This document shows, in pieces, positions 1 through 41,995 of a DNA stretch of 41,995 bases. Every line of letters begins with the position of its first letter. Position 1 is the first letter of the stretch. The position numbers and the translations under genes were made by a program. The notes below the pieces were generated by a model that saw only the letters and a program-made list of their open reading frames with translations, was not told where the DNA came from and made no database searches. The stretch is from Rhodocyclales bacterium (lineage in GTDB: Bacteria; Pseudomonadota; Gammaproteobacteria; Burkholderiales; Rhodocyclaceae): the NCBI GenBank assembly GCA_016235805.1, contig JACRIY010000117.1:1-41995 (forward strand), in the 5' to 3' direction.

Positions 1-2817
1 GCGGAACTCGAGGAAGGGCGCGAACCATTCGAACTCGAACGCATAGCCGGCGCGCTGCAGGTCAAGCACCACGTCCTTCATGTCCTGGGCGACGAAGTGC
101 GGCAGCATGAAGCGATCATGCAGGCCGGTACCCCAGCGCATTAGGCCCTGGCCGCTGCCGGTGTAGGGCGTCTGCCAGAAGCGCGCCACCAGCGCGCGCA
201 GCAGCAGCATTTGCAGCAGAGACATCTGCGCGTGCGGCGGCATTTCGAAGCCGCGGAATTCGACCAGGCCGAGGCGCCCGGTGGCGCTGTCGGGTGAATA
301 GAGCTTGTCGATGCAGAACTCGGCGCGGTGGGTGTTGCCGGAAAGATCGACCAGCAGGTTCCTCAGCAGCCTGTCGACCAGCCAGGGCTGCAGGGTTTCC
401 TCGCCCGGCTTGAGCCGCGAGGCCATCTGCTGGAAGGCGATTTCGAGTTCGTAGAGGCTTTCGTGGCGCGCTTCGTCGACGCGCGGTGCCTGGCTGGTGG
501 GGCCGATGAACATGCCTGAGAACAGGTAGGACAGCGCCGGATGATGCTGCCAGTAGGCGATCAGGCTCATCAGCAGATCGGGACGGCGCAGGCAGGGCGA
601 GTCGGCCGGGTTGGCGGCGCCGAGCGTGATGTGGTTGCCCCCGCCGGTGCCGGTGTGGCGCCCGTCGAGCATGAACTTCTCGGTGCCCAGACGCGTCAGG
701 CGCGCTTCCTCGTAAAGGATCTGCGTGTTCGTTACGAGCTGGGTCCAACTGCTGGCCGGGTGAATGTTGACTTCGATCACGCCGGGGTCGGGTGTGATGC
801 GGAATTCCTTGAGGCGCGGATCGGACGGCGGCGTATAGCCTTCGAGGCGTACCGGGAGCTTCAAGTCGGCGGCGGTGGCTTCGATCGCGGTGAGCAGCGT
901 GATGAAATCTTCGAGCAAGGGCACGGGCGGCAGGAAGATGCACAGCACGCCCTCGCGCACTTCGGCGCACAGCGCGGTGTGCACGATCTCGCGCGGGTCG
1001 TAGCCGGACTTCGGCGTGGCGGGTGGTTGCTCGATCTTGAGCCGCGGCTTGTCTGCTTCCACTGCCGCCGCCGCGGCAACGGGGTCGGCGAGTGGCTCCT
1101 GCTCGGCAAACGGATCGCGCGGGTGTTCTTCTTCCTTGTCGCCGGGCGCCACCCAGGGCAGGGAGGCCAGCGGCAGGCGCAGGCCCAGCGGCGAATCGCC
1201 GGGGATCAGGTAGAGATGTTCGCGGCGCAGCGGCCAGGGGCTGGAGCGGAAGCGGGATGAAGAGTCGGCGCTGGTGGTACGGCGCTTTTGTGCGGGGGGC
1301 ATTGCTTTGAGCGGCAGTACATAGCCGGCCGCCTCGCCGAGGCCGCGCTCCAGCAGCTTCGCCACGCGCAGGCGTTCGTCGGGCTTCTTCAGGTCGGCCT
1401 TGAGCGGGTCGAAATTCTCCGGCCAGCGTTGTTCCTCGTCGATGATGCGCGTCACGTCCTCATAGGCCGGTATCACCCAGCCGGGATCGAGCCCGAGTTC
1501 GCGCGTCAGGCGGCGGATGAAATGCAGCGCGTCCTTGGTCTGGTGCGTGCCGGCGCCGTCAGCGGTGACGAGGAGCTTCGGCTCCCGCCAAAGCGCCTTG
1601 CCATCGGTGCGCCAGTAACAGCCGAGCGCCCAGCGTGGGAGCGGCTCGCCGGGATACCACTTGCCCTGGCCGAAATGCAGCATCGCGCCCGGGGCGAAAT
1701 GGCCTTGCAGGCGGCCGAGCAAGTCGCCCGCGAGCTGGCGTTTTTTGTCCGAGAGGGCGGTGTAATTCCACTCCGCGCCGTCCATGTCGTCGATCGAGAC
1801 GAAGGTCGGCTCGCCGCCCATGGTCAGGCGCACGTCGTGCTTTTCCAGCTCGGCGTCGACCTGGTGGCCCAGGTCCTGCACCGCCTGCCATTGGGCCTCG
1901 GTGTAGGGCTTGGTCACGCGCGGGTCTTCGTGGATGCGCGTTACCTGCATGGCGAAGTCGAAATGCGTTTCGCATTTGCCGGTGGCGCCGATCACCGGCG
2001 CGGCGGACGCCGGCATCGCGGTGCAGGCCAGCGGGATGTGGCCTTCGCCGGCCAGCAGGCCCGAGGTCGGGTCGAGCCCGATCCATCCCGCGCCGGGGAT
2101 GAAGACCTCCGTCCAGGCGTGGAGGTCGGTGAAGTCGTGGTCGGTGCCGGAAGGGCCGTCGAGCGCCTTCTGGTCGGCCGTGAGCTGGATCAGGTAGCCC
2201 GAGGCGAAGCGTGCCGCGAGCCCGAGGTGGCGCAGCGCCTGCACCAGCAGCCAGGCCGAGTCGCGGCAGGAGCCGCGCTTCAGTTCCAGGGTTTCCTCCG
2301 GCGTCTGCACGCCGGCTTCGAGGCGCACGATGTAGCCGACTTCTGCCTGCACGCGCTGGTTGACGCCGACCAGCATGTCAATGGTGCGCATCTCCCTGGC
2401 CAGAAGTTCCTTGCGTGTGCGCTCGAGCCAGTCGGCCAGCAGCGGTCCGGCCGGATCGACTTCGAGGTAGGGACCGAGTTCGCGCTTGAGGCCCTCCGGA
2501 TACTCGAAGGGAAAGTTCTCGGCGGACTCGTCCATGAAGAAGTCGAAGGGATTGATCACCGTCATGTCGGCGACCAGATCGACCGTGATCGAAAGCGCTT
2601 CCGCCTTTTCGGGGAACACCAGGCGAGCCACCCAGTTACCGAACGGATCCTGCTGCCAGTTGAGGAAGTGGCCGGCCGGTTCGATCTTCAGCGAGTAGCC
2701 GAGGATGGGCGTGCGGGCGTGGGCGGCGGGGCGCAGGCGCACCTCGTGCGGCCAGAGCTGGACCGAGCGGTCGAAGCTGTAGCGGGTCTGGTGGTGAAGC
2801 GCGACGCGGATGGTCAT
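1..2817 (-). CDS. Transglutaminase-like protein with C-terminal DUF2126 (3' end outside window)
   Basis: The reading frame is open from an ATG at 2817 to the window edge, giving 939 residues of a protein usually about 1100 long. Residues 1-90 look like the bacterial transglutaminase N-terminal domain. A papain-like core follows, with Cys184 in KRGSCRDSAW, His233 in DLHAWTEV and Asp249 in GLDPTSG, which fit the expected triad. The rest matches DUF2126, including GRHTGTGGGNHITLG. The family acts as a cytoplasmic cysteine peptidase or amide-bond enzyme of unknown substrate. It is the last gene of a four-gene minus-strand run and starts 58 bp after the Anbu gene, so shared transcription is likely. 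A copy of the 24-bp dispersed motif lies inside it at 1263-1285. Confidence 0.9.
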   Translation of the reverse strand, partial: MTIRVALHHQTRYSFDRSVQLWPHEVRLRPAAHARTPILGYSLKIEPAGHFLNWQQDPFGNWVARLVFPEKAEALSITVDLVADMTVINPFDFFMDESAENFPFEYPEGLKRELGPYLEVDPAGPLLADWLERTRKELLAREMRTIDMLVGVNQRVQAEVGYIVRLEAGVQTPEETLELKRGSCRDSAWLLVQALRHLGLAARFASGYLIQLTADQKALDGPSGTDHDFTDLHAWTEVFIPGAGWIGLDPTSGLLAGEGHIPLACTAMPASAAPVIGATGKCETHFDFAMQVTRIHEDPRVTKPYTEAQWQAVQDLGHQVDAELEKHDVRLTMGGEPTFVSIDDMDGAEWNYTALSDKKRQLAGDLLGRLQGHFAPGAMLHFGQGKWYPGEPLPRWALGCYWRTDGKALWREPKLLVTADGAGTHQTKDALHFIRRLTRELGLDPGWVIPAYEDVTRIIDEEQRWPENFDPLKADLKKPDERLRVAKLLERGLGEAAGYVLPLKAMPPAQKRRTTSADSSSRFRSSPWPLRREHLYLIPGDSPLGLRLPLASLPWVAPGDKEEEHPRDPFAEQEPLADPVAAAAAVEADKPRLKIEQPPATPKSGYDPREIVHTALCAEVREGVLCIFLPPVPLLEDFITLLTAIEATAADLKLPVRLEGYTPPSDPRLKEFRITPDPGVIEVNIHPASSWTQLVTNTQILYEEARLTRLGTEKFMLDGRHTGTGGGNHITLGAANPADSPCLRRPDLLMSLIAYWQHHPALSYLFSGMFIGPTSQAPRVDEARHESLYELEIAFQQMASRLKPGEETLQPWLVDRLLRNLLVDLSGNTHRAEFCIDKLYSPDSATGRLGLVEFRGFEMPPHAQMSLLQMLLLRALVARFWQTPYTGSGQGLMRWGTGLHDRFMLPHFVAQDMKDVVLDLQRAGYAFEFEWFAPFLEFR
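1263..1285 (+). repeat. 24-bp dispersed motif, copy in transglutaminase gene
   Basis: AGTCGGCGCTG, then GTGGT, then ACGGCGC. The gene reads it as RTTSAD. Confidence 0.7.
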
Positions 2818-2875
2818 CGGGAGCCGATCAATGTCTGGATTTCGGTAAAAGAGCGGCAGTCGCGCCGTGCGCGTG

Positions 2876-3601
2876 CTACCACTCGGGATTGGGCAACTGG
2901 GCGAAGGCCCGGCGCACGCCTTCGCCCCAGCTCTGGCGCAGCCTCAGCATGTAGGTGTCGTGCTCGTCGTAGCGATGCATGTTGCCCAGTTGCAGCGATT
3001 CGCGGTTGTAGCAGGCGAGGTCGATCGGCATGCCGACCGACAGGTTGGAGCGCATGGTCGAGTCGAAGGACACCAGCACGCACTTGATGGCGTCGTCCAT
3101 CGAGGTTTCGGCGGTGATCACGCGGTCGATGATGGGCTTGCCGTACTTGACTTCGCCGATCTGGAAATAGGGCGTTTCCGGCGTTGCCTCGATGAAGTTG
3201 CCTTCGGCATAGATCAGGAACAGGCGCTGGTGCTCGCCGGCGATCTGGCCACCGACGATGAAGTTGGCGCTGCCGTCGACGTTGTTTTCCATCAGGAACG
3301 GGCCGTCGCGATGGCGCACTTCGCGCAGCGCGCTGCCGACCAGTTCTGCCACGTCGTACATCGAATACACGCTCATCAGGTGCGGCTCGGTCGCGCGCCG
3401 GATCGCCTGTTCGAGGTGGTTGATGGTGGCCTGGGTAACCGCCAGGTTGCCCGAATTGACGATCACCAGGGCGCGGTCGCCGGGGCGTTCGAAGGTTTTC
3501 ATCTTGCGGAAGGTGGAAATGTTGTCCACCCCGGCGTTGGTACGCGAATCCGACGCGAATACGATGCCCGCGTCGATCATGGTTGCTACGCAATACGTCA
3601 T
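2876..3601 (-). CDS. Anbu, proteasome-type N-terminal-nucleophile protease homologue
   Basis: This 241-residue protein begins MTYCVATMIDAG, so removal of Met exposes Thr2 as the expected N-terminal nucleophile. The following FASDSRTNAG and VIVNSGNLA stretches match the HslV-like fold of the Anbu (bacterial proteasome homologue) family. Anbu proteins assemble into open ring or helical oligomers; a partner unfoldase has not been established for the family, and none is encoded here. It sits between the alpha-E gene (19 bp upstream) and the transglutaminase gene, the arrangement expected for Anbu loci. Function in this locus is probably processing of a peptide made or modified by its neighbours, which is inference. 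Confidence 0.92.
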   Translation of the reverse strand: MTYCVATMIDAGIVFASDSRTNAGVDNISTFRKMKTFERPGDRALVIVNSGNLAVTQATINHLEQAIRRATEPHLMSVYSMYDVAELVGSALREVRHRDGPFLMENNVDGSANFIVGGQIAGEHQRLFLIYAEGNFIEATPETPYFQIGEVKYGKPIIDRVITAETSMDDAIKCVLVSFDSTMRSNLSVGMPIDLACYNRESLQLGNMHRYDEHDTYMLRLRQSWGEGVRRAFAQLPNPEW

Positions 3602-3620
3602 GGTTGCTTCCTCTCCGGGT

Positions 3621-4637
3621 TCAGCGGGCCATCATCTGGCCGGCGAGGGGCATCTTGAATGATTGTTGGGCCATGGGCAAGGCGGACGGCCATTCATCGG
3701 TGGACCAGAAATAGGTGGTGTTGATCAGGTCGCCCAGGTCGTAGATACGTTCGAGGAATTCGGAAAGATATTCGTGCAGGCCGCGCTCGAAGATGTCGTC
3801 GATGGTGCCGAAGCGCAGGTCGCCATGCAGCTGGCCGCAGCGCCGCAGCAGTTCGCCGGCACGCGGGCCGTTGATCTCCTGGATCAGCCGGTTGACCTCG
3901 TTCAGGCAGGCCATCAGGGAACGCGGCATGTCGGGACGCAGGATCAGCAGTTCCGCGACGCGGCGCGGCGTGATCAGGTCGCGATATACCTTGCGATAGG
4001 ATTCGAAGCTCGACACGGAGCGCAGCAGCGCGCCCCAGTGGTAATAGTCGGCGGCGCCGCCGATGTCGGCCACGCTGGGCAGCAGGATGTGGTACTTGAC
4101 GTCGAGGATGCGCGCCGTGTTGTCGGCCCGCTCGAAGAAGGTGCCCAGGCGCAGGAAGCGGAAGATGTCGTCGCGCAGCAGCGTACCGTGGGCGATGCCG
4201 CGCGACAGGTGCGAGCGTTCCTTGACCCACTCGAAAAAGGCGGCAACACCGTCTTCGGCGATGCCCTCGCCCTGGATGCGGTGCATTTCCAGCCAGGTGG
4301 CGTTGAGCGCCTCCCACATTTCCGAGGTGATCGAGCCGCGGATGGCACGGGCGTTTTCGCGGGCGGCGAAGATGCTGTTGTAGATGCTGCCGGGATTCTT
4401 CTCGTCGAGCGCCATGAAACGCATCACGGAGTCGGCGCTGGGCTCGTCGTAGCGCGCCTCGAAATCCTCGTGCAGGCCGCTGATCGACAGCATCGCACGC
4501 CATTCGTGGTGCGGCTCGACGACGGTCTGCTTGAGCAGCGACATGCGATAGGTCACGTCGAGCATGCGCGCCGTATTCTCGGCCCGCTCCATGCTGCGGC
4601 CCATCCAGTAGAGGTGATCGGCTGTTGACGAGAGCAT
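3621..4637 (-). CDS. Alpha-E domain protein
   Basis: A 338-residue, largely helical protein starting MLSSTADHLYWMGRSMERA, typical of the alpha-E family (DUF403). The start at 4637 is chosen because AAGGAG lies 9 nt upstream on the minus strand and because the family begins at this motif. An in-frame ATG at 4685 would add 16 residues that come from repeat sequence. Alpha-E proteins are nearly always encoded with the circularly permuted ATP-grasp enzyme and a transglutaminase, as here, and are thought to take part in a peptide-ligation or peptide-modification system. No catalytic residues can be assigned from sequence alone. Confidence 0.9.
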   Translation of the reverse strand: MLSSTADHLYWMGRSMERAENTARMLDVTYRMSLLKQTVVEPHHEWRAMLSISGLHEDFEARYDEPSADSVMRFMALDEKNPGSIYNSIFAARENARAIRGSITSEMWEALNATWLEMHRIQGEGIAEDGVAAFFEWVKERSHLSRGIAHGTLLRDDIFRFLRLGTFFERADNTARILDVKYHILLPSVADIGGAADYYHWGALLRSVSSFESYRKVYRDLITPRRVAELLILRPDMPRSLMACLNEVNRLIQEINGPRAGELLRRCGQLHGDLRFGTIDDIFERGLHEYLSEFLERIYDLGDLINTTYFWSTDEWPSALPMAQQSFKMPLAGQMMAR

Positions 4638-4655
4638 TTTGCTTAACTCCTTAAC

Positions 4656-4779
4656 GTGAAACGACTCGTTCAGAGCGACAGGCATAAATCGAGCGAAGCG
4701 AGCTGATCAGTAGCCTCCCCGTGAGGGGAGGATGGGAGGGGCGGGCCATCAATTTGTCTTTCGCGTGTTTCATTCTCGG
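4656..4779 (+). repeat. Dispersed intergenic element, copy 1 (short form)
   Basis: This copy fills most of the gap between the ATP-grasp and alpha-E genes. It shares the left block (ACTCGTTC, then ATCGAGCGAAGCGAGCTG) and the CCTCCCC-GTGA-GGGGAGG hairpin with the other copies. It also shares the right block GATGGGAGGGG, followed by a diverged tail containing GCGTGT. It lacks the central palindrome and the third hairpin of the long copies. Its left end is 18 bp from the alpha-E start codon. Confidence 0.85.
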
Positions 4780-4803
4780 GATGCCGTCAACGTGGAATTA
4801 GCG

Positions 4804-6216
4804 TTAGCGTTCCAGAACCCAGGTGTCCTTGGTACCGCCGCCCTGCGACGAGTTCACCACCAGCGAGCCTTCCTTCAGCGCGACTCGCGTCAGCCCGCCG
4901 GGGACCATGCTGATCTCCTTGCCGGAAAGCACATAGGGACGCAGGTCGATGTGGCGCGGCGCGACGCCGCTCTCGACGTAGGTGGGGCAGGTCGACAGCG
5001 ACAGCGTCGGCTGGGCGATGTAGTTGTCCGGCGTGGCGAGGATCTTGGCGCGGAAGGCTTCGATCTCCGCCTTGCTCGACGTGGGGCCGACCAGCATGCC
5101 GTAGCCGCCCGAGCCGTGCACTTCCTTCACCACCAGCTCGGCCAGGTGTTCCAGCACGTAGGCAAGGTCATCCGCCTTGGCCAGTTCCCAGGTCGGCACG
5201 TTGGACAGGATCGGCTCCTCGCCGCAGTAGAAGCGGATCATCTCCGGGACGTGGATGTACATCGCCTTGTCGTCGGCGATGCCGGTGCCGATGGCATTGG
5301 CCAGGGTCACGCGGCCGGCGCGGTAGGCATTGAACAGCCCCGGTACGCCGAGCACCGAATCCTTGCGGAAGGCCAGCGGATCGAGGAAGTCGTCGTCGAT
5401 GCGGCGGTAGATCACGTCTACCCGCTGCGGGCCCTGCGTGGTGCGCATGAACACCGTGTCGTCGCGCACGAAGAGGTCGTTGCCCTCGACCAGTTCGACG
5501 CCCATCTGCTGGGCGAGGAAGGCATGTTCGAAATAGGCGCTGTTGAATTGGCCCGGCGTCAGCACCACGACGTTGGGATTGACCACGCCCTCCTGCGCCA
5601 CCGAGCGCAGGTTCTCCAGCAGCAGGTCGGGATAGTGCTCGACCGGTGCGATCGCCATGCGGGCGAAGAGTTCGGGGAAGAGCCGCATCATCATCTTGCG
5701 GTCTTCGAGCATGTAGGACACGCCGGACGGCGTGCGCAGGTTGTCCTCCAGCACGTAGTACTCACCTTCGCCGGCGCGCACCAGGTCGACGCCGGCGATG
5801 TGGGCATAGGTGCCGCCCGGCACGTTGACGCCTGCCATCTCGGCGCGGTACTGCGAGTTGCCCAGCACCTGCGCGGCGGGAATGCGCCCGGCCTTGAGGA
5901 TTTCCTGGCCGTGGTAGATGTCGTCGAGGAAGGCATTGAGCGCCTTCACGCGCTGGCGCAAGCCGGCTTCCATGCGCTGCCACTCGGCGGCGGGAATGAT
6001 GCGCGGAATGATGTCGAAAGGGATCAGGCGTTCCTTGCCGGCCTCCTCGCCGTACACGGCGAAGGTGATGCCGACGCGGTGGAAGGCCAGGTCGGCTTCC
6101 TCGCGCTTGCGCGCGATGACCTCAGGCGGCGTCGAGTCGAGCCAGGCGGCAAAGCTTTCATAGCTGGGACGAACGCCTCTTGCGGCGTCGAACATTTCAT
6201 CGTAGGCGGGCTTCAT
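4804..6216 (-). CDS. Circularly permuted ATP-grasp protein
   Basis: A 470-residue protein of the circularly permuted ATP-grasp family (DUF404/DUF407 type). Diagnostic stretches are YDEMFDA near the N-terminus, FLDDIYHGQEIL, VLEDNLRTPSGVSYML, YRRIDDDFLDPL and GSGGYGMLVGPTSS. ATP-grasp enzymes join a carboxylate to an amine through an acyl-phosphate, so a peptide-ligase role is likely, with substrate unknown. The start is uncertain: 6216 gives MKPAYDEM, matching the family N-terminus, while an in-frame ATG at 6264 adds 16 residues. Neither has a strong ribosome binding site. It is the first gene of the alpha-E/Anbu/transglutaminase run. Confidence 0.9.
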   Translation of the reverse strand: MKPAYDEMFDAARGVRPSYESFAAWLDSTPPEVIARKREEADLAFHRVGITFAVYGEEAGKERLIPFDIIPRIIPAAEWQRMEAGLRQRVKALNAFLDDIYHGQEILKAGRIPAAQVLGNSQYRAEMAGVNVPGGTYAHIAGVDLVRAGEGEYYVLEDNLRTPSGVSYMLEDRKMMMRLFPELFARMAIAPVEHYPDLLLENLRSVAQEGVVNPNVVVLTPGQFNSAYFEHAFLAQQMGVELVEGNDLFVRDDTVFMRTTQGPQRVDVIYRRIDDDFLDPLAFRKDSVLGVPGLFNAYRAGRVTLANAIGTGIADDKAMYIHVPEMIRFYCGEEPILSNVPTWELAKADDLAYVLEHLAELVVKEVHGSGGYGMLVGPTSSKAEIEAFRAKILATPDNYIAQPTLSLSTCPTYVESGVAPRHIDLRPYVLSGKEISMVPGGLTRVALKEGSLVVNSSQGGGTKDTWVLER

Positions 6217-6420
6217 CGCGTTGCGGATCCGGCAGCGGTATGCAGTCTGTACAGCAGAAACCATGCCCGTGAAAAATTGCTATCTAAATCATGTGCTTTT
6301 CCCGCGCTCGCGAAATGCCTTGCACCGAATGGGGGCATCGTGCCGCATCATGGTGCGCACCACCATGGGCCGCGCCGTTCAGGCAGCACCTAGCGCTCAT
6401 GGCAGCGGGATCCTCCCGCT

Positions 6421-6530
6421 GATGATGAGACACGCGAAAGGCGAATTGAAGACCCACCCCTCCCATCCTCCCCTCGCGGGGAGGCTATTGAACGGCTCGC
6501 TGCGCTCGACTATCAGCAGTGACTCCGGGC
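6421..6530 (-). repeat. Dispersed intergenic element, copy 2 (short form, reversed)
   Basis: This is the only copy in reverse orientation. Read on the minus strand it has TCGAGCGCAGCGAG, then CCTCCCC-GCGA-GGGGAGG, then GATGGGAGGGG and a tail with CGCCTTTCGCGTGT. The loop differs from the other copies (GCGA instead of GTGA), while the stem is unchanged. Its left end runs into the dioxygenase gene and supplies that gene's last codons and stop. Confidence 0.85.
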
Positions 6531-7315
6531 ATGTTGTTTTCCGGTAAACCGAAGACGAAGCTGTCGAGCGCCAGCGCGCCAAGCTGGTAGTCGCTGAAGG
6601 CCGTGACGGGCTGCGCGTCGTCGCCGGCCGCGCCGAGGGCGACGAACAGCGGCAATAGATGTTCCGGCGTCGGATGTGCGCGCCGGGCGTGGGGCATCTG
6701 GCGCTGCCAGTCGAGCAGGACTTGCAGGTCACGCCGCCGCAGCGCATCGACGAAGGCGTCGCGGAACTCGCGCACATGCGGCAGGGCGATGCCGTCGGCG
6801 GCATCCCAGACCACGTCCCCCAGGTTGTGGGTCAGGCCGCCCGAGGCGAGCACCAGCACGCCGTCCTGCGCCAGGGACTGCAGCGTGCGGCCCAGCCGGT
6901 AGTGCGCGGCCGCGTCTTCGCGCGGCATCACGGACAGCTGGATGACGGGAATGTCGGCCGCCGGGTACATGGCGCGCAGCGGTGACCAGGCGCCATGGTC
7001 CAGCCCGCGACGCGGATCGACATGGATGCCGGGGACCATCGCGGCAAGCTCGGCGGCCAGCTCGGGCGCGCCCGGCGCCGGGTAGTCGAGGTCATAGAGC
7101 GCCTCGGGAAATCCGTGGAAATCGTGGATGGTCGGTGGCGGCGCGGCAGCGCTCACGGCCGGCGCCAGGGTGGTCCAGTGCGCGGACACGGCGAGGATCG
7201 CGCGCGGGCGCGGCAGCGATCGCGCCAGCGCTTGCCACGCCGGTCCGGCGCGTCCGGGCTCCAGCATCAGCATCGGCGAGCCGTGGGAAATGAAGATGGG
7301 AGGGATGGAATTCAT
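6485..7315 (-). CDS. LigB-type extradiol dioxygenase (DODA/YgiD family)
   Basis: A 276-residue class III extradiol ring-cleavage dioxygenase of the 4,5-DOPA dioxygenase type. Likely metal and active-site residues are His11 (ISHGSP), His46 (VSAHW) and His163 (GGLTHNLGD); His107 (GLDHGAW) and His214 (HPTPEHLLPL) are also in conserved blocks. These enzymes open catecholic rings next to the hydroxyls; the true substrate cannot be read from sequence. The last 13 codons and the TAG stop come from repeat copy 2, so the C-terminal tail GVTADSRAQRAVQ is probably not native. It is divergent from the UbiD gene, and a shared role in aromatic breakdown is possible but unproven. Confidence 0.88.
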   Translation of the reverse strand: MNSIPPIFISHGSPMLMLEPGRAGPAWQALARSLPRPRAILAVSAHWTTLAPAVSAAAPPPTIHDFHGFPEALYDLDYPAPGAPELAAELAAMVPGIHVDPRRGLDHGAWSPLRAMYPAADIPVIQLSVMPREDAAAHYRLGRTLQSLAQDGVLVLASGGLTHNLGDVVWDAADGIALPHVREFRDAFVDALRRRDLQVLLDWQRQMPHARRAHPTPEHLLPLFVALGAAGDDAQPVTAFSDYQLGALALDSFVFGLPENNMPGVTADSRAQRAVQ

Positions 7316-7418
7316 GGCCGCAGTCTAGCGGCGCGGTCCTGCTTCACCGAGGGGCGCGGGAGGAAAAGACTGTTACCGGCGGCGCAACACGATGCCACCT
7401 ATTCCCATGAGGTTTTAA

Positions 7419-7432
7419 ATTGTATACAGTAT
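7419..7432. promoter_or_regulatory. Candidate operator upstream of the UbiD-TRAP genes
   Basis: The palindrome TGTATACA (7421-7428) sits in an AT-rich patch of the 169-bp gap between two divergent genes. TTGTATAC-type palindromes resemble operators of FadR/VanR-class GntR regulators. No GntR gene is in the window, so this is only a candidate. The same patch could supply a -10 element. Confidence 0.3.
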
Positions 7433-7484
7433 CCCCAAAATACCCAGCGACTCGCGGAACGGCGACAACACACGGAGGGAGGGC

Positions 7485-8867
7485 ATGGCGCAAGTGGCAG
7501 CCGATATTTCCGATCTCGCTTCGATCATCCAGTGGCTCGACGGGCGCGGGCGCCTGGTGCGGGTGCGCTCCGAGGTCGACCCGGCCCATCAGCTCGCGGG
7601 CGTGGCCGCGAAGTTCGAACGCGGACCGCGCGCGGTGCTGTTCGAGAAGGTCAAGGGCTCGGCCTTCCCGGTGTTCACCGGCCTCTACTGGTCGCGCGAG
7701 CTGCTCGGCGAGCTGCTCGACCGCCCGGTGCTGAGCCTGCCGCAATACGTCTCCGAGTGCATCCGCGACTGGCAGACCAGGCCGATGCCGCCGGTACTGG
7801 TGCGCAACGGCCCGGTGCGCGAAGTCACGGAAGACACGGTCGATCTTTCCATCCTGCCCGTGCCCACGCATGCGGAGCTCGACGGCGGCCCCTACTTCGA
7901 TGCCGGCGTGGTGATCACCAAGGATCCCGAAACCGGCATTCGCAATACCTCGATCCAGCGCTTCCAGGTGGTGGGCAAGGACAGGCTGGCGATCAACATC
8001 GACGCCGGTCGCCACCTCGAGCTGTGCCTGGCCAGGGCGGCGGCGCGCAATCAGGTGCTGCCCTTCACGCTCAACATCGGCGTCGGTCCCGGCCTGCATT
8101 TCGCGGCGGCGACGCCGGCCGAGGCGGCGCCCTTCGGCACCGACGAACTCGGCATCGCCAGCCGCTTCCACGGGCGGCCGCTGGAACTGGTCGGCAGTTC
8201 GCTAACCCATGTCGAGATGGTGGCCGACGCGATGTTCGCCCTGGAGTGCGAAATGATGCCCGGCGAAGTCCATGCCGAAGGCCCCTTCGCCGAGGTCACC
8301 GGCTATTACGCGACGGTGGCGCCGCGTCCGCTGGTGCGCGTGCGGCGCATCCACCGCCGCCGCCATCCGGTGTTCCAGACCATCATCTCGGGCGGCGAGG
8401 TATTCAACTCGGTGGGCCTGCTCGGCGAGGCCAATGTGCTGGCGCTGCTGCAAAAGCAGGTGCCCGGCGTCAAGGACGTGTACTTCTCGCACGGCGGCTG
8501 CGGCTTCTACCACGCCGTGGTGCAGATCGCGCAGAAGCGCGCCGGCTGGGCCAAGCAGGCGCTGATGGCGACCTTCGCCGCCTTCCCGCCGCTGAAAATG
8601 GTCACCGTCGTCGACGACGACGTCGACATCCGCAATCCGGCCGACGTCGAGTGGGCGATGGCCACGCGGCTGGACCCGAAGCACGGCATCCTGGTGATCG
8701 ACAACGTCTTCGGTCACGGCCTGAATCCGACCTTCCCCGACTACCTGGGAAGCAAGGTCGGCTTCGACGCCACGCGCCCCTTTCCGCACACGCCGAACTT
8801 CACCCGCGCCCGGGTCAAGCCGGCGACGCTCGACGGACTCGACATCGACGTGCCGGAAATCAGGTAA
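7485..8867 (+). CDS. UbiD-family prenyl-FMN-dependent (de)carboxylase
   Basis: A 460-residue UbiD-family enzyme. Key blocks are RNTSIQR (153-159, cofactor-side Arg), HLELCLARA (177-185), HAEGPFAEVTGYY with Glu265, and KQVPGVKDVYFSHGGCGFYHAV. UbiD enzymes remove or add carboxylate on aromatic or alpha,beta-unsaturated acids using prenylated FMN. The UbiX prenyltransferase needed to make that cofactor is not in the window. The start is supported by GGAGGGA just upstream. The following TRAP transporter and two dehydrogenases suggest a catabolic decarboxylase rather than the ubiquinone enzyme. The substrate is not readable. Confidence 0.9.
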   Translation: MAQVAADISDLASIIQWLDGRGRLVRVRSEVDPAHQLAGVAAKFERGPRAVLFEKVKGSAFPVFTGLYWSRELLGELLDRPVLSLPQYVSECIRDWQTRPMPPVLVRNGPVREVTEDTVDLSILPVPTHAELDGGPYFDAGVVITKDPETGIRNTSIQRFQVVGKDRLAINIDAGRHLELCLARAAARNQVLPFTLNIGVGPGLHFAAATPAEAAPFGTDELGIASRFHGRPLELVGSSLTHVEMVADAMFALECEMMPGEVHAEGPFAEVTGYYATVAPRPLVRVRRIHRRRHPVFQTIISGGEVFNSVGLLGEANVLALLQKQVPGVKDVYFSHGGCGFYHAVVQIAQKRAGWAKQALMATFAAFPPLKMVTVVDDDVDIRNPADVEWAMATRLDPKHGILVIDNVFGHGLNPTFPDYLGSKVGFDATRPFPHTPNFTRARVKPATLDGLDIDVPEIR

Positions 8868-8924
8868 AACACGCCGTACCCGCCGCGCGGCCGGACGCAC
8901 GCGCAGACAGATGGAGGAGACAAC

Positions 8925-9947
8925 ATGAATCGTCGCAAATCGCTTACCGCGCTCGCCGCCGCGCTGGCCGCCGGCCTGTTCGGCCTGCCGCAGGTCGCAT
9001 CCGCCGCCGAGGTCACGCTGACCTACGCCTTCTTCGCGCCGGCCAAGACCTTCCCCGCGCGGCAGATGACGCACTGGGCGGAACAGCTCGCCAAACGAAC
9101 CAACGGCAAGGTCGACGTCAAGACCTTCCCCGGCGGCACGTTGCTCGGCGCCAAGGACATGTATGACGGTGTCACCAAGGGCGTGGCCGACATCGGCCTC
9201 GGTTCGCCGTCCTACGACCCTGGCCGCTTCCCGCTCACCTCGGGTGTGGCACTGCCGGTGGGTTTCACCAGCGCGACGCAGGCCAGCAAGACGCTGTGGG
9301 CCCTGACCAAGGAATTCAAGCCCAAGGAGTACGAGGGCTTCAAGGTGATCGCGATGTTCACCACCGAGCCCGGCTTCATCCAGAGCAAGACCGCGGTCAG
9401 GACCGCCGCCGACCTCGCCGGCATGAAGCTGCGCGCCGCCGGCACCGGCGTGCCGGTGCTCAAGGCGCTGGGCGCGGCGCCGATCGGCATGCCGATGCCG
9501 GAAGTGCCGCAGTCGGTATCGACCGGCGTCATCAACGGCACCATGACCTCGCGCGAAGTGCTGCAGGACTTCAAGCTGGCCGAATCGCTGAAGTTCGTCA
9601 CCGATTATCCGACCGTGGTGGTGGCCTTCGCCGCCGTGATGGACCAGAAGAAGTGGGACAAGCTGCCGGCCGACGTGAAGAAGGTGATCGAGGAACTGGC
9701 CGAGGAAATGCCCGGCTGGACCGGCAATTACCACGACAACGAAAACGTCGGCGCCGCCATGGCCTGGGCGCAGAAGGACCACAAGCTGCAGGTGGTGACC
9801 CTGGCCGCCGACGAAAAGGCGCGCTGGGATGCCAAGCTCAAGTCCATGGAAGACGAGTGGGTCAAGGAAATGAGCGCCAAGGGCCTGCCCGCTGCCGCCT
9901 ACCTCAAGCGCCTGCACGAACTGGCGCCCCAGTTCGCGAAGAAGTAA
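8925..9947 (+). CDS. dctP: TRAP transporter periplasmic solute-binding protein (DctP)
   Basis: A 340-residue extracytoplasmic binding protein with a clear signal peptide, a hydrophobic run ending VASAAE at about residue 28. The block LAGMKLRAAGTGVPVLKALG contains the Arg that in DctP/TeaA-like proteins contacts the substrate carboxylate, so an organic-acid ligand is likely. The start has a strong GGAGGAG site 58 bp after the UbiD gene. The stop TAA overlaps the ATG of the small membrane subunit. Co-encoding with the decarboxylase suggests uptake of its substrate or a related acid, which is inference. Confidence 0.93.
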   Translation: MNRRKSLTALAAALAAGLFGLPQVASAAEVTLTYAFFAPAKTFPARQMTHWAEQLAKRTNGKVDVKTFPGGTLLGAKDMYDGVTKGVADIGLGSPSYDPGRFPLTSGVALPVGFTSATQASKTLWALTKEFKPKEYEGFKVIAMFTTEPGFIQSKTAVRTAADLAGMKLRAAGTGVPVLKALGAAPIGMPMPEVPQSVSTGVINGTMTSREVLQDFKLAESLKFVTDYPTVVVAFAAVMDQKKWDKLPADVKKVIEELAEEMPGWTGNYHDNENVGAAMAWAQKDHKLQVVTLAADEKARWDAKLKSMEDEWVKEMSAKGLPAAAYLKRLHELAPQFAKK

Positions 9948-10489
9948 TGACTTCCGCCGTTCAGCCGGGCGCAGGCGGCACCTCCGGCGGTGTTACCCAC
10001 CTGCTCGATCGCGCCAGCTTCTTCCTCAACGAGGGCCTGGCCTGGGCCGCGGCGGCGCTGCTCGGCGTCATGATGCTGTTCTCGGTGGCCGACATGGTGA
10101 TGCGCGGCTTCGGCGTCACCCTGGCCGGTTCCTACGAGGTGATCGGCTGGCTTTCGGCGGCGGCGATGGCGCTGGCCCTGGGCACGGTGCAGCGCCACAA
10201 GGGGCATGTCGCGATGGAACTCGTGGTGGTCAAGATGGGTCGCCGAAGCCGGGCGATGACCGAGGCGCTGATGGCGCTGGTCGCGCTGGCGCTGTTCGCT
10301 GTGGTGGCCTTCTACGTGGCGCGCTATGGCCGCGTGCTGCACGAGACTGGTTCGCTGTCGGAGACCCTGCGCGTCATCGTCTATCCCTGGGTTTATGTCG
10401 TCGCCCTGGGCTGTGCCGGGCTGACGCTGGCCCTGCTGGTGGATTTCCTGCGCTCGATTGCAGCCCTGCTGGCCGCGCTGCGCGGCTGA
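9947..10489 (+). CDS. dctQ: TRAP transporter small permease subunit (DctQ)
   Basis: A 180-residue protein with four hydrophobic segments, the size and topology of the DctQ subunit of TRAP transporters. The start ATG at 9947 overlaps the dctP stop (TAATG), which indicates translational coupling. DctQ binds the large permease DctM and is needed for sodium-driven uptake. A longer frame starting at 9296 inside dctP is only upstream read-through of the same frame and is not the gene start. Confidence 0.9.
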   Translation: MTSAVQPGAGGTSGGVTHLLDRASFFLNEGLAWAAAALLGVMMLFSVADMVMRGFGVTLAGSYEVIGWLSAAAMALALGTVQRHKGHVAMELVVVKMGRRSRAMTEALMALVALALFAVVAFYVARYGRVLHETGSLSETLRVIVYPWVYVVALGCAGLTLALLVDFLRSIAALLAALRG

Positions 10490-10503
10490 CGGCGAAAGGA
10501 TAT

Positions 10504-11814
10504 ATGGATCCCCTGATCGTGGCCGTGATCGGCCTGGTGCTGATGTCGGCGCTGATGCTGCTCGGCATGCCCATCGCATTCACCATGCTGGCTGCCGGCC
10601 TGCTTGGCAATGCCTACCTGCTTTCCGTCCCCGCCGCGACCCATCTCGCGGCGACCAATGTCTGGGAGCAGTTTTCCTCCTACGGCCTGTCGGTGATTCC
10701 GCTGTTCGTGCTGATGGGCCAGTTCGCCTATCGCGCCGGTACCACCGAACGCCTCTATAACGCTGCCTACACCTGGGTCGGGCGCATGCCCGGCGGTCTT
10801 GCCTGCACCACGGTGGCCGCCAGCGCCGGCTTCTCGGCGATATGCGGCTCGAACTCGGCGACAACCGCCACCATGGGCACCATCGCCATGCCCGAAATGC
10901 GCCGCTACGGCTACGACCCGGCCCTATCAACCGGCGCCATCGCGGTCGGCGGCACGCTCGGCGTGGTGATCCCGCCCAGCGTGGTGCTGATCGTGATCGC
11001 GGTGCAGACCGAGCAGTCGCTGCTGCGCCTGTTCGTCGCTGCCGTGGTCCCGGGCCTGATCCTCACCGCGCTGTTCCTGGCGACCATCGTCTGGATGTGC
11101 ATGCGCAATCCGGCGCTGGGGCCGCTGGGACCGAAAACCAGCTGGGGCGAAAAGCTGCGCGCGCTGTCCGGCGTGGTCGAGGCCCTGCTGCTGTTCAGCC
11201 TGGTCATCGGCGGCCTTTACATGGGCTGGTTCACCCCCACCGAGGCCGGCGCCGCCGGCGCCTTCGGCGCGCTGGCGATCGGCCTGGTGCAGCGCAGCCT
11301 GGGCTTCAAGGGCATCGTCCAGTCCATCGTCGAAAGCGTGCGCATTTCGGCCATGGTGGTGCTGCTGATCGCGGGCGCCGTGCTCTTCGGCCGCTTCCTC
11401 ACGGTGTCGCGGCTGCCCTTCGAGCTGGCCGAATGGGCCGCTGCGCTGCCGGTGGCGCCCTTCGTCATCCTGCTGGTGGTGCTGGGCATCTACATCGTCG
11501 GCGGCATGCTGATGGATGCGCTGGGCTTTCTCGTCGTCACCATCCCGATCTTCTTTCCGCTCGGCGTCGCGCTCGGCTACGACCCGGTCTGGTACACGGT
11601 GATCCTCACCATCGTCACCACCATGGGCGCGGTAACGCCGCCGGTTGGGGTCAATGTCTTCATCGTCCATGGCCTCGCGCCCGAGATACCGATACACACG
11701 ATTTTCCGCGGGGTGTTCTATTTCCTGGCCTCGTTCGCGATCTGCATCCTGCTGATGTGGGTCTTCCCGGCGACCGTCACCGGTCTGCCGGACTGGATGC
11801 TGGGGCCAGGATGA
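10504..11814 (+). CDS. dctM: TRAP transporter large permease subunit (DctM)
   Basis: A 436-residue, strongly hydrophobic protein with many membrane segments, the standard length for DctM. Typical stretches include GMPIAFTML near the N-terminus, SAGFSAICGSNSATTATMG and GVVIPPSVVLIV in the first half, and GAVTPPVGVNVFIV near the end. It forms the sodium-coupled translocation channel with DctQ. The start follows GAAAGGA. It is 14 bp after dctQ and clearly in the same operon. A copy of the 24-bp dispersed motif overlaps its stop codon. Confidence 0.93.
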   Translation: MDPLIVAVIGLVLMSALMLLGMPIAFTMLAAGLLGNAYLLSVPAATHLAATNVWEQFSSYGLSVIPLFVLMGQFAYRAGTTERLYNAAYTWVGRMPGGLACTTVAASAGFSAICGSNSATTATMGTIAMPEMRRYGYDPALSTGAIAVGGTLGVVIPPSVVLIVIAVQTEQSLLRLFVAAVVPGLILTALFLATIVWMCMRNPALGPLGPKTSWGEKLRALSGVVEALLLFSLVIGGLYMGWFTPTEAGAAGAFGALAIGLVQRSLGFKGIVQSIVESVRISAMVVLLIAGAVLFGRFLTVSRLPFELAEWAAALPVAPFVILLVVLGIYIVGGMLMDALGFLVVTIPIFFPLGVALGYDPVWYTVILTIVTTMGAVTPPVGVNVFIVHGLAPEIPIHTIFRGVFYFLASFAICILLMWVFPATVTGLPDWMLGPG

Positions 11815-11838
11815 AAGTCGGCGCTGACGGTACGGCAC
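11814..11838 (+). repeat. 24-bp dispersed motif after dctM
   Basis: AAAGTCGGCGCTG, then ACGGT, then ACGGCAC. It starts at the last base of the dctM stop and is intergenic. Confidence 0.7.
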
Positions 11839-11854
11839 TTCCCGGGACGATTTC

Positions 11855-12931
11855 ATGCGCATAGCCGTTCTGGGCGGTGGCAACGGCTCCTACGCCGCCG
11901 CCGCCGATCTTTCCGGCCTCGGTCACGAGGTGCGCTTCTGGCGCCGCGACGCGGCAGCGTTCGGCGAACTGGCGACTACTCGCCGGCTGATGTTGAAGGA
12001 CATTTCCGGCAGGCGCGAAGTCGAGATCAGCACGGTAACGGCGGACCTCGGTGCGGCGCTGCGCGGTGCCGAACTGATCCTGATCCCGACCCCGGCTTTC
12101 GCCCAGGAGGACATTGGCCGCGCGCTGGCATCCCACCTCGCCGACGGCCAGGTGGTCTTCCTGCCGCCGGGGACCTTCGGCAGCGTGGCCATGATGCAGA
12201 CCCTGCGCCATGCCGGCTGCACGGCCGACGTCGCCTTTGCCGAAACCGGCACCCTGCCCTGGCTCACGCGCAAGCATGGGCCGGCCGAAGTCGCCATCAC
12301 CATGCGCGCCACGCGACTGCCGACCGGTGTCTTCCCGGCCTGCAAGTCGGAGCCGGTTTTCGCCGTGCTGCGCGCGGCCTTTCCGTCGGTGGAGCCGATC
12401 GAGGACGTGCTGGCCGGCGCGCTGATGAATGCGGGACCGATCATCCATCCACCGCTGATCCTGATGAACGCCGGCCCGCTGGAACACTTCGAGCGCTGGG
12501 ACATCCACAACGAAGGTACCCAGCCGGCCATCCGCCGCGTTACCGACGTGCTCGACGGCGAGCGCATCGCCCTGCGCAAGGCGCTGGGCTACGGGGGCGA
12601 ACACTTTCCGCTCAGCGACCATTACAACAACGACCGCTGGATGTACGGCGATGCCCACAACCGCCTGGTCGACAGCGGTGACTGGCGCGAGCACATCGTG
12701 CTCACCCAACATCGCTACATGACCGAGGACATCCATTACGGCCTCGCCTTCCTGGTCTCGGTGGCCGACTGGGCCGGCGTCAACGTGCCTGTGGCGAGCG
12801 GCCTGCTGGCGCTCGCCGCGGCAGTCTGCGAACGCGACCTGCGCGCCGGGCCGCGTACGCTGGAGGCCATGGGACTGGCGGCGCTCGATCGCAAGGGCAT
12901 GGCGCACTTCATGGAAACAGGCAGCGCCTGA
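11855..12931 (+). CDS. NAD/NADP octopine dehydrogenase family protein
   Basis: A 358-residue oxidoreductase. The N-terminal Rossmann domain shows GGGNGSYAAAADL (7-19). The C-terminal domain has ALMNAGPIIHPP, the block carrying the catalytic His in opine dehydrogenases. Family members act on opines (N-carboxyalkyl amino acids) or on other 2-hydroxy or amino acids. The substrate here is unknown. No good ribosome binding site precedes the ATG, and a dispersed-motif copy sits in the short gap after dctM. The stop overlaps the start of the next gene (TGATG), so the two dehydrogenases are coupled. Confidence 0.82.
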   Translation: MRIAVLGGGNGSYAAAADLSGLGHEVRFWRRDAAAFGELATTRRLMLKDISGRREVEISTVTADLGAALRGAELILIPTPAFAQEDIGRALASHLADGQVVFLPPGTFGSVAMMQTLRHAGCTADVAFAETGTLPWLTRKHGPAEVAITMRATRLPTGVFPACKSEPVFAVLRAAFPSVEPIEDVLAGALMNAGPIIHPPLILMNAGPLEHFERWDIHNEGTQPAIRRVTDVLDGERIALRKALGYGGEHFPLSDHYNNDRWMYGDAHNRLVDSGDWREHIVLTQHRYMTEDIHYGLAFLVSVADWAGVNVPVASGLLALAAAVCERDLRAGPRTLEAMGLAALDRKGMAHFMETGSA

Positions 12932-13926
12932 TGACGGCAGTCGTTTCCGCGCTCGGCGCCGGGCGCATGGGACGCGGCATCGCCCACGCCTTCGCCTACG
13001 CCGGGCATGAGGTCTGGCTGATCGACGCCAAACCGCGCGCGGCGGAGGCGAGGATCAAGCTCGAAGCCGACGCACGGCGCGAGATCGAAGCCAGCCTGCG
13101 CACGCTGGCGGAACTCGGCGTGTTCGATGCCGAGCTTATTCCCGCCATGCTGGCCCGCGTGCATTTCGCCGCGCGCGATGCGGCGCCGGATGTACTGGCG
13201 CGGGTCGACGTGCTGTTCGAAGGCGTGCCTGAAAAACTCGACGCCAAGCGCGAGGCCTTTGCCTTCGTCTGCCAGCACCTGCGGCCCGACGCGCTGCTCG
13301 CCTCGACCACCTCGACCATGCTGTCCACCGAACTGGCCGGCTTCGTCACCCATCCCGCACGCTTCCTCAACGCCCACTGGCTCAACCCGGCCTACCTGAT
13401 TCCGCTGGTCGAAGTTTCGCCGCACGCCGGCACCGATCCGGGGTCGACGCAGGAGCTGTGTGACCTGCTATCGGCCATCGGCAAGAAGCCCGTGCTGTGC
13501 CAGGCCGCCCCCGGCTACATCGTGCCGCGCCTGCAGGCGCTGGTGATGAACGAGGCGGCGCGCATGGTCGAGCAGGGGGTAGCCACGCCCGAGGACATCG
13601 ACCGGGCGGTGCGCTACGGCTTCGGCCCGCGCTTCGCCAGCATGGGGCTAGTCGAGTTCATCGATTTCGGTGGCCTCGATATCCTCTACTACGCCAGCCA
13701 TTACCTGGCAAAGGCGCTGGACGATCCGCGCCACGCGCCGCCAGTCATCATCGATCGCTACATGGCGGAGGGTCGCTCCGGGCTGCGTGCCGGGCAGGGC
13801 TTCTTCGATTGGTCCACGGTCGACGCGGCGGCCTACCGCCGCGAAGTGATGCAGCGCCAACTCGCAGTGCTGCGCCAACTCGACCTGGTGCCCGCTCCGG
13901 CGAAACCGCCAACGCCCAACGGCTGA
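12931..13926 (+). CDS. 3-hydroxyacyl-CoA dehydrogenase family protein
   Basis: A 331-residue protein with the NAD-binding motif LGAGRMGRGIAHAF at the N-terminus. The catalytic region contains STTSTM and NAHWLNPAYLIPLVEV, where the His-Asn-Pro pattern marks the 3-hydroxyacyl-CoA dehydrogenase fold. The APGYIVPRLQ block then opens the helical C-terminal domain. The length and the NAHWLNPAY variant also fit relatives acting on non-CoA hydroxy acids (carnitine or gulonate dehydrogenase type). Start and stop overlap with the upstream gene indicates coupling. It is the last gene of the UbiD-TRAP cluster and probably oxidises a pathway intermediate. Confidence 0.85.
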   Translation: MTAVVSALGAGRMGRGIAHAFAYAGHEVWLIDAKPRAAEARIKLEADARREIEASLRTLAELGVFDAELIPAMLARVHFAARDAAPDVLARVDVLFEGVPEKLDAKREAFAFVCQHLRPDALLASTTSTMLSTELAGFVTHPARFLNAHWLNPAYLIPLVEVSPHAGTDPGSTQELCDLLSAIGKKPVLCQAAPGYIVPRLQALVMNEAARMVEQGVATPEDIDRAVRYGFGPRFASMGLVEFIDFGGLDILYYASHYLAKALDDPRHAPPVIIDRYMAEGRSGLRAGQGFFDWSTVDAAAYRREVMQRQLAVLRQLDLVPAPAKPPTPNG

Positions 13927-14092
13927 GCCCGTCCAGGCGCGGCTTGGCGACGCTTCTCGGCTGGGGACGGCATATACTTGGGTCACAATTGTGGCCGGAC
14001 TCGATCGACGAATCTGCACCGCGATGAATCAAGAGTCGATGGGCCGGCGCAGATTGTCGGCGGTCGCGACCATATTGGATGGAGGCTGAGGG

Positions 14093-15241
14093 GTGCTGTC
14101 AGGCTTGATTTCTGAGGTTCTAGCGCACTTCGCTTTTGCGCGTGGCTGGCGTCTGGTGGCGCCGGCGGCGTTGGCGCTGCTTGCCGCGTGTGCGCCGCCG
14201 GAGCCGTTGCGCATCGGATTCCTCGGCGGGATATCGGGTCGCGTCGCCGACCTCGGCCTGGGCGGACGCAATGCCGCGACGCTGGCGGTCGAGATGCGCA
14301 ACAAGGCCGGTGGCATCGGCGGGCGCCAGGTCGAACTGGTGGTGGAGGACGATCAGCAGGACGCCGATGTGGCGCGCAAGGCATTTGCGCGCCTTGCCGA
14401 ACGCAAGGTCGAGGCCATCGTCGGGCCGATGACCAGCGCCATGGCTCAGGCGGTGGTGCCCCTGGCCAACGAGGCGAAATTGCTGCTGGTGAGCCCCACC
14501 GTCACCACCACGGCGCTGTCCGGCATCGACGACCACTTCCTGCGCGTCATACTCTCGACCACGCCCTATGCGCAAAAATCGGCGGGCCATCACCTGCACC
14601 ATCAGGGCAGCCGCCGCATCGCCGTAGCCTACGACCTGCGCAACAAGGCCTATTCGGAAAGCTGGCTGGCCGATTACCGGCAGGCCTACGAAAATGTCGG
14701 CGGCAAGATCCTCGTCGCCATCGGATTCCAGTCCAGCGACCAGGCCCATTTCGATGAGCTGGCCGTCCGCCTCCTGGAATCCTCGCCTGACGCGGTGCTG
14801 CTGATAGCGAACTCGGTGGATGCGGCCCTGCTGGCCCAGCAATTGCGAGCGCGACAGCCGAACCTGCGCCTCAACGCTTCGGAGTGGGCGGCCACCGAGC
14901 GACTGATCGAACTGGGCGGCAAGGCGGTTGAGGGCATGACGATGGCACAGTTCATCGACCGTGGCAGCCGGCAGCCTGCCTACCTGGCGTTTCGCCAGGC
15001 CTATGTGGATCGCTTCGGTCACGAGCCGGGCTTTGCCGGCCTGACCGCCTTCGACGCGACCAACGTCGTTCTCGACGGACTCGCGGCACGGCGGGAGGGG
15101 CAAACGCTGAAGCAGGCGATCCTCGATCGGCGCGAATTCTCCGGGGCCCAGTCTTCGGTGCGTTTCGACGCGGCCGGCGATGCCAGCCGCGAGACCTACC
15201 TGACCGTGATTCGCGACGGCGTTTTCGCCCGCATCGACTAG
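14093..15241 (+). CDS. ABC-type branched-chain substrate-binding lipoprotein
   Basis: A 382-residue periplasmic binding protein of the LivJ/Peripla_BP_6 type. The GTG start is chosen because GGAGG lies 7 nt upstream. The N-terminus is a signal sequence with the lipobox LLAAC, so Cys33 should be lipidated. The first lobe begins [16 protein letters not shown], and [21 protein letters not shown] is a typical hinge-near block. No permease or ATPase gene follows; the next gene, 10 bp downstream, is a membrane histidine kinase. It probably delivers ligand to that sensor rather than to a transporter, which is inference from position. Confidence 0.87.
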
Positions 15242-15251
15242 CGAGCGGCGC

Positions 15252-18200
15252 ATGGCACGTTCGCTCCGCTTCTGGCTTTCGCTCGGCTTGTCGACCCTGG
15301 TGGCGCTCGCCGTGCTGATCGTGCTCGGCGTCGTGCTCGGGGTGCTGATGCCCCGCCTCAATGCCGAAGTCGAATCGCGCAACCTGGCGCTCGGCGAGGT
15401 GGCCGCGCGCCAGGTAGCCGGCCGGCTGGAGGATTTCGCCTCGGACATGTCGCTGCTGGCATCCGATCTCGCCCTGTCCCCGGCGCGCAGCGAGGAACAC
15501 CGGCGCATCGCGATCGACACCGTGGCGCAAATGAAAAAATCGCTGGATACGCTGTACGTGCTCGATCCCGCCGACCGCGTAATCGATGTCGGCATGCCGG
15601 TGGCGCGCCGGGCGTCGCGCGCCAACCTGATGGGCATCGATTTTTCCAGTCGAGAGTACGTGCGCCAGGCGCGTTCCCGCGGGGCGCTGGTCTGGTCCGA
15701 TACCTACCTGTCGGTCGATGGCCGCATCGTCGTCGCGCTGGCGATTCCGCTGCGTTCGACGCCGGGGGGTGCCAACAACGCCAATGTCATCGTCGGCGAG
15801 CTCGATCTGGAGGAGCTCTCGCGTTTCGCCGGCGATCTGAGCCAGGGGGGCGCCCTGCTGCCGATCATCCTCGACGCGCGCAGCCATGTGGTCGGCCACC
15901 CGAAGCCGGAGCGCGCCCTGCGGCAGGAAAACCTCGGTCACCTGCCGCTGCTGGCCAAGGGAGTGGCCGCACTTCCGCGCTCCGCGCGTTTCCGCCTCGA
16001 CGAGGTCGAGTACATCGGCAGCTACACGCCGCTCGGGCAACAGGGCTGGGGCGTGGTGATGGCGCAACCGGTCGACCTGGCATTCGCCACCGTGCGCAAG
16101 ACCTTGCTGGCGCTGGGGGTCGGCAGCGCGCTGGCGATGGCGCTGGCCCTCATTGCCGCCGTACTTGCCGGTCGCCGCATGACCCGTCGCGTGGCCGAGT
16201 TTGCCGCGCAGATCGAAAGCATCGCCGCCGGCGACTACCGGGCGCGCCTGCCGCGGTCGACCACCGACGAGATCGAACGCCTGGTGCAGAGCACGCGGCG
16301 CATGGCGGCTGCGGTGCTGGAGCGGGAATCGGCCCTGCGGCGCAGCGAGGCCAAGTACCGCAGCCTGATCGAGACCTCGCACGACCTGATCACGCGGGTG
16401 GATATCGACGGTCGGCTGACCTTCGTAAATCCGATGGCGACGACCTACTTCGGCCTGCCCGCGGACCAATGCGCGGGGTTGTCGGCGTTCGAATTCGTCC
16501 ATCCCGATGATCGCGCCGCGACCGAGGCCGCGTTCGCCAAATGGATCGCCGCCGGCTGCGATGAAGTCTTCGAATTCGAGAATCGCCAGGTGTCGCGCGA
16601 GGGCAACGTGCACCTCATGCAGTGGTGCCTGGTCGCAGAACGTGAGCAGGCGAACGGCAACGGCAATGGCAATGGCAATGGCCATGGCAATGGCAACGGG
16701 CATGGCAATGGCAATGGCCATGGCAATGGCAACGGGCATGGCAATGGCAATGGCCATGGCAATGGCAACGGGCATGGCGAACTTCGCGCCGGCGGCCGGA
16801 TGCTGGTCGGCTTTTCGGGCATCGCTCGAGATGTCACGGTGGAGAGGGCGGCAAAGGACGAACTGGCGGCCTCCGAACAGCGCTATCGCGACATGTTCCT
16901 GCGCGCGCCGCTGGCCTATCAGTCGCTCGACCTGGATACCCGCATCATCGACGTCAATGATGCATGGCTGGCCCTGCTCGGCGGCTATCGGCGCGAGGAG
17001 GTATTGGGGCGGGAAATCACCGACTTCATCGAGGAGGGCTCGTGTGCTGCGCTGGCGAGCAAGTTTCCCGAGTTCTTTTCACGGGGCAGCCTGGACGGTC
17101 CGGTGTTCGACATCCGGCGCAAGGATGGGCAGACGCGAACCGTAACCATCAATGGCCGCATCGGCTACGACGCCGCGGGGGCGGCCCGGACCCATTGCAT
17201 ACTCACCGACATTACCGACCGGCAGCGGGCCGCGGAGGCCCAGCGCCTCGCGGCGACGGTGTTCGCCTCCAGCGTCGAGGGCATCTGCATCACCGACGCC
17301 GAGCGCCGCATCCTGGCGGTGAATCCGGCGCTCGAAGCGATCACCGGCTACTCGGCGGCAGACGTGGTCGGCAAGACGCCCTCGGTATTCAGCTCCGGTC
17401 GGCATGACTCGCTTTTCTATCGGAGCATGTGGCAGGCGATCACGCGCGACGGATTCTGGCGTGGCGAGGTGTGGAACCGGCGCAAGAGTGGCGAGGTCTT
17501 TCCCGAACTGCTCACCGTCACCGCGGTTCGCGATGCGTCCGGGAAAGCGACCCACTACATCGGCAGCCTGTTCGACATCACCGAAAGCAAGCGGACGGAA
17601 ACCGAGCTCGAAAAGTACCGCCACCATCTGGAACGACTGGTCGAGGAACGCACCGCCGCGCTGTCCGTCGCCAAGGAAGCGGCGGAGGCCGCCAGCCGCG
17701 CCAAGAGCACCTTCCTAGCCAACATGAGCCACGAACTGCGTACGCCGATGAACGCCATCATGGGCATGACCAGCCTGGTCATGCGGCGCACCATGGATGC
17801 CAAGTTGCGCAGCCAGCTCGACCGGATCGACCAGTCTTCCCATCATTTGCTCGGCGTCATCAACAACATCCTCGACATCTCCAAGATCGAGGCCGAGCGC
17901 CTTAGCCTGGAAGAGGTCGACTTCACGCTGGACGACGTGCTGAACAACCTGTCGGCACTGATCGGGCAAAAGGTTGCGGAAAAGGGCCTCGGCCTGCACA
18001 TCGACGTGACGCCCGAGGATGCCCGGCGGCAGATCAAGGGCGACCCGCTGCGGCTGGGGCAGATCCTGCTCAACCTGGCCGGCAACTCCGTCAAGTTCAC
18101 CGACGCCGGCAGCATATCGGTGCGGGTCCGGGTCGAAGAATTCGGTGGCGAGGACCTGCTGCTGCGGGTCGACGTGCAGGATACCGGGATTGGCATCGCC

Positions 18201-18839
18201 GCCGAAGACCAGAAGCGGCTGTTCACCGCCTTCGAACAGGCCGACGGCTCGATGACCCGCAAGTACGGCGGCACCGGGCTGGGGCTGGCCATCAGCCGGC
18301 GCCTGGCGCGGATGATGGGCGGCGACATCGAGGTCAGCAGCCGGCCGGGGGCCGGAAGCACCTTCCGGCTGCACGTGACGCTGCGGAAGGCCACCGGCGC
18401 CGTGGCGCCAGCGCCGACTTCCGCGCCGGGCACGGCGGAAACGCGGCTGCAGGCGCAATTCGCCGGTACCCGGATCCTGCTCGCCGAAGACGAGCCGACC
18501 AACCGCGACGTGGCGCGCTGGCTGCTGGAGGACCGCGGGCTGGTGGTGGACCTGGCCGAGGACGGATTGCAGGCGGTGGACCTGGCCGGGCAAACGCGCT
18601 ACGCGCTGATCCTGATGGACATGCAGATGCCCAACCTCAACGGCGTCGATGCGACGCGGGCGATTCGTGCGCTGCCCGGGCATGAACGCACGCCGATCCT
18701 GGCGATGACGGCCAACGCTTTCGCCGAGGATCGCCAGGTCTGCCTCGACGCCGGCATGGACGACCATATCGGCAAGCCGGTCGATCCCGACCTGCTGTTC
18801 GAGGTACTGCTGCACTGGCTGGACCGGGCGCGCAGCTGA
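15252..18839 (+). CDS. Hybrid sensor histidine kinase (Cache-HAMP-3xPAS-HisKA-HATPase-REC)
   Basis: A 1195-residue inner-membrane kinase. It has TM1 (about 5-33), a periplasmic Cache-like sensor (36-275), TM2 (279-309) and HAMP (to about 360). PAS domains start near 370, 546 and 671, followed by a coiled coil (786-822). The phospho-acceptor is His827 in [10 protein letters not shown]. The ATPase domain has DTGIGI and GGTGLGL, and the C-terminal receiver has Asp1123 in LMDMQMP. Within the first PAS domain, residues 468-508 are a Gly/Asn/His repeat encoded by three perfect 36-bp units. It lies 10 bp after the binding-protein gene, its probable ligand partner. No separate response regulator is nearby. 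Confidence 0.93.
16668..16775 (+). repeat. Three perfect 36-bp tandem repeats inside the kinase gene
   Basis: Each unit encodes [12 protein letters not shown]. The three units are identical at every base, and four related N-G codons precede them (16653-16667). The unit length is a multiple of three, so copy-number change keeps the frame. Confidence 0.97.
18397..18420 (-). repeat. 24-bp dispersed motif in kinase linker
   Basis: Reverse orientation; encodes AVAPAPTS between the ATPase and receiver domains. It matches the copy at 22156 over its length. Confidence 0.7.
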
Positions 18840-18879
18840 ACGGCGCGCGGCACTCCGCTGCGTCGTTCGCGTACCGCGG

Positions 18880-19263
18880 CTACTTGCGCTGGATCAGTTC
18901 GATCTTGTAGCCGTCCGGATCCTCGACGAAGGCGATCACGCGCGTGCCGCCCTTCATCGGGCCTGCTTCGCGTGTCACCCTGCCGCCGCGCGCCTTGATT
19001 TCGGCGCAGGCGGCAAGGGCGTCATCGACGGCCAGCGCGATGTGCCCGTAGCCGGTGCCGATTTCGTAACGATCGACACCCCAGTTGTGGGTCAGCTCCA
19101 GCACGGCGCCGTCGGCTTCTTCTTCATAGCCGACGAAAGCCAGCGTGAATTTCCCTTCCGGGTAGTCATTGCGCCGCAGCAGGCGCATGCCCAGGACCTC
19201 GGTATAGAACGCCAGCGACTTGTCGAGGTCGCCGACGCGCAGCATGGTATGCAGGATGCGCAT
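18880..19263 (-). CDS. gloA: Lactoylglutathione lyase (glyoxalase I)
   Basis: A 127-residue vicinal-oxygen-chelate enzyme that turns the methylglyoxal-glutathione hemithioacetal into S-lactoylglutathione. All four metal ligands are visible: His5, Glu56, His74 and Glu122. The start at 19263 is supported by AAAGGA upstream. A longer frame from 19380 would read through a MITE-like element and is rejected. Convergent with the hybrid kinase gene, with about 40 bp between stops. Confidence 0.95.
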
Positions 19264-19283
19264 GGTGGTTTCCTTTCGGATCA

Positions 19284-19427
19284 GAGCTTGTGAAGAAATC
19301 GTAGCGAGCGGGCCGCAGCGGGGTGCGGCCGGAGCGCAGCTACCGGAACATATGTAGCTATATGTGAGGATAGCGAGCACCGCCCAATCCCCGATCCGGC
19401 ACGCGCAGTAGATTTATTCACAAGCTC
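19284..19427. mobile_element. MITE-like non-autonomous element with TCA target duplication
   Basis: A 144-bp element bounded by 17-bp inverted repeats, GAGCTTGTGAAGAAATC at 19284-19300 and GATTTATTCACAAGCTC at 19411-19427, with one mismatch. Both ends are flanked by TCA (19281-19283 and 19428-19430), a 3-bp target duplication of the TNA kind seen with IS5/IS1031-group elements. It has no transposase. Inside are a hairpin, GGCCGCA-GCGGGG-TGCGGCC, and the near-palindrome around CATATGTAGCTATATG. The right TCA is also the stop codon of ygjP read on the minus strand. Confidence 0.75.
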
Positions 19428-20171
19428 TCAAAGGATGGGCAGGGAGGTGGTGCGTTGCTTGAGTTCGCCGCGCGCGGTTTTCCAGTCGGGGTAGATCGAT
19501 TCGACCACGGCCCAGAAGCGCTTGCTGTGGTTCATTTCCAGCAGGTGGGCGACTTCGTGGGCGACCACGTAATCGCCCAGTTGCGTGGGCATGTGGATCA
19601 GGCGCCAATTGACGCGGATGCCGCCGTGCCGGCTGCAGCTGCCCCAGCGCGTCTGCGCCGAGGACAGGCTTAGCTTCGGCAGGGCGAGGTCGAGGCGGCC
19701 GGTGAAGTCGGCGAGGCGCGCGCCGAAATGGTCGAGCGCACGCTGTTGCAGGGCACGCACCGCAAGGCGGGCAAGGTCGGCGTCGGGGCGCGCCGCGAGC
19801 ACCATCGTGTCGCCGATCCAGCGCACGCGGTTGGCGCCGGGCAGCACGCGCACTTCCGCCTCGCCGTCGAGCAGCGGCAGGCGCAGTCCGTCCTTGACCG
19901 TGACATGGCGCGGTTGCGTGGCGTGCGCGAGTTCCGCCAGCTTCTTCAGGACCCAGTCGCCATGGCCGTGCACGAAGGCTTCGATTTCGGTCAGCGGCAG
20001 GCGGTGCGGTGCGCCGATGCGCAGGCCGCGTTCGTCGATGGTCATCGACAGCCGCTTGGCGCCGCTCTTCAGGCGGTAATCGACGATGCGCCCGCCGATC
20101 AGCAGGTGGCGCGTCCTTGCCTCGGGCGTTGGCGAGGGCAGGCGGAACAGCTTGAGTTGTTCGAGGAACAT
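19428..20171 (-). CDS. YgjP-like metal-dependent hydrolase (M48-type, HExxH)
   Basis: A 247-residue protein of the YgjP/DUF45 family. It ends in a zinc-protease-like core: QTRWGSC, VNWRLIHMP and VVAHEVAHLLEMNHSKRFW, with His205, Glu206 and His209 as the HExxH site. Physiological substrates of the family are not established. The start ATG has no clear ribosome binding site but lies 6 bp after the stop of the upstream paralogue, so translation is probably coupled. Its TGA stop is formed by the target duplication of the adjacent MITE-like element. Confidence 0.85.
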   Translation of the reverse strand: MFLEQLKLFRLPSPTPEARTRHLLIGGRIVDYRLKSGAKRLSMTIDERGLRIGAPHRLPLTEIEAFVHGHGDWVLKKLAELAHATQPRHVTVKDGLRLPLLDGEAEVRVLPGANRVRWIGDTMVLAARPDADLARLAVRALQQRALDHFGARLADFTGRLDLALPKLSLSSAQTRWGSCSRHGGIRVNWRLIHMPTQLGDYVVAHEVAHLLEMNHSKRFWAVVESIYPDWKTARGELKQRTTSLPIL

Positions 20172-20177
20172 CGACGC

Positions 20178-20684
20178 TCAGCCGGTGGCCGTGGGCATGC
20201 CGAACAGGTCAAATCCGGCCTGTTGCGGTGGCAGGGCCGCGATGCCGCGGGCGATGGCCTGCTCGATGGCGGGCAGTGGCTGCTGGATCAGGCGCCAGTT
20301 GCAGCGCAGGGTGTTTGGCGCCTGCACTTCGACCCAGTGGCCGCGCGCGGCGAAGGACAGCGCCAGGCGCGGCGCGCGCGAACCCGCTGCCGCAGAGCGA
20401 CGTTCGAGGAATTTCTGGTCGATCACCTGCTGCAGCAGGCGCGTGGCTTCCTCGCGCAGCCAGGCCTCGGCGCGGTCCTGGATCTGGCGCGGGGAGGCTT
20501 GCGGGGGTAGCGGCAGGGCCAGCGTGTCGCCGCTGCGCACGGCATCGCGCTGTTCGGTGCCGAGCAGCAGGCGCAGCTTGCCGCCGAGATAGTCGAGCGT
20601 TGCACCGTCGTGCCAGACGTCCGCCGGGTCGGGCTGGCCGGCGTCGAGCCGCAGCGCGAACTGCGGATTACGGCGGCCGTTCAT
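20178..20684 (-). CDS. Degenerate YgjP paralogue lacking HExxH
   Basis: A 168-residue protein starting MNGRRNPQFALRL. Its ATG overlaps the plsC stop (ATGA). The layout follows the downstream YgjP protein: a beta-rich N-terminal half, then an amphipathic region (RAEAWLREEATRLLQQV), then LRCNWRLIQQP, which aligns with VNWRLIHMP. The chain ends where the HExxH helix should begin, so no zinc site is present. It looks like a partner or pseudoenzyme copy from tandem duplication. Paralogy is inferred by eye from a few blocks. Confidence 0.7.
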   Translation of the reverse strand: MNGRRNPQFALRLDAGQPDPADVWHDGATLDYLGGKLRLLLGTEQRDAVRSGDTLALPLPPQASPRQIQDRAEAWLREEATRLLQQVIDQKFLERRSAAAGSRAPRLALSFAARGHWVEVQAPNTLRCNWRLIQQPLPAIEQAIARGIAALPPQQAGFDLFGMPTATG

Positions 20685-21409
20685 GGCGCCGCTCCGTACA
20701 GTGCCGGGCTGATGCGCGCCATCTCGGCCTCGATCCAGGCTTCGGCGCGCGCCAGCACCTCGCTGGACGATAGTCCGGCGGGGTCGATGCCCGGGCCGAC
20801 GCTGACGGTGACCGTGCCGCACTTCTTGAACAGCGCGTTGCGGCCCCAGAACTCGCCCGAGTTCAGCGCCACCGGTACCACCAGGGCGCCGGTCTCGACG
20901 GCGAGATGCGCGCCGCCGACCTTGTAGCGGTTCTTCGAACCGGGCTTCGAGCGGGTGCCTTCGGGAAAGATGACCACCGTGTAGCCATTGGCGAGGCGGT
21001 CGCGGCCCTGGTCCACGAGGCTCTTCAGCGCGGCCTTGGTCGCGCTGCGGTCGGTCTCGATCATCGGGATCGAGGCCAGCGCCCAGCCGAAAAAGGGGAT
21101 GTACTTGATCTCCTTCTTCCAGACGAAGACCGTGTCGCGGAACACCTCCTGCAGCATGAAGGTCTCCCAGGCCGACTGGTGTTTGGCCAGCACGATGACG
21201 GCCTGCGACGGGATGTTCTCCGAGCCCAGCAGGCGGTAGGGAATGCCCAGCACGTGCTTCACCAGCCAGATCACGAAATTTACCCAGGGCACCACCGAGT
21301 GCCGCCGCATCTTGTGCGGCAGCGGGCGGCAGAGGATGACCGCGAGCGTGTAGGGCGGCGTGACCACGATCAGGATCAGCATGAACAGCAGGGAGCGGAA
21401 CGCCGCCAT
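20681..21409 (-). CDS. plsC: 1-acyl-sn-glycerol-3-phosphate acyltransferase
   Basis: A 242-residue membrane acyltransferase that adds the second acyl chain to make phosphatidic acid. The N-terminus is a membrane anchor. Motif I reads KHQSAWETF (His77, with Glu82 in the position usually described as Asp); motif III is IFPEGTRS. Ending at ATGA with the next gene and starting 10 bp after gmhB, it belongs to the glyQS-gmhB-plsC run common in betaproteobacteria. Confidence 0.92.
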   Translation of the reverse strand: MAAFRSLLFMLILIVVTPPYTLAVILCRPLPHKMRRHSVVPWVNFVIWLVKHVLGIPYRLLGSENIPSQAVIVLAKHQSAWETFMLQEVFRDTVFVWKKEIKYIPFFGWALASIPMIETDRSATKAALKSLVDQGRDRLANGYTVVIFPEGTRSKPGSKNRYKVGGAHLAVETGALVVPVALNSGEFWGRNALFKKCGTVTVSVGPGIDPAGLSSSEVLARAEAWIEAEMARISPALYGAAP

Positions 21410-21419
21410 CGCGGGAGGA

Positions 21420-21953
21420 TCAGCGCGCGATGTGGGCCGCGGCGGCGGCGAGGTCGGGGAACACCAGCGTCTCCGGCGGCAGGGCCGGATCGTCGGCGGT
21501 CTTGCGACCCTTGCCGGTCAGCACCAGCATCGGTTGCGCACCGGCCGCCACCGCCGCCTGCAGGTCGCGCAGCGAATCGCCGACGGCCGGCACGCCGGCC
21601 AGGTCGGCGTTGAAGCGCCCGGCGATTTCCTTGAGCATGCCGGGTTTGGGCTTGCGGCAGTCGCAGTTGTCGGCATTGGTGTGCGGGCAGAAGAAGATCG
21701 CGTCGATGCGCCCGCCGACCTGGGTCAATGCCTTAAGCATCTTGTCGTGGATCGCCAGCAGGGTGTCGGTTTCGAACAGGCCGCGTCCCACGCCCGACTG
21801 GTTGGTCGCCACCACCACGCGATAGCCGGCCTGGTTGAGCCGCGCGATGGCGGCGAGGCTGCCGGGGATCGGGCGCCACTCGTCGGGCGACTTGATGTAC
21901 TGGTCCGAGTCGTGGTTGATCACGCCGTCGCGGTCGAGGATGACTAGTTTCAT
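21420..21953 (-). CDS. gmhB: D-glycero-beta-D-manno-heptose 1,7-bisphosphate 7-phosphatase
   Basis: A 177-residue HAD phosphatase for the ADP-heptose branch of lipopolysaccharide core synthesis. LDRDGVIN holds the nucleophile Asp7 and acid/base Asp9. TNQSGVGRG is the second motif, and CPHTNADNCDC forms the zinc loop typical of GmhB. The start lacks a clear ribosome binding site, and a long repeat copy begins 8 bp upstream of it. The nearby glyQS genes are a usual neighbour. Confidence 0.94.
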   Translation of the reverse strand: MKLVILDRDGVINHDSDQYIKSPDEWRPIPGSLAAIARLNQAGYRVVVATNQSGVGRGLFETDTLLAIHDKMLKALTQVGGRIDAIFFCPHTNADNCDCRKPKPGMLKEIAGRFNADLAGVPAVGDSLRDLQAAVAAGAQPMLVLTGKGRKTADDPALPPETLVFPDLAAAAAHIAR

Positions 21954-21960
21954 GGCTAGC

Positions 21961-22155
21961 GTGAATGACTGGTTCGGAGCGTCTGGTGATGGGCGAGCGC
22001 AGCGAGGTGACTGGAAGCCTCCCCGTGAGGGGGCGAGGCGGGAATTCGCGACGCATGCGTCGCGCCGCCGCAGCCGGCTGGCTGTGCAAAGGCAGCCGTG
22101 GGCCGCGTAGCGGATGGGAGGGGCGGGTGTTTCATGGTTCTTTGCGCTTCATTCT
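21961..22155 (+). repeat. Dispersed intergenic element, copy 3 (long form)
   Basis: This long copy fills most of the 270-bp gap between glyS and gmhB. In order it has GGCGAGCGCAGCGAG, the CCTCCCC-GTGA-GGGG hairpin, the 18-bp perfect palindrome CGCGACGCATGCGTCGCG (22047-22064), a CGGCTG/CAGCCG hairpin, and the GATGGGAGGGG block. A 24-bp dispersed motif follows immediately at 22156. Confidence 0.88.
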
Positions 22156-22179
22156 CGCCGTGGCGCCAGCGCCGACTTT
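22156..22179 (-). repeat. 24-bp dispersed motif between glyS and gmhB
   Basis: Intergenic, abutting the end of repeat copy 3. Same bases as the kinase copy. Confidence 0.7.
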
Positions 22180-22223
22180 GCCGAACACCGGCGCAAAAGA
22201 GGCTTTGTTTGCCATGCCCCGCA

Positions 22224-24302
22224 TCAGGCGGAAAGCCGCGAAATGTCGGCAACGCGGTTCATCAGCCCGGCCAGGCGCCGCAGCAGGGCCAGCCGGTTGG
22301 CGCGCAGCTTCGCATCCTCGGCCATGACCATCACGCCGTCGAAGAAGGCATCCACCGCGCCGCGCAAGCCGGCCAGCGCCTTCAACGCGCCGGCGTAATC
22401 GCCTGCGGCGAGCTGTGCTTCAATGCCCGGCGCCACGGCTTCGACCTGCAGCCACAAGGCTTTTTCGGCGTCTTCGGCAAGCAGCGCGGAATCGATCGCG
22501 TCGCCCGCTTCGGCGCCGGTTTTGCGCAGGATATTCACGATGCGCTTGTTGGCGGCAGCTAACGCGTCGGCCTCGGGCAGCGCGGCGAAGGCCTTGACCG
22601 CGGCGAGCCGCGCCGGGACCTGGTCGATGCGCGTCGGATCCAGCGCGAGCACGGCATCGACCGCCCGGTGGTCGTGGCCGGCATCGCGCAGCATGTGGCG
22701 CAGGCGCTCCTTGAAAAAGTCGGCGCTGGCGGCACGCCAGTCGCCGCTGAAAAGTTCCGGCGCGAAGCCGGCGGCGGCATCGTCGATCAGGCCGGGCAGG
22801 GCCAGCGGCAGCGGCGTATCCATCAGCATGCGCAGCACGCCGAGCGCGGCGCGGCGCAGGCCGAAGGGGTCCTTGTCGCCGGTGGGAATCTGGCCGATGC
22901 CGAAGAAGCCGACCAGCGCATCGAGCTTGTCGGCCAGCGCCACGGCGCAGGCCACCTGGCCCTGCGGCAGCGCGTCGCCGTTGAAGCGCGGCTGGTAATG
23001 ACTCTGGATCGCGTCGGCGACGACCGCCGACTCGCCATCGGACAGCGCGTAGTAGCGGCCCATGATGCCCTGCAGTTCGGGGAATTCGCCGACCATGTCG
23101 CTGACCAGGTCGGCCTTGGCCAGCAGCGCGGCGCGCTCGGCCTGCGCCACGTCGGCGCCGAGCCGCTGCGCGATCTTCGCCGCAAGCTTGACCAGGCGGT
23201 CGACGCGCTCTCCCTGGCTGCCCAGTTTGTTGTGATACACCACGCGCGACAGCTTGCCGATGCGCGCCGAGAGCGGCGTCTTCTTGTCCGTTTCGAAGAA
23301 GAACTTGGCGTCCGACAGGCGCGGGCGAACCACGCGGGCATTGCCGGTGACGATGTTGGTCGGGTCCGCCACCTTCATGTTGGAGACGACCAGGAAGCGG
23401 TTGGTGAGCTTTGCACCCGCACCAGCGCCGTCCATCAGCGGGAAGTACTTCTGGTTCGCCTTCATGGTCAGGATCAGGCATTCCTGCGGCACGGCGAGGA
23501 ATTCGTCGTCGAAGCCGGCTTCATACACGGCGGGGAATTCGACCAGCGCCGTGACTTCGTCGAGCAGGGCCTCGTCCTGCAGCCAGGAGCGACCAGCGGC
23601 GATGGCGTCGAGCTGCTGGCGGATCATTTCGCGGCGCTTGTCGAAGGAGGCGATGACGCGGCCTTCCTTCTCCAGCACCGCCTCGTAGTCTTCCGCGCGC
23701 AGGATGTCGATCACGCCGACGCTCATGAAGCGATGGCCGCGCGTGATGTTGCGGCTGGGCAGGCCCAGGACTTCGCCCACCACGGTGCGGGCGCCATGCA
23801 GCAGGATCAGGCCGTGCACCGGGCGCACGAACTGCGCGTCGCCGTCGCCCCAGCGCATCAGCTTGGCCACCGGCAGCTTCTTCAGCGCCGCCTCGACCAT
23901 GCCGGCCAGGTATTCGTCGATGCGGCCGCCGGTCTTCCTGATGCGGGCGACGAAATATTCGGCCTTGCCGTCGTTCAGCTTTTCCAGTTGCGAAAACTCG
24001 ACCCCGGCCGAGCGCATGAAGCCTTCGAGGGCCTTGGTCGCCGTACCGTCAGCGCCGACTCCCGCAGCGACCGCAGGGCCCTTTTTCTCGATGACGCGAT
24101 CAGGCTGGCTTTCCAGGCAGTCGTCGAATTGCAGCGCAAGTCGGCGCGGAGTGGCGTACCAGCGGCCGGCATTGGCGGCCTCGATGAAGCCGGCCTCGGC
24201 CAGCGCCTTCTGCATCTGCTCGCGGAATGACAGGCCGAGCTTCGCCAGCGATTTCGGCGGCAGCTCCTCGGTGAGGAGTTCGATCAGCAGGGTTGCCTTC
24301 AT
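22224..24302 (-). CDS. glyS: Glycyl-tRNA synthetase beta subunit
   Basis: A 692-residue beta subunit of the alpha2beta2 glycyl-tRNA synthetase, needed for tRNA binding in charging tRNA-Gly. The N-terminus [19 protein letters not shown] is standard. The start at 24302 is chosen for this match and the AAGGGAG site upstream, over an in-frame ATG at 24320. The ATG overlaps the glyQ stop (ATGA). Two copies of the 24-bp dispersed motif lie inside it, one encoding GVGADGTAT (24039-24060), the other AASADFF (22716-22738). Confidence 0.96.
22716..22738 (+). repeat. 24-bp dispersed motif in glyS (first)
   Basis: AAAGTCGGCGCTG, then GCGGC, then ACGCC; glyS reads it as AASADFF. Confidence 0.65.
24039..24060 (-). 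repeat. 24-bp dispersed motif in glyS (second)
   Basis: Same bases as the copy after dctM over 21 positions; glyS reads it as GVGADGTAT. Confidence 0.7.
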
Positions 24303-25255
24303 GCTGCAACTCCCTTGCACATGGGAAAGCCCAGCCGTTCGCGCGAATCGTAATAGGCCTGGGCGATCTCGCGCGCCAGGGCACGCACGCGGCCGATGTA
24401 GGCGGCGCGCTCGGTGACCGAAATCGCGCCGCGCGCATCGAGCAGGTTGAAGCTGTGCGAGGCCTTCATCACCATCTCGAAGCCTGGCAGCGGCAGGTTG
24501 AGCCCGATCAGGCGCTTGGCCTCCGATTCGAACTTGGAGAACTGCGCGAACAGCCAGTCGACGTCGGAGTGCTCGAAGTTGTAGGTCGACTGTTCCACCT
24601 CGTTCTGGTGGTAGACGTCGCCATAGGTGACGCCCGGCGACCAGACCAGGTCGAAGACGTTTTCCACGCTCTGCAGGTACATGGCCAGGCGCTCGATGCC
24701 GTAGGTGATTTCGCCCAGCACCGGGCGGCAGGCGAGCGATCCGACTTCCTGAAAATAGGTGAACTGGGTGACTTCCATGCCGTCGAGCCAGACCTCCCAG
24801 CCCAGGCCCCAGGCGCCCAGCGTCGGCGATTCCCAGTCGTCCTCGACGAAGCGGATGTCATGTTCGGAGGTGTTGATGCCCAGCGCGCGCAGGCTGTCGA
24901 GATAGAGTTCCTGGATGTTCGGCGGATTCGGCTTGAGCACCACCTGGTACTGGTAGTAGTGTTGCAGCCGGTTCGGGTTCTCGCCGTAGCGGCCGTCCTT
25001 GGGGCGGCGCGACGGCTGCACGTAGGCGGCCTTCCAAGGCTCGGGGCCGATCGCGCGGAGGAAGGTGGCAGTGTGGAAGGTGCCGGCGCCGACTTCGATG
25101 TCATAGGGCTGGAGCAATACGCAGCCCTGCTTGTTCCAAAAGTCCTGCAAGCGCAGGATGACTTCCTGAAAAGTCGGCCCATGGCCGACTTTCAGTGGAG
25201 ACTCATGCGCGGGTTTGCGCGTGACGTCGGAACTAAACGTCTGTTCTTTCTTCAT
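24299..25255 (-). CDS. glyQ: Glycyl-tRNA synthetase alpha subunit
   Basis: A 318-residue catalytic alpha subunit. [33 protein letters not shown] and the [17 protein letters not shown] block are diagnostic of GlyQ. About 25 residues precede the usual family start near TFQEV; no other in-frame ATG exists in that stretch, so the ATG at 25255 is used. The extension overlaps a perfect 10-bp inverted repeat at DNA level (25170-25192). It forms an operon with glyS by 4-bp overlap. Confidence 0.95.
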
Positions 25256-25257
25256 CG

Positions 25258-25302
25258 GGAAACCCCGTAAGTTCGCGAGAGCAGCGATTTTACAGGGTTT
25301 CC
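25258..25302. promoter_or_regulatory. Inverted repeat and -10 element upstream of glyQS
   Basis: GGAAACCCCGTAA (25258-25270) and TTACAGGGTTTCC (25290-25302) form a 13-bp inverted repeat with one mismatch and a 19-bp centre. On the minus strand the distal arm contains TAAAAT (25292-25287), a plausible -10. Transcription would start between the arms. This suits an operator better than an RNA hairpin, but either is possible. The -35 is weak. Confidence 0.45.
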
Positions 25303-25330
25303 GCCACGCGCTTGCGCGCGCAGGATGCCC

Positions 25331-26371
25331 TCAGCAGACCTTTCCGGCGGGACAGGCGGGCTTCGCGCCGTGGTTCGTATGCAACTCGCCGATCATCTTT
25401 TCCATCTCGTCGATCTTGCGCTGCATCGAAGCCAGTCGGCCGTTCATGGCGCCGACGTTGAAGAAGGTTTCGCGCTCCACCGGGGCGTCGAGGCGGGAGG
25501 CATACCCGAGCCACGACGAGTCATACACCTTGACCTTGTTGAAGCCCAGGGTCTCCAGCACCGCGGCGGTTTCGGCCGCGCGCACGCCGCTCTGGCAATA
25601 GACCACGGTTTCCTTGTTCGGGTCGAGCTTGGCGTAGAGCGCCTTCAGTGCATCGGTCGGGGCGAGGCCGGCGCCCTTGTTGTCGGGGACCTGGCGGCGC
25701 GACATCTTGGCGTTGGTTTCCGGGTCCCTCCAGTTCTGCTCGTAGGGAATGTTCAGCGCGCCGGGAATGTGGCCGCCACGGATGGCGCGCACGTCGTTGC
25801 CGAGGTACTCGCCTGAGGTACGCGCGTCGATGATCTGCACCGCGCCGCTCTTGCTGCGCGTCACTACATCCTCGGTGCTGGCGATCAGTTCCGGTCGCGG
25901 CGTCAGCTTGAGCGCCACGGCCGGGCGCTGCGCATCGGCGGTCTCGACCGGATTGCCGGCCTCCTGCCAGCCTTCAATGCCGTCGTGGAGGACACTGACA
26001 TTGTCGGCGCCGAAGTAGCGCAGCGTGAGTCGTCCGAAGTAGGCAAAGGGGCTGCCCCGGTCGGCATAGACGATGATTTCCCTGGCCGGGTCGATGCCGG
26101 CATTGCCGAGGATCTTCTCGATTTGTGCAGTATCGATGAAGTCCTCGGTCACCGGATTGCGCAGCACGGCGCCGGCATCGCCGATGCTTACCGCGCCGGG
26201 AATGTGGCCCTTGCGGTAGAGCGGGGTGGCGCGCATGTCCCAGATGATGGCGCCGCGGGCCTGGGCGGCCTTCACGGCGGCGGCGTCGACGATGGCCGCG
26301 GCCGCTGCCGGAAAGGCGAAGGCGGTAGCGACGAGTGCAAGCAGCAGGGACAGGAAACGGCGGAAAAACAT
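25331..26371 (-). CDS. Periplasmic tandem rhodanese-domain protein
   Basis: A 346-residue exported protein; residues 1-25 are a signal peptide. The first rhodanese domain reads VYADRGSPFAYFG, with Asp where the catalytic Cys would be. The second reads VVYCQSGVRAAETA and keeps the Cys. A short helix with coiled-coil pattern (LASMQRKIDEMEKMIGEL) and a Cys-rich end (CPAGKVC) follow. This fits a thiosulfate:acceptor sulfurtransferase with one inactive domain. The start at 26371 is set by GAGGAG and the signal peptide; a longer frame to 26524 is ignored. Confidence 0.87.
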   Translation of the reverse strand: MFFRRFLSLLLALVATAFAFPAAAAAIVDAAAVKAAQARGAIIWDMRATPLYRKGHIPGAVSIGDAGAVLRNPVTEDFIDTAQIEKILGNAGIDPAREIIVYADRGSPFAYFGRLTLRYFGADNVSVLHDGIEGWQEAGNPVETADAQRPAVALKLTPRPELIASTEDVVTRSKSGAVQIIDARTSGEYLGNDVRAIRGGHIPGALNIPYEQNWRDPETNAKMSRRQVPDNKGAGLAPTDALKALYAKLDPNKETVVYCQSGVRAAETAAVLETLGFNKVKVYDSSWLGYASRLDAPVERETFFNVGAMNGRLASMQRKIDEMEKMIGELHTNHGAKPACPAGKVC

Positions 26372-26468
26372 GTTGGGGCTCCTCGTTGTGGTTGTGGGTC
26401 GGCGCATTATGCGGTGGTGTGCGGCAGGGTCAAGTTGCTTTGCAGCAGGAGGGCGTTGCGGCCCGCAC

Positions 26469-26499
26469 TTGCTATGCAGCCGGCACCTTCCGGTATCAT
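26469..26499 (+). promoter_or_regulatory. Possible promoter for the 104-residue protein gene
   Basis: TTGCTA (26469-26474) and TATCAT (26494-26499) are separated by 19 bp, longer than ideal, about 37 bp before the GTG start. Confidence 0.35.
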
Positions 26500-26535
26500 T
26501 CGCGCCAGTCAGCCAAACAGCCAAGGAGCGGTAGC

Positions 26536-26850
26536 GTGGATCATGAAGTCAGCGTGGTGTTGAAGAACGGCGAGCGTTTCGATTTTCCCCTCGGCGCGGA
26601 CGAGCTCGCGGCCGTGGACGCGCGCGAAGCGCGGCATTGGATTGCCGAGGAGTTCGGCAAGGCAGGGCTGGAGAACCCGAATCCGATGGGCAAGATGCTG
26701 CTGGTCGACCAGATCCTGCTGCTGGCGGGCAACATCAAGCCCGCCGACCTGCATCCGGCGACGCCGGAGGTGCGACGCTTTTTTTGCGCTGCACTTAAGG
26801 CCATGGGCCGCCCGACCCTGACCATCGACCTCGCCGCCTACAAGCTCTAG
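26536..26850 (+). CDS. Small conserved-looking protein, family not recognised
   Basis: A 104-residue soluble protein, start GTG at 26536 with AAGGAG 9 nt upstream. It begins MDHEVSVVLKNGERFDF and has no signal peptide or membrane segment. It contains an Asp/Glu-rich first half and ends ALKAMGRPTLTIDLAAYKL. No motif known to me is visible. Codon use matches its neighbours. It is the only plus-strand gene in a long minus-strand run. Its TAG stop overlaps the lnt stop on the other strand in the shared bases CTAG. Confidence 0.75.
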   Translation: MDHEVSVVLKNGERFDFPLGADELAAVDAREARHWIAEEFGKAGLENPNPMGKMLLVDQILLLAGNIKPADLHPATPEVRRFFCAALKAMGRPTLTIDLAAYKL

Positions 26851-28361
26851 CTTTTGCCGCGTCGCAGCGCCGCCAGGCAGGCGCCGACGGCGATCAGCAG
26901 GGCCAGCGCATTGCCCCAGCGCGCATAGGGCGTCAGCCCGCTGCGACCCTGGGCCTGGACCACCAGCGCGGCGGTGGAGAAGGGCGGCAGTGCCGCCGCG
27001 ATCGCCCCGTCCGGATTCACCATTGCCGTCATGCCGGTGTTCGTCGCGCGCAGCATCACGCGCCCGGTTTCGATCGCGCGCAGGCGGGCGATCTGCAGGT
27101 GCTGCGGTTGTGCCAGCGAATCACCGAACCACGCGGTATTGGACAGGTTCACCAGCAGCGTCGCCGTCGGCAGCGCAGCGAGCAGTTCCTCGCCGAACAG
27201 ATCCTCGTAGCAGATGTTGGGTGCGATGCGTTGCCCGCCGACGGACAACGCTTCCTGGCGCGGCTGGCCGGCGGTGAACTCGGACATGGGGATGTGCGCG
27301 AAGCGGAAGAACCAGGCGAAACCTGGCGGCGGATATTCGCCGAAGGGAACCAGGTGGCGCTTGGCATAGGCACTGGCGGCAAGCTCGCGGGTCAGCGCCA
27401 CGGCGCCGTTGGTGTAGCCGCCGTCGGTGGTGCCGACGGCGACGCCGATCAGCGCGTCGCCATGGGTCGTGACAGCGCGCAGGACGTCGCGCGGGACTTC
27501 GTCGAAGAAGAGCGGCAGCGCCGTCTCGGGCAGCACCGTGAGCGCTGCCGGGTGCGCCTTGGCCAGTTGTACGTAGGTATTGACCGAACGCGGCAGGTGT
27601 TCCGGGTCCCACTTCAGGCTCTGCGGCACGTTGCCCTGCAGCAGGCTGACCGTGATCGGCGCGCCCACCGGCTGGGTCCAGTCCATTGCGCGCAGCAGGC
27701 CGCCGGCACCGAGCAGGGCGGCGACCACGGCCCAGGTCGCCGGCTTGCGCCAGCCGGTGGCGAGCATGGCGGCGATCAGTGCGACGATGAAGCCAAGGCC
27801 ATATACGCCGAGCACCGAGGCCCAGCCTGCCAGCGGGCTGGGCGGGCTTTGCGAATAGCCGATTGCCAGCCAGGGGAAGCCGGTGAACAGCGTGCCGCGC
27901 AGCCATTCGGTGAGCGTCCAGACGCCCGCAAAGAGCGATGCATCCGCGATCGGTCGCGAAAAGTCGGCGCTGGCAATACGGCGAAACGCGTAGCCGGCGA
28001 GCGCGGGAAACAGCGCGAGGTAAAGGCAGAACGCCAGCGTGGCCGCCGCCGCCGCGGGCGGCGCCATGCCGCCGAACTGCGACAGGCTGACATACACCCA
28101 GGAGACGCCGACCAGGAAGCAGCCGGCGCCCCATGCCAGCCCCAGCAGCGCCGCCGCGCGCGGCGTGGCGGCGCGCCAGAGCAGGTAGAGTCCGCCCAGA
28201 GCGAGAGTCGGCGCTGGCCACACGGCGAACCAGGCATCAAAGGGGGCGAAACCGAGGACGCAAAACGCACCCAGCAGTCCCGCCAGGAGCAGGCGCGGGG
28301 CCAGGCGCAGCTTGGCGCCACCTGCCGCAGTTGCGGACAGCGGCCCTCCCGCGTCAGCCAT
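26847..28361 (-). CDS. lnt: Apolipoprotein N-acyltransferase
   Basis: A 504-residue inner-membrane enzyme that adds the third acyl chain to lipoproteins. Hydrophobic segments span the N-terminal half. The nitrilase-like domain has the catalytic Glu in VLPETALP, Lys in YAKRHLVPFGEY and Cys in NICYEDLFG. It overlaps corC by 8 bp, the usual corC-lnt pairing. Two copies of the 24-bp dispersed motif lie in its membrane half, encoding IASADF (27960-27983) and VWPAPT (28204-28227) in two different frames. Confidence 0.95.
   Translation of the reverse strand: MADAGGPLSATAAGGAKLRLAPRLLLAGLLGAFCVLGFAPFDAWFAVWPAPTLALGGLYLLWRAATPRAAALLGLAWGAGCFLVGVSWVYVSLSQFGGMAPPAAAAATLAFCLYLALFPALAGYAFRRIASADFSRPIADASLFAGVWTLTEWLRGTLFTGFPWLAIGYSQSPPSPLAGWASVLGVYGLGFIVALIAAMLATGWRKPATWAVVAALLGAGGLLRAMDWTQPVGAPITVSLLQGNVPQSLKWDPEHLPRSVNTYVQLAKAHPAALTVLPETALPLFFDEVPRDVLRAVTTHGDALIGVAVGTTDGGYTNGAVALTRELAASAYAKRHLVPFGEYPPPGFAWFFRFAHIPMSEFTAGQPRQEALSVGGQRIAPNICYEDLFGEELLAALPTATLLVNLSNTAWFGDSLAQPQHLQIARLRAIETGRVMLRATNTGMTAMVNPDGAIAAALPPFSTAALVVQAQGRSGLTPYARWGNALALLIAVGACLAALRRGKS
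27960..27983 (+). repeat. 24-bp dispersed motif in lnt (first)
   Basis: AAAGTCGGCGCTG, then GCAAT, then ACGGCG; lnt reads it as RRIASADF. Confidence 0.7.
28204..28227 (+). repeat. 24-bp dispersed motif in lnt (second)
   Basis: AGAGTCGGCGCTG, then GCCAC, then ACGGCG; lnt reads it as AVWPAPTL, another frame than the first copy. Confidence 0.7.
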
Positions 28362-29193
28362 CCGAGAGCGGCAGACCCTTCTGTGGATCGACCAGCAGGG
28401 TATGCACGCGGCGGCTGTCGGCGCGCAGGACCTGCATGCGCAAGCCGTCGATGGTCAGCACTTCGTTGCGCTTGGGCAGGCGGCCCAGGTGGTGGATCAC
28501 CAGGCCGCCGACGGTGTCGAAATGCTCGTCGGAGAACTCAGTGGCGAACGCCGTATTGAAGTCGGCGATCTCGGTCAGCGCCTTGACCCGGTAGCGGCCG
28601 GTGTTGTCCCTGACGATGTTGTCCTCGGTCTCGTCGAAGTCGTACTCGTCCTCGATGTCGCCGACGATCTGTTCCAGTACGTCCTCGATGGTGACCAGAC
28701 CGGCGACCCCGCCGTACTCGTCGACCACGATCGCCATGTGGTTGCGCGACGCCCGGAATTCACGCAACAGGACGTTCAAGCGCTTCGATTCGGGAATGAA
28801 GATCGCCGGGCGCAGCGTGTCGCGCAGGTCGAACTCCTTGCCGGCGAAATAGCGCAGCAAATCCTTGGCGAGCAGGATGCCGAGCACGTCGTCCTTGCTT
28901 TCGCCGATCGCCGGAAAGCGCGAGTGGGCTGTTTCCAGCACGAGCTCGGCGATCTGTTCCGGCGTTTCCTTGATGTCGACCACGTCCATCTGGGCGCGCG
29001 GCACCATGATGTCGCGCACCGCCATGTCGGCCACCGACAACGCGCCTTCGATGATGGACAGCGCGTCCGCATCCATCAGGTGGCGCTCGAAGGCGCCATG
29101 GAGCAGTTCCAGGAGTTGTTCTCGGTCCTCGGGTTCGCGCAACAGCAGCGCGGTAAGGCGTTCTATCAGGCCGGGTTTACTGGATGGGTCCAT
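28354..29193 (-). CDS. corC: CorC/HlyC-type CBS-domain protein
   Basis: A 279-residue soluble protein with two CBS domains (around VRDIMVPRAQMDVV and VDEYGGVAGLVTIEDVLEQIVG) and a C-terminal transporter-associated domain. It is tied to Mg/Co efflux in enterics. The start is set at 29193 (MDPSSKPGL). A longer frame from 29334 reads through repeat copy 4, giving an arginine-rich false N-terminus. Neighbours lnt and ybeY are standard. Confidence 0.92.
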   Translation of the reverse strand: MDPSSKPGLIERLTALLLREPEDREQLLELLHGAFERHLMDADALSIIEGALSVADMAVRDIMVPRAQMDVVDIKETPEQIAELVLETAHSRFPAIGESKDDVLGILLAKDLLRYFAGKEFDLRDTLRPAIFIPESKRLNVLLREFRASRNHMAIVVDEYGGVAGLVTIEDVLEQIVGDIEDEYDFDETEDNIVRDNTGRYRVKALTEIADFNTAFATEFSDEHFDTVGGLVIHHLGRLPKRNEVLTIDGLRMQVLRADSRRVHTLLVDPQKGLPLSDG

Positions 29194-29204
29194 TGCGTAA
29201 CGAA

Positions 29205-29404
29205 GTGAAATAACTCGTTCGGAGCGACTGGTGAGAATCGAGCGAAGCGAGCTGCTCAGTAGCCTCCCCGTGAGGGGGCGAGGCGGGGTTTCGCACCGCA
29301 TGCGGTGCGCCGCCGCAGCCGGCTGGCTGTGCAAAGCCAGCCGTGGGCCGCGCAGCGGATGGGAGGGGTGGGCCTTCGTTCGCCTTTTGCGTGTCCTGTC
29401 ATCG
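29205..29404 (+). repeat. Dispersed intergenic element, copy 4 (long form)
   Basis: This copy fills the 237-bp gap between ybeY and corC. Features in order: ATCGAGCGAAGCGAGCTG, the CCTCCCC-GTGA-GGGG hairpin (29263-29277), the perfect palindrome CGCACCGCATGCGGTGCG (29292-29309), a 9-bp stem CGGCTGGCT/AGCCAGCCG with loop GTGCAA (29320-29343), and GATGGGAGGGG. Its left end is 11 bp from the corC start codon. Confidence 0.9.
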
Positions 29405-29430
29405 GTAGACGATCTTCACTGTCATGAAAG

Positions 29431-29857
29431 TTAGGCGTAGGGGTCGGGGTAACCGAGAGCATCCAGGATTTCGCGCTCCAATGCCTCCATGCGTTCGGCA
29501 TCGGCGCGCCCGGTCTCGTGGTCATGGCCCTGTAAATGCAGCATACCATGCACCACCATGTGGGCGTAGTGGGCTTCCGGCGCCTTGCCCTGCTCGCGCG
29601 CCTCGCGCTCGACGACCTCGCGGCACAGCACCAGGTCGCCTTGCACGCGGTCGCCGCATTCATACGGGAAGGACAACACATTGGTCGCGTAGTCCTTGCC
29701 GCGGTAGTCGCGATTGAGGTCGCGCCCCTCGCCGCCATCGACGAAACGCACCGCGACCTCGGCCGGAATCGCGCAACTCGCGCGCACCCAGCGCCGGACC
29801 TGCGGCCGGGTCGGCGCACCAGCGCTTCCCGCCGGATACTGCACCGAAAGTTGCAAC

Positions 29858-29886
<29 letters not shown>
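29431..29886 (-). CDS. ybeY: Endoribonuclease YbeY (rRNA maturation factor)
   Basis: A 151-residue metal-dependent RNase acting in 16S rRNA 3'-end processing and ribosome quality control. The zinc site is HMVVHGMLHLQGHDHE, the family signature. FVDGGEGRDLNRDYRGKDYATNVLSFP precedes it. The start ATG at 29886 lies inside the 3' end of phoH (29-bp overlap), common for this pair. A longer frame to 30021 would run through phoH in another frame and is rejected. Confidence 0.93.
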
Positions 29887-30850
<964 letters not shown>

Positions 30851-30897
30851 GTCGATATCCGGGCTGGCGGATTGGGTGGCCTGAGATCCACGCGCCC

Positions 30898-32235
30898 TTA
30901 CGTTGCCGCGGCCGTGACGACTTCTCCGCGCAGGCTGTGCGGCAGCGCGGCGGTGATGGTGACGTCGATGAATTGCCCAACCAGGCGGGCGGCGCCGGCG
31001 AAGTTCACGACGCGATTGTTGTCGGTGCGGCCGGCCAGTTCGCTGGCGTCCTTGCGCGCATGGCCTTCCACCAGCACGCGCTGCACGGTGCCGACCATGG
31101 CCTGGCTGATTTTGAGCGCCTGCGCCTCGATGGTTTTCTGCAGGCGCATCAGTCTTTGTATCTTGAGCTCCGCCGGCGTATCGTCCGCCATCTCGGCGGC
31201 CGGTGTGCCGGGACGCGGGCTATAGACGAAGGAAAAGCTGTTGTCGAAATTCAGTTCCTCGACCAGGAGCATGGTCTTTTCGAAGTCTTCCTCGGTCTCG
31301 CCGGGAAAGCCGATGATGAAGTCTGACGAAAGCGACAGATCGGGGCGGGCGGCCTTGAGCTTCTTCACCAAGGACTTGAACTCGAGCACCGTGTAGCCGC
31401 GCTTCATCGCCGCCAGGATCCGGTCGGAGCCCGACTGCACCGGCAAGTGCAGGTGCGAGACCAGCTTGGGGACGCTGCGATAGACCTCGATCAGGCGCTG
31501 TGTCATTTCGCGCGGGTGGGAGGTGGTGTAGCGGATGCGTTCGATGCCGGGCATGTTGGCCAGGGTCTCGATCAGGAAGGCGAGGTCGGCGGTATCCTCG
31601 TCGTCCGTCGCGCCCTGGTAGGCATTGACGTTCTGGCCGAGCAGTGTCACCTCGCGCACGCCGCGTTGCGTCAGCGCCGCAATCTCGGCGATCACGTCGG
31701 CGAAGGGACGCGATACCTCCTCGCCGCGGGTATAGGGCACGACGCAGAAACTGCAGTATTTCGAGCAGCCTTCCATGATCGAGACGAAGGCCGAGGTTCC
31801 GGTCACGCTGGCCGGTGGCAGCGCGTCGAACTTTTCGATCTCGGGAAAGGAGATGTCGACCTGCGGGCGTCCGCTTTCCCGTCGCGCGGCGATCATCTGC
31901 GGCAGGCGGTGCAGGGTCTGCGGGCCGAACACCAGGTCGACGTAAGGTGCGCGCGCGACGATGGCCGCGCCCTCCTGGCTGGCGACGCAGCCACCGACGC
32001 CAATCACCAGGTTCGGGTTGAGCTGCTTCAGGTGCCGCACCCGGCCGAGGTCGTGGAACACCTTCTCCTGCGCCTTTTCGCGCACCGAGCAGGTATTGAA
32101 CAGGATGATGTCGGCTTCCTCGGGGTTGTCGGTCTTGACCGCACCGTCGCTGCCGGCCAGTACGTCGGCCATCTTGTCGGAGTCGTATTCGTTCATCTGG
32201 CAACCGAAGGTGCGGATGAACACTTTCTTGGGCAT
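30898..32235 (-). CDS. miaB: tRNA-2-methylthio-N6-dimethylallyladenosine synthase MiaB
   Basis: A 445-residue radical-SAM methylthiotransferase modifying A37 of tRNAs. The N-terminal UPF0004 domain starts [16 protein letters not shown] and holds cluster-binding Cys residues. The radical-SAM motif is [13 protein letters not shown] domain closes the chain. The start at 32235 matches the family; an ATG at 32292 would add 19 residues. It opens the miaB-phoH-ybeY-corC-lnt run. Confidence 0.96.
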
Positions 32236-32314
32236 CGTTGCTTGCCGGACGAAGTATGAACAGGAAAAGATTATAGATGACGCAGTCGCCACGCCCCTTT
32301 GCTACCATCGCGGC

Positions 32315-32995
32315 ATGCAACCCGCCGTCGTCCTCCTTTCCGGTGGCCTCGATTCCGCAACCGTGCTGGCCATGGCGCGCGAGCGGGGCTACGCCTGCCA
32401 TTGCCTGTCGCTCGATTACGGCCAGCGCCACGGCGCCGAACTGCAGGCGGCGGCCCGGGTCGCCGCCGCCCTGGGGGCGACGGCGCACCGGGTGCTGAAG
32501 CTCGATCTCGGCCAGTTGGGCGGTTCCGCCCTGACCGACAGCTCGATCGCGGTGCCGATCTCGGGCGTGCAGCCCGGCATCCCAGTCACCTATGTTCCGG
32601 CACGCAACACCATCATGCTTTCGCTGGCACTGGCCTGGGCCGAGGTGCTCGATGCCCAGGACATCTTCGTCGGCGTCAATGCGGTGGACTATTCCGGTTA
32701 TCCGGACTGCCGTCCGGAATTCATCCGCGCCTTCGAGGCGATGGCCAACCTGGCGACCAAGGCCGCCGTCGAAGGCCGGCCGCTGCGGTTGCATGCGCCG
32801 CTGATCGAGCTGAGCAAGGCGCGGATCATTGCCGAGGGGACCCGCCTCGGTGTCGACTTCGGACTGACGGTTTCCTGCTACCAGGCCGACGCGGATGGGC
32901 GGGCCTGCGGCCTGTGCGATTCCTGCCGTTTGCGCAAGGAGGGCTTTGCCGGCGCCGGGCTGGCGGACCCGACGCGATACCGCGCCGGCAATTGA
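32315..32995 (+). CDS. queC: 7-cyano-7-deazaguanine synthase
   Basis: A 226-residue enzyme that makes preQ0 in the queuosine pathway. The ATP-pyrophosphatase loop is SGGLDS (9-14), followed by DYGQRH. The zinc Cys cluster is in [18 protein letters not shown]. The start ATG at 32315 gives the usual [11 protein letters not shown]. No queD or queE is near. It is divergent from miaB, another tRNA-modification gene, across 79 bp. Confidence 0.95.
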
Positions 32996-33102
32996 TTGCC
33001 ATTATTTGCGGCCAAAGAACACTGATTCCGGGCGTGGGGCAATGAACTTAGAATTGCCGACCGTTCAAGGGTCCGCCAGCGACCCGGACACAAGGGGGCG
33101 AC

Positions 33103-34203
33103 ATGGAATTCACGATTCATCTGCAGGTTCTCGGCATCGTTCTGGTCACCGGCATCGTCATGGGCGCGGTGGCCAACAAGACCAATTTTTGTACCATGGG
33201 TGCCGTCTCCGACTGGGTAAATATGGGGGACACCGGCCGGCTGCGGGCCTGGCTGCTGGCCATTGCGGTGGCCGTGCTCGGCGTCACCCTGCTCGAAGCC
33301 TCGGGCAAGGCCACGATCGGCACCGGCACCTTCCCGCCCTATCGCACACCCAACCTGGCGTGGCTGCGCTACGTCCTGGGCGGCCTGATGTTCGGCGTCG
33401 GCATGACCCTCGCGTCCGGGTGCGGCAACAAGACCCTGGTCCGCATCGGTGGCGGCAACCTGAAATCGCTGGTGGTACTGGCGATAGCCTCGGCCTTTGC
33501 CTACGCAATGTTGTGGACCAATTTCTACGACACCCTTTTCGGCAGCATGATGTCGGCCACCACCATCAACCTGGCGGCGGCGGGCAAGGCCAGTCAGGCG
33601 CTGGGAGACCTCACCGGAGTCGGCAATCTGGCCTTCGGCACCGCACTGGCGGTTGCGCTGATCGGTTTCGCGTTTTCCTCGAGCGATTTTCGTGGCAACT
33701 CCGACCATATCCTGGGCGGAGTCGTCATCGGAGTTGCGGTGATCGTCGGCTGGTATGTCACGGGCGGCACCATGGGCGCGGCCTGGAAGGAATTCGCCGA
33801 TTTCGCCGACGTCAAGCCATTGCGGGTGGAAACCCAGTCGTTCACCTTCATGAGTCCGATGGGCGACCTGGCGCGCTATGTGATGAATCCGGTGGATACC
33901 TCGCTGATCAATTTCGGCATCGTGGCCCTGGTCGGCGTGATCTTCGGTTCCCTGCTCTATTCGCTGGTTTCCCGCAGCTTTCGCATCGAATGGTTCGTCA
34001 ATGCCGGCGATTTCCTCAATCATGCGGTCGGCGCGGTGCTGATGGGAATTGGCGGCGTCCTGTCGATGGGGTGCACCATCGGGCAGGGAATCACCGGGGT
34101 GTCGACCCTCGCCCTGGGTTCGGTGCTGACGCTGATCGCGATCGTGGCGGGTTCGGCGGCCATGATGAAGTACCAGTACTGGCGGATGATGCAGGAAGCC
34201 TGA
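33103..34203 (+). CDS. YeeE/YedE family membrane transporter
   Basis: A 366-residue protein with about ten hydrophobic segments, likely a thiosulfate or other sulfur-compound importer. Conserved Cys blocks are NFCTMG, LASGCGNKTLVRIGGGN and SMGCTIGQGITG, matching the TsuA-type pore cysteines. AAGGGGG precedes the ATG. It is not next to sulfur genes here; the rhodanese is about 7 kb away. The exact substrate is inferred. Confidence 0.88.
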   Translation: MEFTIHLQVLGIVLVTGIVMGAVANKTNFCTMGAVSDWVNMGDTGRLRAWLLAIAVAVLGVTLLEASGKATIGTGTFPPYRTPNLAWLRYVLGGLMFGVGMTLASGCGNKTLVRIGGGNLKSLVVLAIASAFAYAMLWTNFYDTLFGSMMSATTINLAAAGKASQALGDLTGVGNLAFGTALAVALIGFAFSSSDFRGNSDHILGGVVIGVAVIVGWYVTGGTMGAAWKEFADFADVKPLRVETQSFTFMSPMGDLARYVMNPVDTSLINFGIVALVGVIFGSLLYSLVSRSFRIEWFVNAGDFLNHAVGAVLMGIGGVLSMGCTIGQGITGVSTLALGSVLTLIAIVAGSAAMMKYQYWRMMQEA

Positions 34204-34220
34204 CCGACCGCAAGGTCGGT
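34203..34220 (+). terminator. Possible hairpin after the YeeE/YedE gene
   Basis: ACCGACC-GCAA-GGTCGGT, a perfect 7-bp stem with a GCAA tetraloop, starts at the stop codon. No T-tract follows, so termination would not be of the standard intrinsic kind. Confidence 0.35.
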
Positions 34221-34271
34221 ATCCGGACTGCGATGGCGCAGCTTCGGTCGATGGATCCGGCAAATTCCTAT

Positions 34272-34301
34272 TTGACACGCCCTTTGGCGATTGGTTAGAA
34301 T
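34272..34301 (+). promoter_or_regulatory. Sigma-70 promoter for rplM-rpsI
   Basis: TTGACA (34272-34277) and TAGAAT (34296-34301) with an 18-bp spacer, about 80 bp before rplM. Confidence 0.65.
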
Positions 34302-34382
34302 GCTCGGCTTTCCGTGAAGCGCACGGGTCATTTGACTCCCTGCCGCGCTGGACGGGTAATCGAAGCAAGCAAGGAACAGCGA

Positions 34383-34811
34383 ATGAAAACATTTTCCGCC
34401 AAGCCGCATGAAGTCCAGCACGACTGGTATGTCGTGGATGCGACTGACAAGGTGCTCGGCCGCCTGGCTACCGAGATCGCCCGCCGCCTGCGGGGCAAGC
34501 ACAAGCCGATTTTCACGCCGCACGTCGATACCGGCGATTTCATCGTCGTGGTCAATGTCGAAAAGCTGCGCGTAACCGGCAACAAGGCACAGGACAAGAT
34601 GTACTACCGCCACACGGGCTATCCGGGCGGTATCCGGGAAACCAATTTCATCAAGCTGCAGCAACGCTTCCCTGGCCGCATTCTGGAAAAGGCCGTCAAG
34701 GGCATGCTGCCGAAGGGCCCGTTGGGCTACGCGATGCTGAAGAAAATGAAGTGCTATGCCGGTGGCGCCCACCCGCACACCGCCCAGCAACCCAAGGCGC
34801 TGGAAATTTAA
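34383..34811 (+). CDS. rplM: 50S ribosomal protein L13
   Basis: A 142-residue L13 protein, an early-assembling large-subunit protein. [20 protein letters not shown] at the start and [20 protein letters not shown] are diagnostic. The start at 34383 has AAGGAA upstream; an in-frame GTG at 34314 would add a non-homologous leader. It is followed by rpsI after 9 bp, the universal pair. Confidence 0.98.
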
Positions 34812-34820
34812 GGAGCTTTC

Positions 34821-35213
34821 ATGGCAGTCACCCAATATTACGGAACCGGTCGCCGCAAGACGGCCATTGCCCGCGTGTTCATGCGCAGCGGCAGCGGCAA
34901 GTTTGTGGTCAACGACAAGCCTGTCGACGAATTCTTCTCGCGCGAAACCGGCCGCATGGTCGTGCGCCAGCCGCTCGAACTCACCCAGCACACCAACACC
35001 TTTGACATTCTGGTGAATGTCGAGGGCGGCGGCGAGTCCGGTCAGGCGGGTGCCGTGCGCCACGGCATCACCCGTGCCCTGATCGAATACGATGCGACGC
35101 TCAAGCCTGCCCTTTCGAACGCCGGATTCGTCACCCGTGACGCCCGCGAAGTCGAACGAAAGAAGGTCGGCTTCCGCAAGGCGCGCCGGCGCAAGCAGTT
35201 CTCGAAGCGCTAA
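34821..35213 (+). CDS. rpsI: 30S ribosomal protein S9
   Basis: A 130-residue S9 protein. [19 protein letters not shown] and the basic C-terminal tail ending [11 protein letters not shown], which reaches into the decoding centre, are typical. TAAGGAG precedes the ATG. A strong terminator follows. Confidence 0.98.
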
Positions 35214-35240
35214 GCTTCAGCGGTATTTGCGCTGTCGCAC

Positions 35241-35266
35241 AAAAAGCCGCCTTCGGGCGGCTTTTT
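35241..35266 (+). terminator. Intrinsic terminator after rpsI
   Basis: AAAAAGCCGCC-TTCG-GGCGGCTTTTT, an 11-bp stem with a TTCG tetraloop and a T-run, 28 bp after the stop. Confidence 0.93.
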
Positions 35267-35309
35267 CATCCGTGGGTTACCATCAATCCTTCGCAGCGAG
35301 GGGAGTGTC

Positions 35310-36347
35310 ATGATCAAGGCGGGTATCGTCGGCGGTACGGGTTACACCGGGGTGGAGTTGCTGCGCCTGCTGGCGCGTCACCCTGGCGTGGAAATGACCG
35401 CCATCACATCGCGCGGCGAGGCGGGAACTCCGGTGGCGGACATGTTTCCGAGTCTGCGCGGCGCGGTCGGCCTGAAGTTCAGCGATCCGAAGGATGCGCC
35501 ATTGGTGGACTGCGACGTGGTGTTCTTCGCCACACCGAACGGCATCGCCATGCAGCAAGCCGCCGGACTGCTCGACGCGGGGGTGAGGGTGATCGACCTC
35601 GCGGCGGATTTCCGCATCAAGGACATCGGTTTGTGGGAAAAATGGTACGGCATGAGCCATGCCAGCCCTGCCCTGGTGGCCGAGGCGGTATACGGCTTGC
35701 CCGAAGTCAACCGGGAGCAGATTCGCAGCGCCCGAATCGTGGCCAACCCGGGCTGCTACCCGACCGCCACACAACTCGGCTTTCTGCCGCTGGTCGAATC
35801 CGGCTGCGTAGACCCCGCACATTTGATCGCCGATGCCAAGTCCGGCGTTTCCGGGGCGGGACGCAAGGCTGAAATCGGCATCCTGTTTTCCGAGGCTTCC
35901 GACAACTTCAAGGCCTACGGCGTGCCGGGTCATCGCCACCTGCCCGAGATCAGGCAGGGACTGGCGCGCGCGGCGGGCAAGCCGATGGACCAGATCGGCC
36001 TGACCTTCGTCCCGCATCTCACGCCGATGATTCGCGGCATCCACTCGACGCTCTACGCCCGCATAACGCGCGAAGTCGATTTCCAGGCATTGTTCGAACA
36101 GCGCTACGCCAACGAGCCATTCGTCGACGTCCTGCCGCCGAAATCGCATCCCGACACGCGCTCGGTGCGGGCCGCCAATACCTGCCGTATCGCGGTGCAT
36201 CGGCCACAAGGCGGCGACACGCTGGTCGTCCTGTCGGTTATCGACAACCTGGTGAAAGGCGCCGCGGGCCAGGCGGTACAGAACATGAACCTCATGTTTG
36301 GTCTGGACGAATGTTCGGGTCTTTCGCAAGTTCCCGTCTTGCCCTGA
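35310..36347 (+). CDS. argC: N-acetyl-gamma-glutamyl-phosphate reductase
   Basis: A 345-residue enzyme for the third step of arginine synthesis, NADPH reduction of N-acetylglutamyl phosphate. [17 protein letters not shown] is the nucleotide-binding start, and Cys149 in NPGCYPTA is the catalytic thiol. GGGGAG precedes the ATG. The next gene starts inside its last 37 bp. Its position after rpsI is common in betaproteobacteria. Confidence 0.97.
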
Positions 36348-37084
36348 CGCTGAGGCGGCTGCGCGGCCGCTTCGGCATCTCCGCCCCGCGGGTCGCGGTG
36401 CGGACCCACCTGCCGTGGTACTGGCGTGCGCTTTCGGTCATTGTCCTGGCCGGAGCGTCGCTGGCGCTGGCCGGCTGGATCTACGACGCGGGTCAGCGTT
36501 TCGCCGGCTTTCATCAGGGCGCCAGCGAGCACGAGATCGCCGAGATGCGCGCGCGGATAGTGCAGTTGGAGGCGGAACTTGACGGTGCGCGCAAAGTGGC
36601 GAACGCCAGCGAAAGCCGTTTGCGGATCGAAAGTACGTCGCAAGAACGGCTGGCCACGCAGATCAAGACCCTGGAGGAGCAGAATGCCCTGCTCAAAGCC
36701 GACCTGGCGACCTTTGAAAGCCTGGCGGGGGGTGAAACCGGCAATTCCGGGCTTGCGATCAGCCGATTGCAGATAAACCCGGCGGGTGACGGCCAGTATC
36801 GCTATCGCCTGCTGCTTGCGCAAACCGGCGACAAGAAGGACAAGGACAAGGAATTCAAGGGCATGATCCAGTTGCTGGCCACCGTGCAACGTGGCAAGGA
36901 GACTGCTATGATCCAATTCCCGGCCGCCGGGGACCCTGCGGCGGATCAGTATCAGGTGAATTTTCGGTACTTTCGGCGCCTGGAGGGTTCCTTCAATGTG
37001 GGCGCCGGGGCGCGGATTCTGCGCGTCGAGGTACGTCTGGTACAGGACGGGATTGTCAAGGCGACCCAGAGCGTTGCTCTATGA
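36311..37084 (+). CDS. Membrane-anchored coiled-coil protein (DUF6776-like)
   Basis: A 257-residue protein with one membrane segment (about 41-62: [20 protein letters not shown]). A coiled coil follows (70-135: [18 protein letters not shown] and onward), then a C-terminal beta-rich domain ending [16 protein letters not shown]. It resembles the DUF6776 group. Function unknown. The start overlaps argC by 37 bp without a clear ribosome binding site. The downstream bactofilin suggests a cell-envelope or scaffold role. Confidence 0.78.
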
Positions 37085-37129
37085 CCAGCATCGCGTTGAT
37101 ATCAATTGCAGGCGAGGAGACTTCCAATC

Positions 37130-37531
37130 ATGTTTGGCAAGAAAATCAATAAACCGCAGGGACGCATCGATAGCTTGATCGGTGTCGGCACATCGCTTGA
37201 AGGCGACGTGACGTTTTCCGGCGGGTTGCGGGTGGACGGAGAGATCAAGGGCAACGTTCGCGCGGCGGACGGCCAGCCTGCGACCCTGGTCATCAGCGAA
37301 CACGCTCGGATCGAGGGCGAGATCTCGGTTTCCCATCTGGTAATCAACGGGACCGTGATCGGTCCGGTGCATTCCAGCGACTTCGTGGAACTCCAGGCGC
37401 GCGCCCGCGTGACCGGGGATGTCGAATACAGCACGATTGAAATGCATCTTGGGGCCGTGGTTCAGGGGCGGCTGGTGCACCAGGGCCTGCCCGCCAAAGC
37501 CGTGGAGTTGAAGCTTGCCGCGAGCAATTGA
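37130..37531 (+). CDS. Bactofilin (polymer-forming cytoskeletal protein)
   Basis: A 133-residue DUF583 protein that self-assembles into filaments. The core is a beta-helix with hydrophobic repeats (VTFSGGLRVDGEIKGNV, LVINGTVIGPVHSS). The start ATG at 37130 with GAGGAG upstream is preferred over 37106. It follows the membrane coiled-coil gene by 45 bp and probably shares its transcript. Confidence 0.92.
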   Translation: MFGKKINKPQGRIDSLIGVGTSLEGDVTFSGGLRVDGEIKGNVRAADGQPATLVISEHARIEGEISVSHLVINGTVIGPVHSSDFVELQARARVTGDVEYSTIEMHLGAVVQGRLVHQGLPAKAVELKLAASN

Positions 37532-37556
37532 CCTTTCCCGGCATTGAATTCATAAT
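37528..37556 (+). promoter_or_regulatory. Promoter for erpA
   Basis: TTGACC (37528-37533) and CATAAT (37551-37556), exactly 17 bp apart, overlapping the bactofilin stop codon and lying about 50 bp before erpA. Confidence 0.5.
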
Positions 37557-37604
37557 TAGTGGACTTATTTGGTAAACTATTAAAGCCCCCCTCAGGAGAA
37601 CACC

Positions 37605-37955
37605 ATGAACGCACCCACCGAAATGCCGGCGCCGCTGAATTTCACCGATAGCGCCGCGAGCAAGGTCAAGGAACTCATCGCCGAAGAAGGCAACCCGGAA
37701 CTCAAGTTGCGCGTGTTCGTGACCGGCGGCGGATGCTCTGGCTTCCAGTACGGCTTCACCTTCGACGAAGTAACCAACGAAGACGATACCGTGATGGAAA
37801 AGAACGGCGTCTCCCTGCTGATCGACCCCATGAGCTACCAGTATCTGGTAGGCGCTGAAATCGACTACTCGGAAGGCCTGGAAGGCTCCCAGTTCGTGAT
37901 CAAGAATCCCAACGCGACCAGCACTTGTGGTTGCGGTTCGTCCTTCTCGGCCTGA
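37605..37955 (+). CDS. erpA: Iron-sulfur cluster insertion protein ErpA
   Basis: A 116-residue A-type carrier delivering Fe-S clusters to apoproteins. The three ligand Cys residues are Cys44 ([10 protein letters not shown]), Cys108 and Cys110 (STCGCGSSF). CAGGAGA precedes the ATG. It has its own promoter and a strong bidirectional terminator after it. Confidence 0.96.
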
Positions 37956-37971
37956 TTCCGGGTTTCAAAGA

Positions 37972-38016
37972 AACGCAAAGCCGCGAAGCCCTGGGCTCCG
38001 CGGCTTTCTTGCGTTT
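37972..38016. terminator. Bidirectional terminator between erpA and anmK
   Basis: A long hairpin with AAAGCCGCG and CGCGGCTTT as main arms and AGCCC/GGGCT inside. It is flanked by matching A- and T-rich ends, so it can stop transcription from both convergent genes. Confidence 0.85.
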
Positions 38017-38050
38017 ATTTTGCGGATGTCGGGCATGTTCCCGACCGGTC

Positions 38051-39154
38051 TTAGCGTGGATAGATGGCGCCGAGTATTCGCGGACCGCGCGCACCGGTAA
38101 CTCTTGCGAGATTGCCCGGTTCGTTGTTCAGCGTGCGCCAGGCAAGCCAGGCGAAAGCTATCGCTTCGACCCAGTCGGCGCCTTGTCCCAGAAAGTCGGT
38201 GCTGGCGACACGGCAGCTGTTCGCGGCGTGATGCTGCAAGCGCGCCATCAGGCCTAGATTGCGCGCGCCACCGCCACATACATACACTTCATCGGGACTA
38301 CCGCACCAGCGCGCGATTGCCGCGGATGCCGATCGGGCGGTCAGCTCAAGCAAAGTCGCCTGGACATCTTCAGGCTTTTCGCTGCCCGAAAGCCAGCGTT
38401 CGAGCCATGAAAGGTTGAATTCCTCGCGGCCACAGCTTTTGGGTGGGTTCGCGGCAAAAAAACTGTTTGCGAGCAGGTTATCCAGCAGGTCGGGCAAAAT
38501 TTGGCCCGTCGCCGCCCATTGGCCGCTCTCGTCGTAAGGCAGCTCCTTGTGGCGTTCGATCCAGGCATCCATCAGCAGATTCCCGGGGCCGCAATCAAAG
38601 CCGCCTGCTGCCTCCCCGGGCTTGAGATTTGTCAGGTTGGCGATGCCACCGATGTTCAGGATCACCCGATGGCGTTGGGCATCTCCAAACACCGCCGCAT
38701 GAAATGCAGGTACCAGCGGCGCGCCTTGGCCGCCAGCGGCGATGTCGCGGCTGCGGAAATCCGCCACCACGGCGATTCCGGTCAGTTCAGCCAGCAGCGC
38801 GGGGTTGTTCAGCTGAACGCTGTAGCCAACTGCCGGTTGGTGGCGGATGGTCTGGCCGTGGCAGCCGATCGCCGCGACCTGCGAGGCATCGACGCCAGCC
38901 TTGCCCAGCAGATGCCCGACCGCTTCGGTGTAGGAACGGGCCAGTGCGTTGGCCAGAACTGCCGCAAGGTGGATTTCGTTGTGCTGGGTGCCTTGCAGCA
39001 GCAAGGCCTGGCGGCGAACTTCCGGCGCATAGGGCTGCCAGAAGGTCGCCAGCGTTTGTGGCAGCGTTTGCGAAAAGTCCACCAGCGCCGCATCGATGCC
39101 GTCCAGACTTGTCCCTGACATCAGCCCGATGACCAGCGGCGGCCTCGATGCCAT
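38051..39154 (-). CDS. anmK: Anhydro-N-acetylmuramic acid kinase
   Basis: A 367-residue kinase converting 1,6-anhydroMurNAc to MurNAc-6-phosphate in cell-wall recycling. LIGLMSGTSLDGIDAAL, GCHGQTIRH, NIGGIANLT and DCGPGNLLMD are typical. It abuts the M23 peptidase gene upstream, linking wall cleavage and recycling. A 24-bp dispersed motif near its 3' end encodes RVASTDF. Confidence 0.96.
   Translation of the reverse strand: MASRPPLVIGLMSGTSLDGIDAALVDFSQTLPQTLATFWQPYAPEVRRQALLLQGTQHNEIHLAAVLANALARSYTEAVGHLLGKAGVDASQVAAIGCHGQTIRHQPAVGYSVQLNNPALLAELTGIAVVADFRSRDIAAGGQGAPLVPAFHAAVFGDAQRHRVILNIGGIANLTNLKPGEAAGGFDCGPGNLLMDAWIERHKELPYDESGQWAATGQILPDLLDNLLANSFFAANPPKSCGREEFNLSWLERWLSGSEKPEDVQATLLELTARSASAAIARWCGSPDEVYVCGGGARNLGLMARLQHHAANSCRVASTDFLGQGADWVEAIAFAWLAWRTLNNEPGNLARVTGARGPRILGAIYPR
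38192..38214 (+). repeat. 24-bp dispersed motif in anmK
   Basis: AAAGTCGGTGCTG, then GCGAC, then ACGGC; anmK reads it as RVASTDF. Confidence 0.6.
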
Positions 39155-39155
39155 G

Positions 39156-40496
39156 TCAGTCTGATTGGGCGAGGTTGAATCCGCGAATCAGGTCTAGGCG
39201 AGCAAGGTGGGTACCGGTTTGCGCCTGAAATTGCGCCAGTTGCTGCGGCATCAGTGGCGGCGCGCTGGGCAGGGCGATCGCGAGCGGATTCTGATGCACG
39301 TCGCCGACGCGGAATTCGTAGTGCAGGTGCGGCCCGCTGGCGAGGCCGGTGGCGCCGACGAAGGCGATCACGTCGCCCTGGCTGACGCGACTGCCCTTGC
39401 GCAGGCCCGACGCAAAACCCGAAAGATGCCCGTAGAGGGTCGTGAAGCGCCCCTGGTGACGCAGGATGACGACCTTGCCATAGCCACCCTGCACGCCGAC
39501 GAATTCGACGACGCCATTGCCGGTCGCCTTGACCCGGGTGCCGACGGGGGCACCGTAATCGACGCCGCGATGGGCGCGCCATTTCTGCAGCACGGGATGG
39601 AAGCGTGCCGATGTGAATCCCGATGTAATGCGCGAGAACTCCAGGGGCGAGCGAAGAAATGCCTTGCGAATGTTCTTGCCCTCGGCGGTGTAATAGCCAC
39701 CAGTGCTCTCGCCGCCAGCATCATCGGCGAACCAGGCGGCGCGATAGGTCTTTCCGTTGTTGACGAATTCCGCGGCAAGGATGCGTCCGCTGCGCACCGC
39801 GCGTCCGAGGTGGTTCACCGACTCGTAGATGACCGCGAATCGATCCCCTTTGCGCAGATCGCGATGGAAGTCGATGTCGCCACCAAAAATATCCGCCAGT
39901 TGCGTTGCCACCGAATCGGGAATCCCGGCGGCATCGGAGGCACCGAACAAGGAATAGCGGATTTCTGCGGTCTTCATCACCACCTGGGTTTCCAGCGGCA
40001 ACGCCTGCTCCGAAGCGAAGAAGCGGTCGCCCTGGCGCTCGACGACGAGCGCCTGATCCTTGCCGCCGTTGAGCGGGAAAACCAGAGACTGCAACTCACC
40101 CTGAGGGCCGGTTCGGGCGGAGAGGTTCTTGCCTGGACTCAACTGGCGAAACAGGCTCTGGGTGGTGTTGCTTCCCTTGAGGAAGCCGACCGCCGCAGGA
40201 TCATCTACGCCGAGCCGTTGCAGCAATTCCATCACGGTGTCGCCGCGCTGCACTCTGTCTTCGCGCAGAAAGCTTTGTCCAGCCTCGGCGGTCGCCGTCA
40301 GGGCGGGCAGGGCCAATTGCTCGACGATTTCCTGACGCGGAATGTTTTCGATGCCGGAATCGTTCACGGTACCGAAGGCCGCGACCATGCCGAACAGCGA
40401 AACTCCCAGCACTGCGGCACCGGCCCAGAAATGCCCGGTATGGCCGGTTCGGCCGTGGGGGAGTTGCGCTAAAATCTCGCTCTTGTTTTTTCGCAA
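39156..40496 (-). CDS. M23-family peptidoglycan endopeptidase (membrane-anchored)
   Basis: A 446-residue protein with an N-terminal anchor (about 26-42), a LysM/OapA-like region ([19 protein letters not shown]) and a C-terminal M23 domain. Zinc ligands are visible in [11 protein letters not shown] and SGPHLHYEF. It should cut peptide cross-links in the wall. The start is uncertain: TTG at 40496 gives MRKNKSEIL without a clear ribosome binding site. Its stop is 1 bp from the anmK start. Confidence 0.9.
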
Positions 40497-40571
40497 TTGG
40501 ATGGGGCCGGCGACAAAAAGTCGTGGGAGTGTAGCAAATATCCCCCCTCCGTCAAATCGGGTTTATCACTA

Positions 40572-41759
40572 ATGGTCGATATCGAGTCCCAACTGGCACT
40601 CATCAAGCGCGGCGCCGACGAATTGCTGATCGAGTCCGAACTCGTCGAAAAATTGAAATCCGGTCGCCCATTGCGCGTCAAGGCCGGATTCGATCCGACC
40701 GCGCCCGACCTGCACCTCGGGCACACGGTGCTGATCAACAAGTTGCGCCATTTCCAGGATCTCGGCCACCACGTGATGTTCCTGATCGGCGACTTCACCG
40801 GGATGATCGGTGATCCGAGTGGCAAGAATGCGACCCGGCCACCGCTGTCCCGAGAGCAGATCCTCGAGAACGCGAACACCTATCGCGAACAGGTGTTCAA
40901 GATTCTGGATCCGGTGAAGACCGAAGTCTGCTTCAACTCGACCTGGTTCGAGCCACTGGGGGCCGCCGGAATGATCAAGCTCGCGGCACGCCACACGGTG
41001 GCGCGCATGCTGGAGCGCGACGATTTCTCGAAGCGCTATGCCGGCGGCCAACCGATCGCGATCCACGAATTCCTCTACCCCCTCTGCCAGGGCTACGATT
41101 CCGTTGCAATGAAGGCGGACGTCGAACTGGGCGGGACTGACCAGAAGTTCAACCTGCTGGTGGGGCGCGAACTACAGAAGCACTACGGGCAGGCGCCGCA
41201 GTGCGTGTTGATGATGCCCCTGCTGGAGGGACTTGACGGCGTGAACAAGATGTCGAAGTCGCTCGGCAATTACATTGGCATTGCCGAGTCGCCGACCGAG
41301 ATCTTCGGCAAGCTCATGTCGGTCTCGGATGAGCTGATGTGGCGCTACTACGAACTGCTTTCGTTTCGTGGCAACGACGAAATCGCGCGCTTCAAGCGCG
41401 AAGTTGCCGATGGACGCAATCCGCGCGACATCAAGGTGCTGCTGGGGCAGGAAATCGTTGCAAGATTCCATTCAGCCGCTGACGCGGAAGCGGCTCTTGC
41501 CGAGTTCGAGGCACGATTCCAGCGCGGCGTACTGCCTGACGACATGCCCGAGATCAGCGTTGCCGCGGGATCGCTGGCCCAGGTGCTGAAAGCAGCCGGC
41601 CTGACGCCGAGTACCTCCGACGCGTTACGCATGATCGAAGGCGGCGGTGTGCGAATCAACGGCGAAAAAGTCGGCGATCGCAACACGGCGCTGGCTGCGG
41701 GCGATCGCGTAGTGCTGCAAGTTGGCAAGCGAAAATTTGCTCGCGTCACGCTGTTGTAA
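40572..41759 (+). CDS. tyrS: Tyrosyl-tRNA synthetase
   Basis: A 395-residue class I synthetase charging tRNA-Tyr. The HIGH motif is HLGH (in [10 protein letters not shown]), KMSKS is in [11 protein letters not shown], and an S4 RNA-binding domain ends the chain. The start ATG at 40572 matches family starts; an ATG at 40497 would add 25 residues. It is divergent from the M23 gene and precedes an rRNA operon, an order seen in related bacteria. Confidence 0.97.
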
Positions 41760-41788
41760 ATATTTCTGAAAATTTTTCGCGGAAGTTG

Positions 41789-41816
41789 TTGACCGAACAT
41801 TCGCGATCCGTATAAT
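41789..41816 (+). promoter_or_regulatory. rRNA operon promoter
   Basis: TTGACC (41789-41794) and TATAAT (41811-41816) with a 16-bp spacer. An AT-rich UP-like stretch (41757-41778) lies upstream. The GCGCCCC discriminator just after the -10 fits ppGpp control. Confidence 0.9.
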
Positions 41817-41854
41817 GCGCCCCTCTTTGCTGCACGACTGATCGCTTGCAGCGC

Positions 41855-41995
41855 GTTCTTTAAAAATCAAACAACCGATAGGTGTAGGTGCTTGCTGCGC
41901 TGGCGGTGGTGGTGGGTAGCCGTTCCGAGATCGAAGGAACGGATGCTGATCCGGGCTGAAAGGTTTGGGTTAAGTTCTGAGGGTGGTTCGCAAGA
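41855..41995 (+). promoter_or_regulatory. rRNA leader with boxA-like antitermination signal
   Basis: GTTCTTTAAAAATC (41855-41868) is the betaproteobacterial boxA-like leader motif. A hairpin CCGTTCC/GGAACGG (41920-41942) follows and may be the boxB-like stem. The 16S gene itself is not reached. Confidence 0.8.

What the first reader, a model, noticed from the sequence alone, without database searches (positions are those of the whole stretch)
1263..38214. A dispersed motif of about 24 bp recurs at nine sites, mostly inside unrelated genes
The motif is AAAGTCGGCGCTG, five variable bases, then ACGGCG. It occurs at 1263, 11814, 18397, 22156, 22716, 24039, 27960, 28204 and 38192, with a weaker tenth in tyrS (41667-41690). 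Chance matches of this length should be near zero in 42 kb. It sits in six protein genes of different families and in two gaps. On coding strands it reads as xASADF, VxPAPT or VGADGTA, so the conservation is in DNA, not protein. It could be a tiny mobile insert tolerated in proteins, an uptake or segregation signal, or a protein-binding site.
Basis: partly seen in the sequence, partly recalled or inferred. Interest (0 to 1): 0.74.

Follow-up and report, generated by a model that had tools for sequence, protein, structure and literature searches.

The report
Genus-wide DNA-uptake-like signal sequence
Hundreds of near-identical 24-letter DNA tags are sprinkled through the chromosomes of one betaproteobacterial genus and behave like the self-DNA tags that Neisseria and Haemophilus use when they take up DNA, which would make this a third, unrelated case of such tagging.

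Summary
The motif is real and far larger than the window. The window's genome has 593 copies (at most 1 mismatch) against 8 for the reversed control. All 31 genomes searched of its genus carry 38 to 730 copies; the 30 other relatives have 0 to 8. It is mostly not an insert: at both glyS sites and in a phage gene it aligns largely without gaps to homologues lacking it; two lnt loop sites are less clear. It lies in both orientations, is about threefold enriched between genes, leaves two of six reading frames unused, forms inverted pairs in convergent gaps, and is absent from at least 104 kb holding conjugation genes. Three genomes have a concerted one-base dialect of about 300 copies each; G016 keeps only decayed copies in the sample. 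These are marks of uptake sequences (DUS, USS), with an unrelated, longer sequence. Uptake is not shown, no receptor is identified, and ComEA was not detected. Two oddities: phages carry the motif, and small hairpin cassettes sit precisely inside some copies. Best reading: an uptake-type signal kept by biased uptake and recombination, about 0.63.

The parts
1261..1284 (+). motif copy, 0 mismatches in the 15-base core; antisense inside a transglutaminase/DUF2126 gene (1-2817, minus, cut by the window edge)
11814..11837 (+). motif copy, 0 mismatches; begins at the last base of the TGA of the dctM gene (10504-11814)
18398..18421 (-). motif copy, 0 mismatches; antisense inside a PAS/histidine-kinase gene (about 15252-18839, plus)
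22156..22179 (-). motif copy, 0 mismatches; intergenic, downstream of glyS; motif also beside glyS in G017, G002 and G023
22716..22739 (+). motif copy, 1 mismatch (ACGCC); antisense in glyS; 64 of 79 spanning alignments gapless; two congeners carry a 27-bp hairpin insert exactly inside it
24039..24062 (-). motif copy, 0 mismatches; sense in glyS, reads VGADGTA; 8 of 12 congeners compared have VGADGTP, 1 has VGADGTA
27960..27983 (+). motif copy, 0 mismatches; antisense in lnt; shared only with G017 among the congeners that cover it; loop of changing length
28204..28227 (+). motif copy, 0 mismatches; antisense in lnt, reads VWPAPT; site also in six congeners; only 1 of 38 outgroup alignments gapless
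38192..38215 (+). motif copy, 1 mismatch; antisense in anmK; no homologues compared
41667..41690 (+). weak motif copy, 2 mismatches (26.3 bits), sense in tyrS S4 domain; no homologues compared

Best explanation
The motif, about (C)ARAA-GTCGGCGYTGGCGNN-ACGGCGA, is a genus-wide uptake-type self-DNA signal. Inferred mechanism: a surface receptor, probably a type IV minor pilin, binds double-stranded DNA carrying the motif; the DNA is drawn in, becomes single-stranded and recombines with the chromosome. Alleles that happen to carry a better motif are imported more often, so copies build up by point mutation wherever protein or regulatory function tolerates them (molecular drive). Shown here: distribution, origin by substitution at the well-aligned sites, dialect, decay in one lineage, absence from a stretch with conjugation genes. 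Inferred: binding, uptake and the identity of the receptor.
For: 593 copies against 8 in the control; 31 of 31 genus genomes carry it, 30 of 30 other relatives have 0-8, and 22 of 24 genomes of named records have 0-13, the two carriers being Rhodocyclaceae/Rhodocyclales MAGs. Substitution: 50 of 66 spanning alignments gapless at glyS 24040 and 64 of 79 at 22719; phage homologues with and without the motif align without a gap at the site. 73 of 110 sites inside genes against 88% expected; intragenic sites use 4 of 6 frames. 11 of 36 sites at gaps are in convergent gaps, which make up 7.9 of 53.3 kb; two inverted pairs 29-30 bp apart. No site in at least 104 kb with conjugation genes (about 13-18 expected) against 10 in the 80 kb before it. 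GTT dialect: 269, 314 and 308 exact copies in G001, G027 and G015, 0-6 in the other 28; G015 and G027 are sisters by DprA, G001 was not placed. G016: 7 sites of 16-32 bits and none higher in 0.30 Mb; outgroup samples none at 12 or more. ComEC in 23 of 23 genus genomes searched, DprA over cut-off in 28 of 31, ComP-family pilin in 30 of 31. glyS type disagrees with the DprA tree for G015 and G027, so genes move within the genus. USS are described as evolving by point mutation and under-represented in new DNA (PMC7811141, passages).
Against: No uptake experiment. ComEA was not found: TIGR00426 gave 0 of 31 genomes over cut-off; the weaker hits in 19 genomes lie in open frames of 550-940 aa. DprA is not over cut-off in G000, G001 and G005; G005 is rated 99% complete and has the most copies. 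G016, which lost the motif, still has ComEC, DprA and a ComP-family pilin. Phage contigs carry many copies, whereas uptake sequences are said to be under-represented in new DNA. The two lnt sites are mostly not gapless (19 of 43 and 1 of 38). The ComP family also matches 25 of 30 genomes outside the genus. Spacing (about 6 kb) is wider than the roughly 1 kb quoted for Haemophilus USS. The two inverted pairs read have no strong T-run.
Confidence: 0.63

Rival explanations
1. The motif is the site of an intracellular DNA-binding protein (nucleoid, repair or a self-mark that spares DNA from a host nuclease), and selection keeps hundreds of sites; phages gain it to pass as self.
For: The motif is long and nearly fixed (about 38 bits, my sum's columns). 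ComEA not detected.
Against: No clear polarity with replication, and counts per 20 kb look Poisson, so nothing suggests spatial organisation. At least 104 kb lives without it. Preference for gaps and convergent ends fits tolerance rather than function.
Confidence: 0.22
2. The copies are remnants of a small mobile element (REP or MITE type) that was inserted and tolerated in proteins.
For: Related hairpin cassettes sit in some copies; the motif-bearing protein is mostly longer at lnt 28207 (1 of 38 gapless, 3 alignments of two congeners longer by 8); Y1 transposase family PF01797 is found in 26 of 31 genomes and not in motif-poor G016.
Against: Most alignments are gapless at both glyS sites and in the phage protein. 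Y1 is also not found in motif-rich G001, G007, G012 and G018 (G018 is 99% complete, 526 copies). In the three Y1 loci searched for repeats, the flanking inverted repeats are other sequences (CCAAAGGGGTCAGAG in two). The short motif is mostly in genes.
Confidence: 0.08
3. The copies are dispersed transcription terminators.
For: Inverted pairs in convergent gaps.
Against: Only 2 pairs among 68 sites of the G002 sample, without a strong T-run; most copies are single and inside genes.
Confidence: 0.03
4. Chance from base or codon composition.
For: GC-rich codons can spell parts of it.
Against: Reversed control 8 against 593; shuffled sequence gave none at 16 bits or more; 0-13 copies in 52 other genomes.
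Confidence: 0.005

Closest known systems
DNA uptake sequence (DUS) of Neisseriaceae, receptor ComP
   Same: Hundreds of copies, both strands, inverted pairs at gene ends, dialects, atypical distribution in conjugative islands, tolerance-like placement
   Different: Sequence unrelated and about twice as long (about 24 bp against 10-12 bp for DUS, recalled); another lineage of betaproteobacteria; uptake and receptor unproven; wider spacing
Uptake signal sequence (USS) of Pasteurellaceae
   Same: Extended motif with an A-rich end (recalled for USS), point-mutation origin, intergenic preference, biased use of reading frames
   Different: No shared core; GC-rich; Haemophilus USS lie about 1 kb apart
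REP sequences with RAYT (Y1) transposases
   Same: The hairpin cassettes found inside some copies look REP-like, and Y1 genes exist in most genus genomes
   Different: The short motif shows no such hairpin in its consensus, is mostly coding and is mostly not an insert where it could be aligned well
KOPS and Chi sites
   Same: Short, frequent, genome-wide
   Different: Those are polar along the replichore (recalled); this is not clearly so

Membership tests
Uptake sequence (DUS/USS kind) | Hundreds to thousands of copies, far above chance | tested here: met
   593 against 8 reversed; 31 of 31 genus genomes, 38-730 copies
Uptake sequence (DUS/USS kind) | Both orientations at similar frequency | tested here: met
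   302 and 291 in own genome; 32 and 36 in the G002 sample
Uptake sequence (DUS/USS kind) | Evolves by point mutation, not by insertion | tested here: met
   gapless 50 of 66 and 64 of 79 at glyS, phage gene gapless; not clear at lnt (19 of 43, 1 of 38); anmK and tyrS not compared
Uptake sequence (DUS/USS kind) | Preference for gaps and gene ends, inverted pairs | tested here: met
   37 of 110 sites not wholly in genes against 12% expected; 2 inverted pairs in convergent gaps; terminator function not tested
Uptake sequence (DUS/USS kind) | Dialects, concerted within a genome | tested here: met
   GTT form in 3 of 31 genomes, 269-314 exact copies each, 0-6 in the other 28
Uptake sequence (DUS/USS kind) | Scarce in newly acquired DNA | tested here: inconclusive
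   None in at least 104 kb with conjugation genes, but many phage contigs carry it
Uptake sequence (DUS/USS kind) | Transformation machinery present | tested here: inconclusive
   ComEC 23 of 23 searched, DprA 28 of 31, but ComEA 0 of 31 over cut-off; PilQ, PilT and ComM not searched
Uptake sequence (DUS/USS kind) | Specific receptor | tested here: inconclusive
   ComP-family pilins in 30 of 31 genus genomes but also in 25 of 30 others; minor-pilin alleles differ between dialects in a cluster present in 8 of 31 genomes, but G012 (GTC) has yet another allele
Uptake sequence (DUS/USS kind) | Biased uptake of motif-bearing DNA | not testable with these tools
   needs cells
Neisserial DUS or Pasteurellacean USS by sequence | Core GCCGTCTGAA or AAGTGCGGT | tested here: not met
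   consensus holds neither; AAGTGCGGT quoted in PMC3630211 (passages), GCCGTCTGAA recalled
REP/MITE insertion | Homologous sites without the element are shorter by its length | tested here: not met
   glyS and phage gene; lnt 28207 alone shows 3 alignments shorter by 8 residues, most by 1-5
KOPS/Chi | Polarity along the replichore | tested here: not met
   32 and 36 by strand; 25 of 68 on the locally G-rich strand, a mild bias at most

The most novel reading that the evidence does not exclude
A third, independently evolved DNA-uptake signal, longer than the two known kinds, spans a whole genus with its own dialects; phages evolve it too; and REP-like hairpin cassettes have evolved to insert precisely at two points inside the uptake signal, perhaps catching the incoming single strand. 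Uptake here may run without a recognisable ComEA.
Probability: 0.3. Interest if true: 0.9.

Novelty: new variant of a known kind. Interest (0 to 1): 0.76.

Why it matters
The passages seen here speak of uptake sequences only in Neisseriaceae and Pasteurellaceae, which live mainly on mucosa (PMC3630211, PMC7811141). An environmental betaproteobacterial genus (one named carrier is a lake MAG by its record title) with the same pattern and an unrelated, longer signal would show that the system evolves repeatedly, would let the drive theory be tested on a fresh case with dialects and a natural loss (G016), and would give a marker of foreign islands and of gene flow in these bacteria.

Tried and rejected
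Insertion of a 24-bp element: not borne out at glyS or in the phage gene; not settled for the lnt loops. Replichore polarity: a first listing of G002 sites seemed all on one strand; it was an effect of the listing, and sampled pieces show both strands. A replacement dialect in G016: in 273 kb the best 12-mers had 6-20 copies, none motif-like. Dispersed motif in sister genera: 140 kb of G034 and 120 kb of G036 show none of this kind; G034 has a REP-like repeat. ComP-family presence as a marker: not specific. Minor-pilin cluster as the receptor: alleles differ with dialect, but only 8 of 31 genomes have the cluster, the two dialect genomes that could be placed are one clade, and G012 does not fit, so it is a lead only. 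Y1 transposase as the maker: other flanking repeats in three loci. ComEA through TIGR00426: only hits below cut-off, in long open frames. H1 hairpin: 7 consensus pairs, 0 with both sides changed, so no covariation support. Rfam on the window: 0 matches. First viral scan used too short a pattern and mixed in chance matches. Papers: search 13 (DUS with Rhodocyclales) 0 papers; 39 listed 17 of 17; some were capped (15 of 44, 12 of 96, 25 of 1,698, 15 of 74 listed). Nothing listed reports this motif; the two longer strings of one search occur in none of the 15 listed. Only the open PMC library was searched.

Rows dropped before counts: one search kept 118 distinct sites with full 30-base flanks; one search merged repeated contexts (124 left); one search left L060 out of the glyS tree (partial); one search had no outgroup hit for six sites (anmK, tyrS and four in congeners); L318 was left out of the fold and L048 put in; the G016 sample counts 13 kb twice (L283, L339). 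Viral loci were picked for holding the motif, so their density (221 sites in 1.94 Mb, 151 of 214 loci with a site) is no unbiased figure. Gene calls come from my own simple caller, not an annotation. On re-checking, the lnt counts moved the odds slightly: best reading 0.65 to 0.63, mobile insert 0.06 to 0.08.
Full report
Observation. A profile from 118 sites gives the consensus (C)ARAA GTCGGCGYTGGCGRN ACGGCGA, about 38 bits summed over columns (my sum). Sites were chosen with at most 1 mismatch in 15 positions, so those columns are inflated, but unselected columns are also strong: A before GTC 94%, the C and G of the GCG after CTG 93 and 91%, the G after ACGGC 90%. In 124 distinct cores scanned, ACGGC follows after exactly two bases in 100 and ACGCC in another 15. 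With this profile the window holds exactly ten sites above 10 bits.

How common. The own genome (3.83 Mb, 80% complete) has 302 + 291 copies at up to 1 mismatch; the reversed pattern has 8. Among relatives, 31 of 31 genomes of the genus (own included) have 38 to 730; 30 of 30 others from the family and order have 0 to 8, like their controls. Of 24 genomes reached through named records, two Rhodocyclaceae/Rhodocyclales MAGs have 573 and 444 copies (the second has the same counts as G004 and is probably the same record); the other 22 have 0 to 13. The organism is thus an unnamed betaproteobacterial genus near these; its name was not established.

How it sits. In 627 kb of genus DNA with my own gene caller there are 110 sites above 25 bits: 73 inside genes (66%; 88% expected by chance), 4 across a gene end, 33 between genes. 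Intragenic sites use four of six frames (26, 7, 21, 19); the two frames that spell about SRRWRHG or SPCRQRRL are unused. Of 36 sites at gaps that could be placed, 11 are in convergent gaps, which make up 7.9 of 53.3 kb of gap; two tail-to-tail pairs, L054 near 19145 and L058 near 1773, have perfectly complementary arms, without a strong T-run behind them. Counts per 20 kb in the closed relative G002 have mean 3.4 and variance 3.5; strands are 32 and 36; 25 of 68 lie on the locally G-rich strand, at most a mild bias.

Insertion or substitution. At glyS 24040, 50 of 66 spanning outgroup alignments are gapless; at 22719, 64 of 79; the others differ by 1 to 7 residues, one by 30. At lnt 27963 only 19 of 43 are gapless, at lnt 28207 only 1 of 38: there the motif-bearing protein is mostly 1 to 4 residues longer, in congeners 2 to 5, and 3 alignments show 8. 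The sites in the DUF2126 and PAS genes had 1 and 3 spanning alignments, none gapless; anmK and tyrS had none. A further site in congeners (QKSALAGRR) is gapless in 17 of 21, 22 of 33 and 21 of 24. In glyS 24040, 8 of 12 congeners read VGADGTP; the window and G017 read VGADGTA, which completes ACGGC; the fetched homologues have Pro in 69 of 77 and Ala in 8. The relative L059 has a near-motif at lnt 27963. In a small phage protein, 11 of 16 homologues hold a motif above 30 bits and one a weaker copy (25.5); L478, L482, L485 and L486 hold none and align without a gap there (EKISVGETAR and alike against EKVGVGDTAR).

Upkeep, dialect and loss. An exact search for the GTT form gives 269, 314 and 308 copies in G001, G027 and G015 and 0 to 6 in the other 28 genomes. 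G015 and G027 are sisters by DprA (100/99); G001 has no DprA match and was not placed. G016 (99% complete) has 38 copies at up to 1 mismatch; in 0.30 Mb it shows 7 sites between 16 and 32 bits and none above, while the outgroup samples have none at 12 or more. Its old glyS sites are recognisable but decayed, and no other k-mer took over.

Foreign DNA. Of 20 evenly spaced 20-kb pieces of G002, only L049 has no site. It holds TraN, TraU, TrbC, HipA and McrBC. Reading 160 kb around it, sites stop at 1,895,820 and none follows to 2,000,000 (at least 104 kb; about 18 expected from the genome sample, 13 from the 80 kb before), with GC 0.546-0.590 against 0.608-0.641 before; TraI_2, TraC and TraG/TraD-like genes and a Y-family polymerase lie there. 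The ends of the element were not determined, and genes of the last 20 kb were not looked at. Neisserial islands were found by atypical DUS distribution, and one was reported to exploit DUS as integration sites (PMC7371117, abstract).

Phages. Contigs of 48 to 67% GC carry it, among them some with terminase, primase, helicase, single-strand-binding protein, ParB or integrase genes (ten proteins tested). This fits prophages that share the host's recombination, but it equally fits a self-mark, and it is the main reason to keep that rival.

Hairpin cassettes. At glyS 22719, G007 and G028 carry a 27-bp in-frame insert exactly between AAGT and CGGCG; the sister of G028, G005, has the plain form. The left part of this long form, GTTATGC..GCGGTATCC, occurs 0 to 22 times in each genus genome (30 of 31 have it), and 30 distinct long forms were read. 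A second, REP-like cassette sits at the NN position in both orientations (L318, L341, L053, L275, L271). The motif therefore has two precise points where hairpins are accepted. A seven-pair fold shows no two-sided changes. Mechanism unknown.

Machinery. ComEC in 23 of 23 genus genomes searched, partial in G021; DprA above cut-off in 28 of 31, not in G000, G001 or G005; ComP-family pilin in 30 of 31, but also in 25 of 30 genomes outside the genus; ComEA by TIGR00426 in 0 of 31. A pilE-fimT-pilV-pilW-pilX-pilY1 cluster (named and Pfam) has a close FimT in 8 of 31 genomes; the three GTT genomes share one allele (FimT 94-95% alike) that is 54-58% like those of four GTC genomes, which are 82-93% alike among themselves; DprA of G027 is 88% like G007 and 78% like G008. 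G012, a GTC genome, has a further allele about 51-54% like all. This is a lead, not proof.

Verdict. By distribution and evolution this works like an uptake sequence. It is not a member of the neisserial or pasteurellacean families by sequence, and the functional tests (uptake, receptor) remain to be done. Literature seen: PMC3630211, PMC12616744 and PMC7811141 (passages), PMC2346458 and PMC7371117 (abstract and outline), the rest as listings only. Searches listed no report of this motif or of uptake sequences in Rhodocyclales; most of these listings were capped.

Noticed in passing
L271:8588-8639, L273:8917-8968, and 28 other long forms listed: Hairpin cassette of about 22-39 bp sits exactly between AAAGT and CGGCG of the motif; one homologous site has it in two non-sister species and not in the sister of one.
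   Followed up: partly
L318:1420-1525, L341:9250-9345, L053:1400-1490, L275:16590-16650, L271:495-560: A second REP-like cassette (core GGGATTCCGCTTCGCGG) sits at the NN position of the motif, in both orientations.
   Followed up: partly
L251:781-2400: Viral contig with an array of units spaced 316 or 385 bp that look like integron attC cassettes (GCCTAAC..GTTAGGC, named by eye), with five motif copies.
   Followed up: no
window glyS 22224-24320 and its orthologues: Within the genus glyS falls into two types (about 81-94% and 52-55% identity to the window); G015 and G027 differ in type although sisters by DprA: likely exchange of the gene.
   Followed up: partly
L451-L470: A Y1 transposase-like gene; in L452 and L453 it is flanked by CCAAAGGGGTCAGAG inverted repeats, in L451 by another; in 15 of 20 loci a motif copy lies within about 0.6 kb (my count).
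   Followed up: partly
L049 and L555-L557 (G002 1.90-1.98 Mb): Motif-free stretch with F-type transfer genes, HipA, McrBC and an OLD-like ATPase.
   Followed up: partly
L287-L293 (G034): A sister genus has its own enriched k-mers of REP-like look around GGGAGCGGCGGCC.
   Followed up: no
G005: Genome rated 99% complete with the most motif copies (730) has no DprA above cut-off.
   Followed up: no
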